From Lewinellaceae bacterium SD302 (GTDB lineage Bacteria; Bacteroidota; Bacteroidia; Chitinophagales; Saprospiraceae), in NCBI GenBank assembly GCA_002591745.1, contig PDLQ01000008.1, positions 124,001 through 188,000 of the forward strand: DNA of 64,000 nt. The letters are read 5' to 3'. The notes under the pieces were generated by a model. It was not told the DNA's origin and made no database searches. It worked only from the letters and a program-made list of their open reading frames with translations. The position numbers and the translations under genes were made by a program. Within the stretch, counting starts at the first letter, position 1. Every line of letters starts with the position of its first letter. Shown one piece after another: positions 1 to 64,000 of the stretch.

Positions 1-179
1 CCTCTACGCGGTGGATGGCTCTATTTAAGCAACAGTCAGTTGTTTTATTTAAAATAATTTGTTTTAAAATTTATATTTCCCTTATCTTTGTTGTGCGCCC
101 TTACTCCTGCGTCAGGGCCTTACTGACTGATACCGGACCCACTCATAACGTTTATTATTCGTCCGAAAGGTTGCAAAAA

Positions 180-911
180 ATGAAGACTATTGTACACGAC
201 TTCCTGGCCCTGGCCGTCAGGCATTGGTTACGTATTGGAGTATTACTGGTTTTGCTTTTTATCATCAGTAAAAAGCAAATTGATCTTAACATTCAGTTTG
301 GGAAACCAACTGGTCCCATACATCAATCCAGCCCGCCATTGAAGCCCGCAGGGGAAATTCTCCCCGCCCATGAGGAGCCGACGGTATATACTCAAATTGA
401 ACCAACGGAAGACAGTTGGTTACAGAAGATGAACATCCTCGGTAGTGGTGACCACGCTGAACTAAGCCTGGAACTCAAACAGGTAGAAGAGCGCATAATC
501 CGGGCATTCCTGGATCGATTCGCAGAGTTGGCGCGTACGGAACAGCGCAAGTTCGGGGTGCCGGCCAGCATTACCCTGGCCAACGCCCTGCTACACAGTC
601 GGGGCGGTACCGCTGCCGCTTCCCTGACCGCTAATAACTATTTTCAGCTCGGTTGTACTTCCGACTGGATCGGCCCCACCAAAAGTTTGAACGGCTTATG
701 CTACCGTGAGTACGAAAATGCCTGGACCAGTTTTCGCGATCACAGCTTGTTTGTCACCACCGGTCAATATGCTCCTTTAACCCGCCTCGGTAGTCAGGAC
801 TATCACGGCTGGTCCAAAGGATTGGAAGCGCTGGGATACAACGATACGGATGATTTAGGACAGCAACTGGAGCAGGTCATAGAGCAATGGCAACTGTACC
901 GCTTTGATTAA
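180..911 (+). CDS. Glucosaminidase-like (GH73/FlgJ-type) membrane-anchored protein
   Basis: The C-terminal ~140 residues resemble the mannosyl-glycoprotein endo-beta-N-acetylglucosaminidase fold that cuts peptidoglycan glycan strands: motif VPASITLANALL, then NNYFQLGC, and YHGWSKGLEALGY near the end. The chosen ATG gives 243 aa with a hydrophobic segment at about residues 12-29, so it is probably anchored in the inner membrane with the domain in the periplasm. An upstream in-frame ATG at 15 would add 55 residues with no recognisable domain. Oddity: where family members have a catalytic Glu (the LES segment after the AQ/AN helix), this protein reads LLHSRGG, so the acid is missing. It may be a non-catalytic peptidoglycan-binding relative. 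Family assignment is fairly sure; activity is doubtful. Confidence 0.72.
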   Translation: MKTIVHDFLALAVRHWLRIGVLLVLLFIISKKQIDLNIQFGKPTGPIHQSSPPLKPAGEILPAHEEPTVYTQIEPTEDSWLQKMNILGSGDHAELSLELKQVEERIIRAFLDRFAELARTEQRKFGVPASITLANALLHSRGGTAAASLTANNYFQLGCTSDWIGPTKSLNGLCYREYENAWTSFRDHSLFVTTGQYAPLTRLGSQDYHGWSKGLEALGYNDTDDLGQQLEQVIEQWQLYRFD

Positions 912-918
912 AAGCCAG

Positions 919-937
919 CATTGCTACTTTGCTAATC
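919..937 (-). repeat. CAAAGTAGCA-family repeat, single copy
   Basis: The decamer lies at 922-931 on the minus strand, 10 bp after the stop of the glucosaminidase-like gene. Flanks match the family consensus (TTAG before, ATGC after). One of 18 exact decamers in the window. Confidence 0.8.
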
Positions 938-1067
938 AAAATGGTTAATTCTAAGTTTATCCTCAGATTGTTAACCAAAATATAACATTATTAGCACAGC
1001 AATGATTGTAGTTACACGTTCACATTTTAGCATTGACCAACCAGCGCTACCCCATAAGACCAAATCG

Positions 1068-1274
1068 ATGCTTAGAGGAAAAATCGTTTTTTACGATCGT
1101 GATAAACGTCAGGGCTACGTGCGATTGCCTGAAACCAGAGAAGAGTTTCACTTTCGAATATCCGTCATTGATTCCGACGCCGGTATTGATGATAAGGCTT
1201 GGGTTCAATTTCGACTTCAAAGGGACCGGCGGGGTTATTTGGCAGTTGATTTGCAGCCGCTGTACCTTACCTAA
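1068..1274 (+). CDS. Small cold-shock/OB-fold-like protein
   Basis: A 68-aa protein beginning MLRGKIVFYDRDKRQGYVRL. The spacing GKI-x-FY-x5-GYV-R resembles the first strands of cold-shock (CSD) OB folds, which bind single-stranded nucleic acid, although the aromatic RNP residues are only partly kept. An upstream in-frame ATG at 1002 would add 22 residues that do not look like the domain, so the internal ATG was preferred. It stands alone between the glucosaminidase-like gene and a minus-strand microprotein. The fold is inferred from pattern only. Confidence 0.5.
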   Translation: MLRGKIVFYDRDKRQGYVRLPETREEFHFRISVIDSDAGIDDKAWVQFRLQRDRRGYLAVDLQPLYLT

Positions 1275-1280
1275 AGGTTA

Positions 1281-1397
1281 TTAATCCCGGTTGCGGCGAT
1301 TTTTGTTGCCTTGCCAACGCAGGAATAATAGGGCTAGCAGCAATAGTGCCACCAGTCCAAACATGGTTTCGTTACCGGCAAATAAGTTGGTATCCAT
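1281..1397 (-). CDS. 38-aa single-span membrane microprotein
   Basis: A short minus-strand reading frame encodes MDTNLFAGNETMFGLVALLL and then ALLFLRWQ and a basic tail GNKNRRNRD. This is the layout of a single-span membrane protein: acidic/polar N-terminus, about 15 hydrophobic residues, and a positively charged C-terminus that would stay in the cytoplasm. It is divergent from uvrA and convergent with the cold-shock-like gene. I do not recognise the family. Support is the sensible membrane topology and its fit in an otherwise empty gap; homologue conservation could not be tested. Confidence 0.45.
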   Translation of the reverse strand: MDTNLFAGNETMFGLVALLLLALLFLRWQGNKNRRNRD

Positions 1398-1478
1398 TCT
1401 TCAATAGTTATTCGGAGAAAAATACAAAACTACTTCTATACTTTTCAACACCACGCAGCGCCAAGCGTTAACAACTTT

Positions 1479-4349
1479 ATGGATATTCAGCCTAATGATG
1501 CCCCTTTGGAACAAGCCGGTCCCTCACCGGAAGATTTTATCGCCGTTACCGGTGCCAAAGAACACAACCTCAAAGATATAGATGTGCAATTGCCACGCAA
1601 TCAACTCGTGGTAATTACCGGGTTGAGTGGAAGTGGCAAATCAAGTCTGGCTTTTGATACTATTTATGCCGAAGGACAGCGTCGGTATATGGAAACCTTT
1701 AGTAGCTACGCTCGCCAGTTCATGGGTAGTATGGAACGGCCGGAGGTGGAACAGATCACCGGACTAAGCCCGGTCATCAGTATCGAGCAAAAGACAACCA
1801 ACCGCAGCCCTCGTTCCACGGTGGGTACCGTCACTGAGATTTATGATTTTCTGCGCCTACTCTACGCACGAGCAGGTACGGCTTACAGCCACATTAGTGG
1901 AAAACCGATGCTTCGTTATAACGAAGAGCAGATGAAAGATGAGATTGCCAAGCAGTACGATGGCAAGAAGATCAGTGTATTGGCTCCATTGGTACGCGGC
2001 CGAAAGGGACATTACCGCGAGCTATTTGAACAAATGCGTAAGCAAGGTTTTACGAAAGTGAGGGTAGACGGTGAGATCACTGAGCTGGTCCCTAAAATGC
2101 AGGTGGATCGCTACAAAGTTCACGACATCGAATTGGTTGTCGACCGCATAAAAATGAGTGAGGAGCGACGGGACCGGCTGAGTCAAAGCGCTCAGATCGC
2201 TCTGAAAATGGGAGATGGTCTGTTGTTTATCGCCGACCACGACGATAACGATGTGCGCCCTTTTTCCAAAAACCTGATGGATGCTGAAAACGGTATTTCC
2301 TACGAGGAGCCATCACCTAATTCCTTTTCCTTCAACTCACCCTATGGCTATTGTCCGAATTGTAAAGGGCTGGGTCAGGTGAATACGCCGGATATCGACA
2401 AAGTTATTCCTGACGAGAAGAAAAGTATAAATAAAGGAGGCATTGTGCCTTTGGGTGAAGGACGTGACAATACGACTTTCAAGCAGGTAAAAGACATTGC
2501 TAAGCGTTATAAATTCAAGCTCAGCGACCCGATCGAAAAGATTCCTAAAGAAGCTCTGGAGTTGATTCTTTACGGTAAGCAGGCGAAGAAAAAGAAAAAG
2601 TCACGTTACGATAAAGTAGCTCACGATCTTGTCTGGGATGTGGAAGCCCAGGGCTTGATGAATATGATCGTACGCTGGTATACCGAAACGACCAGTGAAC
2701 GCATCCGCCAATGGGCGGAAGATTTCATGACCATTGATGAATGTTCCGTCTGCGAAGGATCTCGCCTGCGGTTGGAATCACGCCACTTCAAAATCAAAGG
2801 AGCTGCCATTGGTGACCTGGCCCGGATGGACCTCAGTGAACTGGGCACCTGGCTGGAAACGGCCGAAGAAGGTATGGATGAGCGTACTGCCCTGATCGCC
2901 AAAGACATTTTAAAGGAGATTCGTTTCCGGCTACGCTTTTTGCTACACGTCGGTTTAGGGTATCTCAGTCTGGACCGTCCGGGCCGCTCACTATCCGGTG
3001 GCGAGGCTCAGCGGATTCGGCTAGCCACCCAGATTGGTTCCCAGTTGACGGGTATTACTTACATTCTGGATGAACCCAGTATCGGCTTGCATCAGCGAGA
3101 CAACATGCGACTGATCGAAGCACTCCGTCAATTAACGGATATTGGCAACACTGTGATTGTTGTGGAACACGACCGCGATATTATGGTCGCCAGCGATTAC
3201 CTGCTGGATCTAGGGCCCGGAGCCGGTAAACTCGGCGGTAAAGTCGTAGCCGAGGGTGTCCCAGAATCGTTCGATAAAAAATCTGGTATTACCGCTGATT
3301 ATTTGAGCGGCCGCAAATCTATCGAAGTGCCAAAAAGCCGCCGTAAGGGTAACGGTAACTTCCTGGAATTAAAAGGCGCAAATGGCAATAACCTTCAAAA
3401 GGTCAACATCAAAATTCCCCTGGGAACACTAACCTTGGTGACCGGTGTTTCCGGAAGCGGAAAATCCACCCTGATCAACGAAACGCTGTACCCCATTCTG
3501 CGACAGCACTTTTATAAAAGCATCAAGCGGCCGATGGAGTATAAATCCATCAAAGGGTTGGAACACGTGGATAAAGTGATCGATATCGATCAGTCGCCGA
3601 TCGGGCGGACACCCCGTTCTAATCCGGCAACTTATACCGGGCTTTTTACGGACATTCGTAGTCTGTTCAGTAACCTCCCGGAAGCCAAGATTCGGGGTTA
3701 CAAGCCCGGTCGTTTCAGCTTTAACGTAAAAGGCGGCCGCTGTGAAGAATGTAAGGGAAGTGGTAAACGCACCATCGAAATGAATTTCCTGCCCGATGTT
3801 TACGTAGAGTGTGAAACCTGCGGAGGCAAACGCTACAATCGGGAAACGCTGGAAATTCTGTATAAAGGGAAAAGCATCAACGATGTACTGGATATGCCGG
3901 TAAGCGAAGCCAGTGAATTCTTCGCCGCCATTCCCAAGATCAGCAGACGGTTGAAGACTCTGGCCAGCGTCGGTTTGGGTTACATTACCCTGGGTCAGCA
4001 AGCTACCACCCTGAGTGGAGGCGAAGCCCAACGCGTAAAACTGAGTGAGGAACTGAGTAAACGAGATACCGGCAACACTGTCTATATCCTGGATGAGCCA
4101 ACGACTGGATTACACTTCGAAGACATCAAGTATTTACTAAAAGTGCTTAATGGTCTGGTTGAGAAGGGTAACACTGTCATTGTCATTGAGCACACAATGG
4201 ACGTCATCAAAGTAGCCGACTACATTATAGACATGGGCCCGGAAGGAGGTAAAGGTGGTGGTAAGGTTGTAGCTAAAGGTAAGCCCGCTCAGGTCGCTAA
4301 AGTGGAGGAGAGCCATACCGGTAGGTTTTTGAAAGAGGAGTTGGCGTAG
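1479..4349 (+). CDS. uvrA: Excinuclease ABC subunit A
   Basis: UvrA, the damage-sensing ATPase of nucleotide excision repair, forms a dimer that loads UvrB on damaged DNA. The 956 aa contain two ABC ATPase modules: Walker A GLSGSGKSS at about 48-56 and GVSGSGKST near 655, and ABC signatures LSGGEAQR near 506 and 846. Zinc-binding Cys pairs are visible as CPNCKG (about 293), CSVCEG (about 424), CEECKG (about 755) and CETCGG (about 778). Length is usual for the family. Its partner uvrB lies in the same window at 54.4-56.4 kb on the other strand, so they are not an operon. An inverted pair of the CAAAGTAGCA repeat follows the stop codon. Confidence 0.97.
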   Translation: MDIQPNDAPLEQAGPSPEDFIAVTGAKEHNLKDIDVQLPRNQLVVITGLSGSGKSSLAFDTIYAEGQRRYMETFSSYARQFMGSMERPEVEQITGLSPVISIEQKTTNRSPRSTVGTVTEIYDFLRLLYARAGTAYSHISGKPMLRYNEEQMKDEIAKQYDGKKISVLAPLVRGRKGHYRELFEQMRKQGFTKVRVDGEITELVPKMQVDRYKVHDIELVVDRIKMSEERRDRLSQSAQIALKMGDGLLFIADHDDNDVRPFSKNLMDAENGISYEEPSPNSFSFNSPYGYCPNCKGLGQVNTPDIDKVIPDEKKSINKGGIVPLGEGRDNTTFKQVKDIAKRYKFKLSDPIEKIPKEALELILYGKQAKKKKKSRYDKVAHDLVWDVEAQGLMNMIVRWYTETTSERIRQWAEDFMTIDECSVCEGSRLRLESRHFKIKGAAIGDLARMDLSELGTWLETAEEGMDERTALIAKDILKEIRFRLRFLLHVGLGYLSLDRPGRSLSGGEAQRIRLATQIGSQLTGITYILDEPSIGLHQRDNMRLIEALRQLTDIGNTVIVVEHDRDIMVASDYLLDLGPGAGKLGGKVVAEGVPESFDKKSGITADYLSGRKSIEVPKSRRKGNGNFLELKGANGNNLQKVNIKIPLGTLTLVTGVSGSGKSTLINETLYPILRQHFYKSIKRPMEYKSIKGLEHVDKVIDIDQSPIGRTPRSNPATYTGLFTDIRSLFSNLPEAKIRGYKPGRFSFNVKGGRCEECKGSGKRTIEMNFLPDVYVECETCGGKRYNRETLEILYKGKSINDVLDMPVSEASEFFAAIPKISRRLKTLASVGLGYITLGQQATTLSGGEAQRVKLSEELSKRDTGNTVYILDEPTTGLHFEDIKYLLKVLNGLVEKGNTVIVIEHTMDVIKVADYIIDMGPEGGKGGGKVVAKGKPAQVAKVEESHTGRFLKEELA

Positions 4350-4355
4350 GTTCAA

Positions 4356-4441
4356 CAGGACTAACAAAGTAGCCATGTGTACGGGTTAAAGGGAGACTTT
4401 CTATATCCTGCAATTATCAATATTGCTACTTTGAAGTCCTG
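4356..4441. repeat. Inverted pair of CAAAGTAGCA elements after uvrA
   Basis: Left arm 4356-4376 and right arm 4422-4441 are complementary over CAGGACT plus the repeat core (left core CAAAGTAGCC, right core a perfect TGCTACTTTG at 4424-4433). The loop is about 45 bp. It lies between the ends of convergent uvrA and hemB, where a bidirectional terminator would be expected, but there is no clear T-tract. Confidence 0.75.
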
Positions 4442-4510
4442 CTGTAAAATTGAACTTATCCTGACATCCAGTCATTAGTTCTCGCACCACGAGACTTCAC
4501 CCCATTGCCT

Positions 4511-5512
4511 TCACTGTATCACCCCCTGTTGCCACCAGCTTGCGTAATCTTTGGCGAAGTAGGTAATGATCACGTCAGCGCCAGCCCGGCGGATACTGAC
4601 TAAAGCTTCCGTAGCAGCTTGTTGATAATCCAGCCAACCTCTTTCGGCGGCAGCTAATAACATGGCACATTCTCCACTGACGTGATAGGCGGCGATGGGT
4701 AGTTGCTGGCTTTCCCGCAAGCGGTAAATAATATCCAGGTAGTTGATCGCCGGTTTTACCATGAGGTAATCTGCCCCTTCAGCGACGTCGAGGGTGGCTT
4801 CCAGTAAAGCTTCCCGGGCATTTGCCGGGTCCATCTGGTAAGTTTTTTTATCGGTTGGAACGTCCTGTAATTGGCGTGGGGCACTGTCCAGGGCATCACG
4901 GAAGGGTCCGTAAAAGGCGCTGGCATATTTGGCGGTATAACTCATGATACCAACGTCAATATAACCGGCTGCATCCAGGGCGCGGCGCATGGATCCCACC
5001 CGTCCATCCATCATATCACTGGGGCCGAGGAGGTCGAAGCCGGCTTCCGCCTGAAGAACTGACATTTTATCCAGTAGTGGTAAAGTAGCATCGTTATCCA
5101 CTTTTCCGTTCAATACCAGTCCGTCATGTCCATCGCTACTATAGGGATCCAGGGCAATATCACTGATTAGGCATATATCGGGGTGCTCGGCTTTCAGGCG
5201 GCGGGCAGCTTCCAGATAAAAATTATCTTCCAGCCCATAGGTGCCCGTTTTGTCCTTGTTTTCTTCCGGCACGGCGGGGAACATGATGAAGCTGTTCAGG
5301 TTCAGCTTTCGGTATTGCTCCATTTCCCGTAGCACTTCCTCGATACCTAAACGGAAAGTTCCCGGCAAACTGCTTACCGGCAGGCGGGTGTCAGCCTCGG
5401 GCATCAGGAAGATAGGTTGGACCAAATGAGCGGGTGTCAATTCAGTTTCCCTTACCATGGCCCGCACGGCGGCGGAAGAGCGGTTTCGACGGGGTCGGCG
5501 AGTGATATTCAT
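4511..5512 (-). CDS. hemB: Porphobilinogen synthase (delta-aminolevulinic acid dehydratase)
   Basis: Condenses two 5-aminolevulinate molecules to porphobilinogen, the second step of tetrapyrrole synthesis, in the cytoplasm. The 333 aa match the family length. The two active-site lysines are visible in SYTAK (Lys195) and [10 protein letters not shown] (Lys253), and [11 protein letters not shown] is present. The metal loop reads [10 protein letters not shown] with Asp instead of Cys, which points to the magnesium-type rather than zinc-type enzyme. It overlaps yidD by four bases (ATGA), so the two are translated as an operon with yidD first. An AAAGTAGC octamer occurs inside the gene at 5082, without the extended repeat flanks. 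Confidence 0.96.
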
Positions 5513-5745
5513 AGTTTTTCTTCCTTCTTTTTAGGTACCGGATCGTAACCGGATTTTCCAAAGGGGTGACAACGCGCAATCCGTTTGGCGCCCAACCACG
5601 TACCTTTTAATACACCCCATTCTTCAATAGCCTCCAGCGCATACTGGGAACAAGTAGGCTGGAACCGACATTTGCTCGGACCTAACATGGGCGATATAGC
5701 CAATTGATAAAACCGAATGGGTAAAATGAAAAGCTTGCGTAGCAT
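5509..5745 (-). CDS. yidD: Membrane protein insertion efficiency factor YidD
   Basis: YidD is a small amphipathic protein that helps YidC insert membrane proteins. The 78 aa from the chosen ATG start [14 protein letters not shown], carry the diagnostic [13 protein letters not shown] with its conserved cysteines, and end with [13 protein letters not shown]. In-frame ATGs at 5751 and 5793 would add 2 or 16 residues not typical of the family. In many bacteria it sits with rpmH and rnpA; here it is instead 5' of hemB with ATGA overlap. Confidence 0.93.
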
Positions 5746-6095
5746 AGACATGGGAACAATTGTTTTTTTCAAAAGGATGTGACCGGCCGCCAAAAAGCCG
5801 TCACAAGGGTGAGTTTCGGGGGCACATTTTGCTTTCGTTTGACATTTTATCTACAGCACCACCGACTCCTCAATAATCCCAAGACTTGTTTCCTCCATAT
5901 TTCTTCCCCCCGTTGGGGAGGAAAAACACCGCTCGCGTGGTTTCTAACCCAAACAAAGTGAGCCGCGGCGCGTCCTTAACGGGCGCGTCGCTTTTTGATT
6001 TTGAAGCTAGCTGAAATTTCATAAGCTCGCGACCAGACCGGTACGATAATATTCGAGATTTCGCGACAATCGACTACTACATGGCCCGACCTTAT
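5746..6095. other. Intergenic region between yidD and the hppA terminator
   Basis: About 350 bp with no convincing gene; the only open frame (plus strand from 5779) is 60 codons long and looks random. It contains a GC-rich hairpin followed by a T-run (5965-5996, listed separately). Confidence 0.5.
5965..5996 (+). terminator. GC-rich hairpin with T-run, no obvious upstream gene
   Basis: Arms GCGGCGCGTCC (5965-5975) and GGGCGCGTCGC (5981-5991) pair with two G-T wobbles around a 5-nt loop, followed on the plus strand by CTTTTT. It has the form of an intrinsic terminator, but no recognisable plus-strand gene ends just before it. This could mark a small RNA or be a relic. Confidence 0.5.
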
Positions 6096-6130
6096 GAAAA
6101 AGCCCCGATTCCAAAATGGAACCAGGGCTT
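6096..6130 (-). terminator. Intrinsic terminator downstream of hppA
   Basis: Reading the minus strand, AAGCCC and GGGCTT arms plus an inner TTCC/GGAA pairing form a hairpin at 6100-6130, followed by a T-run (6096-6100 on the plus strand reads aaaaa). It lies about 50 bp after the hppA stop codon. Confidence 0.8.
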
Positions 6131-6182
6131 CTTTAATTTTTGTGACTCCGGCTAGGCCGGTCGTAAAAATTTAAGCTCAGTA

Positions 6183-8399
6183 TTACAGCATTGGTGCAAT
6201 AACCAAAGCTACCACACTCATCAGTTTGAGCAGAATATTAAGGCTGGGCCCGGAGGTATCCTTGAACGGATCACCAACGGTATCACCTACAACCGCAGCT
6301 TTGTGCGGCTCGGAGCCTTTGTGGAAGATGGTACCCTGTACGGAAGCACCTTCTTCGAACATCTTCTTAGCATTGTCCCAGGCACCACCGGCGTTGGACT
6401 GGAAGATGGCCATCATAACACCAGCACTGGTTACTCCGGCGAGGAGACCACCCAGCATTTCGGCACCACCGCCGAAACCGATAACTACCGGTGTTACTAC
6501 GGCGATCAGGCCTGGCATTACCATCTCACGGATGGATGCTTTAGTAGAGATCTCCACACACTTTTCGTAGTCGGCTTTACCGTCGGCGGCGTTGAACGTT
6601 GCGAGGTCAGCCGCATTGTACTTGGAAGTATCGTGACCGGAACGCTTCATGACTTCCAGGGCAGCTTTGAGTTCCGGAATTTCGGCGAACTGGCGGCGGA
6701 CTTCCTGGATCATATCGTTAGCAGCACGGCCTACGGCTTCCATAGAGAAAGCAGAGAACAGGAACGGCAGCATGGCTCCGAGGAAAAGGCCGGCAGTTAC
6801 GTAAGGATTTGCAATATCAATGGTACTCAACCCGGCCGTCTGCATGAAGGCAGCGAAGAGGACCAGAGCAGTCAGTGCAGCAGAACCAATGGCGAAGCCT
6901 TTACCGATAGCGGCAGTAGTGTTACCTACGGCGTCCAATTTGTCCGTACGCTCGCGTACTTCTTTTGGCAGACCGGCCATTTCGGCAATACCACCGGCAT
7001 TGTCGGAGATCGGACCGTAAGCATCAACGGCGAGTTGGATACCCGTATTGGCCAACATACCGACGGCTGCGATACCGATACCGTAGAGACCGGCAAAGTA
7101 ATAAGAACCGATGATGGCGGCAGACAGTACGATGATCGGGTATGCCGTAGAACGCATACCAACTGCGAGGCCGGAGATGATGTTAGTGGCTGCACCGGTC
7201 AGTGACTGATCAACAATACCCTGAACCGGCTTGGTGCCGGTACCCGTATAGTACTCGGTGATGTAACCGATACCCAAACCGGCAACGAGGCCGAAGAGAA
7301 TAGCGTAAAAAATACCCATATTGGTGTAAGTCTGTAACAGACCATTGCTGTTTTCGACGGACCATTCTGCGGGCATCAGGGTAGTGACGGCAAAGAAAGT
7401 ACCGGCCAGCATGATAGCGGCGGCGATCAGTTCGCCGAGGTTGAGTGCCTTTTGTGGGTCACCGCCCTCCTTAACGCGAACGAAGAAGGTACCAATGATA
7501 GAGGCGACGATACCAATGCCGGCTACTACGAGTGGCAGAAGAACGCCGTTCAATCCACCGAGGTCGGTGTTGTAAAAGGCGGGAAGCGTCATGTAAGCAG
7601 CACCGATTACCATGGTACCGATGATTGAACCTACGTAAGATTCGAAAAGGTCGGCACCCATACCGGCTACGTCACCTACGTTGTCACCTACGTTATCGGC
7701 GATGGTGGCGGGGTTCAGCGGGTGATCCTCGGGGATACCGGCTTCTACCTTACCTACCAGGTCAGCGCCAACATCGGCAGCTTTGGTGTAAATACCACCA
7801 CCCACCCGTGCGAACAGGGCGATAGAGGAGGCACCGAAAGAGAAACCAGTAATGACCGTAATTACTTTAAGAATCGCAGCCTGAGCAGCATCGGCGGAAG
7901 TAGCGTCGGTGATGACGAGATCGCCGGCAAACTGTCCTTTGAAAAGCAGGAAGAGCAAACCGAGACCCAGCAGGCCGAGACCTACTACACCGAGCCCCAT
8001 TACAGCACCGCCGTCAAAGGCAACGCCGAGGGCTTTACCCAAACTGGTACGAGCCGCCTGGGTGGTACGAATATTAGCTTTAGTCGCTACGTTCATCCCG
8101 ATAAATCCGGCACCCGCAGAGCAAACGGCTCCGAGAACAAAGGAAACCGCGATCATAATACTGGAGGTAGCAGGATCAGCGGTAACGGCTAAAATAACGG
8201 CTACGACAGCTACAAAAATGGCCAGTACTTTGTACTCGGCTTTGAGGAAGGCCATGGCTCCGTCGGCAATGTTCTTGCCAATTCTTTGCATTAGATCGTT
8301 ACCGGGATCCTGCTTGGATACTCCGGCCGATTTGATAGCCATGAAAACAAGGGCGAGTATGCCCAGAACAGGCACCGCCAAGAGAATAGAATTAACCAT
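6183..8399 (-). CDS. hppA: Membrane-bound ion-pumping pyrophosphatase
   Basis: Hydrolyses cytoplasmic pyrophosphate and uses the energy to pump H+ or Na+ across the inner membrane. The 738 aa have about 16 hydrophobic segments and the catalytic loop [20 protein letters not shown] (about 200-219), then [20 protein letters not shown]. At about 491-500 the sequence [10 protein letters not shown] has Ala where K+-independent enzymes have Lys, which indicates the K+-dependent subfamily; whether it pumps Na+ or H+ cannot be settled from that alone. Monocistronic, with its own terminator. A 488-bp hairpin-rich region lies upstream. Confidence 0.96.
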
Positions 8400-8887
8400 A
8401 AAACTTAAAATTTACTTGTTGTGGAAGAAAGAATGATGTTCAGTCTTCGCGACAAGCGAACTAATTGGCCGTAGAGACTCGGATGAGTGTGTTCGATTAA
8501 GGTGTCCTCTACGCTTCAGAAGGTCGTTGACCCGAAATAGAGCTGGTTTGGATTTCAATTCGCGTCCTCATTTTGGACTTTTCCGGCCCCCAGCGGCATT
8601 AGCGAAATCCTCATTTAGCGCTGCTAAACTCTGGTTTCGCTGCCTTGCTGAGATCAAAAAATCCTCAAAATCGGTCAACAAACCGAAAACCAAATCAGCT
8701 CTTGGCCGCAAATTTAGGTAAAATCGTCAAATTTAGTCTTACCGGTGCTTTCTGCCTCAAGGTCGAATTTGACCGGAATCTCTAGTAGCTTTTTAAGGAA
8801 CCCAAATAATTAGTCATGGACCTCCGGTCCGAGATACTCACTAGAACTGCGAAACTGGCATCCGGTACGTAGCTTTAATCTTCGAAA
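8400..8887. other. Hairpin-rich intergenic region upstream of hppA
   Basis: No convincing protein gene in 488 bp. Short inverted repeats are unusually dense: CGTAGAG/CTCTACG at about 8469-8515, a nested double stem at 8601-8641 (AGCGAAA/TTTCGCT outside, TTTAGC/GCTAAA inside), CGGT/ACCG near 8674-8686, GGTC/GACC near 8761-8774, and GGACC/GGTCC near 8819-8831. It may hold the hppA leader or a structured RNA; no known RNA family was recognised. Confidence 0.4.
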
Positions 8888-9748
8888 TCAATTCGCAAAC
8901 AGCTTGGTAAACTTCTTTGCTACTTTGCTAGTCACCTCTATTTCCTCACTAGTGATTGGATGAATAAAACTCAACTGGTGGGCATGGAGGTAAAGTCCTT
9001 TACCTTTCAATACCAGTCCCTCGATGCCATATTTCTGGTCGCCGAGTATGGGGCAACCGAGTGCAGCCAAGTGGATTCGAAGTTGGTGACGACGGCCGGT
9101 AGCCGGAGAAAGACGCACCAGATTCAACCAGCCGAAACGAGGAGAGGACTGGCGGTCCAGCCGTTCGTAAGTGGAACTGGCCGGTTTCCCATCAATTGAT
9201 TGTTCCACATTTCCTCTCTCAGGAATTTCGCCAATGACCACGGCCAGATAGTTTTTTCGGATCATCCGCCTAGCAAAGAGTTCGCCCAGACGGGTGAGGC
9301 AACTCGCCGTTTTACCCACCACAACCAAGCCACTGGTGGCGTAATCGAGTCGATGAGCGGGCTGGGGATACACCAGCGCGTCCGTTTTTCGGCTGGGCGT
9401 AAGATTAGCAGGTAAGGCATTCGCCAAGGTCATCCACTTATTACCAGAGGTGAGTAAGCCGGCCGGTTTTTCCACCACGGCGAGGTGATCGTCTTCGAAA
9501 TGGACGGTTAGTTGCAGATTGGGCTTTTTGCTGTTGACTTCAATCGCGGGGAGAAGTAATTCGATCTGCTCTCCACCGTATAGCCAGTCTCCGGTGTATC
9601 CCACCCGCCCGTCGATGGATACGTGTCCCTTCTTGATCCTCTTTTTAATCCCTTTCCGGCTGGCCGCTATCGGGAAGATTCCGACGAGGTGATCGGATAG
9701 CCGCTCGGGGGTGGAGAGGGGCGGAACTTGATAATTCTCGTAGATCAA
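8888..9748 (-). CDS. RluA-family pseudouridine synthase
   Basis: Isomerises uridine to pseudouridine in rRNA or tRNA. The 286 aa have an N-terminal S4-like RNA-binding segment (SRKGIKKRIKKGHVSIDG, about 31-48) and the catalytic domain with HRLDYATSGLVVV, whose Asp is the conserved nucleophile, plus GRRHQLRIHLAALGCPILGD. Which RNA position is modified cannot be read from the sequence. The beta-barrel gene ends 2 bp before this start on the same strand, so the two are probably co-transcribed. A copy of CAAAGTAGCA lies inside its 3' end (8918-8927), encoding part of SKVAKK. Confidence 0.9.
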   Translation of the reverse strand: MIYENYQVPPLSTPERLSDHLVGIFPIAASRKGIKKRIKKGHVSIDGRVGYTGDWLYGGEQIELLLPAIEVNSKKPNLQLTVHFEDDHLAVVEKPAGLLTSGNKWMTLANALPANLTPSRKTDALVYPQPAHRLDYATSGLVVVGKTASCLTRLGELFARRMIRKNYLAVVIGEIPERGNVEQSIDGKPASSTYERLDRQSSPRFGWLNLVRLSPATGRRHQLRIHLAALGCPILGDQKYGIEGLVLKGKGLYLHAHQLSFIHPITSEEIEVTSKVAKKFTKLFAN

Positions 9749-9750
9749 TT

Positions 9751-10500
9751 TTACAAACTATATTCCACCGCCAGCCGAACTGACCTCGGGCTAAGGTCAA
9801 TTGAAGTTCCGGTACTGGCCTGTTCAAAGCGGTCTTCTCGCTCTGTTTTTGTCGAAATAAGATTGTAACCTAAATAACCGGCGAAGGCCGTTGCTCTCCA
9901 GTGCTCATTGAAACTATAGGTCAGGCCTAGTTGACTCCCCAGGTTAATACTCCGCACATAACTTTCGGATTCAGCAAGATTTTGGTTGTTGCGGTCAAAG
10001 ACATCCTGCCTGAATTTGCCCAGACTATAAGAAAGATGGGGTTCCACGAATATCGAGAACCGATCGTCTGGATTGACTGTAAAACGACCAAATACACAAG
10101 GATTAAATTGGGTGTAGACTGTTTCAATATCCTGGGTAGTGGAAAAAATGATTGGATTGAAGATTTCGAAACTCCCGCTACCAAAGCTTATAATATCTCC
10201 TCTAAACGGAGGTATTACGATGGAATTAGGTACGTTACTAACCGTTCTGCGACTGTGATCAACCGAACGCCCATAACCTATACAAAGACCTACTTGCCAA
10301 TTCCGATCAACCCGCCGCATTACGTAAGGATTGATGGAGAAGGAACTGGACTTGTTGTCGTCATCCGCCCTTTGGCTGCTCAGGCTCAGACTGCCGCCAA
10401 AAGTAATGGTATGTTTGAATACCGTTTCGGATTGTGCGATCAGGCTCGTCGTTGCAACCGAAAGCAGTAAAACGGTGAGTATTGCGTAGAGAATGCGCAT
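9751..10500 (-). CDS. Outer membrane beta-barrel protein, function unknown
   Basis: The 249 aa start with a cleavable signal peptide (MRILYAILTVLLLSVATTSL, cut near IAQS), followed by alternating polar/hydrophobic strands such as ITFGGSLSLSS, WQVGLCIGYGRSVD, FSIFVEPHLSYSLGKF and WRATAFAGYLGYNLIS, and a final strand SVRLAVEYSL. This is typical of small Bacteroidota outer-membrane barrels of about eight strands. No catalytic motif is visible. It precedes the pseudouridine synthase on the same strand with a 2-bp gap. Confidence 0.75.
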   Translation of the reverse strand: MRILYAILTVLLLSVATTSLIAQSETVFKHTITFGGSLSLSSQRADDDNKSSSFSINPYVMRRVDRNWQVGLCIGYGRSVDHSRRTVSNVPNSIVIPPFRGDIISFGSGSFEIFNPIIFSTTQDIETVYTQFNPCVFGRFTVNPDDRFSIFVEPHLSYSLGKFRQDVFDRNNQNLAESESYVRSINLGSQLGLTYSFNEHWRATAFAGYLGYNLISTKTEREDRFEQASTGTSIDLSPRSVRLAVEYSL

Positions 10501-10549
10501 TTTTCAAGGCTTGTAATAGGTGATCAAATCAGCCAGCAAAATAAAGATT

Positions 10550-11425
10550 ATGTATCGTTTAATTATCACTCTTTCAGTTCTGTCCTTGTTCATCGGATGT
10601 ACACCTAAGACAGTGAAAGATAATGTGGCTGATAATACAGGGGAGGAACGAAGCCAGAATAATGAAGATGATGGCTATCAAAGTAGCAGTGATCCCGGTG
10701 AAGCTCCATTAACAATCTCCCGTGAAAACACTAATGACGAACGGCCGGTAATGATGGGCCCGGCCGACCAATTACTCAAGAAAGCCCTGAATGCCCACGG
10801 GGGTGAACGCTACTTCCAGGCCGAATACGTATTTGCCTTTCGCAAAAAAGACTACCGTTTCAAGAACGATGGCAAAAACTACCGCTACGAAAGCACCAGC
10901 CAAAAGGATGGTTCCATGATCGTGGATGTACTGGAAAACGGTCAGTTCTCCCGCACTATCGATGGTCAGGCGACGAGACTGACGCCCAAGCAAATCGCCG
11001 CTGGCACGGAAAGCCTCAACTCCGTAATTTACTTTGCTACTTTGCCAGCCAAACTAACCGACCCGGCCGTGAATCTGGAACACGCCGGCCCACACATCAT
11101 TAAAGGCCAGCGTTACGAAACATTACAAGTTTCATTCGATGAAGAAGGCGGCGGTAACGACCACGACGACAACTTTCGCTACTGGATCAATGAGGAAACT
11201 GGCCGTATCGATTATTTGGCTTACGACTATACAGTCAACGGTGGCGGCGTACGTTTCCGTAGTGCTTACAACCCCAGGGTGGTTGACGGGATACTTTTTC
11301 AGGATTACGTGAATTATAAAGCACCGTTAGGTACTGACCTGAGTGAACTACCGATGCTCTATGCCTCTGGAAAATTAGAAGAACTATCCCGGATTGAAAC
11401 GGAAGACGTTGTTTCCCTTAATTGA
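10550..11425 (+). CDS. Lipoprotein of a DUF6503-like family
   Basis: The chosen ATG gives MYRLIITLSVLSLFIGC, a lipoprotein signal with the lipobox Cys at 17; the ATG at 10520 would only lengthen the signal. After a low-complexity Asn/Asp/Glu linker comes AHGGERYFQAEYVFAFRKKD, and later EEGGGNDHDD, YWINEETGRIDYLAYDY and GGGVRFRSAYNPR. I associate this pattern with Bacteroidota proteins grouped as DUF6503, possibly with a LolA/LolB-like lipid-handling fold (inference). It carries two exact CAAAGTAGCA decamers inside the coding region (10679 and 11035). Its stop overlaps the convergent T9SS gene by 8 bp. Confidence 0.7.
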   Translation: MYRLIITLSVLSLFIGCTPKTVKDNVADNTGEERSQNNEDDGYQSSSDPGEAPLTISRENTNDERPVMMGPADQLLKKALNAHGGERYFQAEYVFAFRKKDYRFKNDGKNYRYESTSQKDGSMIVDVLENGQFSRTIDGQATRLTPKQIAAGTESLNSVIYFATLPAKLTDPAVNLEHAGPHIIKGQRYETLQVSFDEEGGGNDHDDNFRYWINEETGRIDYLAYDYTVNGGGVRFRSAYNPRVVDGILFQDYVNYKAPLGTDLSELPMLYASGKLEELSRIETEDVVSLN

Positions 11426-12224
11426 CCACGATGCGTTTAGTGATTTCGCCCTGATCAGTCGTTAGTCGTAAAAAGTAGATACCGGAAGGGAGATTAGCAA
11501 CATCAATATCAACGAGCCGTTCCGAACCCGCAAAGCTTTGTCGACGGACCGTTTTACCCGTGGTGTTGATCAGCGATACATTCAACTCGGTGAAGGATGT
11601 GTTATTGATCATATCTATATACACCCTACTGTTCGCGGGATTGGGATAGGCCTCGAAGTCTTCAGCAGTGAGCTGAGGATCTGCGACATCTACGGATAAG
11701 GCGCAGTCACCCAATTCGCCTAAATTATTGATAAAATCAATCAAACTAATTCCGCTGTTCATGTTCCCTCCAATGGGGCCATGGATCTCTTCATCAATGA
11801 CGTTGAGATAAGACGGCCCACAGCCACTGAGTTCCACGCATAATTCGATGGCGTCATTATTCCAATAACCGTCAAAGAATACATAGTTGGCCAGAAAAAT
11901 AATCTCCCCTTCGTATTCAAGCGGTAAGTTAGTAGCACAATTGAGACCGTCTTGCCCTACCAGTGTAAGCGTGTCGGTTCCCAGGTCGTCCGGACCGTTC
12001 AATATGTCGATGATCTCGACCTGAAGTGTAGGTGTGGACCAGTTGCCAGATATCGGTATGTCTACGTATTCAATGATGCTGGCCCGGTAGACCCGGGTAT
12101 CCGGTCCGTACATACCGCAAAAGGTGTTGCTAAACGAGGAACAGGTGCAAGCTTGCACGGCAGAAAAGCCGGATAAGGAAACGAGACCGATGAGTAGAAA
12201 AAGACGTGAGTAGAAAAAGCGCAT
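11418..12224 (-). CDS. T9SS-sorted secreted protein with Cys-rich N-terminal domain
   Basis: Secreted through Sec and then the type IX system. The start at 12224 (MRFFYSRLFLLIGLVSLSGF) gives a clean signal peptide; an upstream ATG at 12275 spoils it. The mature N-terminus ACTCSS with later paired cysteines recalls NTR/TIMP-like domains (a weak resemblance). The last ~75 residues are a type A sorting domain: YPNPANSRVYIDM, then LPSGIYFLRLTTDQGEITKR and a short basic end, which is removed on surface attachment. No enzyme motif is seen, so the role is unknown. It overlaps the convergent lipoprotein gene by 8 bp. Confidence 0.82.
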   Translation of the reverse strand: MRFFYSRLFLLIGLVSLSGFSAVQACTCSSFSNTFCGMYGPDTRVYRASIIEYVDIPISGNWSTPTLQVEIIDILNGPDDLGTDTLTLVGQDGLNCATNLPLEYEGEIIFLANYVFFDGYWNNDAIELCVELSGCGPSYLNVIDEEIHGPIGGNMNSGISLIDFINNLGELGDCALSVDVADPQLTAEDFEAYPNPANSRVYIDMINNTSFTELNVSLINTTGKTVRRQSFAGSERLVDIDVANLPSGIYFLRLTTDQGEITKRIVVN

Positions 12225-12344
12225 ATTGCTAATATTTGGCGAACGAGTGAACTGTAAATACAAGAGACAGAGCAAGTTAAAAACTTTATCTGACTACTAA
12301 TAAGACCCAAAACGATCATTTTCGCTGCATCACCAGTAAAATAA

Positions 12345-12875
12345 TTAGTACACCTTTTCCACACTTTCCGGTAAATAACTCCCCCACTTCTTATTGTAGG
12401 TATGTACGCGCTCGGTCGGCTGCCCTTTGGCATCTTCCAACGGTAGTCCGGCGAGACTCCAGGCGTAAATGCTGCCGTAAAGGTTGTAAACTTTTTCAAA
12501 GCCACGCTCACGTAGTTTTTTTGCTATTCTTTCGCTACGATAGCCAATGGTGCAGTAGACGACGACGGGGCGGTCTTGGGCAAATCCATCCAGCAGTTTA
12601 TAATTTGGCCGGTCGTAACCGATCATGACTGCACCGGGCAGATGACTGACCTGGTATTCCTCCGTTTCCCGGGCATCCAGATAGATGGGAGCGTCCAAAC
12701 CTTGGGCAGTGGTTGGGCTGATGGCATATTCATCGGCGGAAATGGTACGCGCCAGTTTTTCATTCAGCGGGCTATAGCTCGTTGCGAGTTCCTTGGGAAC
12801 TGGTTGTGACTGGCAGCTTACGCCCGCGAGCATCAGCAAACAGAACCCGGCGCTACGAAGGAGTGAAATGCTCAT
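12345..12875 (-). CDS. Rhodanese-domain lipoprotein
   Basis: Starting at MSISLLRSAGFCLLMLAGVSC gives a lipobox Cys near 21, so the protein is probably lipid-anchored in the periplasm or outer membrane. The rhodanese domain (about 45-145) shows YLDARETEEYQVSHLPGA and the active loop VVYCTIGYRSE, whose Cys would carry a persulfide; ends in GLPLE. Sulfur-transfer or thiol-redox role inferred from the family. A 7-codon longer start at 12896 is possible but less signal-like. Two direct repeats lie upstream. Confidence 0.85.
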   Translation of the reverse strand: MSISLLRSAGFCLLMLAGVSCQSQPVPKELATSYSPLNEKLARTISADEYAISPTTAQGLDAPIYLDARETEEYQVSHLPGAVMIGYDRPNYKLLDGFAQDRPVVVYCTIGYRSERIAKKLRERGFEKVYNLYGSIYAWSLAGLPLEDAKGQPTERVHTYNKKWGSYLPESVEKVY

Positions 12876-12883
12876 CTTGTATA

Positions 12884-12930
12884 GTGTATCAAGCAAAATA
12901 GCCCTGTTTTATCTGGTGTATCAAGCAAAA
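12884..12930. repeat. Two 15-bp direct repeats upstream of the rhodanese gene
   Basis: GTGTATCAAGCAAAA occurs at 12884-12898 and 12916-12930, 32 bp apart (about three helical turns), directly upstream of the minus-strand rhodanese lipoprotein start. Could be paired operator half-sites or a local duplication. Confidence 0.6.
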
Positions 12931-12951
12931 CGCATGAGCTGCCACTTTAGA

Positions 12952-14088
12952 TCACTCGCTTAGTTCCAATTTCTCCGGTCCGTGTCCCATCCGGTCGGCA
13001 ATGTACTTTCCTTCGGCGGTTAGCGGAAGCAGTTGCTCCCGCACGAAATTCCGGACCGGTAGTGCAATGCTGTCCGGATAGAGTAAGTGCAGATTGGGGC
13101 CGGCATCCAAGGTGAAGTAAAGTGGATTCCTGGTATCCGCTCTCCACTGCTGCACTGCCCGGATGGCAGTAATCGTATTAGGTTCCATTAACAGATAAGG
13201 TGGCTGGCTGGCCATCATGAGTGCGTGCAGGGTCAATGCTTCGGACTCCAGGATACTGCCGAAGCGGTCCATGTCGCCATTACTAAGTACGGTCAGCATT
13301 TCCTCGCAATTGCGCTGGGCTTGTTTGTAGCGGGGTTCGGCGTAGGGGCTATTGTCCATCAGGCCGTGGCCGGCACTGCTACTCACACTCTTTTCTCCGC
13401 TACTGATGAGTAGAATATCGTCGTGGAACGCTTTAAAGTTCTGGTGCAGGCGCTCCCCTACCGGAACGGCGTATTCAAGGCTGCCACCCGTCTGACCATT
13501 CGCGGAGCCGGGCAGGCTTTGAAGTCCTGACAATTCTCCCCAAACCGCCGCGTCCGCGTAAACCGAACGGCAGGCACTGCCAGAACCCAGTCGGGCCAGA
13601 TAGCTGACTTTGCGCCATCTCTCCGATTTGTCTTTGATGGGTTCGAATAAACGCTCTTCCATATCCACCAGACAGCAAGCCAGGGCACTCATCCCCGAAG
13701 CGGAACTGGCGATACCGGCCGAGTGGGGAAAACTGTTACTGGTTTCAATTTTGAACTCCAATTGCCGCAGAAAAGGGTAAATGGGGAAAAGCTTGGTGAA
13801 ATAGTCCGCCGTTCGCCGGGCGAAGTCATCACGTTGTACGCCGTCCAGTAAGAGTTCTACTTTCGCCCGATCGGTCATTTCTCCGGTGCGTACGGCGTAG
13901 TGCAGCGTAGTATCCGTGGCCGCACTATCCAGCGTAAAGCTTACCGAGGGGTTGCGGGGCAGTTGATTTCCGTATTTGCCCCAGTACTTGACCAAGGCGA
14001 TATTACTGGGGCAGCGCCAGCGTAAGGAGCCGGAGGACACTTCACTGGTGATGAGGCGGAGGGAGGAATTTTCGTAAGTGTTGGACAT
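12952..14088 (-). CDS. mvaD: Diphosphomevalonate decarboxylase
   Basis: Makes isopentenyl diphosphate from mevalonate 5-diphosphate with ATP, the last step of the mevalonate route, in the cytoplasm. The 378 aa belong to the GHMP superfamily: WRCPSNIALVKYWGKYGNQL (about 24-43), the glycine/serine-rich PHSAGIASSASGMSALA, and LDAGPNLHLLYP near the C-terminus. Its presence shows isoprenoids are made by the mevalonate rather than the MEP route, as in many flavobacteria and saprospiria. No other mevalonate genes are nearby. Confidence 0.93.
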   Translation of the reverse strand: MSNTYENSSLRLITSEVSSGSLRWRCPSNIALVKYWGKYGNQLPRNPSVSFTLDSAATDTTLHYAVRTGEMTDRAKVELLLDGVQRDDFARRTADYFTKLFPIYPFLRQLEFKIETSNSFPHSAGIASSASGMSALACCLVDMEERLFEPIKDKSERWRKVSYLARLGSGSACRSVYADAAVWGELSGLQSLPGSANGQTGGSLEYAVPVGERLHQNFKAFHDDILLISSGEKSVSSSAGHGLMDNSPYAEPRYKQAQRNCEEMLTVLSNGDMDRFGSILESEALTLHALMMASQPPYLLMEPNTITAIRAVQQWRADTRNPLYFTLDAGPNLHLLYPDSIALPVRNFVREQLLPLTAEGKYIADRMGHGPEKLELSE

Positions 14089-14128
14089 GATTCGAAGGTA
14101 GAAAACAATTTAAGAGCTTATCGACTAT

Positions 14129-14827
14129 TTAGTTCACAGCCTGCTTGGGTCTTAGAATAAACAAACTGAGTCCGACGGTCTGAATCAGCATTACAAATAG
14201 CTGTAAACCCACAATGATCTTCTGGGCCGTTACCTGTAATTGCAGAGCAGCCGGAGAAGACCAGGCCCTTGGCCCCAGCAGCATGATCCCGATCTGAATA
14301 AGGAAAACAATGGCAAAAAGGTACATCACTGCTGCAAAAAAGTTGGGGTAGCGTTGCTCTTTACGAATCAGGCCGGCAAAGAGTAAACTCAATATCCAAA
14401 ATGAGATAAAACCTATCCTGACACAAACCGTATGCAGGCGGTAATTAACGTCTAATGGATACCAAACAATACCGATGTAAGCCAAGGCGGATCCGAAGCT
14501 TAAAAGAGCCACTAAAATGGCTCTTACCCTTTGTTTGCCCTCTTCAAACAGAAAGGGCAAAAGATTGAACAGCACCACCATGAGTAAAGCAGCAATGCGG
14601 AGACCGTTATCGAAGTAGTTATTACTCACCACGTTACTTGTGCCATTCCACGCCCGACGCCGTCCCAGATCACTGAGGTAGTTGTTCCACCAATCATATC
14701 CAGTAGACTGACGGTCAAGAATAGTACCACCGGGGTAGCTCTCGGTAGCCATGAAAATAGCGGAGGCGGTATACAGGATACCGCCTCCACATATTATCAA
14801 AAACGATAATATTATGAATTTCTTCAT
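14129..14827 (-). CDS. DUF998-like integral membrane protein
   Basis: The 232 aa contain about six hydrophobic segments. Near the N-terminus YPGGTILD and WWNNYLSDLGRRR match a pattern I associate with DUF998-type membrane proteins, whose function is not established. It starts 11 bp downstream of the M1 peptidase stop codon on the same strand, so it is probably in that operon. Confidence 0.65.
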   Translation of the reverse strand: MKKFIILSFLIICGGGILYTASAIFMATESYPGGTILDRQSTGYDWWNNYLSDLGRRRAWNGTSNVVSNNYFDNGLRIAALLMVVLFNLLPFLFEEGKQRVRAILVALLSFGSALAYIGIVWYPLDVNYRLHTVCVRIGFISFWILSLLFAGLIRKEQRYPNFFAAVMYLFAIVFLIQIGIMLLGPRAWSSPAALQLQVTAQKIIVGLQLFVMLIQTVGLSLFILRPKQAVN

Positions 14828-14838
14828 ATGTACAACAG

Positions 14839-17181
14839 CTATTCCTCGCTGCCTTCGCTTTCACGCTCTTGTGCCCGCCGGTTACGCTGCATCGGATTCT
14901 CACCACCTCCACGGCGACGCCCCTGATAGAGGTCGAAACGGCTTTGCTCCGGACGATTAGGGAAGTAGTTGTTACCACGGTCTGTGTCGGCGGTTTCCAA
15001 ATACGGATCCAAGACTACTTCATCAACCGCTTGGTCAAAAACAAAGACCTTGCTTACTTCTTTGTAATTCAGTTTCCAGATTTCAGCCGGGATCGTACGG
15101 TCTTCTACTGTACCATCAGCCATTTTGAATTGTAGGATGATGGGCATCACCAATCCACCTACGTTCTCGAAGTCCAATTGGTAGTAGAATTCGTTGGCGT
15201 TTAAAACGGCTCGCTCTTCATCAGAAAGACCTGCTTCAAATTTCTGGTACTCTTCGCGGTCCAAAATCGAAGCTTCCAGCGGGTCGTACTCCGTATAGAA
15301 GTCACGGAGGCTACGATCTTGCTCATCGTAAGTTTGTGCAATTTCTTTTTCATTACGAATGCTGCTGATGTTACGCGGCTCCTCCACCTCTTGTTTTTTG
15401 GCCAGTGGATTTTCAACGTCGGGATTTTGACTATTGATCCTGTAAGGCGTAACACCGGTCAGCGCAATATCGACGTTATCAGTTGTAAAGAACCAACCGC
15501 GCCAGAACCAGTCCAAATCTACGCCGGAGGCATCTTCCATCAAGCGGAAAAGATCAGCGGGTTCAGGATGCTTGAACATCCATTGCCGAGAATACTGCTT
15601 AAAGGCATAATCGAAGTTCTCACGTCCAAGAATGGTCTCGCGCAGAATATTCAATCCGGTAGCCGGTTTACCGTAAGCATTATTACCAAATTGGTAAATA
15701 GACTCCGAATTGGTCATAATTGGCGAAATGTACTTTTTATCGCCTTTCATGTAATCTACGATCTTGTGAGCAGGTCCTCGCCGACTGGGGTAGTCTCGCT
15801 CCCATTGTTGCTCAGTCAGATACTGAAGGAAAGTATTTAAGCCTTCGTCCATCCAGGTCCACTGACGCTCGTCAGAGTTGACAATCATCGGGAAGTAGTT
15901 GTGTCCTACCTCGTGAATGATCACGCCGATCATACCGTACTTCGTTCTTTCGCTATAAGTACCGTCTTCTTCGGTGCGGCCGAAATTGAAACAGATCATT
16001 GGATACTCCATACCAATATTGGCAGCGTTAATCGACCAGGCTACCGGGTAGGGATAATTAAAGGTATAGTGAGTATACCACTTCAAGGTGTGGGCCACCG
16101 CCTTCGTACTGAAGCGTTCCCATAGTGGGTTACCTTCTTTTGGGTACATGGACATGGCCATCACCACGGTGCCATCATCCTGAGCTACACCCATAGCGTC
16201 CCAGATAAATTTGCGAGAACTGGCCCAGCCAAAGTCACGTACGTTTTCTGCTTTGAACTTCCAAGTCTTCATTTTAGTCGACTTGCCTTTTTCCGCCTCT
16301 TCAGCTTCTTCCTGAGTGACGATCAACACGGGTTGTACTCTTTCTTTACGAGCAGCTTCCATCCGCTTACGTTGTTCGCGGGTCATTACGTCGCCTTCAT
16401 TTTGCAGGGTACCAGTAGCTGCTACCAAGTGGTCAGCTGGCACGGTGATATCTACCTCATAGTCACCGAAGGTCAGGGTGAACTCACCACTTCCCAAAAA
16501 TTGCTTATTCTGCCAACCGTCCTCATCCGTATACAGGGCCATACGGGGGTAGAACTGAGCGATGGTATAAAGGTAGTTATCATTTTCCTCGAAGTACTCA
16601 TAGCCAGAGCGACCTCCGATCTTCATTCGGTCATTGATGTTGTACCACCACTTAATTTTGAGTTCCGTCTGATCACCGCTTTCAAGTGGCTCGTCCAACT
16701 CAACCCGCATCATGGTTTTCACTACGGTATAATCAGCGGGACTGTCATCTCCATGGCGTACGTAGTCAAGCTTAAAGCCGCCATCAAAACTGGGCTCCAG
16801 GCGAGACAGACCGCGTAGTGACATCCGCTCGTTTACTTTGCTAGTTCCGATTTTGTAGGTATCAGAGTCCTTGGCACGCATGTTCTGGTCGAGCTGTACC
16901 CAGAGGTAGAATAGCTTATCAGGGGAGTTGTTGTGATAGGTAATGGTTTGCTCGCCGTATATCCTCTGGTTTTCGTCATCAAGGCGGATATCCATTTTGT
17001 AATCAGCCTGCTGTTGCCAATACTGGTGGCCAGGCATGCCGGCTGCATTACGATAGACATTCGGCGTAGGTAATTCCGTTCCTAGCTGGCGGAAGGGATT
17101 CTTGTTAATGTTTTCTGTTTGGGCCATTAAGTTACCACTGACTAGTAGCATCATGACTAATAATGAGAATATGTGCTTCAT
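14839..17181 (-). CDS. M1-family zinc metallopeptidase, exported
   Basis: An aminopeptidase-type enzyme that removes N-terminal residues from peptides. The 780 aa begin with a Sec signal (MKHIFSLLVMMLLVSGNLMA, cleaved near QTENIN). The zinc site is HEVGHNYFP (about 423) with the second Glu in WTWMDEGLNTF about 20 residues later. The N-terminal part has the beta-saddle of the family (MDIRLDDENQRIYGEQTI). The C-terminus is charged and repetitive (RRRGGGENPMQRNRRAQ). It lacks a T9SS domain and so probably stays periplasmic. First gene of an operon with the DUF998-like protein. Confidence 0.92.
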   Translation of the reverse strand: MKHIFSLLVMMLLVSGNLMAQTENINKNPFRQLGTELPTPNVYRNAAGMPGHQYWQQQADYKMDIRLDDENQRIYGEQTITYHNNSPDKLFYLWVQLDQNMRAKDSDTYKIGTSKVNERMSLRGLSRLEPSFDGGFKLDYVRHGDDSPADYTVVKTMMRVELDEPLESGDQTELKIKWWYNINDRMKIGGRSGYEYFEENDNYLYTIAQFYPRMALYTDEDGWQNKQFLGSGEFTLTFGDYEVDITVPADHLVAATGTLQNEGDVMTREQRKRMEAARKERVQPVLIVTQEEAEEAEKGKSTKMKTWKFKAENVRDFGWASSRKFIWDAMGVAQDDGTVVMAMSMYPKEGNPLWERFSTKAVAHTLKWYTHYTFNYPYPVAWSINAANIGMEYPMICFNFGRTEEDGTYSERTKYGMIGVIIHEVGHNYFPMIVNSDERQWTWMDEGLNTFLQYLTEQQWERDYPSRRGPAHKIVDYMKGDKKYISPIMTNSESIYQFGNNAYGKPATGLNILRETILGRENFDYAFKQYSRQWMFKHPEPADLFRLMEDASGVDLDWFWRGWFFTTDNVDIALTGVTPYRINSQNPDVENPLAKKQEVEEPRNISSIRNEKEIAQTYDEQDRSLRDFYTEYDPLEASILDREEYQKFEAGLSDEERAVLNANEFYYQLDFENVGGLVMPIILQFKMADGTVEDRTIPAEIWKLNYKEVSKVFVFDQAVDEVVLDPYLETADTDRGNNYFPNRPEQSRFDLYQGRRRGGGENPMQRNRRAQERESEGSEE

Positions 17182-17282
17182 TGGTTTTTAGACTGGATTA
17201 AGGATTAGTGAATATGGGAATGTAAATATAAGGACTTCAAGCCTGAGAAGCCTCTTTATTGCCGGACGTGTTTTGATTAACA

Positions 17283-17335
17283 AATCCAAGGACAAAGGAC
17301 GATCAGCGAAGCTAAAATAGCAATGTGTACCAGAA
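17283..17335 (+). repeat. Long (~46-bp) form of the AAAGTAGC repeat, divergent copy
   Basis: Contains GGACGATCAGCGAAGCTAAA and a degenerate core TAAAATAGCAATG. Aligns with the copies at 22998, 29463 and 49640. It lies in the 380-bp gap between the M1 peptidase and thrC, which otherwise holds the two parS-like sites and no gene. Confidence 0.7.
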
Positions 17336-17502
17336 GCGAAAGCATTATTAACCTACGGCGATCACCACAGATAAAGCAATAATTTATGACAATACAAGCT
17401 TGAGTTCGCTAGTAAATACTCCAGCATAAAGCAGCTTCATCAAGACTCGTGACAAGTTTTGATGACTTCGCCATCAATGATAAAATATACTTAACCAAAG
17501 AA

Positions 17503-17518
17503 TGTTCCACGTGGAACA
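17503..17518. other. parS: parS-like centromere site 1
   Basis: The perfect 16-bp palindrome TGTTCCACGTGGAACA matches the ParB (Spo0J) binding consensus TGTTNCACGTGNAACA. parS sites normally lie near the chromosome replication origin. Confidence 0.9.
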
Positions 17519-17545
17519 CTTTCACAAATCACGATGGACTTAAGA

Positions 17546-17561
17546 TGTTCCACGTGGAACA
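17546..17561. other. parS: parS-like centromere site 2
   Basis: A second identical TGTTCCACGTGGAACA, 43 bp from the first (about four helical turns, same face) and directly abutting the thrC stop codon. Two perfect copies side by side cannot be chance. No parA or parB gene is in the window. Confidence 0.9.
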
Positions 17562-18902
17562 TTAGACGTATTGCTCGAGCAACCATTTACGAACAGGAGA
17601 GTATATAATACTCATTTCAACAGCCACTTTCTCCCTGTTCTCTAACTCCGCAAGTCTCTCGGGAACCTCTATTTCGTGTCTAAGAATACGTTCTACATCA
17701 GGCTTAAACTTGCTAGGGTGGGCTGTTTCCAGGATTATGCCGTGGGATGAATTGGTCTCTTTTTGGTATCGATCTAAAGCTAAATAGCCTACTGCTCCAT
17801 GTGGATCAATAGTATAGTCGAAACGATCCTTTACTAGTTGAACTGCTGCTTCTGTTTCTAAATCAGTAAAAGCATAACCAGTAATGAGTTGGCGCATTGA
17901 TTCCCAAGTCGCCTTCTCTAGAGGATCTCTACCATTGATCTGCCCATATAAATTAGCCATTCTCGCGAAGTTACTAGGCTTGCCAACGTCCATAGCATTG
18001 GATAAAGTAGCCACACTAGGTCGTGGATTATAATTTCCCGATTGCAGGTACTGGGGCACAACATCATTGCTATTGGTCGCCGCAATGAATTGAGTAACGG
18101 GTAAACCAAGACGGTGGGCGAGTAAACCAGCCGTTAAATTGCCGAAATTGCCGCTGGGAATACAAAAGACCGGTGGGGTAATAATACCCTGTCCAAGTAA
18201 CTGTTTATATGCTTCAAAGTAGTAAAATGATTGAGGAATCAGTCGGGCGATATTAATACTATTGGCCGAGCTTAGACGAATCTGGTCGCGTAAATCCTCG
18301 TCCAAAAAAGCTTGCTTTACTAGGTGCTGGCAATCATCAAATGTACCATCAACCTCTAAGGCTTTAATATTATGGCCTAGGGTAGTGAGTTGTTTTTCTT
18401 GCAAGAGACTCACCTTACCTTTAGGGTAGAGAATAACAACTTCAATGCCTGGCGTCTGGTAAAAGCCCGCTGCAACAGCCCCTCCGGTATCTCCGGAAGT
18501 AGCTACTAAAATCACTAGTTGTTTGTCTTTTTCTTTATTAAAGTGCGCCATGAGGCGCGACATGAATCGGGCTCCAAAGTCTTTAAAGGCCAGAGAGGGA
18601 CCATGAAATAGCTCCAAAATGCTCTTCTGCTCATCCAGCTTAATGAGTGGTGCCGGGAAGTTTATGGCTTCCTCAACGATAGATCTTAGCGCATCATCAG
18701 CGATTGCTCCTTTCAATAATTGCCGGCTTACCCGGAAGCCGATCTCCGAAAAACTTAGATCAGGTAATTCTTGAAAGAATGACTCAGGTAATGGATCTAT
18801 CCGTTCTGGCATATATAGGCCATTGTCTGCCGGTAGTCCCCGAAAAATTGCCTCTTCTAAATCGACTCTTAACTCAGGATTATTGGTACTAAAAAACTGC
18901 AT
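17562..18902 (-). CDS. thrC: Threonine synthase
   Basis: Converts O-phosphohomoserine to threonine with pyridoxal phosphate. The 446 aa contain the PLP lysine in GPSLAFKDFGARF (Lys107) and the phosphate/cofactor motifs VATSGDTGGAVAAGF and CIPSGNFGNLTAG. It is the last gene of thrA-thrB-thrC, starting 4 bp after the thrB stop codon. Its 3' end touches the second parS-like site. Confidence 0.96.
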   Translation of the reverse strand: MQFFSTNNPELRVDLEEAIFRGLPADNGLYMPERIDPLPESFFQELPDLSFSEIGFRVSRQLLKGAIADDALRSIVEEAINFPAPLIKLDEQKSILELFHGPSLAFKDFGARFMSRLMAHFNKEKDKQLVILVATSGDTGGAVAAGFYQTPGIEVVILYPKGKVSLLQEKQLTTLGHNIKALEVDGTFDDCQHLVKQAFLDEDLRDQIRLSSANSINIARLIPQSFYYFEAYKQLLGQGIITPPVFCIPSGNFGNLTAGLLAHRLGLPVTQFIAATNSNDVVPQYLQSGNYNPRPSVATLSNAMDVGKPSNFARMANLYGQINGRDPLEKATWESMRQLITGYAFTDLETEAAVQLVKDRFDYTIDPHGAVGYLALDRYQKETNSSHGIILETAHPSKFKPDVERILRHEIEVPERLAELENREKVAVEMSIIYSPVRKWLLEQYV

Positions 18903-18906
18903 TGGA

Positions 18907-19866
18907 TTAGCTTTTACTTAAGACAATAACGCCTTGCTGGTTGATAGGGGATACATAAAGCTGGCTCTCTATGCTATGACTGGCAAAAGCCTGCTGCATC
19001 GCCTGCCCGGCAGATTGAGCCAGATAGCCGGAATCGCAAAGGCAAAAAATACTGGGGCCGGCACCGCTAATGCCACAACCCAGTGCTCCACTCTTTAGCG
19101 CGGCAGATTGTACATCATCGAACCCCTTGATTAATTGCTTACGCTGGGGCTCTACCATTACATCTTGTAAGGAGCGGGAAAGTAGCATCAGGTCATTAGT
19201 AAACAGAGCAGCAACAAAACTGGCTAGATTGCCACTTTGAGCGATGGCCGTTGACAGCGCAACCTGGTCACCAAGTACTGCTCTGGCATCCTTAGTCAGT
19301 ATCTCTATTTCCGGATGAACCACGGCTATTTGCAATCCTTCAGGTACCGGCAAACGGTGTACATCCAAGTCCTGGTTTGAGCGAATTAACAGAATGCCCC
19401 CTAATAAGGAAGGTCCGACGTTGTCTGCATGGAAAGCCCCATCAGCAACTTGTTCACCTTCTACTGCAAAGTACAATAATGACTCACGGCTCAATGGCGC
19501 ACCAAGTAACTCATTAACTGCCACGACCGCTCCGGCCGCCGATGCAGCACTGGACCCCATACCACTGCCAAAAGGCATCTTCTTGTGTATTTCCAATTCT
19601 ATGCCCAATGCCTCCTGGCCAAGGTGGCGCAATAATTGCGCAGCGGCATAACCCGCTGTATTCTTTTCGATGGTATATGGAAGCTTTTTATCGCCCGTAC
19701 CTGTAATTATTTTGATTGACAATCCTTGCTGTCCATCTATGCGGCGAGCAACAATTTCATCCCCGGGTCGGTCAATGGCAAAGCCGAGGACATCGAATCC
19801 CACACTCACATTCGCTACCGTGGCCGGTGCGAAAACTTTCACCTCCTGATAGATTGTATTACTCAT
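18907..19866 (-). CDS. thrB: Homoserine kinase
   Basis: Phosphorylates homoserine with ATP to feed threonine synthase. The 319 aa are a GHMP kinase: APATVANVSVGFDVLGFAID near the N-terminus, the ATP loop PFGSGMGSSAASAAG (about 98-112) and CGISGAGPSIFCL near the C-terminus. The start codon overlaps the thrA stop by one base (TAATG), so translation is coupled. Confidence 0.96.
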   Translation of the reverse strand: MSNTIYQEVKVFAPATVANVSVGFDVLGFAIDRPGDEIVARRIDGQQGLSIKIITGTGDKKLPYTIEKNTAGYAAAQLLRHLGQEALGIELEIHKKMPFGSGMGSSAASAAGAVVAVNELLGAPLSRESLLYFAVEGEQVADGAFHADNVGPSLLGGILLIRSNQDLDVHRLPVPEGLQIAVVHPEIEILTKDARAVLGDQVALSTAIAQSGNLASFVAALFTNDLMLLSRSLQDVMVEPQRKQLIKGFDDVQSAALKSGALGCGISGAGPSIFCLCDSGYLAQSAGQAMQQAFASHSIESQLYVSPINQQGVIVLSKS

Positions 19867-22343
19867 TAGCTCAAAGAATTTCCGATGGTGATAATCTCAG
19901 CGAATACTCCGGCAGCGGTCACTTCCGCACCAGCCCCAGGTCCGCGTACAACAAGTGGACGCTCCTTATAGCGAGCTGTGGTAAATACGATCATATTGTC
20001 ACTGCCACTTAGATTATAAAAAGGATGATCTGCCCCTACTGCCTGAAGCCCCACACTGGCGACCTCTCCTTCGAGACTGGCAATCATTCGTAGTACCTTA
20101 TTCTCTTTAGCTGCTTCAAGTCGTAAATTTTCAAAGTGATCCGCTTCGGATTCAAGTGCGGAAAACACTGCTTCTATGGAGTCCGCCATCAAAACACTTT
20201 CGGGTAAAAAGCCGTCGATCTTTATATCGTCGGATTCCAGCTCAACGCCACTCTCTCTACTCAGGATCAAAATTTTGCGCTTAACGTCCTTTCCTGATAA
20301 ATCGATCCGGGGGTCCGGCTCGGTGAAACCCAGGTCTCTTGCTTCCTCAACTACCTGATAAAAGCTCCGGCCTTCAACGAAGTTGTTAAAGATATAGCTC
20401 AGCGATCCGCTCAGTACACCTTCGATTTTGAGAATTCGATCGCCGCTGTCCATCAAATCACGCAGGGTGGAAATGACGGGGAGCCCGGCACCTACGTTCG
20501 TTTCGTAGAGGAACTGTACACCCCGGCGATCCGCTATTTTCTTTAACCGCTGATACTGTAGGTAGCTGGAAGATGTGGCGATCTTGTTGGGCGTGGAGAT
20601 GCTGATACTTTCGTCCAGAATAGCCTCGTAGAAAGAGGTCACTTTATCATCGGCTGTATTGTCGACGAAGATGGTGTTGCTTAAATTAAGGTCACGCATC
20701 CGCCCAATAAAAATGGGGAGATCTGATTGCACCTCCGAAGTCTCTAGCCGGTCTTTCCAGTTGTCCAGCTCAATCCCCTCCTCGTCAAAGAGCATCTTGC
20801 GGGAATTGGCCATACCGACCACTTTTATCTCCAGCCCCTTTTTCTCGATGAGATAGGGGTTCTGTTCTTTGATCTGTTCGATTAACGTCCCTCCGATCAG
20901 GCCAACGCCAACGACGAACAAGTGCAACTCTTTCACATCCGATAAGAAAAAAGCCTCGTGTAAGGCATTCAGTGCTTTATTCTCATTCTCTCTGTTAATG
21001 ACGACGGAGATATTCAGCTCGCTACTACCTTGGGCGATAGCGACGGCATTGACCCCGTTCTTTCCCAATGCCTGAAAAAGACGACCGGAGATCCCCGGTT
21101 GATAGCGCATATCCTCACCAATAATGGCTACCACGCTCAAGTCATTTTCAGTTTTGACCGGATCAACGATTCCACGTTCTATCTCGAATTCAAAGGCTTC
21201 ACTCACCTTCCGCGCGGCCCGGTTGGCCATTTCTGGCTTGACGGCAAAACTGATGGCATGCTCGCTGGAGCCCTGGGTAATCAAAATCACGTTGATACCG
21301 GCACTAGCCAGCGATTCGAAGAGACGAGCAGAAATTCCCGGCACTCCAAAAAGGCCACTACCTGAAAGTGTCAACAGCGCTACTCCGTTGATGGAGCTGA
21401 TTCCCTTCACCGCCGTTCCATCCAGCAGACTACTTTCATCGCTAATACGGGTACCTTCAAATCCGGGATTGAAGGTGTTCTTGATGTACAGAGGCACCTT
21501 CCTTTGCATGACCGGTAGCAGGGTAGGCGGATAAATAACTTTGGCACCAAAATGAGACATCTCCATTGCTTCGGCGTAAGTCATCGTTGGAATGGTGAAA
21601 GCTTTCTTCACCCGGCGGGGGTCGGCAGTTAGTACACCATTTACGTCCGTCCATATTTCCACAGCGTCAGCTTTCAGCCCGGCGGCAAGTAGAGATGCCG
21701 TATAATCGGAGCCACCCCGACCTAAGGTAGTTGTGAGTCCTCCTTTGGAGGAAGCTATGAAACCAGTGACTATCTGGGCCTTGGGGTGTTCTCCGTAGAA
21801 ATCCCGAATACGAGCGTAGGTTTTCTCGAAATCGACCCGGGCATTCCCAAACTCCCGATTGGTATTGATCACCTTACGCGCGTCCAGATATTCCGTAGGT
21901 ACACCGGCAGCATTCAGGGTCTGTGAGATGATGTAAGCAGAAGAACGTTCTCCAAAACTCAGCACGTAATCCATGCTGCGCAGCGAAGCTTCCCGGACCA
22001 GGAAAATACCGTACAGTAAATTCTTGAGGACCTCGTGACTCTGCCGCATCTTCGAGGCGGTTTCCTCTCTGAGTTCACCCGCTGGAATGAGTTCCGCTAT
22101 GGCATCCTGATGACGTTGGGTGAAGGCATTAAATATTTCACCATAACTATCGTCTCCATCGGAAGCCAGACGACCCATTTGCAGGAGACTATCGGTCACT
22201 CCCCCGAAGGCGGAAAAGACCACGGTAAAATGATCACCGGAGGCGTAATTATTTTTCAAGATTTCGATGATGCCGCGGATACGATTCGGGCTACCGACGG
22301 AACTACCGCCAAATTTGAGGACTTTCATGGGACAGGAAGACAT
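19866..22343 (-). CDS. thrA: Bifunctional aspartokinase / homoserine dehydrogenase
   Basis: Catalyses the first and third steps from aspartate to homoserine. The 825 aa begin with the aspartokinase domain (MKVLKFGGSSVGSPNRI, then GRGGSDYTASLLAAGL), continue with two ACT regulatory domains (about 310-460) through which threonine probably inhibits, and end with the homoserine dehydrogenase domain whose NAD(P) loop VVGVGLIGGTL lies near 477 and whose SGSLSYIFNNF follows. ATG at 22343 or 22328 can start it; the second gives the usual MKVLKFGG. Head of the thr operon, divergent from the toxin-antitoxin pair. Confidence 0.96.
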   Translation of the reverse strand: MSSCPMKVLKFGGSSVGSPNRIRGIIEILKNNYASGDHFTVVFSAFGGVTDSLLQMGRLASDGDDSYGEIFNAFTQRHQDAIAELIPAGELREETASKMRQSHEVLKNLLYGIFLVREASLRSMDYVLSFGERSSAYIISQTLNAAGVPTEYLDARKVINTNREFGNARVDFEKTYARIRDFYGEHPKAQIVTGFIASSKGGLTTTLGRGGSDYTASLLAAGLKADAVEIWTDVNGVLTADPRRVKKAFTIPTMTYAEAMEMSHFGAKVIYPPTLLPVMQRKVPLYIKNTFNPGFEGTRISDESSLLDGTAVKGISSINGVALLTLSGSGLFGVPGISARLFESLASAGINVILITQGSSEHAISFAVKPEMANRAARKVSEAFEFEIERGIVDPVKTENDLSVVAIIGEDMRYQPGISGRLFQALGKNGVNAVAIAQGSSELNISVVINRENENKALNALHEAFFLSDVKELHLFVVGVGLIGGTLIEQIKEQNPYLIEKKGLEIKVVGMANSRKMLFDEEGIELDNWKDRLETSEVQSDLPIFIGRMRDLNLSNTIFVDNTADDKVTSFYEAILDESISISTPNKIATSSSYLQYQRLKKIADRRGVQFLYETNVGAGLPVISTLRDLMDSGDRILKIEGVLSGSLSYIFNNFVEGRSFYQVVEEARDLGFTEPDPRIDLSGKDVKRKILILSRESGVELESDDIKIDGFLPESVLMADSIEAVFSALESEADHFENLRLEAAKENKVLRMIASLEGEVASVGLQAVGADHPFYNLSGSDNMIVFTTARYKERPLVVRGPGAGAEVTAAGVFAEIITIGNSLS

Positions 22344-22415
22344 TTGTAAATGCCCACAAACCTACTGGCTTTAGGTAGTATTGAATAGCATTAAGAAAGA
22401 TTATAGCAAATATGG

Positions 22416-22436
22416 ATATTCATTGTATATTCATTG
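22416..22436 (+). promoter_or_regulatory. 11-bp-spaced direct repeat in front of mazE
   Basis: ATATTCATTG occurs at 22416-22425 and 22427-22436, exactly one helical turn apart, and the second copy ends at the base before the antitoxin ATG. Placement fits an operator for autoregulation by the MazE-like protein or complex. Inference from position and spacing. Confidence 0.5.
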
Positions 22437-22655
22437 ATGGTTTTGAAACTCAACAAGTGGGGGAATAGCCTCGGATTACGGATTCCGAGTGCTCTGGCAG
22501 CTCGTTTCGAACTGGTCGATGGGTTGAAAGTGGAGTTGCAGGCTACGGAGGAGGGTATCCTCGTTAGTCCGGTAAAGCAGCAACTGGATCTTGAGTATTT
22601 ACTCACTGGCGCGACGGAGGACAACCAACACCCAGAAATATTGAAGGAAATCTAA
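22437..22655 (+). CDS. MazE/AbrB-type antitoxin
   Basis: A 72-aa protein with an N-terminal AbrB-type swapped-hairpin DNA-binding motif: LKLNKWGNSLGLRIPSALAA, then a hydrophobic strand VELQATEEGILVSP, and an acidic C-terminal tail (ATEDNQHPEILKEI) of the kind that blocks the toxin. It is 6 bp from the toxin gene. ATG at 22437 was chosen; a TTG one codon earlier is also possible. Confidence 0.88.
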   Translation: MVLKLNKWGNSLGLRIPSALAARFELVDGLKVELQATEEGILVSPVKQQLDLEYLLTGATEDNQHPEILKEI

Positions 22656-22661
22656 TTTGGA

Positions 22662-23015
22662 ATGGCCCGCTATCTACCCCGACAAAAAGACATCATTAGC
22701 TTACGTTTGCCCGGTGGCGACGGTGGGCAACTGGTTACGGAGCAACTGTTCCTCGTAATTAGTGCAACGGCCTACAATCGGCTCGGTAAATGTATTTTAG
22801 TCCCCATAAGTAAGGAAATCAGGGATCTGCGAACGGAAGTCAACTTGCCAGTTAATCAGAAAACCAAAGGCGTGATCGTAGCGGACCAATGCCGCAGCCT
22901 GGACTGGCGTTACCGGTGGCCTAAAAAGCGGGACCAGTTGAGTGATAACGTGATTTTCCGACGGGTTACGGATACGATTGCAGTTCTATTAGCGCTACCA
23001 ACTCCGAGGACGTAG
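22662..23015 (+). CDS. MazF/PemK-type endoribonuclease toxin
   Basis: MazF toxins cut mRNA at short sequences and stop growth when freed from the antitoxin. The 117 aa show the family layout: YLPRQKDIISLRLP at the N-terminus, an LVISATAYNRL segment, CILVPISKEI, the strand GVIVADQCRSLDWR, and a final helix VTDTIAVLLAL. Catalytic Arg/Thr positions cannot be assigned safely without an alignment. Oddity: the last codons (PTPRT) and the stop lie inside a copy of the long AAAGTAGC repeat, so the repeat has set the C-terminus. Confidence 0.87.
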   Translation: MARYLPRQKDIISLRLPGGDGGQLVTEQLFLVISATAYNRLGKCILVPISKEIRDLRTEVNLPVNQKTKGVIVADQCRSLDWRYRWPKKRDQLSDNVIFRRVTDTIAVLLALPTPRT

Positions 23016-23043
23016 GACGATCAGCCTTAGCTAAAGTAGCAAG
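22998..23043 (+). repeat. Long (~46-bp) form of the AAAGTAGC repeat, overlapping the MazF-like stop
   Basis: Starts CCAACTCCGAGGACG and ends TAGCTAAAGTAGCAAG. Aligns over its length with the minus-strand copy at 29463-29508 with few differences (one inserted base). The toxin stop codon TAG (23013-23015) is part of the repeat. Confidence 0.8.
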
Positions 23044-23103
23044 GTTTTATAGTGACCGTATCGTATTAATTAGAGCGGCACGGGAAAACGGCTTCCTCGA
23101 CTC

Positions 23104-23478
23104 CTACCCCTCCATCCTAGCACCAGGACGACGAATATATACCCCGACTAAAAACAGACCAAGCAGCAAGTGAAGCAAAGAAGCCCGTTGATCGGGGTTA
23201 TAAGCCAGCTGAATTCCCGCCATGGCAAAGTGGAAGATGGCCAGCCAGAGCATGATCTGGTAAGTAAGGGCTACGTCGGTCAATCTTTTTAGATAGGCTC
23301 CCACCCCGATTGCGGCGAGGAAGAATGCGGCCAGCCCGTACATTTTCATTAATAAGTAATGGCTACTACCTTCTCCGTCACCAAAACCAGGAATAATATC
23401 TCCCGCATTAGGGACGAATAAAAAGAAGAAACCGACGACGGCCTCTACGATTATGTGGAGCAACAGGATAATAACCAT
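23104..23478 (-). CDS. Four-span membrane protein, unknown
   Basis: The 124 aa contain four hydrophobic segments (about 2-22, 45-62, 70-90, 101-116) and short polar loops, with a basic C-terminus (VYIRRPGARMEG). No motif was recognised. It lies after ctaA on the same strand, about 100 bp downstream, so it could be co-transcribed. Confidence 0.6.
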   Translation of the reverse strand: MVIILLLHIIVEAVVGFFFLFVPNAGDIIPGFGDGEGSSHYLLMKMYGLAAFFLAAIGVGAYLKRLTDVALTYQIMLWLAIFHFAMAGIQLAYNPDQRASLLHLLLGLFLVGVYIRRPGARMEG

Positions 23479-23527
23479 GAACTACAGAATGATTTATCAG
23501 TTAACGGTCCGAACATCCAAAGGTTCT

Positions 23528-23536
23528 TGTGGATAA
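23528..23536 (-). other. Perfect DnaA box
   Basis: TGTGGATAA on the plus strand is the exact complement of TTATCCACA. It lies in the gap between ctaA and the small membrane protein. Two near matches, TTATCCACC (23587-23595) and TTTTCCACA (23599-23607), overlap the end of ctaA. Confidence 0.5.
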
Positions 23537-23579
23537 CAAAGTGCTGAATCCCCACCAAATAAAAGGGCTTATTTTTTTA

Positions 23580-24716
23580 CTAACCGTTATCCACCACTTT
23601 TTCCACAGGTCTCAGAGGCTGCCCCGGCCAGAGATGATAAGCTGCGTAGAGTGCAAAACCCAGTAAGAAAACCGCGCCTCCCTGATGAGCAACGCCAAGG
23701 TCAACGGGCACTTCTCCGACGCTGTTGATAACAGTAGCGATGCCCAATATCACCTGAATACCCAACATACTTATTAACAGGATATTAGCCCACCGAAAAC
23801 TGTTGGAAATCGATTGGCTGAAACTACGTATTGACACCCATAAACCAATGATAATCAATGAGTAAGCGGTCATTCGGTGCAAGAATTGAACCAAGGCGGA
23901 AAGAAAGGGTCCCTGGTCGTATTCCACGAAGTTTTCCACCGTCCAGTTGGAGCTTTTCAACAGCACATCCGGCAGGAAACTTCCGGCCATATCCGGCCAG
24001 TCTGGATAGACCAATGCAGCCTTGGCCCCACTCATAATTCCACCGAGAATCAATTGAATGACGAGTACGATTAATAATACCCTTACCGGACTTTTCAACT
24101 TTTGGTGTGGAAAACCCGCAATATTTGGTTGCCAGACTTTAAAAGTTGTCCACAATAGGTAGGCAAATACGCAAAATGCGATACTTAGGTGCATCGTCAG
24201 CTTGTAGGCGTTGACCCAAGGGCGTTCAATAAGTCCACTAGCTACCATGATCCAGCCGAAGCTGGCGGCCAGGGCGGCCAACAACACGACAACGCCCAAT
24301 CGTTTATTCAGAGCTTTGTTCAGCCAGCCTTTGTAACTAAAGAAAGCGAAGCCAATCGCAAAGACCAGTCCCATCATCCGCGCCCACTGACGATGGAACC
24401 ATTCCCAGAAGTAGATAAACTTAAAATCTTCCATGCTGATATCCGCAAAGATCATCTCGTACTGAGGCGAATCCTGGTATTTGTCGAATTCCAACTGCCA
24501 TTCGGCCTCACTACCCGGATAAACGGCCCCGGAGAGGGGTTTCCACTCCGTAATCGACAAGCCACTCTCCGTTAGCCTGGTGATGCCTCCAATGACTACC
24601 TGGCCGAGGACCAGAATAAGGCCGGCGACCAACCACCAACGAACGGCAGCATGGTATGTGCCGCCTTGTCGGGCATTAGTGTGGGCTGAAATTTCGTCTT
24701 TTCGTCCGCGTTCCAT
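23580..24716 (-). CDS. ctaA: Heme A synthase (COX15/CtaA)
   Basis: Oxidises the methyl group of heme O to give heme A for aa3-type cytochrome oxidase, in the inner membrane. The 378 aa have about eight membrane spans and the four conserved heme histidines: EWFHRQWARMMG, KLTMHLSIAFCVF, VQFLHRMTAYSL and GVAHQGGAVFLLG. The diagnostic GGITRLTESGLSITEWKPLS (about 43-62) is complete. The long N-terminus and eight spans fit the COX15-type seen in Bacteroidota. It shows aerobic respiration with a heme A oxidase. Confidence 0.95.
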   Translation of the reverse strand: MERGRKDEISAHTNARQGGTYHAAVRWWLVAGLILVLGQVVIGGITRLTESGLSITEWKPLSGAVYPGSEAEWQLEFDKYQDSPQYEMIFADISMEDFKFIYFWEWFHRQWARMMGLVFAIGFAFFSYKGWLNKALNKRLGVVVLLAALAASFGWIMVASGLIERPWVNAYKLTMHLSIAFCVFAYLLWTTFKVWQPNIAGFPHQKLKSPVRVLLIVLVIQLILGGIMSGAKAALVYPDWPDMAGSFLPDVLLKSSNWTVENFVEYDQGPFLSALVQFLHRMTAYSLIIIGLWVSIRSFSQSISNSFRWANILLISMLGIQVILGIATVINSVGEVPVDLGVAHQGGAVFLLGFALYAAYHLWPGQPLRPVEKVVDNG

Positions 24717-25291
24717 AATGAGTCCTAATAGTTTCTTTTTATAAAATTTCTTTTTCCCCCTTTATTATTATTAGGGCTGTGGAAATGGGGAAAGAGCATT
24801 CTGCTTTTACTTGGCTAATCCAACTTCCCCAATCGAACCTGAATTGTGCACATTTAAAACCCGGTTTTCCACGGCATCCATCAGTTTTGTCCAACCGTTC
24901 GCAAAAGGCCTCGGCCATTAGTAAACATTGCTACTTTGCTAACCATTTGAATCCATAAAGTGGGGTATTCAATCAAAGTCCGGCAAAATTATCCACGCGG
25001 CGGCTGATAATTGTCAACGGAATAACTTTTTGGCATTTCATAGTGGGAATTTGACCCCAGACTGTCAATAGCCGGCGGAAATCACCCCGTGGAAAACTGT
25101 GGAAAAGTGGATAAGCACCCCTTGGCGATCACCCTCTGTGGAATAACGTGGAAAACCATAAGCTTTTAAACAGTTATTAACAGACGGACCGTTGAAAAGC
25201 CAGTTTTGTAAACTCTTGATTAACTGAATGTTTACAAAAGCGTAATTCTTCTAATGTTTATAAGTTTCCAGCTATTCGAGTCCGTAACGAC
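24717..25291. other. oriC: Candidate replication-origin region with DnaA-box cluster
   Basis: A 575-bp gap without a gene. DnaA-box-like nonamers: TTTTCCACG (24865-24873), TTATCCACG (24989-24997), CGTGGAAAA (25088-25096), TGTGGAAAA (25098-25106), AGTGGATAA (25106-25114), TGTGGAATA (25137-25145) and CGTGGAAAA (25147-25155); five fall within 68 bp. AT-rich tracts flank the cluster at about 24735-24773 and 25160-25265, as expected for an unwinding element. The parS pair is 7.5 kb away. Suggestive, not proven: no dnaA, dnaN or gyrB is in the window. Confidence 0.5.
24926..24944 (-). repeat. CAAAGTAGCA-family repeat, single copy in the candidate origin
   Basis: Exact decamer on the minus strand at 24929-24938 with flanks GGTTAG and ATG, inside the DnaA-box-rich gap. 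Confidence 0.8.
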
Positions 25292-26851
25292 TCACTTTTT
25301 CCGATAAACGAGTGCATCACCGTAAAAAGTGTCGTAAGGCCCCAGGATACGGTGGTAAAGCCAACGTTCGGGAAAGAAACGGTGGGTGGTAAAACGGGCG
25401 ACCAACTCGATATCCTGCCGCTGCCCGGAAAGGATAGCCTGGAGACCATTGCACATCTTCTCACCCTGGCAATGATAGACTTCCTCGCAGCATTTCGGTG
25501 GGCCAAAGGGCGTGGTCATGCTCCGCCAGTAACGAGCGTAATAGGACTCGTGGAGAAGGGCGTATTCCCAATCACCGTTAATCTTGAAATTAACGTAAGG
25601 TCGGCTATCCCGGGCGGGTGCATAGGGGGTAGCAGCCAGAATCGAAGTAGCAGGAATCTCGGTAGCTAGCCAGTCGCGGGCCTTGGAGCGACTATCGAAC
25701 CAGTGGTTACTTTGTCCGGCGAGTGCAAAGCCGAGGGTGTAAATTACTAGCACTACAACTTGCCAGCTTTTCCATTTAGCCCGCTCGATACCGTAGGCAG
25801 CGACCAAGGCAAGGATGGGCATGAGAAAATTGGCCCGGCGGACGAAGGGGGTATCGATACTCCAGCGTAGGAGGCATTCCAAAGCGAGTAAGACCCCACA
25901 GGCGAAAATGGCGGGGGAGGCCTTGCGCAGCACCTCAGGTATTCGCAGGATTGCGGTACTCGCGGCGAAGGAAACCAATGCTCCGAATCCGGCTACGGTA
26001 GCAAAAGCGTAAACAATAGGATTGGTAAGCCAGTGATTGTCCTGAGCGATCACGTCCTGGTTTTGTCGCTGCAGTTCCCTCCAGGAGTCGAGCATTTCTA
26101 ATGGTGACCAGGAAAAAGCCGTTAAGCTGCCAACGAGAACTAAGAATACCGGCAAGCCCAGAATAAGGGCAAGCAAAGGCTCACGTTTCTGGCTACTGAG
26201 CGTAGTAATCACCTTGTATAGCAGATAACCACCAACCACGAATAATGCCAGGAAATCAAACTTAAACCCAAAAGCCATTGCGGTACCGAGAACCAGAAAA
26301 AAGAAAGCGGATTTATCTCTATTGTTTTTTTCCCAGCTTACCAGCCCCAGTATTGTGAGGTAAAGGCCTAAAACATAGCCCATGGCCGGGATACCATAGT
26401 GGGCATAGGTACAGTTGAGGTCGCAGCAAGCCAATAGGAGTGCCGCCAAACCGGCAGTAGATTCTTTGAAACCCACTCGCCGGCCAATGAGGTAGACAAC
26501 CCAGATCAGTAGCAGGCTAAAGAACGTCGACAATACACGATTGAGCAGTATGGTACCGGAAACATCGGGGGTGCCACCATCGATTAAATGTCGAAAGTAA
26601 AGCAGTTGACCGCTCAGACCGCCGTAACCCCGGACGTTGAAAATGGGGGTGAAATAATGGTCCAGTGAATCACCACTCAACTGCTGGTAGAGATCGAAGG
26701 CGATATCGACGTGCTGTATTTCGTCAGGTTCGAAAAGCAGGAAGCGGCGTTTCTCATCGTCGGAGAACCAGCCGGGTGCACGCAGGGCCAGGCCCAGTGC
26801 TAAAGCGAGCAGTAATATCGAGACTCCGGAATGAAGATGGGGACGTCGCAT
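25292..26851 (-). CDS. GT-C type membrane glycosyltransferase (PMT/ArnT-like)
   Basis: The 519 aa have about ten to twelve membrane spans and an early acidic motif EPDEIQHVDIAFDLYQ after the first span, the pattern of lipid-phosphosugar-dependent GT-C enzymes of the glycosyltransferase 39 kind. Acceptor and sugar are unknown. It is the last gene of a probable ytxJ-rnhB-glycosyltransferase run (22-bp gap to rnhB). Confidence 0.72.
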   Translation of the reverse strand: MRRPHLHSGVSILLLALALGLALRAPGWFSDDEKRRFLLFEPDEIQHVDIAFDLYQQLSGDSLDHYFTPIFNVRGYGGLSGQLLYFRHLIDGGTPDVSGTILLNRVLSTFFSLLLIWVVYLIGRRVGFKESTAGLAALLLACCDLNCTYAHYGIPAMGYVLGLYLTILGLVSWEKNNRDKSAFFFLVLGTAMAFGFKFDFLALFVVGGYLLYKVITTLSSQKREPLLALILGLPVFLVLVGSLTAFSWSPLEMLDSWRELQRQNQDVIAQDNHWLTNPIVYAFATVAGFGALVSFAASTAILRIPEVLRKASPAIFACGVLLALECLLRWSIDTPFVRRANFLMPILALVAAYGIERAKWKSWQVVVLVIYTLGFALAGQSNHWFDSRSKARDWLATEIPATSILAATPYAPARDSRPYVNFKINGDWEYALLHESYYARYWRSMTTPFGPPKCCEEVYHCQGEKMCNGLQAILSGQRQDIELVARFTTHRFFPERWLYHRILGPYDTFYGDALVYRKK

Positions 26852-26873
26852 CAGTCACAAGATAGAACAAGCA

Positions 26874-27476
26874 CTAGAATAAGCTGGCTTGATCCACATC
26901 CGGCAGTAGTCGGAAGCTACGGCGGTGATGCTCGGTAGCACCGTGTTCCCGGATAGCGGCCCGGTGTTGTTTAGTGGGGTAACCCTGGTTGCGCTCCCAG
27001 CCATAGTGTGGGTACTTGGCGTGTAGCTCGCGCATCCAATCGTCACGATAGGTTTTAGCCAGAATACCGGCGGCGGCAATGGACATGAATTTACCATCTC
27101 CCTTAATGATGCAGTCGTAGGAGATTTCCCCGTAGGGAATGAAATACTTTCCGTCGATTAGTAAATGTTCCGGCCGGGTACTCAACTGATCGAGGGCGCG
27201 GTGCATAGCGATATAGCTGGCGCGAAAGATATTAAATTCGTCAATCTCCACGGGTGAGCAACTGGCGACGGCCCAATCCAGGGCTTCTTTTTCTACTACT
27301 TCGCGGGCGGCGTAGCGATCGGCGGCCTTCAGTTTTTTGCTGTCGTTGATCAATGGGTGCTGAAAGTCTTCGGGTAGAATGACAGCGGCGGCAAAAACCG
27401 GACCGGCCAGGCAGCCACGGCCGGCTTCATCGCAGCCGGCTTCAATACGATCGGGTTGAAAGTGAGGGAGTAACAT
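26874..27476 (-). CDS. rnhB: Ribonuclease HII
   Basis: Removes RNA primers and misincorporated ribonucleotides from DNA. The 200 aa carry the catalytic motif GCDEAGRGCLAGP (Asp and Glu near 16-17), a third acid in HLLIDGKYFIPYG, and KGDGKFMSIAAAGILAKTYRD. Length is usual. It lies 12 bp downstream of ytxJ on the same strand. Confidence 0.96.
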   Translation of the reverse strand: MLLPHFQPDRIEAGCDEAGRGCLAGPVFAAAVILPEDFQHPLINDSKKLKAADRYAAREVVEKEALDWAVASCSPVEIDEFNIFRASYIAMHRALDQLSTRPEHLLIDGKYFIPYGEISYDCIIKGDGKFMSIAAAGILAKTYRDDWMRELHAKYPHYGWERNQGYPTKQHRAAIREHGATEHHRRSFRLLPDVDQASLF

Positions 27477-27488
27477 TACGCAAAGTAA

Positions 27489-27824
27489 CTATTTACTCTT
27501 CAGCTCCTCAATTACTTGTTTCAGCTTAATCTCCTTGATCTCGCTGCGCCAAAAATGCCCTTTGGCGGCTCTTTTATGGACGATGATCGCTTGTGGACTC
27601 TGGTGCTCCACATCTAATTCTTCGGCTACAGATTTACTTAGTTCAGGGACGTACTGTACCACCAATGCGTAGATGTCCAGATCGTGTTTGGCGTTGGCCA
27701 CTTCGAACTGCGCCATCGCACTGAACGGACAGCTGGCGCTGTGCTTGAAGATCACAATTGGCTTTTCCTGGCTGGCCTCGAGGGCGGTTTCCAGTTCTGC
27801 TGGGGTTTTTATAATTTCCATCAT
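27489..27824 (-). CDS. ytxJ: Bacillithiol-system thioredoxin-like protein YtxJ
   Basis: A small thioredoxin-fold protein thought to act as a monothiol redoxin in bacillithiol metabolism. The 111 aa contain the family active site FKHSASCPFSAMAQFE with a single Cys, then VQYVPELSKSVAEEL and a cis-Pro region HQSPQAIIV. It implies that the cell uses bacillithiol, as many Bacteroidota do. First gene of a run with rnhB and a glycosyltransferase. Confidence 0.9.
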   Translation of the reverse strand: MMEIIKTPAELETALEASQEKPIVIFKHSASCPFSAMAQFEVANAKHDLDIYALVVQYVPELSKSVAEELDVEHQSPQAIIVHKRAAKGHFWRSEIKEIKLKQVIEELKSK

Positions 27825-27919
27825 ACCTTCTCTAACGGAGATTGGAGCCGGGAAGTTGGAGGTTAGAGTTATACAACCTTCAACTTCTAATTTCCAGGCT
27901 CTAACTAAAACACAAACCG

Positions 27920-27927
27920 TAAATTTG
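27920..27927 (+). promoter_or_regulatory. Bacteroidota -7 promoter element (TAAATTTG)
   Basis: Exact TAnnTTTG match 4 bp before the ATG at 27932. Transcription from it would give an almost leaderless mRNA. No clear -33 element was identified. Confidence 0.5.
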
Positions 27928-27931
27928 CCCC

Positions 27932-29356
27932 ATGAATCAACGTCAACTCCTGGAAACCGAGCAAAAGGCGCTCGAAATCAACCTCGATCCGCAGATTTAC
28001 GGCACCTTCGCGGAGATCGGAGCTGGCCAGGAAGTGGCGCGTCATTTCTTTCAGGTGGGAGCCGCCGCAGGAACAATTGCCAAGACGATGTCGGCCTACG
28101 ATAAGGTGTATTCCGACCAGATCTACGGTACCGAACCCACCAACCGCTACGTTTGCGAGGCTCGCATCTACAAAATGCTGACCCACGAGTACGACCTAAT
28201 GATGGACCGGTTACGACATGACCGGCCCAAGGATAATTTTTTCGTCTTCGCGGATACCGTGGCCGCCATTAACTACTCCCGTACGATTAAGGGAAATGGC
28301 TGGCTGGGGTTGCGTTTCCAACTTACGCCCCAGGGAAAACACAATGATCTGGTCCTGCACGTACGTATGCTGGACAACGACAACCAGCTACAGCAACAAG
28401 CCATCGGGATCCTGGGTGTAAACATGATTTACGGAGCCTACCACTACAAGAACGACCCCGAGACCTTACTGCAATCTTTGCTCGACAACCTCAAGGGACG
28501 GATCGCCATCGACATGGTCGTGCTGGATGGGCCGGACTTTGAGCACGTCGACAATCGTTTGCTCAGTCTGTGGCTCGTCAAGCACGGACTGACCAAATTT
28601 ACCATGTTTGATCCCAGTGGCCGCAGTACCCACCCCAGTGAATTTCTTTATCGCAAAGCCGTTATGGTGGTACGTGGCAGCTTTCGCCCGCCTACGCTCG
28701 TCAACCAGGATATGGTGGAAACAGGCTACGCAGCCTTCCGCGAGGACCCGAACACGGACCCCAAAAAATCTTACCTGATTACCGAATTGACGTTGGATAA
28801 CCTCAAGGAAAGTTCAGGGATCGACGAACGGGATTATCTGGATCGCGTCCGCCTGCTCAACGCCCTCGGCCAAACTGTACTCATCAGTAATTACCCCAAG
28901 CACGACGACCTGCTGGCTTACCTCAGCGAGTACAAAGTACCGAAACTAGGGATCGTTCTCGGTGTTCAGCAGTTGCTGGAAATCATCACCGAGAAGTATA
29001 ACAATAACCTCGATGGTCGCCTGCTGGCCGCTTTTGGAGAGATTTTTACCCGCAACGTCAAAATATACGTTTATCCGGCCCAGCAACAGGGCAGTGAAGA
29101 TTTGATGCGCGCCGAAAACGTACCGATCCCCGAAGGCGTAAAATTTCTCTACCGCCATTTGTTGGACAATGGTCAAATCGTCGATATTGAAGGCTATCGC
29201 CCGGACATCCTCCACATCTTTAGTACCGACGTGCTGGCGCGTATCGAAAACGGTAGCAAAAATTGGGAGAAAATGGTTCCGGAACGGGTCGCGGAACTCA
29301 TTAAGAAAGACTGTTTGTTCGGCTACCCCAGTGAAACGTTGGAGTTCAGTTATTGA
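27932..29356 (+). CDS. Large conserved protein of unknown function
   Basis: A 474-aa protein, predicted cytoplasmic, without signal peptide or membrane span. It opens with TEQKALEINLDPQIYGTFAE and IGAGQEVARHFFQVGAAAGT, a block I recall as strongly conserved in a protein family found across Bacteroidota under varying and unreliable labels. Other blocks: AKTMSAYDKVYSDQIYG, GRIAIDMVVLDGPDFEHVDN, and VLISNYPKHDDLLAYLSEYK. No catalytic signature was recognised. It has its own TAnnTTTG promoter and stands alone; downstream are repeat elements. Real gene with high confidence, function unknown. Confidence 0.85.
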   Translation: MNQRQLLETEQKALEINLDPQIYGTFAEIGAGQEVARHFFQVGAAAGTIAKTMSAYDKVYSDQIYGTEPTNRYVCEARIYKMLTHEYDLMMDRLRHDRPKDNFFVFADTVAAINYSRTIKGNGWLGLRFQLTPQGKHNDLVLHVRMLDNDNQLQQQAIGILGVNMIYGAYHYKNDPETLLQSLLDNLKGRIAIDMVVLDGPDFEHVDNRLLSLWLVKHGLTKFTMFDPSGRSTHPSEFLYRKAVMVVRGSFRPPTLVNQDMVETGYAAFREDPNTDPKKSYLITELTLDNLKESSGIDERDYLDRVRLLNALGQTVLISNYPKHDDLLAYLSEYKVPKLGIVLGVQQLLEIITEKYNNNLDGRLLAAFGEIFTRNVKIYVYPAQQQGSEDLMRAENVPIPEGVKFLYRHLLDNGQIVDIEGYRPDILHIFSTDVLARIENGSKNWEKMVPERVAELIKKDCLFGYPSETLEFSY

Positions 29357-29369
29357 GGTTATTTTTACT

Positions 29370-29417
29370 AACAAAGTAGCAGGGCGGATGGGATATATCA
29401 AAGTTTGCTACTTTGAT
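29370..29417. repeat. Inverted pair of CAAAGTAGCA elements after the 474-aa gene
   Basis: Exact decamers at 29372-29381 (plus) and 29406-29415 (minus). The second also forms its own dyad ATCAAAGT/ACTTTGAT around a 5-nt loop. Located 16 bp after the stop codon; a terminator role is plausible. Confidence 0.78.
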
Positions 29418-29462
29418 CTTTGACGACCGTCGACCAGGCAGAAGATTCATGCACTCAACGAA

Positions 29463-29508
29463 CATTGCTACTTTAGCTTCGCTGATCGTCCTTCGTCCTC
29501 GGAGTTGG
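29463..29508 (-). repeat. Long (~46-bp) form of the AAAGTAGC repeat
   Basis: On the minus strand reads CCAACTCCGAGGACGAAGG through GATCAGCGAAGCTAAAGTAG to CAATG. It is the copy used here as reference for the long form. Confidence 0.8.
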
Positions 29509-29574
29509 TAGCCAGAACTTGTCCGGTCATCTAGTTGCTCCTCGGATTTATTAGTCGCAGTAATCATTAATGTC

Positions 29575-30105
29575 ATGCAATATCTGTACCGGGAAAACCA
29601 GAAGTTCAACCAATGGTGGTTATGGTTATTGATGCTGGGAACTCTGGGCTTGGCGATTTGGTCTGGTTACGAAGCCTACGCGGGAACGGGAGATTTGGCA
29701 CCCTTCATCGTTGCTGCTTTGGTGGGCGGACTAACGGCCATCTCATTGGCGGTGATCACGCTGCGGACCACCGTCACAAAGGAAGGTATCGAGATTGCGC
29801 TACTCCCATTTTCCAAACGTCGAATTTTTCGCTCGGAGATCGAACGGGCTTTCGTTCGGGAATACAGCCCGATCAGAGAATACGGTGGCTGGGGTTACCG
29901 GATCGGCGCGGCGGGAAAAGCCTATAACGTGAGTGGCAAATTTGGTCTGCAACTGGTTTTGAAGGATGGCGAAAAAATCCTTGTCGGAACCCAGCAACCA
30001 GAGGCACTGGAAGAATTAATGACGGGCTACCTGGAGGATGATATCAGCGAAGAAATGCTGGAACTTAAAGCTCTGGAAGCTCAGAAACTTAAACAGCGGC
30101 GGTAA
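29575..30105 (+). CDS. Two-span membrane protein with PH-like domain
   Basis: The 176 aa have two hydrophobic segments (about 15-33 and 41-62) followed by a soluble part with strands TTVTKEGIEIALLPF, RIFRSEIERAFVREYSPIRE, YGGWGYRIG, YNVSGKFGLQLVLKDG and KILVGTQQPEALEEL. This is the pattern of bacterial PH-like membrane proteins. Function unknown. Its 3' end overlaps the convergent neighbour by 17 bp. Confidence 0.65.
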   Translation: MQYLYRENQKFNQWWLWLLMLGTLGLAIWSGYEAYAGTGDLAPFIVAALVGGLTAISLAVITLRTTVTKEGIEIALLPFSKRRIFRSEIERAFVREYSPIREYGGWGYRIGAAGKAYNVSGKFGLQLVLKDGEKILVGTQQPEALEELMTGYLEDDISEEMLELKALEAQKLKQRR

Positions 30106-30787
30106 CGTGACGCAGGAAGTGCCAGACCAATAATTTCGTATCCCCCTGATAATCCTGGGGCCGTAAAAATTTCTGATAAGCGCTTTGTACACCTCCGTCC
30201 TCATTGACGAACTTGCTCAGGGTGGCCAGAAGTTTAGTGTAGCGCGGAAAATCGGCGACTTCTGGTACTTGAAGCGCACCCAAATTTTTCAATGACTCTT
30301 GCAGTAATTCCGTCGAGTAAGGCGCGTATTTCTCCGGATACTGACAAGCCAGATAGAGGGAGGCCATACCATAATCATCATCGTGAAAATGATCCGGCAG
30401 CCGACTTTTGGGCTTGGCATCGCGATACTGGTTAAAGAGTTCTCGGCAGTAGAAAACGAAGCGCTGCACCCGCCCTTCCAAGTCACGTTCTTCACTGAAA
30501 AGATCTTCGAAGACGGTACGAACGTGCTCCGGTTCCCAGTCGATCATTTCCAGAATGGCCCGCTTGGGGTCGTAGGCTTCGCGACGAAAATGGCGGCGGT
30601 TGGTTTTGTTAGTTAGGGAACGATCGTAGACATCTCGCAAGTCCTTGGCCGCCAGATCAAAATTTGTTTGCCAGTTCTGCTGGGTTTCCCATACGGCACG
30701 TAGCTTTTCGCCCGCTTCGGAATTCATCCATTCGGGGTAGGAAGCGAGGTAAGACTTGATCTTGGTGACTTGCATGGGGGGTACCAC
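30089..30787 (-). CDS. Uncharacterised protein, possibly related to McrB N-terminal domains
   Basis: The 232 aa are mostly helical and soluble. Segments such as NWQTNFDLAAKDLRDVYDRS, VFEDLFSEERDLEGRVQRF, YGMASLYLACQYPEKYAPYS and VPEVADFPRYTKLLATLSKF remind me of the N-terminal region found before the AAA+ domain in some Bacteroidota McrB-like restriction proteins, but here no ATPase follows. This resemblance is from memory and not verified. A second ATG at 30775 is an alternative start. It overlaps the convergent PH-like gene by 17 bp at its 3' end. Confidence 0.55.
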   Translation of the reverse strand: MVPPMQVTKIKSYLASYPEWMNSEAGEKLRAVWETQQNWQTNFDLAAKDLRDVYDRSLTNKTNRRHFRREAYDPKRAILEMIDWEPEHVRTVFEDLFSEERDLEGRVQRFVFYCRELFNQYRDAKPKSRLPDHFHDDDYGMASLYLACQYPEKYAPYSTELLQESLKNLGALQVPEVADFPRYTKLLATLSKFVNEDGGVQSAYQKFLRPQDYQGDTKLLVWHFLRHVTAAV

Positions 30788-30835
30788 TTAGGCGTTGAGG
30801 GCATTAAGATAAAGAGATCAGATCAATCATTTCCT

Positions 30836-30850
30836 ATTGATTAAATCAAT
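30836..30850. promoter_or_regulatory. 15-bp dyad upstream of katG
   Basis: ATTGATTAAATCAAT is a perfect palindrome around a single central base, in the 232-bp gap between the divergent 30089 gene and katG. It could be an operator for either gene; the factor is unknown. Confidence 0.4.
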
Positions 30851-30916
30851 GAACGGGAAAAATTATCAATTTTTACAATACTCTATTTAACCGTACTTTT
30901 GAATTCTAACTACGAT

Positions 30917-33248
<2,332 letters not shown>

Positions 33249-33275
33249 AAAACTTCACGACTGAACTCGAATAGT

Positions 33276-33310
33276 AAGGCCCCACCGATCTGCGGATCGT
33301 GTGGGGCCTT
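33276..33310 (+). terminator. Hairpin terminator after katG
   Basis: AAGGCCCCAC (33276-33285) pairs with GTGGGGCCTT (33301-33310), with an inner GATC/GATC pairing around TGCG. Very stable stem, weak T-tract (CCATTTT) after it. The murF-alr promoter element follows within 20 bp. Confidence 0.8.
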
Positions 33311-33325
33311 GCCATTTTGGTTCGG

Positions 33326-33333
33326 TACCTTTG
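33326..33333 (+). promoter_or_regulatory. Bacteroidota -7 promoter element (TACCTTTG)
   Basis: TAnnTTTG match ending 4 bp before the murF-alr ATG at 33338, directly behind the katG terminator. Implies a near-leaderless message. Confidence 0.5.
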
Positions 33334-33337
33334 TGTA

Positions 33338-35743
33338 ATGGATGATATCCAAAAACTGTACGCAAGCTATCGGGGTTTCGACCTCCTGGTAGACAGCCGG
33401 CTACTGAACGAAGCTGAGCGGACGCTCTTTTTCGCTCTGCCCGGTGCGCGGACGGACGGTCACGAATACATAACGGAACTCCTTCGCCAGGGTGTACAAC
33501 ACTTTGTGGTGCGGGAGGAATACTGGATCAGGACCTTCGAACAACCGGAGCGGGTGGAAGAACTCTCGCTCTACACTCAAGCAACCTTCATTGCGGTGGA
33601 TGATGTTTTAGAGATTCTCCATGATTTGGTTACTTATCACCGCAAGCAGTTCGCCGGTCGGGTGATCGCCATCACGGGTAGCAATGGAAAAACCATCGTC
33701 AAGGACTGGTTGACGGCACTACTGAGTACCATTCACCGAGTACACGCCAGCCCCCGCTCCTACAACTCTCAGATTGGAGTACCCCTCTCCGTTTGGGGGA
33801 TTAAAGATCATCACGAAATCGCCGTCATCGAAGCGGGGGTTTCCAGGGCCGGGGAAATGGAAAAACTGGCGAGGATCATCCAGCCGACTCACGGCATTTT
33901 CACCAACCTGGGGGAAGCCCACGCAGCGGGCTTCGGGAGTCGCGAGGAGAAGCTTAGAGAAAAAATAGGCCTCTTCGAAACCACCGAATGGACGCTTTTC
34001 AGTCGTATGGATGAACTTGTCCTTACTGAGGCTCGTGATTACCATCCTCACCCCGAAACCTGGTGGTTGGAAGATGACCAACTGAAAAGTTCGGTTTTTG
34101 AGAAGAGTATTGACATCAGCAAGCTGCCGGTGTTGCCCGAAATTTTTCGCCAGGATGCACTAATGGCCGTTGCTGCCGCCAGGGCGTTCGGGGTAACACA
34201 AGCGGGAATAGACGATGTGCTTCCCACTTTTCGACCCCTGGAGATGCGTCTTCGGGTGCGGGCTGGCCGTAATGGTTCTTCTATCATAAACGACAGCTAC
34301 AGTAATGACCTGACCAGTTTGGCAGCGGCCCTTGATTTTGCCCAGACCCAAGCTCCGTTGGAACGACTGACCGTAATCCTTAGTGATTTGGCGGAGACGG
34401 GCGTCGAGCCGGAAACGACCTATGCAAGAGTAGCTCAATTGTTACGTGGCAAAACGTGGCGGGTAATCGGAGTTGGTCCGGAGATCAAGTTACTGGCCGG
34501 TCTTTTAATACCGGATAAAATTGAGTTTCATTACTATCAAAGTAGCAATGCTTTAGCTGACGACCTCGATCAATTCAGCTTTCGCGACGAAACGATTTTA
34601 CTGAAAGGTGCCCGTTCTTTTGCCTTGGAAAAACTGGTGGATAAACTAACCAGTCGCCGCCATCGTACGCTACTGGAGATCGATTTGGATGCCATCGCCC
34701 ACAACCTGAATGTTTACCGCCACCAGTTACCGGTTGAAACTGGCCTGGCAGTCATGGTCAAGGCGTCGGCCTATGGGTCGGGCAGCATACAAGTCGCCCG
34801 GTTGCTGGCCGAGGCAGGAGTAGACTACCTCATCGTAGCTTACACCGACGAAGGAATCGCTCTGCGTGAAGTAGGTATCGAAACGCCGATCATGGTCCTC
34901 AACCCGGAAAGTGGAGAGTATCCGTTATTAGCGGAACATAAATTGGAACCAGTCGTAACGAATTTACGGGCGTTAGAAAAGATACTGGCCAATCACCCGG
35001 GCCTGCCCCTGCACCTGGAATTTGATACCGGGATGGGCAGATTAGGTTTCAACCAATCCGAGGTAGAGGGAATAGTCCGTTTGTTAAAAACTTCCGGTCA
35101 ATCTCCCCGATCTGTTTTCACCCATTTGGCGGCCAGTGATGATTTCGCCCACGACGAGTTTACCCGTCAACAGCTCAGTCGCTTTTCCATTATCGATACG
35201 GAACTGAGACGTAATGAGTTGGATGCACCGCTGCGCCACGTATTGAATACCAATGGGATCAGCCGTTTTCCGGAAGCCACCTATGAAATGGTTAGATTGG
35301 GTATAGGATTGTACGGTCTCGGAGACCGGGAGAAAATCATGAAATTACGCCCGGCTCTTCGGCTTAAAGCAGCGATCAGTGGACTGCGGAAGATCGAAAA
35401 GGACAACATCACCGTAGGCTACGGACGAAAGGGCAGGGCAACGATAGGAAGTACGATCGCCACGGTCAGTATTGGTTACGCGGATGGACTGCCACGGCTG
35501 GCGGGAGAAGGCCGCTACGGGCTTTTGGTGAAAGGTAAAGTTGCCCCCATCGTTGGTGCCGTTTGTATGGATATGTGTATGATCGACGTGACGAAAATCC
35601 CGGAGGTTGCGATTGGTGATGAGGTGATCGTCTTTGGCCCCCAACACTCTATTGAAGCCCTGGCTGATGCAGCAATAACTATTCCTTATGAGATACTTAC
35701 GGGAGTTGGCGCGCGGGTCCATCGTTTGTACGTACGGGAATAG
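33338..35743 (+). CDS. murF-alr: Fused MurF ligase and alanine racemase
   Basis: One 801-aa protein with two peptidoglycan-precursor activities. Residues 1 to about 440 are the MurF-like ligase, which adds D-Ala-D-Ala to UDP-MurNAc-tripeptide: ATP loop ITGSNGKTIVKDW (about 111), AVIEAGVSRAGEM and INDSYSNDLTSLAAAL. Residues from about 445 are alanine racemase: LLEIDLDAIAHNL, the PLP lysine in MVKASAYGSG (about 473) and the second catalytic Tyr in VGYGRKGRA. The fusion is known from Bacteroidota. An exact CAAAGTAGCA (34538-34547) lies between the two domains, encoding part of YYQSSNALA. Confidence 0.96.
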   Translation: MDDIQKLYASYRGFDLLVDSRLLNEAERTLFFALPGARTDGHEYITELLRQGVQHFVVREEYWIRTFEQPERVEELSLYTQATFIAVDDVLEILHDLVTYHRKQFAGRVIAITGSNGKTIVKDWLTALLSTIHRVHASPRSYNSQIGVPLSVWGIKDHHEIAVIEAGVSRAGEMEKLARIIQPTHGIFTNLGEAHAAGFGSREEKLREKIGLFETTEWTLFSRMDELVLTEARDYHPHPETWWLEDDQLKSSVFEKSIDISKLPVLPEIFRQDALMAVAAARAFGVTQAGIDDVLPTFRPLEMRLRVRAGRNGSSIINDSYSNDLTSLAAALDFAQTQAPLERLTVILSDLAETGVEPETTYARVAQLLRGKTWRVIGVGPEIKLLAGLLIPDKIEFHYYQSSNALADDLDQFSFRDETILLKGARSFALEKLVDKLTSRRHRTLLEIDLDAIAHNLNVYRHQLPVETGLAVMVKASAYGSGSIQVARLLAEAGVDYLIVAYTDEGIALREVGIETPIMVLNPESGEYPLLAEHKLEPVVTNLRALEKILANHPGLPLHLEFDTGMGRLGFNQSEVEGIVRLLKTSGQSPRSVFTHLAASDDFAHDEFTRQQLSRFSIIDTELRRNELDAPLRHVLNTNGISRFPEATYEMVRLGIGLYGLGDREKIMKLRPALRLKAAISGLRKIEKDNITVGYGRKGRATIGSTIATVSIGYADGLPRLAGEGRYGLLVKGKVAPIVGAVCMDMCMIDVTKIPEVAIGDEVIVFGPQHSIEALADAAITIPYEILTGVGARVHRLYVRE

Positions 35744-35774
35744 ATTAGTTCATTTACTATCTTGCTAGCCGAAT

Positions 35775-35957
35775 AAATTCGTTCAGCTCTTTAATTTCTG
35801 GCCGAGGACTAGCAACTATCAGCTTGGACGAGTGCCAAGACTTAGGAAATCTACTATTGGGAGCTGCCCACGGCTTCGTCTGGTTAATTGACCGTTCTTG
35901 TGGTGAAATGTAAGTAAATGCAGCTCACGGGCCGAGAGTGAAATTTTGAACGAATTC
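35775..35957. repeat. Imperfect inverted repeat, copy 2
   Basis: Left arm 35775-35806 and right arm 35929-35957 are similar in inverted orientation and match the two arms upstream of katG (shared TTTCTGGCCGAG, CTAGCAA, GGGCCG and AACG blocks). Here about 120 bp separate the arms instead of 27. It sits directly upstream of the PNGase-like gene. Confidence 0.6.
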
Positions 35958-35970
35958 AATATCTAAACTC

Positions 35971-38900
35971 ATGATGGCTATGTTAAAAAATCTTCTTTCA
36001 CTCCTTTTGATAATTGTATCGAGTTTATCGATACAAGCTCAGGACACCATTACCATTCAAACGATTACTCGTGACAATGCCGAACGAGCGGGCACCTATA
36101 CTTTTCCCGACGGAAACCAGAGTTTCGAGAAAATTCTGATGATCTATAATATCCGGTGCAAAGACAACATCGTAAATACCACTGGTGGTAATGACGTAGG
36201 ATGTGGTGAATGGGATTACAGCTGTAACACCTTCATCAGCGATCCGACCCAGACGGACAGTACCCGGAGTGAACACCCTACCCACACGATTTCCGGTTTT
36301 AATGGTCAAACGTTTGAATACACCACCCAACCGACCTATACTTACTACCAGTACGAACAGCAGGAGGTGACCAACGGTACGGTGATTAATGAAGCGACTT
36401 CCTCGGTAGGAATGGGAACGGAAAGCCTGAGCCTTCCCGAGGAAGAGGAAAGCGGTCGGATTCAGTTTCTCTATTCCGCCGATCAAATCATCAGCGGAGG
36501 GTTAACGGCCGGTGAACTGACGGGACTACGACTGGAGTTCATTGAGGAACTGGCCAATGTGCCAAATCTGAGAATTGCTCTTAAAGCAACAAACAAAGTT
36601 GAGCTGGACGCCAGCGACCCGGACCTGGATGGCTTCACGGAAGTTTACTTCCTAAGTACGGAAGTGGCGACCTCTGGTATGAATAACTTTAATTTCTACG
36701 AGAACTTTGCCTGGGACGGAACTTCCAACCTAATTATACAATTGACTTTTGCGGGAGAAACTCAAAACTTTGACCTCAATGCCACCGCCACCCAGACGGT
36801 ACACGCACTGTTGAGTGGTGAGGAAGATCGTTTTCTGGAATTCAGCGGCTACGGCAATGCTGAAATCGGCAGTGAGGCCTTTGATGAGATTGAAAATGAA
36901 TTGACCATCTCTTTCTGGTCCAAGGGGGACGAAACGGTTCTCCCCGTAAATTCTTCCGCTTTCGAAGGCTTCAATGAAGCCGGTCAGCGATCGGCTAACG
37001 CTCATCTGCCCTGGAGCAATGGTCAGGTGTACTGGGATTGCGGCTTCGCAGAAGGCAATTACGATCGGATCAATAAAGTAGCCCCGGCATCTGCTTACGC
37101 GGGTAACTGGTCGCACTGGGCTTTTACTAAAAATGCTACGACGGGAACGATGAAAATCTTCCTGAATGGCGAGGAATGGCACTCCGGTAGCGGAAAGACC
37201 AAGCCAATCTACATCGATGCCATGAAAATCGGTTCTGCCTTTGTAGAATCCAACCGACACTTTGGACAACTCGATAATTTCCGCATCTGGAATAAAGCTC
37301 TCGACGAAGCAACGATCAGAAACTGGATGTACCGTGAAGTGAACGAACAACATCCTGACTATGAAAATCTGCAAGCGAACTACCGAATGAACGAGGATGG
37401 TGGTAACGTCCTGGTGGATGCCTCCGGAAATGGTTATGATGCAACACTCACGAATAACCCAACCCGCAGAAGCCTGCGCGGCCGCGATATTTTCAAAGGG
37501 TTTACTGCCTCCGATATCGTAGCAAACGCCGTTTTCGTAAGCGGCACCTACGATGAGACCAGCATTGAGACGGTGACCTACCTCGACAGCATCGAGAACA
37601 ATCCCGTGTTGGTAACTGAATACGGTACCGAAGCTAACGAACTGGTGACTGTAAACGAGACCTATTATTTTGCCGCCGGCGAAATGAATATCCTGAACGA
37701 AGCAGACGAAGTCATCGGTACCGTCTCCGTTACGCCGGAAGGGAGCATTGAGATAGGTTCACTGGAATACTACCTCAAGCAATCTATGGAGATCGAATTA
37801 TTATCGTTGGTAACTCCTTACGGCATCGGTCTTGATTTAGGAGACGATGGAAAGTCCTTCGTCTTCGATGTAACGGACTACGCACCCGTACTGCGGGGAG
37901 AACGCGACCTGTATCTCAGCTTCGGTAAGACTCAGGAAGAACACGATATCAAATTTCAGTTCATTACCGGTACCCCACCCCGGGAAGTCGTCGGATTCCA
38001 AAACGTTTGGCCATTTCGGAGAAGTGGCTACGCTGATATTCAAAATGATGTTCACTTCGAGCCACGCGAGTTAAAAGCAGTGGATAACGCTGCCTTTTAT
38101 AAGCTGCGTTCCGCAATAACGGGTCACGACCAAAACGGAGAATTCGTACCACGTAATCACTATGTGAACGTAAATGGCGGACCCCAGGAATTTGTCTATC
38201 AGGTGTGGAAAGAATGTGCCGATAACCCTATTTACCCTCAGGGTGGAACCTGGACCTTTGATCGGGCCGGATGGTGCCCCGGCGCCGCTACGGACGTTCA
38301 CGAGTTCGACATCAGTGAAGCCATGAGTTCTGGAACGGTAATGGTCGATTATGGAGTCAACGGCGCATTTTTAAGCGCAGCCAATTACCTCGTATCCAAT
38401 CAGCTGGTTACTTACGGTCCGTATAATTTTAATAATGACGCAGCTGTGGTCGAAGTTATTCGACCGAGTAAACGGGTGGAATTTGAACGTCTGAACCCCA
38501 TCTGTAACGAACCTGTCGTCGTTATCCGTAACACGGGGGCCGAAACACTGACCAGCCTGAAAATCGACTACCAGGTCATCGGAAGCTACAGCAGCGAGAC
38601 TTTCCTCTGGGAAGGTAACCTCGGTAGCATGGAAAGCGAGGAAGTGGCACTACCCATCAATTCCACGAACTTTTTTGCTACTAATGAGGAGCAGCGGGTT
38701 TTCGAGGTCAGCATCAGCGAACCGAATGGTGTTGTGGATGAATACGCTCCCAATAACAGCATGCGCTCGGAGTTCGAGTTGCCCCTGTTCTTACCGGAGG
38801 GTTTTGACTTTCAAATTCAACTCAAGACCAATAATCGGCCGGCCGAGACAAATTACACGATCACGGATCTGGCTGGAAACGTCGTGATGTCGCGTGAAAA

Positions 38901-39411
38901 CCTCCAGGCAAACACGACCTATGATGATGACATCAATTTACCGGCGGGCTGCTACAGCATCGAGTTGAACGACAGCAATGACGATGGGCTCAGTTACTGG
39001 TTCGATCCGGCGGCCGGGAGCGGAGATTTCGGTATCCGTCGAATCACCAGTGCCGGTCTGAACGTACCCTTCCAACAGTTCGAAAGTGAATTCGGTAAAT
39101 TCATCAGATTTGATTTTACCGTAGGAGAGATTACCGATGTGGAAAGCGAGCAAGCAAATGTTCGTTTTCTAAGCGTGTCCCCCAACCCCACCGATGGCGA
39201 AGTACGCATTGAACTTCAGGGCTTCGAGGGTGAGCGAAATCTGGAAATACTGGCGCTGGACGGACGTTTGTTACAACGCAAAGTTGTGCGCTTCTACGGC
39301 GAGGAACTTCAGACTCATTTCCTTTCGCTGGCAGATCGTCCTGCGGGTATTTACTTGGTCAGAATCACCGGAGCGGATGGAGTGATCACGAAGCAGGTGG
39401 TTAAGCAATAA
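35971..39411 (+). CDS. T9SS-secreted PNGase F-like glycoamidase with LamG domain
   Basis: A 1146-aa surface or secreted protein. Signal peptide MLKNLLSLLLIIVSSLSIQA, then an N-terminal part with GCGEWDYSCN as in PNGase F-type proteins. Residues about 285-495 form a LamG/concanavalin-like module (ELTISFWSKGD, WSHWAFTKNATTGTMKIFLN, IDNFRIW-like LDNFRIWNKALDE). From about 600 comes the PNGase F C-terminal domain: FDVTDYAPVLRGERDLYLSF, then VNVNGGPQEFVYQVWKEC and PIYPQGGTWTFDRAGWCPGA. The last ~80 residues are a type A sorting domain (VSPNPTDGEVRIEL, AGIYLVRITGADG). PNGase F cuts N-glycans from glycoproteins; activity here is inferred. Confidence 0.85.
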   Translation: MMAMLKNLLSLLLIIVSSLSIQAQDTITIQTITRDNAERAGTYTFPDGNQSFEKILMIYNIRCKDNIVNTTGGNDVGCGEWDYSCNTFISDPTQTDSTRSEHPTHTISGFNGQTFEYTTQPTYTYYQYEQQEVTNGTVINEATSSVGMGTESLSLPEEEESGRIQFLYSADQIISGGLTAGELTGLRLEFIEELANVPNLRIALKATNKVELDASDPDLDGFTEVYFLSTEVATSGMNNFNFYENFAWDGTSNLIIQLTFAGETQNFDLNATATQTVHALLSGEEDRFLEFSGYGNAEIGSEAFDEIENELTISFWSKGDETVLPVNSSAFEGFNEAGQRSANAHLPWSNGQVYWDCGFAEGNYDRINKVAPASAYAGNWSHWAFTKNATTGTMKIFLNGEEWHSGSGKTKPIYIDAMKIGSAFVESNRHFGQLDNFRIWNKALDEATIRNWMYREVNEQHPDYENLQANYRMNEDGGNVLVDASGNGYDATLTNNPTRRSLRGRDIFKGFTASDIVANAVFVSGTYDETSIETVTYLDSIENNPVLVTEYGTEANELVTVNETYYFAAGEMNILNEADEVIGTVSVTPEGSIEIGSLEYYLKQSMEIELLSLVTPYGIGLDLGDDGKSFVFDVTDYAPVLRGERDLYLSFGKTQEEHDIKFQFITGTPPREVVGFQNVWPFRRSGYADIQNDVHFEPRELKAVDNAAFYKLRSAITGHDQNGEFVPRNHYVNVNGGPQEFVYQVWKECADNPIYPQGGTWTFDRAGWCPGAATDVHEFDISEAMSSGTVMVDYGVNGAFLSAANYLVSNQLVTYGPYNFNNDAAVVEVIRPSKRVEFERLNPICNEPVVVIRNTGAETLTSLKIDYQVIGSYSSETFLWEGNLGSMESEEVALPINSTNFFATNEEQRVFEVSISEPNGVVDEYAPNNSMRSEFELPLFLPEGFDFQIQLKTNNRPAETNYTITDLAGNVVMSRENLQANTTYDDDINLPAGCYSIELNDSNDDGLSYWFDPAAGSGDFGIRRITSAGLNVPFQQFESEFGKFIRFDFTVGEITDVESEQANVRFLSVSPNPTDGEVRIELQGFEGERNLEILALDGRLLQRKVVRFYGEELQTHFLSLADRPAGIYLVRITGADGVITKQVVKQ

Positions 39412-39472
39412 TCATTGAGATAGCACATTAATCGATTTTGGTTGGCAAAACTGTACGGCCTGATTTTTTTTG

Positions 39473-39490
39473 TCTAACAAAGTAGCAATG
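39473..39490 (+). repeat. CAAAGTAGCA-family repeat, single copy
   Basis: GTCTAACAAAGTAGCAATGC with the exact decamer at 39478-39487, about 60 bp after the PNGase-like gene and close to the end of the convergent 39549 gene. Confidence 0.8.
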
Positions 39491-39548
39491 CTCATTGTCA
39501 ACCAATTTCGAGTGCCCATGTCAAATATCAAAGGATACTCATCCGCCC

Positions 39549-39920
39549 TTAAGCATAGATTGATACCAATCGCTCGTGTAGCAAATTGGTGATCCGACGA
39601 TTGACCGCTGCTTCCTGCGCCAGGTAAAACGTCATTTCATCGGTCGTGAACTGACCGATGACGATGCCGAAAAGCAGACTGCGGAAACGGTTGTCGCGAG
39701 TCAGCATTTCTTTCAGCTTGTCGCGACGTTTATCTTTGGCTGTTTGGTTAAAGTCTACCTTCCGTTTCCTGAGGTAATGATCGGTAATGGAGTGCAGAAG
39801 GGTGTGCTGAAGTTTCAGTACGGGACGGAGAGTTTTGTTTTGGTAGTGTTCTACCGGCTGATCCGTAGGTTGAGTGATGACCTCGGGGCGGAGATTTAAT
39901 CTGTCTTGGTCGGTATCCAT
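39549..39920 (-). CDS. Conserved hypothetical protein (123 aa)
   Basis: Soluble, helical, highly charged: VEHYQNKTLRPVLKLQHTLL, LRKRKVDFNQTAKDKRRDKL, then FRSLLFGIVIGQFTTDEMTF. I recall similar short proteins in Bacteroidota, sometimes labelled glyoxalase, but nothing of a glyoxalase metal site is visible here. Function unknown. Divergent from the gluconolactonase-like gene. Confidence 0.65.
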   Translation of the reverse strand: MDTDQDRLNLRPEVITQPTDQPVEHYQNKTLRPVLKLQHTLLHSITDHYLRKRKVDFNQTAKDKRRDKLKEMLTRDNRFRSLLFGIVIGQFTTDEMTFYLAQEAAVNRRITNLLHERLVSIYA

Positions 39921-40138
39921 AGGGTTGTAACGTAAATGCCGGTTTTGGGTTTCCTCCCTCTTCTATATCATTCGCGCATGGCCAGGCCAGAGGAGTTTGA
40001 CTGCTGAAATTGGCTGGCCCAAATTCCCCTGGCGATGGTTTATTGTGCAGAGGACTGCGAGATAGGTCTGATCGTCCGGAAGCAGCTATATTGTGTGCTT
40101 CCATCAACCTTGCTACTTCGTTAGCCATAATAAACCCG

Positions 40139-41185
40139 ATGATGAAATCTCTGAAGATCATTAGTTTTTTGCCATTCCTGCTCTTGTTTGCCTGCGGTGC
40201 TACCCAACCAACCGAGGGTAATGAAGAGGCTCAGAACACCCACGACTACCCCACCACCGGAAGCATTGAAAGTTACGAAGAAGCCTTAGATGCCATCATA
40301 TCTACGGAGGCAAAAATCGAAATTCTGGCCCGTGGGTTTAACTGGAGCGAAGGTCCGCTTTGGCTGCCGGAGCAGGAGATGCTGATCTTTTCCGATGTGC
40401 CGGAAAATACGGTCTACTCCTGGCAAGAAGGAGATACGACAGCTAGTGTTTATCTACGTCCTTCCGGCTTTACCGGCGAAAAGACCGATAGCGGTGAGCC
40501 TGGTAGTAATGGACTGACGCTTTCTCCTGAGGGTCGTTTGGTCCTTTGCCAGCACGGAGACCGGCGGGTGGCAGTAACGGATCTGCCGATTACCGGCCAA
40601 ACGGCCACTTTCGAAACTTTGGCGGACAAGTTTGATGGCAAGCGTTTTCACAGCCCGAACGACGTGGTCTATCATCCAGTCAGTGGAGAGGCCTATTTTA
40701 CCGACCCGCCCTATGGGTTACCCGGGCAGGCAAATAGCGAGTTGAAGGAATTGAAATTCTACGGAGTTTTTCGCCTGGATAACGAAGGACAAGTACACAG
40801 TCTGGACCGGACCCTGATCCGGCCCAACGGTATTGCATTTTCACCGGACGGCAAGAAAGCCTACGTTGCTCAGTCCTTTCCGCTGGCGGCCCAGTGGTTT
40901 GTCTACGACGTAGCTGAAAACGGCAAATTTACGGAACGTAAAAGCTTGTTGGACGTTACAAAACTCGTAGAAGATAATCCCGGATTGCCGGATGGCCTAA
41001 AAGTGGCTAAGAACGGTACCCTCTTTGCTACCGGCCCTGGCGGGGTACATGTTTTATCCCCGGACGGTAAGCGGCTGGGACTGATCCGTACCGGCCGGGC
41101 TACGGCGAATTGTGCCTTCGGTCCGGACGAGAAAACGCTGTATATGACGGCGGATGACCTGCTGTTGCGGGTGGCGTTAAAGTAG
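40139..41185 (+). CDS. SMP-30/gluconolactonase-like lipoprotein
   Basis: Starting at MMKSLKIISFLPFLLLFAC gives a lipobox (LLFAC) and a lipoprotein anchored outside the cytoplasm; the in-frame ATG at 40010 adds 43 residues with no signal character. The six-bladed propeller of the SMP-30 family is visible: FNWSEGPLWLPEQEMLIFSD, SNGLTLSPEGRLVL, FHSPNDVVYHPVSGEAYFTD, RPNGIAFSPDGKKAYV and LPDGLKVAKNGTLFATGPGG. The Glu and Asn/Asp metal ligands are present. Likely hydrolyses sugar lactones; substrate unknown. Confidence 0.88.
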   Translation: MMKSLKIISFLPFLLLFACGATQPTEGNEEAQNTHDYPTTGSIESYEEALDAIISTEAKIEILARGFNWSEGPLWLPEQEMLIFSDVPENTVYSWQEGDTTASVYLRPSGFTGEKTDSGEPGSNGLTLSPEGRLVLCQHGDRRVAVTDLPITGQTATFETLADKFDGKRFHSPNDVVYHPVSGEAYFTDPPYGLPGQANSELKELKFYGVFRLDNEGQVHSLDRTLIRPNGIAFSPDGKKAYVAQSFPLAAQWFVYDVAENGKFTERKSLLDVTKLVEDNPGLPDGLKVAKNGTLFATGPGGVHVLSPDGKRLGLIRTGRATANCAFGPDEKTLYMTADDLLLRVALK

Positions 41186-41189
41186 CGTT

Positions 41190-41372
41190 AAACGAAATAT
41201 GCCGTGGCCACGGATATTGGATTAAGTCGATCTGGTGGGTATTGGAACAACGACCTTCATCGCTCCCGCAGTAAGTGTAGATACAGACCTGGAAGTGAAT
41301 CGCTGGGTCATTGATGACCGCAATGGTGTATTGGTTAGCCTCAATGGCGGACTACGCTTTTGGCTCAAATAA
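41190..41372 (+). pseudogene. Decayed C-terminal fragment of a beta-barrel-like protein
   Basis: Two plus-strand frames read like one interrupted protein: KYAVATDIGLSRSGGYWNND in the first and, after a frame change near 41250, TTFIAPAVSVDTDLEVNRWV followed by DDRNGVLVSLNGGLRFWLK and a stop at 41370-41372. The alternating strands and an end on an aromatic residue suggest an outer-membrane barrel terminus. No start codon or upstream part is left; the gluconolactonase-like stop lies just before it. Confidence 0.4.
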
Positions 41373-41389
41373 AATGCTTACCCGGCCCC

Positions 41390-41420
41390 TTGCAGGTTTT
41401 GTTGAAACAGCTTATCTTTG
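41390..41420 (+). promoter_or_regulatory. Promoter of tRNA-Met
   Basis: TTG at 41390-41392 and TATCTTTG at 41413-41420, separated by 20 bp, fit the Bacteroidota -33/-7 promoter. The tRNA begins 16 bp downstream. Confidence 0.6.
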
Positions 41421-41435
41421 CGCTCGCTTAACCAT

Positions 41436-41509
41436 GGCGCGGTAGCTCAGCCGGTTAGAGCGCAGGATTCATAATCCTGAGGTCGGGTGTTCGAGTCACC
41501 CTCGCGCTA
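41436..41509 (+). tRNA. tRNA-Met (anticodon CAT)
   Basis: Complete cloverleaf: acceptor GGCGCGG pairing with TCGCGCT (G-U at both ends), D-arm GCTC/GAGC, anticodon stem CAGGA/TCCTG with loop TTCATAA (anticodon 41470-41472), T-arm GGGTG/CACCC with TTCGAGT. Discriminator A; CCA is not encoded. The stem lacks the three G-C pairs of initiator tRNA, so it is elongator Met or, less likely, a lysidine-modified Ile tRNA. Promoter and terminator surround it. Confidence 0.95.
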
Positions 41510-41515
41510 CATTTC

Positions 41516-41550
41516 AAAGGGATCAAAACACAGGTGTTTTGGTCCCTTTT
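41516..41550. terminator. Bidirectional terminator between tRNA-Met and the AsmA-like gene
   Basis: AAAGGGATCAAAACAC (41516-41531) pairs with GTGTTTTGGTCCCTTT (41534-41549), giving a hairpin flanked by A- and T-runs that works in both directions. It serves the tRNA on the plus strand and the convergent AsmA-like gene. Confidence 0.85.
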
Positions 41551-41553
41551 GTA

Positions 41554-44091
41554 TTACCCCTCATCCCGCCAATCTACGGGCTCCTCCACTTCCTCAATCA
41601 CCTCCTTGAACTGATTTTCCAATTCCCGGCGAATCCGGTTCTTGTGAAGCTCACTGCGCTCAAAGTCTTTTTTGACCTCCCGTTTGTTAGTCTCCACCTC
41701 GTAGTTATCCAGATTGCCTTTGACGGTATAGTAGAGATTGAAGAAGCCGTTGCGGCGGGCGGGCAGCAGCTTCAGATCGTCGTCATGCTTGGCGATCTTG
41801 TTGGCCAGTACCTGACCGGCGTTGACCTTGATGTTGTAGTCCATCACGTGGGTGAAGGAGTGACTGCCGCTAAGGGTCATGTTCATGGCGCTGGACTGGA
41901 TGAACATCACCGGAATTTGTACGATCTGATCGCTGATCTCCAGGTAATTGCGGAGGTTGGTGAAACGAACCTGACCGAGATCTTTGGCTTTAAGAACGGC
42001 TCCAAAGTTTTCAAGCATCTCGAAGTCGTGGAGTTCACCGTCACGAATATCCACTTCGGCCAGCACCAGAAGTTTGTCGTAGTCCAGCTCCATTTCGGGG
42101 CTGAAGTAGGCACGGATGTACATCCGGCTGTCCAGCCAGCCTTCCAAATTGTCGCTGGTCAGCACTTCCTGACCAAAATTTTCACCTTGTTCGAAGAATT
42201 GTTCGGCGTCTACGTGTTGGGCTTTGATCTTGGCGTTGAGGCGGGGACTTTCGGTGAAGACCAGGTCGGCACCGATCAAAAAACGACCTTCCATGGCGTC
42301 GCTTTGGCCTTGAATGGTCATTTTCCGGGGCACGAAGTCAATCTGGCCGATGAAGTTGGTACCCTCGATCTTGCCGTAGTTCCAGTCATCGATTCTGGCG
42401 TCGAACTGTCCGTTGAGCAGATCGACGAGACGACCTCTTTTTTCCAGGCTTTTGCGAGCCAGTTGGTCTTCGGTACCCGTGTCCTCCGCTTCCTCGATCT
42501 CTTCTTCGGTGGGCCCGGAGAGTTTTAGCAGTTCATCGATGTCCAGTTCGGAACCGGTGAGTAAGGTGCGAAAAGTCAACCGGGCATCTTTGGTATTCAG
42601 GGAGTCGGCGAAGAGGACGGGGATCAGGTTGGTGGCCTCACCGGTAAAAGTAATGTCCGTACCCTCGGCCAGGAGCCGAAGGTCATTGACTTTAAATTGG
42701 TTGTCGTTCAGAGTCAGATCGCCGCTGGCCAGTTCCAGCTCCTGCTCGTTCACCTCCATGGCTACTTTGTTAACCAAAAAACGGCCGCCGGTCTTTACTT
42801 TTCCAATGGTCCTGGGGCTCAGCATATCCTCGTAACGCCCTTCAATCCGCAGGTTTTCGATGGTAATCTCACCGTCGGCTTCGGCTAAGATCCCTTCGGG
42901 CAACAAACCGGGCAAAGCTTCACCGGGAATCTCTCCTTCCGCCCCGAATACGATGAGCGGATCATCAAAATTTTCTACCTGGAGTTGTAGTTGAAATGGC
43001 TGACCGGCAAACTCCCCGCTCAGGTTTTCGATGGCAAAAACAGAGCTGACTGGCAGGCGCTGGCGGCCGTTGGTGAACTCTCCGGTGAAGTTGAGATCGC
43101 GGGCGTCCACATCCATCCGGGGGCTACTCAGCAGCCCGTCAGTAAAGTTGATGCGAAAGGCCATTTCAGGCTGGCGGGCTTCGGTCCATCGCTCCTTGAC
43201 CGTACCACTCATTTCAAATTTACCCTTACTTCTCAGTTCCCCCAGGTAGTCACGGTATTCTTGTGGCAACAAGAGCAGGAGGTCGGTGAGCGAACTTTCT
43301 TCGCTGCGGAAATTGAGGTCTGTTTCCCAGCCATCAATGGCCTGTTTCATACTGCCGTCAGCCAGCAGGTTCAAGCCACCGAGCCCGAGGTAGAGCTCTT
43401 TGAAATTGTACGTCTGCTCGGTATTATTGACGACACTTTCTGCTCCGATGCGTAGTGACTGGCCGGCAAAAAGACGTTGGTCACCATTATCGATAAAGCG
43501 CAACTCGGCGTTAGCGGTCGTAGCCATGTCATAGATCTCTTCGCCGAAGTCGCCCCGAAAATTAGCGTCGTACAAGAGGGCCGCTGCCTCCAGGCCGAGT
43601 TGCTCGTTGATGTAGACAAACTCAATATCCTCCAGCCGGGCATCATCGATGGCAAAAACGGCGGCCTCGGATGTTTGGTCCTGGTTGGCCAGTTGCTCGT
43701 CCAGGGGCTGGTAAGCCAGTAACTGATAATTGGTATTGCCATCGGGGTCCACGTAAATCTGTAAAGCGCCGTTGGAGACCACGATCGTCTTGATCCGTGT
43801 CTTTCCGAAGATGCTCGACAGGCCGATCTGACAACTCATGCGCTCGGCTTCAATCAAGGGGGTGCCGTCGCTGCCAATCATCGTGAAGTCCTCCAAATCT
43901 ACCGATAGGCTCGGGAAGGCACGCAGCAAACTGACCGATACGTCACCGGCCGTGATCTCGGTATTCAACGAGTCATTCAAACCCGCAATAACACTTCGCC
44001 CGATACTACCGCCCAAAAACTGGACGATGAGGAACAGTACCAGAAAGATGGCAAGCAGGCCTAAGCCGAGGTATTTGAGGGTTCTTTTCAT
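41554..44091 (-). CDS. AsmA-family inner-membrane-anchored protein
   Basis: From MKRTLKYLGLGLLAIFLVLF (845 aa) there is one N-terminal span and then a long periplasmic beta-rich region. The AsmA start pattern is clear: GGSIGRSVIAGLNDSL, ITAGDVSVSLLRAFPSLSVD, and LIEAERMSCQIGLSSIFGKT. AsmA-like proteins are thought to be bridge-like carriers of phospholipids to the outer membrane or assembly factors. The C-terminus is charged (FKEVIEEVEEPVDWRDEG). A near-exact repeat core (CAAAGTAGCC) falls inside at 42760. A 5-codon longer start at 44106 is possible. Confidence 0.85.
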   Translation of the reverse strand: MKRTLKYLGLGLLAIFLVLFLIVQFLGGSIGRSVIAGLNDSLNTEITAGDVSVSLLRAFPSLSVDLEDFTMIGSDGTPLIEAERMSCQIGLSSIFGKTRIKTIVVSNGALQIYVDPDGNTNYQLLAYQPLDEQLANQDQTSEAAVFAIDDARLEDIEFVYINEQLGLEAAALLYDANFRGDFGEEIYDMATTANAELRFIDNGDQRLFAGQSLRIGAESVVNNTEQTYNFKELYLGLGGLNLLADGSMKQAIDGWETDLNFRSEESSLTDLLLLLPQEYRDYLGELRSKGKFEMSGTVKERWTEARQPEMAFRINFTDGLLSSPRMDVDARDLNFTGEFTNGRQRLPVSSVFAIENLSGEFAGQPFQLQLQVENFDDPLIVFGAEGEIPGEALPGLLPEGILAEADGEITIENLRIEGRYEDMLSPRTIGKVKTGGRFLVNKVAMEVNEQELELASGDLTLNDNQFKVNDLRLLAEGTDITFTGEATNLIPVLFADSLNTKDARLTFRTLLTGSELDIDELLKLSGPTEEEIEEAEDTGTEDQLARKSLEKRGRLVDLLNGQFDARIDDWNYGKIEGTNFIGQIDFVPRKMTIQGQSDAMEGRFLIGADLVFTESPRLNAKIKAQHVDAEQFFEQGENFGQEVLTSDNLEGWLDSRMYIRAYFSPEMELDYDKLLVLAEVDIRDGELHDFEMLENFGAVLKAKDLGQVRFTNLRNYLEISDQIVQIPVMFIQSSAMNMTLSGSHSFTHVMDYNIKVNAGQVLANKIAKHDDDLKLLPARRNGFFNLYYTVKGNLDNYEVETNKREVKKDFERSELHKNRIRRELENQFKEVIEEVEEPVDWRDEG

Positions 44092-44140
44092 TTTTATTAC
44101 AAACAACTCCGGGGAGCAGCTAAAAAATTGGATGTATTAT

Positions 44141-44157
44141 GGCTAACAAAGTAGCAA
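44141..44157 (+). repeat. CAAAGTAGCA-family repeat, single copy
   Basis: GGCTAACAAAGTAGCAAAG with exact decamer 44147-44156, between the AsmA-like start and nadA. Confidence 0.8.
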
Positions 44158-44243
44158 AGAAATGTGCAAACAAAAACGAATATTATCCTGAACGATCACC
44201 ATCTAATTCTTCGTTTTAAATTTAAACTAACCAACAAATACTC

Positions 44244-44251
44244 TAGTTTTG
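44244..44251 (+). promoter_or_regulatory. Possible nadA -7 promoter element (TAGTTTTG)
   Basis: TAnnTTTG match 14 bp before the 56-bp palindrome, which would then lie within the nadA leader RNA. No clear -33 element. Confidence 0.35.
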
Positions 44252-44264
44252 CGTTATCTTAGCA

Positions 44265-44320
44265 CGGCTGGCGACCTCCCGGTCGCTCTAGCGCTAGAGC
44301 GACCGGGAGGTCGCCAGCCG
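44265..44320. repeat. Perfect 56-bp palindrome (two head-to-head REP-like units)
   Basis: The sequence from 44265 to the centre AGC|GCT at 44292/44293 is repeated exactly as its complement to 44320. Each half holds GGCTGGCGACCTCCCGGTCG, itself a hairpin (GCGACC/GGTCGC with loop TCCC). Confidence 0.92.
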
Positions 44321-44331
44321 CAATGTTCACC

Positions 44332-44354
44332 GAGCGACCGGGAGGTCGCTAACC
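44332..44354 (+). repeat. Third REP-like unit before nadA
   Basis: GAGCGACCGGGAGGTCGCTA followed by ACC, the same unit as in the adjacent palindrome, ending 8 bp before the nadA ATG, in a position to affect translation. Confidence 0.85.
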
Positions 44355-44362
44355 GTAAGCTT

Positions 44363-45370
44363 ATGTCCGCTGATCTCAATCTCGCTAAAGAACGACTCAA
44401 TAAGAAAGGGTTTCTCGACCTTGACGTAGATCCCACCCTCGACCTCGTCGCCGAGATTGAAAAACTAAAAAAGGAGCGCAACGCCATTATTCTGGCCCAC
44501 TACTACCAGGAAAGTGAGATCCAGGACATCGCGGACTACATCGGCGACAGCCTCGGTCTTAGTCAGCAGGCAGCCAGCACGGATGCGGACATCATCGTTT
44601 TTGCCGGCGTTCACTTCATGGCCGAAACGGCTAAGATGCTGAGCCCGAACAAAAAAGTCCTTCTCCCTGATCTGAAAGCCGGCTGTAGCCTGGCCGACAG
44701 CTGCCCCGCCCCGGTTTTCCGTAAGTTTAAGGAGAAGTATCCCGACCATAAAGTGGTCAGTTACATCAACTGTACCGCCGAATTAAAGACCCTTACGGAC
44801 ATTTGCTGCACCAGCACCAACGCCCGCCACATCATCGATTCCATCCCGGAAGACCAGCCCATTATTTTCGCCCCGGATGTCAATCTTGGCCGTTGGTTGA
44901 TCAAGGAAACCGGTCGTGATATGGTCCTCTGGAACGGTAGTTGTATGGTCCACGAAATTTTCAGCCACGAAAAGATCACCAAGCTGAAAATACGCCATCC
45001 TGAGGCCAAGTTCATCGCTCACCCCGAATGTGAGGCTCACCTGCTGGACATCGCCGATCACGTAGGCAGTACCAGCAGTTTGCTGCGCTTTACGCGTGAG
45101 TCGGAGGCTCAGGAATTCATCGTAGCTACCGAGCCGGGCATTATTCACCAAATGGAAAAGGAAAGTCCGGGCAAGAAATTCTACCCCGCGCCCCCTACGA
45201 ACTCCTGTGCCTGCAATGAGTGCCCTCACATGAAGCGCAATACCATGGAGAAGCTGTACCTCTGCATGAAGCACGAGTTACCGGAGATCACCTTGCCGGA
45301 ATGGGTGATCGAGCAAGGGGTAGCAAGTATCGACCGGATGCTGGAGATATCCGCCAAAGCGGGTCTCTAA
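44363..45370 (+). CDS. nadA: Quinolinate synthase A
   Basis: Makes quinolinate from iminoaspartate and dihydroxyacetone phosphate for NAD synthesis, using a [4Fe-4S] cluster. The 335 aa show [20 protein letters not shown], the cluster Cys segments [19 protein letters not shown] and [16 protein letters not shown], and HPEC. The ATG at 44363 ([12 protein letters not shown]) is preferred; an upstream frame from 44249 would translate the palindromic repeat. REP-like elements lie on both sides of this gene. No nadB or nadC is nearby. Confidence 0.96.
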
Positions 45371-45372
45371 CT

Positions 45373-45439
45373 GGCTAGCGACCTCCCGGTCGCTCGATAA
45401 AGCAATCAACTAACTAGAGCGACCGGGAGGTCGCTAGCC
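45373..45439. repeat. Inverted REP-like pair between nadA and the convergent glycosyltransferase
   Basis: GGCTAGCGACCTCCCGGTCG continues to 45395 and is repeated as its exact complement at 45417-45439, 21 bp apart. It starts 2 bp after the nadA stop and ends 3 bp before the end of the minus-strand gene, so it probably works as a bidirectional terminator. Confidence 0.9.
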
Positions 45440-45442
45440 CCT

Positions 45443-46135
45443 TTACCAGGGTTTCAACATTCGCCGATAGGTATCGATCATCACTTGCTGTGGTGCCCCG
45501 TTCTTATACATTCGGAAGACCCGTAGATTGGCCATTTGTACCCGGAACCAGTTGTTGGCCCGGTACTTCCGTGCGGAAACTTCAATGCTGCGGGGGATGA
45601 TGCGAAAAGGAAACCTGGCCTGGGTGCGTTCGATAAAATCATAATCCTCCATGATACGCATGTCGGCGTTGAAGCCCCCGAGTTCCTCAAAGGCCTGGCG
45701 AGTAACGTACAGTGACTGGTCACCACCCCGGCAAGACAAAGCATTGAAACGTGTACAATAGGCATTGATAGCCAGTAAGGGATGGAACATATCGAAACGA
45801 AAACGGTAGCAGCCTACGGGATCACCTGCTGCTACTCCCTGAACGACATCCTGATAAAAGCCCTTCGGTGGGCGGGTATCGGCGTGAACGAAATAGTAGA
45901 TATCTGCGTCGGGGTAGGCGGCAACGGCGGCGTTCATCTGGGGCCCTCGACCGGGGCGTGGAGATTCGAAGAAGACACAGCCATTGGCTTCGGTAACGGC
46001 TCTGGTAGCGTCGGTACTTCCGGCGCCTGTAACGATAATTTTCCCCTTGCCTTCCAGTTCATAACTTAAAAACGGAAGAAGCTGCCGCAAATTATCGGCT
46101 TCGTTCAGGGTAGGAACGATCAGGTGGATAAACAT
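45443..46135 (-). CDS. Family 2 glycosyltransferase (TIGR04283-like)
   Basis: From MFIHLIVPTLNEADNLRQLL, a GT-A fold enzyme of 230 aa with the nucleotide-sugar part GAGSTDATRAVTEANG, the ESPRPGRGPQMNAA segment and the DXD-type IYYFVHADTRPP, all typical of the TIGR04283 group. Later CRGGDQSLYVTRQAFEELGG and MEDYDFIERTQ. Donor and acceptor unknown. An ATG 10 codons upstream (46165) is possible. Convergent with nadA. Confidence 0.85.
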   Translation of the reverse strand: MFIHLIVPTLNEADNLRQLLPFLSYELEGKGKIIVTGAGSTDATRAVTEANGCVFFESPRPGRGPQMNAAVAAYPDADIYYFVHADTRPPKGFYQDVVQGVAAGDPVGCYRFRFDMFHPLLAINAYCTRFNALSCRGGDQSLYVTRQAFEELGGFNADMRIMEDYDFIERTQARFPFRIIPRSIEVSARKYRANNWFRVQMANLRVFRMYKNGAPQQVMIDTYRRMLKPW

Positions 46136-46269
46136 AACTGATGGTCGTCTTAAGCTTGTATCCAAATACGAAAAAGCATAAGTATATGGATTTCGGATTA
46201 ATTAAGAAAGCGCTCGTTTTCCGTAGAAAACCAGCGCTTTCGGAGCTTGATCGTTGATATTCCGTAGCC

Positions 46270-46719
46270 CTACTGGGGGATTCTCAGTTTTTGGCCAGGG
46301 TATATTTTGTCCGGATGCTCCAGCATGGGCTTATTGGCGTGAAATATCTTCTCGTATTGCATAGGATCTCCGTACATCGCTTTGGATATTTTGGAAAGGC
46401 TGTCTCCGCTTTCCACGGTATAGTAGCGGGCTTCGGGCTCAGGATTGAGTACATTGAGCTGGTTATCGACGGAGCCGACACCTTCCACGTTACCCAAAGC
46501 GAGCGCGACGCGTTCGGCGGTGGCCGTGGTATCCGCGCTACCAGTCACGATTACTTGCTCACAGAGCTCCAGCTGCAGGTCGTTTACGTTGAGGCCCAGG
46601 CGTTCGATCTCAGCCTTGAGTTTCTCTGTCTTGGTGAGCGCGACCTCTTTAGTCACTTCTTTTTCTTTTTTGCCGAAGATTTGGCGGCCTTTGTCGCGGA
46701 GAAAGGAAATAAGTCCCAT
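46270..46719 (-). CDS. kbp: BON-LysM protein, Kbp (YgaU)-like
   Basis: 149 aa, the same length as the E. coli potassium-binding protein Kbp. After a basic N-terminus comes a BON domain (about 30-90; VNDLQLELCEQVIVTGSADT, VEGVGSVDNQLNVL) and a LysM domain (about 97-147; YYTVESGDSLSKISKAMYGD, YEKIFHANKPML, KIYPGQKLRIP). No signal peptide, so cytoplasmic. Kbp senses K+ in enterobacteria; the same role here is inferred from architecture. Confidence 0.88.
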   Translation of the reverse strand: MGLISFLRDKGRQIFGKKEKEVTKEVALTKTEKLKAEIERLGLNVNDLQLELCEQVIVTGSADTTATAERVALALGNVEGVGSVDNQLNVLNPEPEARYYTVESGDSLSKISKAMYGDPMQYEKIFHANKPMLEHPDKIYPGQKLRIPQ

Positions 46720-46809
46720 GTATGTTTTATTTGGAGGGTTTAAGAAATAAAGCCGTAAAGGCTTACTTAAGCAACCCCCATTGGATCGGCTTGTTCGATG
46801 CGATGGAGC

Positions 46810-48009
46810 TTATAATAATCGTAAGTATACCGACTTCAAATAATTACCCTCCCGGAAAGTAGCGGGATGATCAAGATCATGATGAGTACGCTCAATGACC
46901 TCATAAGGCCGGCCGATCTCAGTGAGCACGGCGTGCTGTAAGGCGAAAAAAGTATCGGCATCAACCCGGGCGGAGCAAGAAGCAGCCAGTAGAATTCCTC
47001 CCTTGGCCACCAGGGGCACGGTCAGCTTAGTTAGCCTGCGGTAGGCTTTAAGAGCACCTTCTATTTCATTTTCACTCTTGGCAAAGGACGGTGGGTCACA
47101 AACAACCAGGTCGTAAGTCATTCTCCGCTGAGCCAACTTATCCAGGACTTCAAAGGCATCTCCGGAAAGGGTTTGAAAATTATCGGTGGCGGGAAAGTTG
47201 AGGGCTACGTTTTCCCGGGCTACACTCAGAGCTTGCTCACTGATGTCCAAAGCTGTTACCTCATTGGCACCACCACCCAGGGCGTGGACGGAAAATCCAC
47301 CGGCGTAGCTGAAGATATCCAGCACGGACTTGCCCTCGGCCAGTTCGCCGACGCGTTTGCGGTTATGGCGATGATCAAGGAAGAATCCGGTTTTGTGACC
47401 CTGCAGGACATTGGCTTTGAGTAAAATGCCGTGTTCCCGAAAGACGATTTCCTCATCCTCTAATTGACCTTGCAGAATAATGCCGTCTTCCCAATCTGCG
47501 GGTTTGTCAGTAGCGCCGGCTACGCGTCTGCTAAGTCGAAGAACCACTGTTTTACAGTCGGAAACTTTCAGTAATTCTTCCAGGATCGCCTTCAGCCAGG
47601 GTGCCCAGATGAGGCTATAGACCTTAATGACCAGTACGTGGGCGTAGACATCAGCAATCAACCCGGGGAAACCGTCACTTTCTCCATTGAGCAGGCGGTA
47701 GCTGTTCGTTTCGGTAGCCAACAGATTTTCTCTTAGCGCCCTGGCCACTGCTACTTTGTTAGCCCAAAAACTTTGATCCACCTTGGCCGGACTGCCCTGG
47801 TGTAAAACCTTGATGCGAATTGGTGAATCCGGATCGTAGAGACCCAGGCCGATGAAGCGGTCTTTGCGGCGGTCAAAAATAATGGCCAGGTCGCCACTCT
47901 TTCCTTCTCCCTTCATGCGCTCAATGGCTTGGTCGTATAACCAGGGATGGCCGCTGCGGAGATGGCGTTCGCCGACGGCGGTAAGGCGGGTGGCTAATCG
48001 GTTTGGAAT
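46810..48009 (-). CDS. RlmI-type 23S rRNA methyltransferase, unusual start
   Basis: A class I SAM-dependent methyltransferase with N-terminal PUA domain that methylates a cytosine C5 in 23S rRNA. SAM site VLDIFSYAGGFSVHALGGGA and the catalytic-region CDPPSFAKSE are clear. The first ATG (47916) begins in the middle of the PUA domain; the frame continues upstream for 31 codons with typical PUA sequence (VGERHLRSGHPWLYDQAIER) until an in-frame TAG at 48013-48015. The only plausible start there is ATT at 48007-48009 (399 aa). Either a rare ATT start is used or the true start has been lost to the adjacent repeat array. Confidence 0.85.
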   Translation of the reverse strand: MPNRLATRLTAVGERHLRSGHPWLYDQAIERMKGEGKSGDLAIIFDRRKDRFIGLGLYDPDSPIRIKVLHQGSPAKVDQSFWANKVAVARALRENLLATETNSYRLLNGESDGFPGLIADVYAHVLVIKVYSLIWAPWLKAILEELLKVSDCKTVVLRLSRRVAGATDKPADWEDGIILQGQLEDEEIVFREHGILLKANVLQGHKTGFFLDHRHNRKRVGELAEGKSVLDIFSYAGGFSVHALGGGANEVTALDISEQALSVARENVALNFPATDNFQTLSGDAFEVLDKLAQRRMTYDLVVCDPPSFAKSENEIEGALKAYRRLTKLTVPLVAKGGILLAASCSARVDADTFFALQHAVLTEIGRPYEVIERTHHDLDHPATFREGNYLKSVYLRLL

Positions 48010-48117
48010 GATCTAATGTTTTAATGATCTAATGATAGAATCATCTAATGATAGAATGATCTGATGACCTGATGATAGAATGTTCCGGTAACTGAATGAT
48101 AGAATGGACTAATTAGA
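48010..48117. repeat. Degenerate short repeat array
   Basis: About 108 bp of irregular repeats of units such as ATGATCTAATGATAGA, with TGATGACCTGATGATAGAAT variants, filling the gap between the RlmI-like gene and ugd. Units vary in length, so it looks like slippage-generated low-complexity DNA rather than a CRISPR array. Confidence 0.75.
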
Positions 48118-48136
48118 TCATTGCATTATTCAATCA

Positions 48137-49456
48137 TTAGCTCATCACCTTATTCCGCCCGATACTGTCGTAGTGGAAACCTAACTCCCGCATCTGATCG
48201 AGGTCGTAAAGGTTGCGGCCGTCGAAGATGACTTTCTCGTTGAGGAGCTTGGCGAGGACATCGAAACTGGGGGTACGGAAGACTTGCCACTCGGTCATAA
48301 TAGCCAGTGCGTCAGCGCCGATGAGGGCTTCGTACTGCTCGTCTACCAGGGTAATCTTGTCGCCGAAGATGGCACGGATATTGTCCATGGCTTCGGGGTC
48401 GAAAGCGCGGATATTGGCACCGGCTTCCAGCAGTTTTTCAATGGTGTAGATCGCGGGAGCTTCGCGGATGTCGTCGGTATTGGGCTTGAATGCCAGGCCC
48501 CAGAGGGCGATGGTTTTGCCCTTGATGCCGTCTTCGCCGAAGTGGGCGATGACTTTGTCGGCGATACGCATCCGCTGGATGTCGTTGACGTTCATCACCG
48601 ATTTCAGGATCTTGAAATCGTACTCGTTCTGCCCGGCGGTCATAGCCAGGGCCTGCACGTCTTTGGGGAAACAGCTACCACCGTAACCCACACCGGGAAA
48701 GAGGAAACGTTTGCCGATGCGGGTGTCGCTACCCATACCTTTGCGCACGGCGTCTACATCGGCACCCAGGATCTCACAGAGATTGGCGATCTCATTCATG
48801 AAGGAGATACGGGTAGCCAAGTAGGAGTTGGCGGCGTACTTGGTCATTTCGGCACTGCGCTCGTCCATCATGATTACGGGGTTACCGCTACGGACGAAGG
48901 GAGCGTAGAGTTTTTCCATCTGCTTGCGGGCGCGCTCGCTGCTGGTGCCAATCACCACGCGGTCGGGTTTCATAAAGTCTTCCACGGCCACGCCCTCGCG
49001 CAAGAATTCCGGATTGGAAACAACGTCGAAAAGACTTTCATCCAGGTTTTCCGCTAAGGCGGCGTGTACCTTTTCGCTGGTACCTACTGGAACGGTACTC
49101 TTGTCGATCACGACGGTGTAGCGGGTAATGATCTTGGATAGGTCTCTGGCAACTGCCAGGATGTAGGACAGATCAGCGGAACCGTCTTCGCCCGGAGGCG
49201 TGGGCAAGGCCAGGAAAATGATGTCGGCGTGGTCTACCGCGTCCTGCAGCTTAGTTGTGAATTTGAGCCGCTCTTGCCGGGTATTGCGCTCGAAGATCAC
49301 TTCGAGGCCGGGCTCGTAGATGGGCACTTCTCCGCTACGCATCCGCTCTACTTTGGCGGCGTCGATGTCTACGCAAAGTACTTCGTTTCCGGTTTCGGCA
49401 AAACAAGTTCCGGTCACTAGGCCTACGTATCCGGTTCCGACAACAGCAATTTTCAT
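48137..49456 (-). CDS. ugd: UDP-glucose 6-dehydrogenase
   Basis: Oxidises UDP-glucose to UDP-glucuronate for surface polysaccharides. From MKIAVVGTGYVGLVTGTCFA, 439 aa with the N-terminal NAD-binding motif, TVPVGTSEKV, SNPEFLREGVAVEDF, and the catalytic Cys in GVGYGGSCFPKDVQAL (about 260). The C-terminal domain has LWGLAFKPNTDDIREAP. A TTG start 9 codons earlier is less likely. Confidence 0.96.
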   Translation of the reverse strand: MKIAVVGTGYVGLVTGTCFAETGNEVLCVDIDAAKVERMRSGEVPIYEPGLEVIFERNTRQERLKFTTKLQDAVDHADIIFLALPTPPGEDGSADLSYILAVARDLSKIITRYTVVIDKSTVPVGTSEKVHAALAENLDESLFDVVSNPEFLREGVAVEDFMKPDRVVIGTSSERARKQMEKLYAPFVRSGNPVIMMDERSAEMTKYAANSYLATRISFMNEIANLCEILGADVDAVRKGMGSDTRIGKRFLFPGVGYGGSCFPKDVQALAMTAGQNEYDFKILKSVMNVNDIQRMRIADKVIAHFGEDGIKGKTIALWGLAFKPNTDDIREAPAIYTIEKLLEAGANIRAFDPEAMDNIRAIFGDKITLVDEQYEALIGADALAIMTEWQVFRTPSFDVLAKLLNEKVIFDGRNLYDLDQMRELGFHYDSIGRNKVMS

Positions 49457-49603
49457 TCTTCTGGTTCTTATTTGGGAGCGCAAATATACGGTATTAGGCA
49501 GTAGTTGTCTCAGGGAGAACTAATAGTGAATTCGAATACTTAAAATGGTTAGTTTTATGGCTAGCAACTCTGAGGAGCGTTTTCAGAAATTAGTCGTTTG
49601 CTG

Positions 49604-49622
49604 GCTAACAAAGTAGCAGTGC
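49604..49622 (+). repeat. CAAAGTAGCA-family repeat, single copy
   Basis: GCTAACAAAGTAGCAGTGCT with exact decamer 49609-49618, in the 265-bp gap between divergent ugd and the patatin gene. Confidence 0.8.
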
Positions 49623-49639
49623 TGGTTTGTTACGAGTAC

Positions 49640-49680
49640 GACAACTTCCTGCAACGATCAGCGAAGCTAAAGTAGTAATG
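49640..49680 (+). repeat. Long (~46-bp) form of the AAAGTAGC repeat, partial copy
   Basis: ACGATCAGCGAAGCTAAAGT followed by AGTAATG; the first third has diverged. It is 18 bp after the short copy at 49604-49622 and 41 bp before the patatin ATG. Confidence 0.75.
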
Positions 49681-49721
49681 CCGGTAGGCTAATCCTTCGA
49701 ACTACCGATCCCCATATTGAT

Positions 49722-51968
49722 ATGCCACCCTTACTTCGCAACATTATCCGTTCCTTTCCCCTCCAGTTGCTGTTACTGCACCTGCGGAAAAACCTGATGC
49801 TGTTGCTTTGGTGGATGATTTTTACATTGACTGTACTTGGGTTTATTGCCCCGGATTTAGGCGCTCAATATCTATTTCTCGATCCCGAATACCTGGGCCG
49901 TACCGGTTTTTGGAGTTTTTTGCTGATGGGACTGGCCTTCGGTTTTTACGTAATGAGTTGGAACTTGTCCACCTATCTGCTGCTAGCCAACAAGTTTGAG
50001 TTTTTGGCCTGTCTGGCCCGGCCCTTCCTGAAGTGGTGCATCAATAATGCACTGCTGCCGCTCGCCATATTCTTCACTTATCTGGTTTCGCTCTATCGAT
50101 TTTATGGAGTGAATGGAAACTGGTCTCAATTGCTGGCTGCCTGGGGTGGTTTATTGGTCGGCCTGGTACTGAGTCTGATTTTATACATGCTTTATTTCTA
50201 CCTGACCAATCGCGATGTTTATTATTACACCGGTCACCGGCCAATTGCGCCTAATCGAGTAGTGTTAGAACCCTTCGGCCGTCAGCGTGGACTGATGCTG
50301 GCTGAACGTCGTCAGCGGGAAAACCCCTACAACGTAAAGACTTACCTGGGTGGTAAGTTGCGGCCACATCTCGTTCGCTCGGTTGCTCATTATGATCGTT
50401 CCACCCTGGAGGCCGTATTCCGGCAAAACCATTGGAACGCACTCTTTCTGCAATTCGGCACTATCTTTTTTCTGGTTATTTTGGGTTTGTTGATCGATCA
50501 ACCGGTTTTTCAGTTTCCTGCCGGATGCAGCATTTTAGTTCTGCTGAGCTTGCTCACTTTCTTTGTCGGTGTTATTCACTACTGGTTCTCGGAGTGGCGA
50601 TTTGTCATCCTTACGGTGTTTCTGATCGGAATCAATTGGGTGACTTCCCTGGATACTTTCAAGCGGAGTAACTATGCCTACGGAATCAGTTATGATCAGA
50701 GCCCCGTTACTTATTCGGATGAAAATTTACTTAAAATAGCCACCGATACGGATCGGGTGCGACAAGATAGTCTGGCAACCATCGAGTTGCTGAATAACTG
50801 GCGCAAAAAGCAGAGCAGCGAATGCCCGCAATTTACCCTGGTCTGTACCAGCGGTGGTGGATTGTCAGCGGCTTATTGGTCGACCCGAGTCATGGCTGAG
50901 CTAGAAAAAGCAACGAACGGCGAGCTCTGGCAGCAAACCGCGCTGATGACCGGTGCTTCCGGCGGAATGCTGGGCATGGCTTACCTACGGGAATTGCACC
51001 AGCCGGAGAATCGTGAAATGCTGTACAGTGATGAACACTACCGCGGAGTGAGTTCAGACCTGCTCAACCCCATTGCCTTCTCGATCGTCAGTAACGATAT
51101 ATTCCTGCCCTTTACCGAAGTAAAGATCGGCGACGAAACTTACCTCCGTGACAGGGCCTACAACTTTGAAAGGCAATTTATCAAAAACACGGCGGGCTTA
51201 ATGGACCTTCCTCTCTCTGCTTACCGCGAAGCCGAGCGCAAGGCCGAATTACCGCTCATGATCCTCACTCCGGCTATTGTCAATGACGGGCGATTACTGG
51301 CCATCTCCGCCCAAAATATCAGCTACCTGATGACCAGCCCGGTTGGCCGTTTAACCAGCACCGAACTTTCACCGGATTTCGTAGATCTCGGCAGCTTGCT
51401 AGGTTACGAACAACGCGACAGCCTACGCTTCACCACTGCCCTGCGTATGAACGCGACCTATCCTTACATCCTGCCATTCGTACAACTACCTACTCAACCC
51501 GTAGTTCGCATCATGGATGCTGGCTATCGCGATAATTACGGTGTACTGACTGCGGCCCGCTTTCTTCAGAATTTCGCGCCCTGGATTGAAGCCAATACTT
51601 GCGGGGTCACTATGGTACAGATCAGTGCTTTCAAGCAACGCTACGGAGCAAGACAGGACGAAGAAAATCCCGAAGGGCTAATTGAGAGTCTCTTTGGTCC
51701 GGTCGGTCTGGCGAACAACTTCTTCAACGTTCAGTCTTTTGAACAGGACAACACCCTTGCTTACCTCTACGATCTATTGGGCCAGGACAATTTCCACCTC
51801 TTTCGTTTCAATTACCTCCCTCGGGACGAAGCCCCCTTACGCGCCGCCATTTCCTTCCACATGACCGAAGCCGAACGCCGGGAACTGAGCGAGGCGATGA
51901 GTAGGAAAGAACATCAGGAAGAGGTTCAGAGACTCTCTAGGTTTTTAGGGATTGAAGGACGGAAGTAA
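49722..51968 (+). CDS. Patatin-like lipase fused to a multi-span membrane domain
   Basis: The 748 aa begin with about 350 residues containing about seven membrane spans (for example LLLWWMIFTLTVLGFIAPDL and FLQFGTIFFLVILGLLID), followed by a cytosolic or periplasmic patatin-type domain. The lipase elements are the glycine-rich oxyanion segment TSGGGLSAAYWS, the nucleophile motif GASGG (Ser near 412) and the catalytic Asp in DAGYRDNYG (about 599). Patatins release fatty acids from phospholipids. The membrane domain is not part of classical patatins. Substrate and physiological role are unknown. Confidence 0.82.
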   Translation: MPPLLRNIIRSFPLQLLLLHLRKNLMLLLWWMIFTLTVLGFIAPDLGAQYLFLDPEYLGRTGFWSFLLMGLAFGFYVMSWNLSTYLLLANKFEFLACLARPFLKWCINNALLPLAIFFTYLVSLYRFYGVNGNWSQLLAAWGGLLVGLVLSLILYMLYFYLTNRDVYYYTGHRPIAPNRVVLEPFGRQRGLMLAERRQRENPYNVKTYLGGKLRPHLVRSVAHYDRSTLEAVFRQNHWNALFLQFGTIFFLVILGLLIDQPVFQFPAGCSILVLLSLLTFFVGVIHYWFSEWRFVILTVFLIGINWVTSLDTFKRSNYAYGISYDQSPVTYSDENLLKIATDTDRVRQDSLATIELLNNWRKKQSSECPQFTLVCTSGGGLSAAYWSTRVMAELEKATNGELWQQTALMTGASGGMLGMAYLRELHQPENREMLYSDEHYRGVSSDLLNPIAFSIVSNDIFLPFTEVKIGDETYLRDRAYNFERQFIKNTAGLMDLPLSAYREAERKAELPLMILTPAIVNDGRLLAISAQNISYLMTSPVGRLTSTELSPDFVDLGSLLGYEQRDSLRFTTALRMNATYPYILPFVQLPTQPVVRIMDAGYRDNYGVLTAARFLQNFAPWIEANTCGVTMVQISAFKQRYGARQDEENPEGLIESLFGPVGLANNFFNVQSFEQDNTLAYLYDLLGQDNFHLFRFNYLPRDEAPLRAAISFHMTEAERRELSEAMSRKEHQEEVQRLSRFLGIEGRK

Positions 51969-52044
51969 GGAGGATCGGAGCTACAAGTTGGAAGGAGGTA
52001 AGGAAGTAGCGAGGCCAACGACTTCTACCTTAATTTCTTTTCCT

Positions 52045-53526
52045 TTAATCCCTCGGCCCCTCAAGAAATGAAACCAACAATCCGATCCCAAAACCAGTAG
52101 CTAACCGATCCTTCGCATAACTTCCCGCCTTGATGGCTACCCCGGCGATATCGATGTGGGCAAAGCGCGGGTGCTCGTGGGTGAAAATTTCCAGAAACTT
52201 GGCCGCATCGATGGCACCATTGATGGGTTTTCCGCTGTAGTTTTTGATGTCGGCTACGTCGCTGTCCAGGCCGCTTTTATAATCGTCCCACATCGGAAGG
52301 GGCCAGCAGCGTTCTCCGGAGCGGTTGCCAGCGGAGCGAAGTTCCTCCACCAGTTCCTCGTTTTTACTGAACAGAGCGGCGCATTGGTAACCAAAGGTGC
52401 GTACGGCGCTGCCGGTCAGGGTAGCGATGTCGATCAGGGTATGGGCATCATAGTTAGTTGCGCCGTAGCTAAGGGCGTCACTCATGATGAGCCGGCCTTC
52501 GGCATCGGTGTCGATGATTTCGATGGTCTTCCCGCTATGGCCGGAAATTACATCACTGGGCTTGATAGACAGGGCATCCACACTATTATCAGTGAGTGGG
52601 ACCAGGCCAACCACATTTACGGGCAGGTGTAGTCGGGCGGCGGTTTCCAGCGTACCAAATACGGCGGCCGCTCCTCCCATATCGCTCTTCATCAGGTGTA
52701 GGTTTGCGCTACCCTTTATACTAATACCGCCGGTATCGAAAGTTACGCCCTTACCAATAATCACCGTAGGCTTTTCCGGGGCGTTTTCTCCCTTGTATTC
52801 CATGATCACAAAACGGGCCGGGTCTTCGCTACCGCGATTAACAGCCAGCAAAGCGTGCATTCCTTCGGCTTCACAGCGGCCTTTGTCTAATACTCGAACG
52901 TCGTATTCAAAACGGTCCCCGCTGTCTATGGCCCACTGCGCCAGATCCTGCGGTCGTTTTTTATTGGCCGGTGCGTTTACCAGGTCCATACAGCGCATTC
53001 GGGTATCGGCAATCTGATAGGCGCGGCCCATTGTATCCACAAGTCCGCTGCGTTCACCGAGTACGTAGACGTGGGCGTCTGTTGCAGCCAGTGGATGAAC
53101 TTGCTCATCGTTTCGGTAGCGGCCAACGCCATAGGTTCCTAGGAGGATTCCGGTAGTGAAGGCAGCGAGCAGTTTATCCTCCCCGCTTTCATTATTAGTG
53201 TTTGGGCCCCAGTATATAGCCAGAGTTTTATCCAGACGATCTTTCTCGCGGAAACTTACTTTCCTACCCAGTTGTTCCAGCAAGCCTGTCCGGCCTGACA
53301 AATCGGAAGGGGCGGCAGTAATTTCGCCGTCGATTTTGAAAAGATAAGCTACCGATCCATCAGCACCGAAGAGCGTGCGGTATTTATTGTCGGGTATGCG
53401 CTGCCAGGCCGTTACGGCCCCGGGGAAATCGCTGACAATTGAATGATGATCCAGCTTGGTTTCCTTGTCGAAAACGTAAAAGCGGATAGTGTTTTTGGGA
53501 AAATCAGTACGAGCTTCGAAGATCAT
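52045..53526 (-). CDS. Leucyl aminopeptidase (M17 family)
   Basis: A cytoplasmic di-metal aminopeptidase of 493 aa. Metal and active-site motifs: IGKGVTFDTGGISIKGS (Lys and Asp near 257-263), MKSDMGGAAAVFGTLETAA, and the signature TDAEGRLIMSDALSYG (about 338-353). The N-terminal macro-like domain is shorter in recognisable sequence than in E. coli PepA. It lies next to a glycosyltransferase on the same strand. Confidence 0.94.
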   Translation of the reverse strand: MIFEARTDFPKNTIRFYVFDKETKLDHHSIVSDFPGAVTAWQRIPDNKYRTLFGADGSVAYLFKIDGEITAAPSDLSGRTGLLEQLGRKVSFREKDRLDKTLAIYWGPNTNNESGEDKLLAAFTTGILLGTYGVGRYRNDEQVHPLAATDAHVYVLGERSGLVDTMGRAYQIADTRMRCMDLVNAPANKKRPQDLAQWAIDSGDRFEYDVRVLDKGRCEAEGMHALLAVNRGSEDPARFVIMEYKGENAPEKPTVIIGKGVTFDTGGISIKGSANLHLMKSDMGGAAAVFGTLETAARLHLPVNVVGLVPLTDNSVDALSIKPSDVISGHSGKTIEIIDTDAEGRLIMSDALSYGATNYDAHTLIDIATLTGSAVRTFGYQCAALFSKNEELVEELRSAGNRSGERCWPLPMWDDYKSGLDSDVADIKNYSGKPINGAIDAAKFLEIFTHEHPRFAHIDIAGVAIKAGSYAKDRLATGFGIGLLVSFLEGPRD

Positions 53527-53556
53527 ACTACGAAGGTACGGATTGTGGGCTTAGTT

Positions 53557-54306
53557 CTACTTTAGTGCCTGATAGATCGCTGAATCGTTTAATCCCCATT
53601 TAGCCAGGCGGTGCGCCAGGGAGACCCTCAATACACCTAATCCATATTTGGCACTGCGGCGGAAATTAATGCTACTGGCTTCTTCGAAATATTTCGTTGG
53701 GCAAGTCACCTCGGCAATGTGGAAACCATGGTAGATGATTTGGCTCAACATCTCATTGTCGAAGACAAAATCGTCATCGTTGGCATTAAAATTGATCGTT
53801 TCCAATACCTCTCTTCCAAAAGCACGGTAACCGGTGTGGTATTCGCTCAACTTATAGTTAACCAGAAAATTCTGGGTTGCCGTCAGAAAACGATTGGCAA
53901 CGTATTTGTACAATGGCATGCCGCCAGCCAGGGCACCTTTACCTAAAATGCGTGAGCCAAGCACGACCGGGTAAAGGTCTTCCCCGATGATATTGACCAT
54001 GCTGGGAATCAGTTTTGGCGTATACTGGTAGTCCGGGTGCAGCATGATCACGATGTCTGCGCCAATTTCCAGGGCTTTGTTGTAGAGACTCTTCTGGTTA
54101 CCACCGTATCCTTTGTTAGTCTGGTGAGTAATCACGTGCTTGATACCCAGCTTACGGCCCAATTTACTGGTGTCGTCTTTACTTGCGTCGTCACATAAGA
54201 TCACCTCGTCTACGAGGTCGAAGGGAATTTCCCGGTAGGTGCGCTCCAAAGTCAATGCTGCGTTATAGGCAGGCAGCACGACGACTACTTTTTTGTTCTT
54301 ATACAT
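53557..54306 (-). CDS. Family 2 glycosyltransferase (DPM1-like)
   Basis: The 249 aa begin VVVVLPAYNAALTLERTYRE, with CDDASKDDTSKLGRK (about 38-52) and a later metal-site region VIMLHPDYQYTPKLIP. This is the pattern of polyprenyl-phosphate mannosyl/glucosyl transferases without a C-terminal membrane domain. Might supply lipid-linked sugar to the GT-C enzymes in this window (inference). Confidence 0.87.
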   Translation of the reverse strand: MYKNKKVVVVLPAYNAALTLERTYREIPFDLVDEVILCDDASKDDTSKLGRKLGIKHVITHQTNKGYGGNQKSLYNKALEIGADIVIMLHPDYQYTPKLIPSMVNIIGEDLYPVVLGSRILGKGALAGGMPLYKYVANRFLTATQNFLVNYKLSEYHTGYRAFGREVLETINFNANDDDFVFDNEMLSQIIYHGFHIAEVTCPTKYFEEASSINFRRSAKYGLGVLRVSLAHRLAKWGLNDSAIYQALK

Positions 54307-54391
54307 CCTCTGGCGGTGGTATTGGGCCGCAAAGGTAATGATTCGTTAGTCTTTTCTTTTGGTAAGAAACGCTCGGGCTTTCGTGTGAGGC

Positions 54392-56419
54392 TTACATCGT
54401 CTTCAGCCGCGCCTTCAGCGCAAACAACTCATCCCGGTACTGGGCTGCACTCATGAAGTCCAACTCCTTGGCGGCTTTTTTCATTTTTTGCTCCGTGGCT
54501 TCGATGCTGCGTTCAAGTTGATCACGGGTCATACTGTTTACCACCGGGTCGGCGGCAATACTCGGAGTGTCACTTTCGATGTAGGCTCTCTTTTTGGCAG
54601 ATTTGCCGCGGATGTCGAGGATGGTCTTACGCTCCAGAATCTCTTCGCGGCTTTTTGCCAGGGTACGGGGAGTAATGCCGTGTTCTTCGTTATAGGCGAT
54701 CTGAATACTACGCCGGCGATTTGTTTCATCAATGGTGCGTCGCATGGAGTCGGTCATCCGGTCGGCGTAAAAAACGACCAGGCCGTTTACGTTACGTGCG
54801 GCCCGTCCGGCAGTCTGGGTGAGACTGCGCTCGTTGCGCAGAAAACCTTCTTTATCAGCGTCCAGAATGGCTACCAAGCTTACTTCCGGCAAATCCAGTC
54901 CCTCCCGGAGCAGGTTGACCCCCACCAGTACATCGAATTCTCCGAGACGCAAATCACGGAGAATTTCTACCCGCTCCATCGTATCCACCTCACTGTGTAT
55001 ATAGCGAACCTTTACGCTCAGGCTTTCCAGGTAATTGGTCAATTCCTCGCTCATTCGTTTAGTGAGTGTAGTCACCAGCACGCGTTCGTTCTTCTTGCGC
55101 CGCTCATCAATTTCTTCCAGCAGGTCATCGATCTGATTCAGACTGGGTCGAATCTCAATTGGCGGGTCGATCAGTCCGGTGGGGCGGATCAATTGTTCCA
55201 CTATACTTCCACCCGTCTGCTCCAGTTCATAATCGCCGGGGGTGGCGCTCACGTATACCACTTGGTTGGTCAGACTCTCGAATTCGGTAAAGTTCAAGGG
55301 TCGATTATCCATCGCCGAAGGTAATCGGAAACCAAAATTGACCAGGCTGAGTTTTCTGGCCCGGTCACCACCGTACATGCCCCGCACCTGAGGAATTGTT
55401 ACGTGGCTCTCGTCGATGATCAAGAGATAATCGTCCGGAAAGTAATCCAGGAGACAGAAGGGGCGGGTGCCCGGTCGGCGACCGTCAAAGAAGCGGCTAT
55501 AGTTCTCTACTCCGTTGCAGTAACCGAGTTCCCTGATCATCTCCAGGTCGAAAACGGTCCGTTCGTTGATCCTTTTAGCTTCCAGCAACCGACCTTCTTT
55601 TTCGAAATAGCGCTCCTGCTCGTAAAGTTCATCTTCAATGGATCGGATGATCTGGTTCATTCTTTCCTTCGGGGCGATGTAGAGATTAGCGGGGAATATA
55701 GCCGCCGTGGTCATGGCCTCGATCTTCTTACCGCTGTCTACGTCGATCCGTTCAATACTCTCTATTTCATTGCCGAAGAAAACGATGCGGTATCCGAAAT
55801 CCACGTAGGGCAGGTTGATATCCACCGTGTCCCCCTTTACGCGGAAAGTAGCTCGGCGAAACTCCACTTCCGTGCGGTTATAGAGACTGTCCACCAAGTC
55901 GTAAAGCAGGCTGTTACGGCTTTTGGTCATACCCGTTTTCAGACGGATAATCCCGCTTTTGTAGTCCTCCGGATTACCCATACCGTAGATGCAACTTACG
56001 CTGGCGACGATGATGATATCACGTCGGCCACTCAGCAAATTACTGGTGGCCCGAAGTCGCAGTTTATCTACCTCCTCATTAATCTGAAGGTCTTTTTCAA
56101 TGTAGGTGTCCGAACTGGAGAGATAGGCCTCCGGCTGGTAGTAATCATAGTAAGACACGAAGTACTCTACGGCGTTGTTCGGGAAAAACTCACGAAATTC
56201 ACCGTAAAGCTGGGCGGTCAGGGTCTTGTTATGTGTCAGCACCAGTGTCGGCCGGTTCAACTCGGCAATCACGTTAGCCATGGTAAAGGTCTTACCCGAG
56301 CCGGTAACTCCCAAAAGTACCTGCGAACGTTCCCCGCCTTCAACATTGTCCACCAATTCACGAATAGCCTGCGGTTGGTCGCCGGTGGGGCTGAAGGGAG
56401 AGTCAATTTTAAAGGCCAA
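54392..56419 (-). CDS. uvrB: Excinuclease ABC subunit B
   Basis: UvrB verifies DNA damage and positions UvrC. The 675 aa contain Walker A GVTGSGKTFT (about 37-46), the beta-hairpin region YYDYYQPEAYLSSSDTYIEK, DEAD-box-like LLIIDESHVT, helicase motif VGVNLLREGLDLPEVSL and QTAGRAARN. The UVR motif that contacts UvrC is at the C-terminus (LERSIEATEQKMKKAAKELD). Complete. Confidence 0.97.
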   Translation of the reverse strand: MAFKIDSPFSPTGDQPQAIRELVDNVEGGERSQVLLGVTGSGKTFTMANVIAELNRPTLVLTHNKTLTAQLYGEFREFFPNNAVEYFVSYYDYYQPEAYLSSSDTYIEKDLQINEEVDKLRLRATSNLLSGRRDIIIVASVSCIYGMGNPEDYKSGIIRLKTGMTKSRNSLLYDLVDSLYNRTEVEFRRATFRVKGDTVDINLPYVDFGYRIVFFGNEIESIERIDVDSGKKIEAMTTAAIFPANLYIAPKERMNQIIRSIEDELYEQERYFEKEGRLLEAKRINERTVFDLEMIRELGYCNGVENYSRFFDGRRPGTRPFCLLDYFPDDYLLIIDESHVTIPQVRGMYGGDRARKLSLVNFGFRLPSAMDNRPLNFTEFESLTNQVVYVSATPGDYELEQTGGSIVEQLIRPTGLIDPPIEIRPSLNQIDDLLEEIDERRKKNERVLVTTLTKRMSEELTNYLESLSVKVRYIHSEVDTMERVEILRDLRLGEFDVLVGVNLLREGLDLPEVSLVAILDADKEGFLRNERSLTQTAGRAARNVNGLVVFYADRMTDSMRRTIDETNRRRSIQIAYNEEHGITPRTLAKSREEILERKTILDIRGKSAKKRAYIESDTPSIAADPVVNSMTRDQLERSIEATEQKMKKAAKELDFMSAAQYRDELFALKARLKTM

Positions 56420-56510
56420 GGATACTGAATTTTAAACGAGTATTAGAAACTCTAAAATACCACGAAAAGTTGAGGGGCGGACCGGGAGAATGTTTTTTAT
56501 TTTAGCTGGC

Positions 56511-56641
56511 GGCATTGCTACTTTGTTAGCCAAACAAGCTCGTAGAATATAGATGCCAGACAAGATGCGTACATATTGAGGCTGAGTCTATTTTCTATAC
56601 TCTATCATCCATGCTCTTTGGTCTAACAAAGTAGCAGTGCC
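56511..56641. repeat. Inverted pair of CAAAGTAGCA elements between uvrB and the 1494-aa gene
   Basis: GGCATTGCTACTTTGTTAGC (56511-56530) pairs with the element at 56620-56641 (GTCTAACAAAGTAGCAGTGC) with two mismatches over about 21 bp. Loop about 90 bp. Exact decamers at 56516-56525 and 56627-56636. Unlike the other pairs it lies between divergent genes, so it is not a shared terminator. The 304-bp gap holds no other gene. Confidence 0.8.
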
Positions 56642-56678
56642 GAAAAAGACCATTTCCGGTACTAAAACTTAACTTTCG

Positions 56679-56686
56679 TAAATTTG
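56679..56686 (+). promoter_or_regulatory. Bacteroidota -7 promoter element (TAAATTTG)
   Basis: Exact TAnnTTTG match 37 bp upstream of the 1494-aa gene ATG, giving a leader of about 30 nt. Confidence 0.5.
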
Positions 56687-56723
56687 ACACAGCCTTACCC
56701 CACACCACTTTCAATCTAGACAC

Positions 56724-59700
56724 ATGCGTTTACTTTACCGTATCTCAGTTTTCCTGTTATTGATCTTCACAACGGCCACGGCCGTCCAGGCGCAATGGCT
56801 GAGTTTCATGGAAATTACCGAAACCAATTTGACCCTCAGCAGTGTTGCGAACTCCGATAACGAGGAGAAGGACATGGAGCCGGCAGACCTGAACAACGAC
56901 GGGCTTATGGACCTGATCGTTGTACGTAAAGTGCCCTTTTCCAACGAAAACGGTGCCCCGCAATCCGATCTGTTGCTGATGAACGTCAATGGGGAACTGA
57001 TCGACCAGACCGAACTCTACGCCCCGGAATTTATCACTAACGTCTCCCACGCCCGTGATGTGATCATTGATGATTTCGATAGCGATGGCTGGCCCGACGT
57101 GGTGATTGCTAACACCTTCGGCCAGCTACCACTCTATTACCATAACCTGGGCAATGATATTGACGGAAACTGGCTGGGCCTGAGCGATGAAACCGCAACG
57201 CGCTTTCCCTCGGAACTGGACAACGAAGTTCTCGTTTGTGCCGTAGCGGCCGGTGACCTGGATGGCGATGATGATCTGGACCTCTATTTCATCAATTACC
57301 GTCGCACGGCCAGTACTGATATTGCGGGAGATTTCCTGTTCATCAACGATGGTAACGGAAATTTCACGGCCGAAGGACAAACTAGGCTGGGGGATTTGAG
57401 GAACTCCGCATTCGGTACCGGCGTGGAAATTCGGGACATGGACAACGACGGTGATAACGACATCATCAAAGTAAGTACCCTGTTTTCGGTCCCACCCTGG
57501 AACGAGCGCGGCGTCTTCGTACTCTTCAACGAGGGAGACGGTACTTTTCAAAATTGGCAGGATGTAGCTAATCCGTTTAGCAACTCGATTTACATGATCG
57601 AGATCGCGGATTTCAATCTGGATGGTAAACAAGACCTCTACGTGGTGGATGACGGAGCTGATTTTGTACTGACCGCAGCCGAGATCAATCCAGATAACAA
57701 CATCGGTTACAGTAGCCAGACAATTCCTTTCGCAACTTCTGGCTTTGGCGGTAACGTGCACGCCGGCGACTTCGACCTGGACGGCGATATGGATATCGCT
57801 GTGGCGGATGTGGATATCGACATTCCACCCTGTCAATCGAGCCGCCGTTACGTTTTGCTCGAAAACGATAACGGCACCATCGGCTACCCCCTTTTCGGCC
57901 CGGATCGCGACTGGGAAACCAACGTCTACGATTTCGCCCTTCTGGATATCAATAACGACGGTCTCCTTGATTTCGTTACCGGTAAATGCGAAGGCTATGC
58001 CCTGTTCCTCTCCGACAATTGCGAGCTGGCTCCGATCACCTCCGACTTTGATAATGACGGCATCGCGGACGCCTGCGATGAGTGCCCTACCAATCCCAAT
58101 CCACTCTGCGTAGCTGATCCATCTTTCCCGACCGTAAGTACCGACCTGGCCGTCCCGCGTCAGTGGAACGAATTGCTGCTGGCTTCCATCCGCCGCGATT
58201 TGGCCCGTCCCACCGTACACGCCCGTAACCTCTTTCACGTCTCGGCGGCAATGTGGGACGTCTGGGCCACCTATAAGGAAGAAGGTTGTACTTATCTCTT
58301 CGGCCAAACCGTGGGAGAATTTACCTGCGATGGACCCGAATTTACGCCCGCCGATGTATCGGACCAGGCGATCGAAACAGCCATCAGCTATGCATCCTAC
58401 CGGATTTTAAGCCACCGCTTTGGAAATTCGGTCAATGGAGAAACACTGCAAACCGCCTACGATTTCCACATGGGAGAGCTGGGGCACGACATCAGCTTTA
58501 CCAGTACCGACTACAGTACCGGCTCTGCGGCCGCCCTGGGCAATTTTGTGGCTGAATGTTACGTCAACTTCGGCGCTCAGGATAGCTCCAATGAACAAAA
58601 TGATTACGGTAATACCACTTATGAACCGGTTAACGATCCTTTGGTCGTAGACCTGCCGGGCAACCCGGATATTACCGACCTTAATCGCTGGCAACCGCTC
58701 ACCCTGGAAATTTTTATCGACCAGAGCGGTAATGTAATTCCCGGGGCCACTCCGGAGTTCCTGAGTCCGGAATGGGGTTTTGTAGCGCCTTTCGCCCTGG
58801 CTGATTCCGTTTCTCAGAATCTGGAACGTGACGGAATAGACTTTCAGGTTTACCACAACCCCGGCCCGCCGCCAATGATCGAACTGGACGGCTCCGGCGA
58901 TACCGAAGATTACCAGTGGGGCTTCGCTACGGTTTCTACCTGGTCCGGCCACCTCGATCCGGAAGATGGCGTAATGTGGGACATCTCTCCGGCTGGCGTA
59001 GGCAATATTGTCGACTTCACCAGCGAAGTTTCTGAATACCCCCAATTCTACGACCAATTGGAAGGTGGAGCGGCTAATACCGGCCATGAGATCAATCCGG
59101 TTACCGGGGAAGCCTACTTGCCCAATATGGTCCCCCGGGGCGATTACGCCCGCGTGATTGCTGAATTCTGGGCGGACGGCCCGGATTCCGAGACGCCCCC
59201 CGGCCACTGGTTCACTATCCTGAACGAATACGTGACGGACCACCCGGACTTCGAGCGTAAGATCGCTGGAGAAGGTGAGGAAGTTGATGAGAACGAATGG
59301 TACGTCAAGGCTTACTTTATGCTCGGGGGAGGAATGCACGACGCCGCCGTCACCGCCTGGAGTATTAAGGGCTGGCACGATTATATCCGCCCGGTTTCCG
59401 CCATTCGGGCACTGGGCGACCTGGGTCAGAGTAGTGATCCTGACCTGCCCAACTACGATCCGGCGGGTATGCCGTTGATTGAAGGTCGCATCGAACTGGT
59501 GGAAGTCGGTGACCCGCTGGCCGGCAACGGAAACGTGAACGTCGGTAAGATCAAACTCTGGGCCTGGGCTGGTCACGACGCGATCAACAACGTGGATACC
59601 GACGCCGCTGGCGTAGACTGGATACTAGCCGAAAACTGGATGCCTTACCAGCGACCCTCTTTCGTTACACCCAACTTCGCCGGCTATGTCTCCGGTCACT

Positions 59701-61208
59701 CTACTTTCTCCAGTGCCGCGGCCACTATGCTGACGGCTTTGACCGGTACCGAATATTTCCCTGGCGGTATGGGCAGTTTCGTAGCTGAGCAAGACGAATT
59801 CCTGGTCTTTGAAAATGGGCCGAGTGTAGACGTCGAGCTACAATGGGCGACCTACCAGGACGCGGCCAACGAATCCGCACTCTCCCGAATCTGGGGCGGC
59901 ATTCACCCGCCGGCCGATGATATGCCGGGGCGGATCATGGGTGTACAAATCGGGACGGATGCCTTTACCAAGGCCATCAGCTACTTTACGGATATCGACG
60001 GCAATGGGCAGGCCGATCTCTGCCAGGAGTGTTTTGCCGGAGACCCCTGTGACGACGAAGATCCTACGACCTTTGACGATGTTTTCGACGAAAATTGTGA
60101 TTGTGCAGGCACGCCCTGCCCGGCCGAAGGTACGGCTTGTGATGACGGAGACCCCACCACGGGAAATGACTCGGCAGACGGCTTTTGTGGTTGTGCCGGT
60201 ACGCCTTGCCCCGCTGAAGGGACGGAATGTGACGATAATGATCCCACGACCTTTGACGACGTAGCCGATGGTTTCTGTGGCTGCCTCGGCACACCTTGCC
60301 CCGCAGAGGGAACAGCCTGTGACGACAACGACCCAACGACGGAGAATGACGTAGCGGATGGCTTCTGTGGCTGTGCGGGTACGCCTTGTCCCGTTGCCGG
60401 CACGGCTTGCGACGATGGCAACCCCATGACTTTCGATGACGTAACGGACGGAATTTGCGGTTGTGCCGGCACTCCCTGTCCGGCTGAAGGGACGGAATGT
60501 GACGACAATGATCCGACGACCTTTGATGATGTAGCGGATGGTTTCTGTGGCTGTGTCGGCACCCCTTGCCCGGCGGAAGGCTCGATCTGTGATGATAATG
60601 ACCAAACGACCTTCGACGACGTAGCGGATGGTTTTTGTGGCTGTGCCGGCACCCCCTGCCCCGTGGCGGGATCCAGTTGCGACGATAATGACCCGGCCAC
60701 CTTCGATGACCTGGCGGACGGCTTTTGTGGTTGCGTCGGTACGCCCTGCCCGACGGAAGGAATGGTTTGCGACGATAACGACCCAGCCACCTTCGATGAT
60801 CTGACCGACGGCTTTTGTGGTTGCGTAGGCACCCCTTGTCCGGCGGAAGGAACGGCCTGTGACGATGGCGACCCGAACACGATCAACGACGTACAAGATG
60901 GGTTCTGCAATTGTACCGGTATCTCGTCCACGACAATCTTTGGTAATCAGCCTGACCTGATCGTGTCACTGGCTCCGAACCCGGCTACGGTCGAACTCAA
61001 CGTAGCCGTTCGAACTACCGGAAACGCTGATCTGACGATCTCTGTCTACGATAGCCAGGGCCGTATTCTTTCTACCCAGATGATGCCGAACGTAGGATCC
61101 GAAATGAATTTGCGGGTTTCCACGGCCGACTATCCTGCCGGGCTCTACTTCCTGCAGGTTACCAAAAATGGCCGGCGGGTAAACAAGCGATTTGTAGTGG
61201 TCCGATAG
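56724..61208 (+). CDS. T9SS-secreted FG-GAP / vanadium-haloperoxidase-like protein with Cys-rich repeats
   Basis: A 1494-aa mosaic. Signal peptide to about 24 (AVQAQ); VCBS/FG-GAP calcium-binding repeats at about 50-440 (DLNNDGLMDLIVV, DFDSDGWPDVVIAN, DLDGDDDLDLYFIN and others); one TSP3-like DFDNDGIADACDECP; at about 470-1090 a PAP2-type vanadium-haloperoxidase-like domain with FAGYVSGHSTFSSAAAT and SRIWGGIHPPADDMPGRIMG; then ten Cys-rich units (1103-1401); and a type A sorting domain ending YPAGLYFLQVTKNGRRVNKR. Both His motifs of the PAP2 core are present, so a haloperoxidase or phosphatase activity is possible. Monocistronic. Confidence 0.88.
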   Translation: MRLLYRISVFLLLIFTTATAVQAQWLSFMEITETNLTLSSVANSDNEEKDMEPADLNNDGLMDLIVVRKVPFSNENGAPQSDLLLMNVNGELIDQTELYAPEFITNVSHARDVIIDDFDSDGWPDVVIANTFGQLPLYYHNLGNDIDGNWLGLSDETATRFPSELDNEVLVCAVAAGDLDGDDDLDLYFINYRRTASTDIAGDFLFINDGNGNFTAEGQTRLGDLRNSAFGTGVEIRDMDNDGDNDIIKVSTLFSVPPWNERGVFVLFNEGDGTFQNWQDVANPFSNSIYMIEIADFNLDGKQDLYVVDDGADFVLTAAEINPDNNIGYSSQTIPFATSGFGGNVHAGDFDLDGDMDIAVADVDIDIPPCQSSRRYVLLENDNGTIGYPLFGPDRDWETNVYDFALLDINNDGLLDFVTGKCEGYALFLSDNCELAPITSDFDNDGIADACDECPTNPNPLCVADPSFPTVSTDLAVPRQWNELLLASIRRDLARPTVHARNLFHVSAAMWDVWATYKEEGCTYLFGQTVGEFTCDGPEFTPADVSDQAIETAISYASYRILSHRFGNSVNGETLQTAYDFHMGELGHDISFTSTDYSTGSAAALGNFVAECYVNFGAQDSSNEQNDYGNTTYEPVNDPLVVDLPGNPDITDLNRWQPLTLEIFIDQSGNVIPGATPEFLSPEWGFVAPFALADSVSQNLERDGIDFQVYHNPGPPPMIELDGSGDTEDYQWGFATVSTWSGHLDPEDGVMWDISPAGVGNIVDFTSEVSEYPQFYDQLEGGAANTGHEINPVTGEAYLPNMVPRGDYARVIAEFWADGPDSETPPGHWFTILNEYVTDHPDFERKIAGEGEEVDENEWYVKAYFMLGGGMHDAAVTAWSIKGWHDYIRPVSAIRALGDLGQSSDPDLPNYDPAGMPLIEGRIELVEVGDPLAGNGNVNVGKIKLWAWAGHDAINNVDTDAAGVDWILAENWMPYQRPSFVTPNFAGYVSGHSTFSSAAATMLTALTGTEYFPGGMGSFVAEQDEFLVFENGPSVDVELQWATYQDAANESALSRIWGGIHPPADDMPGRIMGVQIGTDAFTKAISYFTDIDGNGQADLCQECFAGDPCDDEDPTTFDDVFDENCDCAGTPCPAEGTACDDGDPTTGNDSADGFCGCAGTPCPAEGTECDDNDPTTFDDVADGFCGCLGTPCPAEGTACDDNDPTTENDVADGFCGCAGTPCPVAGTACDDGNPMTFDDVTDGICGCAGTPCPAEGTECDDNDPTTFDDVADGFCGCVGTPCPAEGSICDDNDQTTFDDVADGFCGCAGTPCPVAGSSCDDNDPATFDDLADGFCGCVGTPCPTEGMVCDDNDPATFDDLTDGFCGCVGTPCPAEGTACDDGDPNTINDVQDGFCNCTGISSTTIFGNQPDLIVSLAPNPATVELNVAVRTTGNADLTISVYDSQGRILSTQMMPNVGSEMNLRVSTADYPAGLYFLQVTKNGRRVNKRFVVVR
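60030..60926 (+). repeat. Ten-unit 90-bp tandem coding repeat
   Basis: One 29-aa and nine 30-aa units of the pattern CPAEGTACDDxDPTTxxDxx followed by DGFCGCxGTP, each with four Cys. Length is exact, while codons differ between units, so the array is old or kept in frame by selection. Confidence 0.92.
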
Positions 61209-61232
61209 CAGAGGCGCGAGCTCATAATCAGA

Positions 61233-61323
61233 CACTGCTACTTTGTTAGCCAGAAAGACAAGCATAGACATCGGACAATTCCAATCGCTTGTTTAGGGGC
61301 TTATGACTAACAAAGTAGCAATG
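61233..61323. repeat. Inverted pair of CAAAGTAGCA elements after the 1494-aa gene
   Basis: CACTGCTACTTTGTTAGCC (61233-61251) and GACTAACAAAGTAGCAATG (61305-61323) pair around a ~53-bp loop, 25 bp after the stop codon. A further GCAATGCTT/AAGCATTGC hairpin begins in the second copy (61317-61349). Confidence 0.8.
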
Positions 61324-61443
61324 CTTTGCTATCGTCTGAAGCATTGCTTTCGAAGGAATAAAACACTTTAACGAAAAAAATATATTTTCAAAAAAGTGGA
61401 ATCGGCCAATCTCATTCGGTATTGGGGTATAACTGTCTCGTAA

Positions 61444-62166
61444 ATGAGCATATTAAAGCCCTATGAAGCGCCCTCTGGCGGGATTAAGTCCTGGCACGAA
61501 GACGAGCGCCCCCGTGAGAAATTACAAGCTGCGGGGGCCGCTCGGCTTAGTTTGGCTGAACTGCTGGGGATCCTCATTGGTTCCGGTCACGCGGAGGCTA
61601 CCGCAATTGAAGTGGGTCGGGAGATTCTGCGGGCCGCTGATTACGACCTCCACACCCTTGCCCGCTGGCAGCCGGCTGATTTTTGCCGTTTTAAAGGGAT
61701 CGGCCCGGCCCGCGCCGTTACCCTGACCGCCGCCATGGAACTGACGCGCCGCCGGGAAAATCAACGCTTCCGGCCGGATACTCCGCTGATGAATAGCCAG
61801 GATACCTACCAGTACCTCCGTAGTATCCTGGGAGACCTGGAGCACGAGGAATGTTGGCTTGTATGCCTGAGTCAGTCCAACCGGGTACTGGCCACCCATT
61901 TGATCAGTCGCGGCGGTATCACTGGTACCGTAGTGGATGCCCGGGTAGTTTTTCGCCACGCCGTCAATACCGCTCGTTGCGTCAGTCTGATCCTGGCCCA
62001 CAATCACCCCAGTGGTAACCGCCACCCCAGCCCGGCGGATATTCAACTGACCCGTAAACTGGCCACGGCGGCCCGTCACGTTGACTTTACCTTACAAGAC
62101 CACTTGATCGTTACCCAGAGTACTTACTTCAGTTTTGCCGACGAAGGCATGTTGGGGATTGATTGA
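61444..62166 (+). CDS. radC: RadC/JAB-domain protein
   Basis: 240 aa. N-terminal helix-hairpin-helix region (GAARLSLAELLGILIGSGHA, FCRFKGIGPARAVTLTAAME) and the C-terminal JAMM metalloprotease-like domain with LILAHNHPSGNRHPSPADIQ holding the metal ligands. The historic DNA-repair role is doubtful; the biochemical function is unknown. Confidence 0.94.
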   Translation: MSILKPYEAPSGGIKSWHEDERPREKLQAAGAARLSLAELLGILIGSGHAEATAIEVGREILRAADYDLHTLARWQPADFCRFKGIGPARAVTLTAAMELTRRRENQRFRPDTPLMNSQDTYQYLRSILGDLEHEECWLVCLSQSNRVLATHLISRGGITGTVVDARVVFRHAVNTARCVSLILAHNHPSGNRHPSPADIQLTRKLATAARHVDFTLQDHLIVTQSTYFSFADEGMLGID

Positions 62167-62186
62167 AAGACCGTAGCTTATGTAAT

Positions 62187-62366
62187 ATGAAATGGATAAA
62201 AGTTTTGAGGAATACCTTGATTTTCGCCATTGGTTATTTGGCCCTGGGTATGGTGTTCGAGTATTTTTCCAGCGATGTGGATTTTTCAAAAGGCAGAATC
62301 GCGAGGGATTCATTAATTGGTGTGATCGTCGGCTTTTTGGTGGCACTAAGGCATCGGAACGGATAG
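62187..62366 (+). CDS. Small two-span membrane protein
   Basis: 59 aa from MKWIKVLRNTLIFAIGYLAL, with a second hydrophobic segment DSLIGVIVGFLVAL and a basic end RHRNG. It starts 20 bp after radC on the same strand. Unknown function; topology and position support a real gene. Confidence 0.5.
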   Translation: MKWIKVLRNTLIFAIGYLALGMVFEYFSSDVDFSKGRIARDSLIGVIVGFLVALRHRNG

Positions 62367-62371
62367 CTTGG

Positions 62372-63832
62372 TTACTCCCATTTCATGCTTCCAAAAATTG
62401 CTAACGTTCTCTTTCGACCGTCTTTATCCACAGTCTGGAAACTACGCAAGTGCTCTAACTCCGAATGCTCATTTAACATTTCCAAACTCACTTTTCCCTC
62501 TATCTCTGCGTACCAATCGTCCCAGATCACGAGGCTGTTTTCCGGGAAGGGTTGACTTATAGAAGCTTTCGTGAGGACGCGGTGACTGGTTGGGTCAAAG
62601 GGGTCACGCTCCAGGACCATACTCATCGGTGGATAGTAATAGCTGGTAAATTGGTAAGTGGAATAATCCTTGCGGATAAACTCAGCGACCTCCTGCGCCA
62701 TTTTTTGGGGAGCTTTTAACCGGAAGTCTCGGGGGAACTGTACGGAGTATTTTGAAGTGGAATACAGAAAGACTACTACGGTGAGTATGACCACGATATT
62801 GGCAATACGCTTTCCTTTTGCTCCGAACTTGGCCAGTTTCCAGAGTGATTGGGTGCCGGTTAGTGCTACGACGGCGATATAGGGCGCAATCGTCAACATA
62901 TTCCGCGTCAGCCCGAAAGATTTGAACAATCCGAATTTCCAGAAAATAGTGTGGGCACCAATCACGCTGAATACGCCGGCCAGTAGAAAAGCTGGAATTA
63001 AGTGTCGCCGCAGTTCTTTGATCCGTTGCAGTAGCGGAATCGTGATGGCCAGAACACCTACCCAAAAAAACACGTAGATGGGGATGCCGAGAATATTGAG
63101 CAAGCCCTTAATGTAGTGAATCCAGGTACCGGTCTTACCATAGGTGGGAGCCAAAGCAATATTAGGATTCTTCGCAAAAACCCAATTCCAGCTTTGTTCG
63201 AAAAAGAGAGTACCGAACAGTGTGTAAAACAAGTGACCAAATAATAGCAGTGGGATATACCGCAGCCACTCCCGTCGAAGCATAAAATAAACGGCGGCCA
63301 GGGCAAGGAAGAACAAACCCTCCGGCCGCACGAAGGGCATAAATGAGAAGACCAGTGCCGCTAGGGTATTGCGCTCTCTGGCCAGCAGGAAAAGTCCCGC
63401 AATGGCCATAAAGGAAAACATCGGCTCGGTTAGTCCGGAAAGACTTAGTTGCAAATAGTGGGGCATGCACAACAAGAGCGGCATCGCTAGTTCCGCATTC
63501 GGGACCTTCATTTGCCTTGCTACTTTGAAGGCCAGAAATCCAGATCCGATCGCCATGATCGAATTGAAGAACTTAACGCCAATAAAGCCGAACCGGGAAA
63601 AGGGAGCTGCCAGCAAAGTATAAAAAGGCCGCGCCCAGGAATTGATCAACAACTCCGGATAATCAAAGACGTACTTGTTGTGAATGTAATGATTGACGCT
63701 GTCGCCATCATCTCCCGTACCATCCATAAAAAACAGCAAGATTGCTTGCTGAATGATGATCAGCCCGAGCCAGATGGAAACGCGGTATCTGGCGTAGAAA
63801 TTTGAGGGATTTCTTATTTTTAAGGGCGGCAT
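62372..63832 (-). CDS. GT-C type membrane glycosyltransferase
   Basis: 486 aa with about ten membrane spans, an early acidic motif GTGDDGDSVNHYIHN after span 1 and PELLINSWARPFYTLLAAPF in the first large loop, as in mannosyltransferases of the GT-C fold. Later LSGLTEPMFSFMAIAGL and FMPFVRPEGLFFLAL. Substrate unknown. An exact CAAAGTAGCA (63518-63527) lies inside, encoding part of FKVARQMK. Confidence 0.72.
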   Translation of the reverse strand: MPPLKIRNPSNFYARYRVSIWLGLIIIQQAILLFFMDGTGDDGDSVNHYIHNKYVFDYPELLINSWARPFYTLLAAPFSRFGFIGVKFFNSIMAIGSGFLAFKVARQMKVPNAELAMPLLLCMPHYLQLSLSGLTEPMFSFMAIAGLFLLARERNTLAALVFSFMPFVRPEGLFFLALAAVYFMLRREWLRYIPLLLFGHLFYTLFGTLFFEQSWNWVFAKNPNIALAPTYGKTGTWIHYIKGLLNILGIPIYVFFWVGVLAITIPLLQRIKELRRHLIPAFLLAGVFSVIGAHTIFWKFGLFKSFGLTRNMLTIAPYIAVVALTGTQSLWKLAKFGAKGKRIANIVVILTVVVFLYSTSKYSVQFPRDFRLKAPQKMAQEVAEFIRKDYSTYQFTSYYYPPMSMVLERDPFDPTSHRVLTKASISQPFPENSLVIWDDWYAEIEGKVSLEMLNEHSELEHLRSFQTVDKDGRKRTLAIFGSMKWE

Positions 63833-63875
63833 ACGAATTGTACTTGCTGCGGTAAGTTAACCCACCCCGTCACCG

Positions 63876-64000
63876 ATGCCCAAACTAAAAAGCACCAAAG
63901 CCAAAATATTTTATTGGTTCACGTTTAATTTGTTATTAATCACATCCGTCCAATATTTCGTGGAATGGTTGGATGATTCTTCGAATCCGGACTTCTGGAC
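63876..64000 (+). CDS. Start of a gene cut by the window edge
   Basis: ATG followed by 41 open codons to the last base: MPKLKSTKAKIFYWFTFNLL, then LITSVQYFVEWLDDSSNPDF. A basic N-terminus followed by a hydrophobic stretch suggests an inner-membrane protein. Divergent from the GT-C gene. Family cannot be told from this part. Confidence 0.5.
   Translation, partial: MPKLKSTKAKIFYWFTFNLLLITSVQYFVEWLDDSSNPDFW

What the first reader, a model, noticed from the sequence alone, without database searches (positions are those of the whole stretch)
919..63527. A dense, genome-signature-like 10-mer: CAAAGTAGCA occurs 18 times in 64 kb
Exact copies on either strand start at 922, 4424, 8918, 10679, 11035, 24929, 29372, 29406, 34538, 39478, 44147, 47749, 49609, 56516, 56627, 61236, 61311 and 63518. 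With equal base use about 0.12 would be expected. Twelve copies are intergenic, although genes fill nearly all of the window, and most of these extend to CTAACAAAGTAGCARTGC. The core has a small dyad (GCTA-ACAAAG-TAGC). Coding copies are read in different frames (SKVAKK, YQSSS, YQSSN, FATLP on the complement), so a shared peptide does not explain them. The pattern resembles DNA uptake sequences of Neisseria and Haemophilus, or a nucleoid/segregation motif. I know of no such element described for this group.
Basis: partly seen in the sequence, partly recalled or inferred. Interest (0 to 1): 0.88.

Follow-up and report, generated by a model that had tools for sequence, protein, structure and literature searches.

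The report
Uptake-sequence-like DNA signature in Bacteroidota
This bacterium's genome is stamped more than a thousand times with a short DNA word laid out like the "self" tags that other bacteria use to recognise their own DNA, and its relatives carry their own different versions of such a tag.

Summary
The whole genome has 1344 (669/675; reversed control 16); 20 congeners have 1-12 each. In a 2.06 Mb sample (536 copies) it sits in a ~20 bp consensus, ~TTTTGGCTANCAAAGTAGCARTG, about 9-fold denser between genes. Coding copies align ungapped with homologues lacking it in 11 of the 13 cases that could be checked. Two copies on the SAME strand are almost never close (47 pairs under 3 kb, ~200 expected); opposite-strand copies are only weakly affected. 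True uptake sequences (Aggregatibacter segnis) show a weaker, shorter version of this; E. coli Chi does not. Each of the 20 congeners has other motifs over control, mostly dialects of GCACCNGCGNCCGCGCC (up to 982 copies; 1 copy in 39 genomes of other genera). Best reading: a self-recognition (uptake-sequence-like) signal with dialects, in a phylum where my searches found none described. No convincing type IV pilus ATPase. A DUF5689 protein, the domain of a Riemerella competence factor, is in this genome and in none of the 20 congeners. DNA uptake itself is untested.

The parts
922..931 (-). motif copy, intergenic (after gene 429-911)
4424..4433 (-). motif copy, intergenic, convergent spacer
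8918..8927 (-). motif copy in coding DNA, sense, in a pseudouridine synthase gene (PF00849)
10679..10688 (+). motif copy in coding DNA, sense, DUF6503 gene
11035..11044 (-). motif copy in coding DNA, antisense, same DUF6503 gene
24929..24938 (-). motif copy, intergenic
29372..29381 (+). motif copy, intergenic, inverted pair with 29406
29406..29415 (-). motif copy, intergenic, inverted pair with 29372
34538..34547 (+). motif copy in coding DNA, sense, Mur ligase-alanine racemase fusion gene
39478..39487 (+). motif copy, intergenic, full CTAACAAAGTAGCARTGC
44147..44156 (+). motif copy, intergenic
47749..47758 (-). motif copy in coding DNA, sense, SAM-dependent methyltransferase gene
49609..49618 (+). 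motif copy, intergenic, full CTAACAAAGTAGCARTGC
56516..56525 (-). motif copy, intergenic between uvrB and a divergent gene, full CTAACAAAGTAGCARTGC, inverted pair with 56627
56627..56636 (+). motif copy, intergenic, full CTAACAAAGTAGCARTGC, inverted pair with 56516
61236..61245 (-). motif copy, intergenic, inverted pair with 61311
61311..61320 (+). motif copy, intergenic, full CTAACAAAGTAGCARTGC, inverted pair with 61236
63518..63527 (-). motif copy in coding DNA, sense, gene 62372-63727 (no Pfam hit)

Best explanation
CAAAGTAGCA (consensus ~TTTTGGCTANCAAAGTAGCARTG) is a self-recognition sequence of the DNA-uptake-sequence kind. SHOWN: very high copy number, strand balance, intergenic enrichment, origin mainly by base substitution (small test), strand-specific spacing, and different iterated motifs in the 20 congeners. 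INFERRED: during natural transformation a receptor or processing step accepts DNA carrying at least one copy on the strand that is read, so copies accumulate by transformation-coupled drive. A second copy on the same strand within the transferred piece (about 3 kb) adds nothing and decays, while a copy on the other strand is not a substitute. INFERRED: outer-membrane uptake does not use type IV pili but a Bacteroidota route like the one proposed for Riemerella (surface DUF5689 protein, barrel, ComEC). A change of the reader protein between this species and its congeners would have changed the motif.
For: 1344 copies against 16 for the reversed word; 20 congeners 1-12 each. The 13-mer CAAAGTAGCARNG occurs 1222 times here and at most 8 times in each of 397 other genomes of the family. 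Same-strand pairs under 3 kb: 47 observed, ~200 expected; opposite strand at 500-3000 bp: 134 observed, ~173 expected. The same-strand deficit holds for intergenic-intergenic, mixed and coding-coding pairs; 200 control 7-mers (of 620 with similar counts) have same-strand fraction 0.53 +/- 0.04, minimum 0.45, against 0.21 for the motif (motif, controls). True USS in Aggregatibacter segnis: same strand under 500 bp 17 observed, 42.6 expected; opposite strand at 50-600 bp, leaving out terminator pairs, 41 observed, 47.2 expected. Of 221 coding copies, 13 had a homologue aligned across the site; 11 of 13 (18 of 24 alignments) are ungapped. Congeners carry other dialects, with the same same-strand gap (G019 + strand: 66 sites, minimum spacing 3299 bp, 0 under 3 kb, 12.5 expected). 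ComEC is present in G000 and all 12 congeners searched. DUF5689, a domain of an R. anatipestifer protein essential for transformation (PMC8459023, passages read), is in G000 and in 0 of 20 congeners. Neisserial DUS also have dialects that follow phylogeny (PMC3630211, abstract read) and spacing that matches conversion fragments (PMC2397512, passages read).
Against: No transformation or binding data for this genus turned up in my paper searches. No convincing type IV pilus ATPase, and every confirmed uptake sequence that I recall is read by a pilus component. H. influenzae uptake is reported not to depend on USS orientation (PMC1939737, passages read), so same-strand-only exclusion is not a textbook prediction. 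My USS control differs in degree: the A. segnis deficit reaches only ~0.5 kb, and its sites are not more even than random overall (same-strand CV 1.01 against 0.62 here). DUF5689 is a single contrast (one genome against 20), is not specific to competence (the control search also rings in B. subtilis), and orthology to the Riemerella protein was not tested. ComEC in all genomes does not explain which species has which motif. Opposite-strand copies are mildly depleted too (45 observed, 68.7 expected at 2-3 kb), mostly the divergent ones. The motif is confined to one species in the held set.
Confidence: 0.6

Rival explanations
1. A Chi-like signal: a helicase-nuclease resecting broken or incoming DNA reads the motif on one strand and switches from degradation to recombination. 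The second same-strand site it meets is redundant; opposite-strand sites serve the other direction.
For: Explains same-strand-only redundancy over a few kb directly.
Against: E. coli Chi shows no same-strand deficit (28 observed, 22.2 expected under 2 kb) and is strongly strand-skewed (61:15) in 350 kb; this motif is not skewed in any of 15 stretches of 19-360 kb (smallest p 0.29). Known Chi sites are 5-8 nt (recalled); here ~15-20 positions are constrained and the motif differs wholly between G000 and its congeners. One Chi system was tested; others might behave differently.
Confidence: 0.15
2. A directional DNA-transfer or packaging signal (for example for a gene transfer agent or phage-like packaging) distributed over the chromosome.
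For: Strand-specific spacing on the scale of a small capsid; two viral contigs with phage tail genes, and others with the same flank, carry the congeners' motif.
Against: Independent starts would add up rather than be redundant, so strong exclusion is not expected (reasoning, not tested); no packaging gene was linked to the motif, and I did not search for one in G000.
Confidence: 0.08
3. Binding sites of a nucleoid, segregation or regulatory protein.
For: Intergenic enrichment (315 of 536 copies in 14% of the sequence) and a sharp core.
Against: Orientation is nearly neutral to genes (121 sense, 100 antisense; tandem spacers 77 vs 96), 41% of copies are coding, there is no strand skew, and nothing predicts same-strand exclusion.
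Confidence: 0.1
4. A REP/MITE-like mobile repeat.
For: High copy number and inverted pairs; the single Y1 transposase-like hit of the genome lies ~140 bp from a motif copy.
Against: Coding copies arise without insertion in 11 of 13 testable cases; flanks are degenerate rather than copied; Y1_Tnp is not enriched (1 hit against 1-7 in 12 congeners).
Confidence: 0.03

Closest known systems
Neisseriaceae DNA uptake sequence (DUS) and its dialects
   Same: Over 1000 short oriented copies per genome, both strands, close inverted pairs, species dialects (dialects following phylogeny: PMC3630211, abstract read; inverted repeats: PMC2397512, passages read).
   Different: No convincing type IV pilus ATPase here; different phylum; exclusion is nearly confined to the same strand and ~3 kb long; one species uses a motif with no obvious relation to its congeners'.
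Pasteurellaceae uptake signal sequence (USS)
   Same: A ~10 bp core with extended weak flanks (recalled for USS); same-strand local depletion also present in A. segnis.
   Different: USS exclusion reaches only ~0.5 kb and is weaker (17 observed, 42.6 expected under 500 bp); overall A. segnis sites are not evenly spaced (same-strand CV 1.01).
Chi sites of RecBCD/AddAB
   Same: Strand-specific signal with kb-scale spacing.
   Different: Shorter (recalled), strand-skewed and without same-strand exclusion in the E. coli control.
Riemerella anatipestifer competence (ComEC, DprA, DUF5689 protein, outer-membrane barrel)
   Same: ComEC present; a DUF5689 protein in G000.
   Different: Neither 'uptake sequence' nor 'type IV pili' occurs in the one Riemerella paper I searched (PMC8459023); congeners lack DUF5689.

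Membership tests
DNA uptake sequence (DUS/USS) | Short motif over-represented genome-wide far beyond chance | tested here: met
   1344 vs 16 reversed control
DNA uptake sequence (DUS/USS) | Both strands equally used, no fixed orientation to genes | tested here: met
   669/675; balanced within each of 15 stretches; 121 sense, 100 antisense
DNA uptake sequence (DUS/USS) | Copies arise by substitution in permissive sites, not by insertion | tested here: met
   13 of 221 coding copies had a homologue aligned across the site; 11 of 13 ungapped in at least one, 2 of 13 gapped in all
DNA uptake sequence (DUS/USS) | Even spacing (reported for USS by Karlin et al., as cited in PMC1939737) | tested here: met
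   variance 2.4 against mean 5.0 per 20 kb; same-strand CV 0.62. My own USS control was not even overall (CV 1.01), so this row discriminates little
DNA uptake sequence (DUS/USS) | Related species carry dialects | tested here: met
   each of 20 congeners has at least one of three probes over its reversed control, best probe 105 to 982 copies; that G000's motif belongs to the same series is inferred
DNA uptake sequence (DUS/USS) | Type IV pilus with a DNA-binding minor pilin | tested here: not met
   PF00437: two weak partial hits in G000; the best just reaches the cut-off (24.9 bits, 83 of 370 positions, in a 946-aa frame), with like hits in 11 of 12 congeners. Pilins were not searched
DNA uptake sequence (DUS/USS) | ComEC channel | tested here: met
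   PF03772 in G000 and 12 of 12 congeners searched
DNA uptake sequence (DUS/USS) | Motif raises DNA uptake or transformation in the species | not testable with these tools
   needs a culture
Chi site | Strand skew along a replichore | tested here: not met
   no skew in any of 15 stretches of 19-360 kb; replichores were not mapped
Chi site | Read by AddAB/RecBCD | not tested
   -
REP/RAYT element | Amplified with a RAYT-type Y1 transposase | tested here: not met
   1 PF01797 hit in G000 against 1-7 in 12 congeners

The most novel reading that the evidence does not exclude
A self-DNA recognition system in Bacteroidota that needs no type IV pilus and reads its signal on one DNA strand only. Clades of the genus have their own dialects, and a swap of the surface reader (a DUF5689 protein in this species, something else in the other 20) changed the motif wholesale. 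It would be the first uptake-sequence system outside Neisseriaceae and Pasteurellaceae that I know of.
Probability: 0.4. Interest if true: 0.9.

Novelty: new variant of a known kind. Interest (0 to 1): 0.8.

Why it matters
Uptake sequences are described from Pasteurellaceae and Neisseriaceae (PMC7811141, search listing), two proteobacterial families that use pili. A third, independent case in Bacteroidota, with about 20 species and several dialects inside one genus, would allow the reader protein to be found by matching proteins to dialects. The same-strand exclusion is a quantitative clue to how such signals are read and why they accumulate; a weaker form of it is visible in the one pasteurellacean genome I tested.

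Tried and rejected
Promoter/UTR element: rejected, orientation to genes is near neutral. Terminator: rejected, convergent spacers are the poorest class (29 copies in 43 kb against 109 in 76 kb of divergent spacer). Phage-borne element for the G000 motif: 18 viral contig stretches with one copy each, which I judge to be chance level (my estimate, no null computed). The G000 motif elsewhere: 0 hits for the 20-mer GGCTAACAAAGTAGCARTGC in genome contigs, where the window's own genome may be left out. Dyad as the conserved feature: rejected. A first word control (150 8-mers) was faulty because nearly all its words were pieces of the motif; replaced. Candidate words in single congeners were mostly tandem repeats; only GGCACCCGCG led on. 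G001's dialect was not found in its 32 kb but showed in a whole-genome count (501 copies). A convergent-over-divergent excess of opposite-strand pairs (108 vs 61 at 200-3000 bp, p 0.0004) is unexplained; it could be gene structure or a true direction effect. One UvrB tree (20 of 21 genomes, G003 lacking) does not settle whether G000 is basal.
Full report
OBSERVATION. My gene calls put 12 between genes and 6 inside. In the whole genome (5.48 Mb, 147 contigs) the 10-mer occurs 669 + 675 times against 7 + 9 for the reversed word. Of 59 other genomes, the 20 congeners have 1-12 copies; the 16 of the family and 23 of the order have up to 38 (in an 11.2 Mb genome whose reversed control is 15). The 13-mer CAAAGTAGCARNG occurs 603 + 619 times here and at most 8 times in each of 397 other genomes of the family. 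So the motif is genome-wide and, in the set searched, confined to this one species.

ANATOMY. Around the invariant ten bases, aligned copies show a T-rich stretch (-12 to -6), G(G/A)C(T/C), two loose positions, the core, then RTG and Y (223 copies in 864 kb; 808 looser sites in 2.06 Mb). The core is sharp: among copies with the outer flanks, single-base variants number 0 to 7 per base against 113 exact (864 kb); without the flank requirement there are 226 one-mismatch words beside 536 exact ones in 2.06 Mb, chance matches included.

PLACEMENT. In 2.06 Mb (536 copies), 315 are intergenic in the 14% of sequence outside my gene calls and 221 coding, about nine times denser between genes. Orientation is nearly neutral: 121 sense and 100 antisense in genes; in tandem spacers 77 co-oriented and 96 against. 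Convergent spacers are the poorest class, so terminators are not the purpose. No stretch is strand-skewed: 15 of 15 stretches of 19-360 kb are balanced (smallest p 0.29). Frames are those that avoid a stop: sense frame 1, which would read TAG, has 1 of 221.

ORIGIN OF COPIES. I compared the proteins of the 221 coding copies with the congener DNA in hand (about half a megabase). Thirteen had a homologue aligned across the site. In 11 of these at least one homologue aligns without a gap over the motif codons, with other residues there (18 of 24 alignments); in 2 every alignment had a gap (alignments, counts). Some are weak homologues (30-40% identity). Copies therefore arise mainly by base substitution, which argues against REP or MITE insertion; the RAYT-type family is not enriched either.

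STRAND-SPECIFIC SPACING. Copies are more even than random (variance 2.4 against mean 5.0 per 20 kb in 1.66 Mb). The striking part is that mainly same-strand copies exclude each other: under 3 kb 47 same-strand pairs against ~200 expected (Poisson about 2e-40 with the slightly different expectation), reaching expectation from 4 kb. Opposite-strand pairs at 500-3000 bp are 134 against ~173, and under 500 bp they are in excess, 91 against ~35. The same-strand deficit holds for intergenic-intergenic (11 same, 54 opposite, 200-3000 bp), mixed (23, 65) and coding-coding (10, 50) pairs and is gone at 4-12 kb. Two hundred other words of similar number (of 620) give a same-strand fraction of 0.53 +/- 0.04, minimum 0.45, against 0.21 for the motif (motif, words). 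Within opposite-strand pairs, convergent ones outnumber divergent ones (108 to 61 at 200-3000 bp); I cannot explain this.

CONTROLS WITH KNOWN SIGNALS. In 400 kb of Aggregatibacter segnis the true USS (263 copies of AAAGTGCGGT) shows a same-strand deficit under 500 bp (17 observed, 42.6 expected). On the opposite strand terminator-like pairs under 50 bp give an excess (32 against 4.4), and at 50-600 bp there are 41 against 47.2. Overall these USS are not more even than random (same-strand CV 1.01; the motif here 0.62). In 350 kb of E. coli K-12, 76 Chi sites show no same-strand deficit (28 observed, 22.2 expected under 2 kb) and a 61:15 skew. The motif thus resembles an uptake sequence more than Chi, but with a much longer and stronger exclusion than USS. 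Each control is one genome.

DIALECTS IN THE GENUS. A dispersed word in congener DNA, GGCACCCGCG, is present 404-514 times in G012, G016 and G019, with 9 copies in G000 (control 9). Read together, the congeners share GCACCNGCGNCCGCGCC or variants of it: G006 982, G018 865, G005 853, G019 668, G014 646, G003 605, G002 548, G008 415, down to G007 13, G000 4 and G001 0, with reversed controls of 0-4. The 39 genomes of other genera have one copy in all. G001 and G007, sister species in the UvrB tree, carry instead GCGCNCCGNCGCC 501 and 568 times (controls 10 and 13). G013 uses CACCNGCGNCAGCG and G011 CACCNGCGNCCCCG in small samples. Every congener has at least one of the three probes over control, the best being 105 (G011) to 982 copies; in G+C-rich genomes the reversed word is an imperfect control, so the low counts (G004, G009, G011, G015, G017) are the weakest part. 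The same exclusion is visible there: pooled congeners have 4 same-strand pairs under 2 kb against 15.9 expected and 20 opposite against 15.9 (79 sites of GCACCNGCGNNC); G019 has no two sites on the + strand of contig 1 within 3 kb where 12.5 are expected (66 listed sites). G000's motif shares with the others a pyrimidine-rich flank, a first G, a loose sixth position and a similar length, but not the letters; that it is the same system with another reader is inference.

MACHINERY. Type IV pilus or type II secretion ATPases were not convincingly found: PF00437 gives two partial hits in G000, the best just at the cut-off (24.9 bits, 83 of 370 positions, in a 946-aa frame, which by its size may be UvrA: my inference), and like hits in 11 of 12 congeners, whereas G041 of another family has a full-length one (E 8e-123). 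Pilins and secretins were not searched. ComEC is in G000 and in all 12 congeners searched; DprA was not searched. In Riemerella anatipestifer (Bacteroidota) transformation needs ComEC, DprA, a DUF5689 protein predicted to lie in the fimbrium and, in the authors' speculative model, to bind DNA, and an outer-membrane barrel (PMC8459023, passages read). G000 has one 708-aa frame with three DUF5689 stretches (best E 1.5e-53); none of the 20 congeners has any, while G021, G022 and G024 of other genera in the family do. The family is not specific to competence (it also rings in B. subtilis) and orthology is untested. It is one contrast, but of the kind that a change of reader would leave.

MECHANISM. 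The least forced account is OR-logic on one strand: a piece of DNA a few kb long is accepted if the strand that is read carries at least one copy. New copies then spread by transformation only where no same-strand copy is near. Uptake sequences are argued to spread by such a drive (PMC1939737, passages), and neisserial spacing matches conversion fragments (PMC2397512, passages). What is new is the strand rule. Strand reading would fit recognition at or after the step where DNA becomes single-stranded, but that is inference, and H. influenzae uptake was reported to be independent of USS orientation (PMC1939737, passages). A Chi-like reader makes the same spacing prediction and is the main rival; length, lack of skew and the E. 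coli control speak against it.

KNOWN OR NEW. Paper searches found no uptake sequence described for Bacteroidota: 'DNA uptake sequence' + Bacteroidetes + natural transformation, 3 papers, none on this by title; 'uptake signal sequence' + Bacteroidetes, 1 unrelated by title; Saprospiraceae + natural competence, 0; Lewinella + natural transformation, 0; natural transformation + Bacteroidota + competence + type IV pili, 4 unrelated by title. The library holds only open-licence papers.

VERDICT. A real, genome-wide, strand-spaced self-signature, most likely one of several dialects in its genus and an uptake-sequence system of a new variant; uptake itself is unproven.

Noticed in passing
L362, L337, L335, L342, L343, L351, L356, L357, L361, L364, L373, L393 (viral contigs): IMG/VR contigs carry the congeners' motif (GCACCNGCGNCCGCGCC, most with a pyrimidine-rich flank); L362 has a tape-measure gene and L337 a tail-fibre/collagen gene (PHROGs). 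L351, L356, L357, L361 and L362 have two same-strand copies 3.58 kb apart and may be one phage or prophage family.
   Followed up: partly
G000 C59:8019-8415: The only Y1 transposase-like hit of the genome (242-aa frame) lies ~140 bp from a motif copy.
   Followed up: no
864 kb sample of G000; G016 100 kb sample: A second enriched palindromic word, (G)GTGTACACC: TGTACACC 50 copies against 11 expected in G000, GGTGTACACC 6 against 0.28 in G016 (both strands counted, so a palindrome counts twice).
   Followed up: no
window 56516 flank; 864 kb sample: AGAGCTTGTTTG occurs 14 times against 0.05 expected; the related GAGCTTGTTTGG runs into the motif at 56516; possibly a longer local repeat.
   Followed up: no
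864 kb sample of G000: AATGATCTAATG (17 copies against 0.11 expected) and TCATTAGATCAT (14 against 0.10) are further unexplained iterated words.
   Followed up: no
window 29466, ~49650: A few copies of a related longer form, CGATCAGCGAAGCTAAAGTAG (3 in 864 kb), with TAAAGTAG in place of CAAAGTAG.
   Followed up: partly
window 33338-35743: Mur ligase and alanine racemase domains fused in one protein.
   Followed up: no
G000 sample, 200-3000 bp pairs: Convergent motif pairs exceed divergent ones 108 to 61 (p 0.0004), strongest between intergenic copies at 200-1000 bp (23 to 4).
   Followed up: partly
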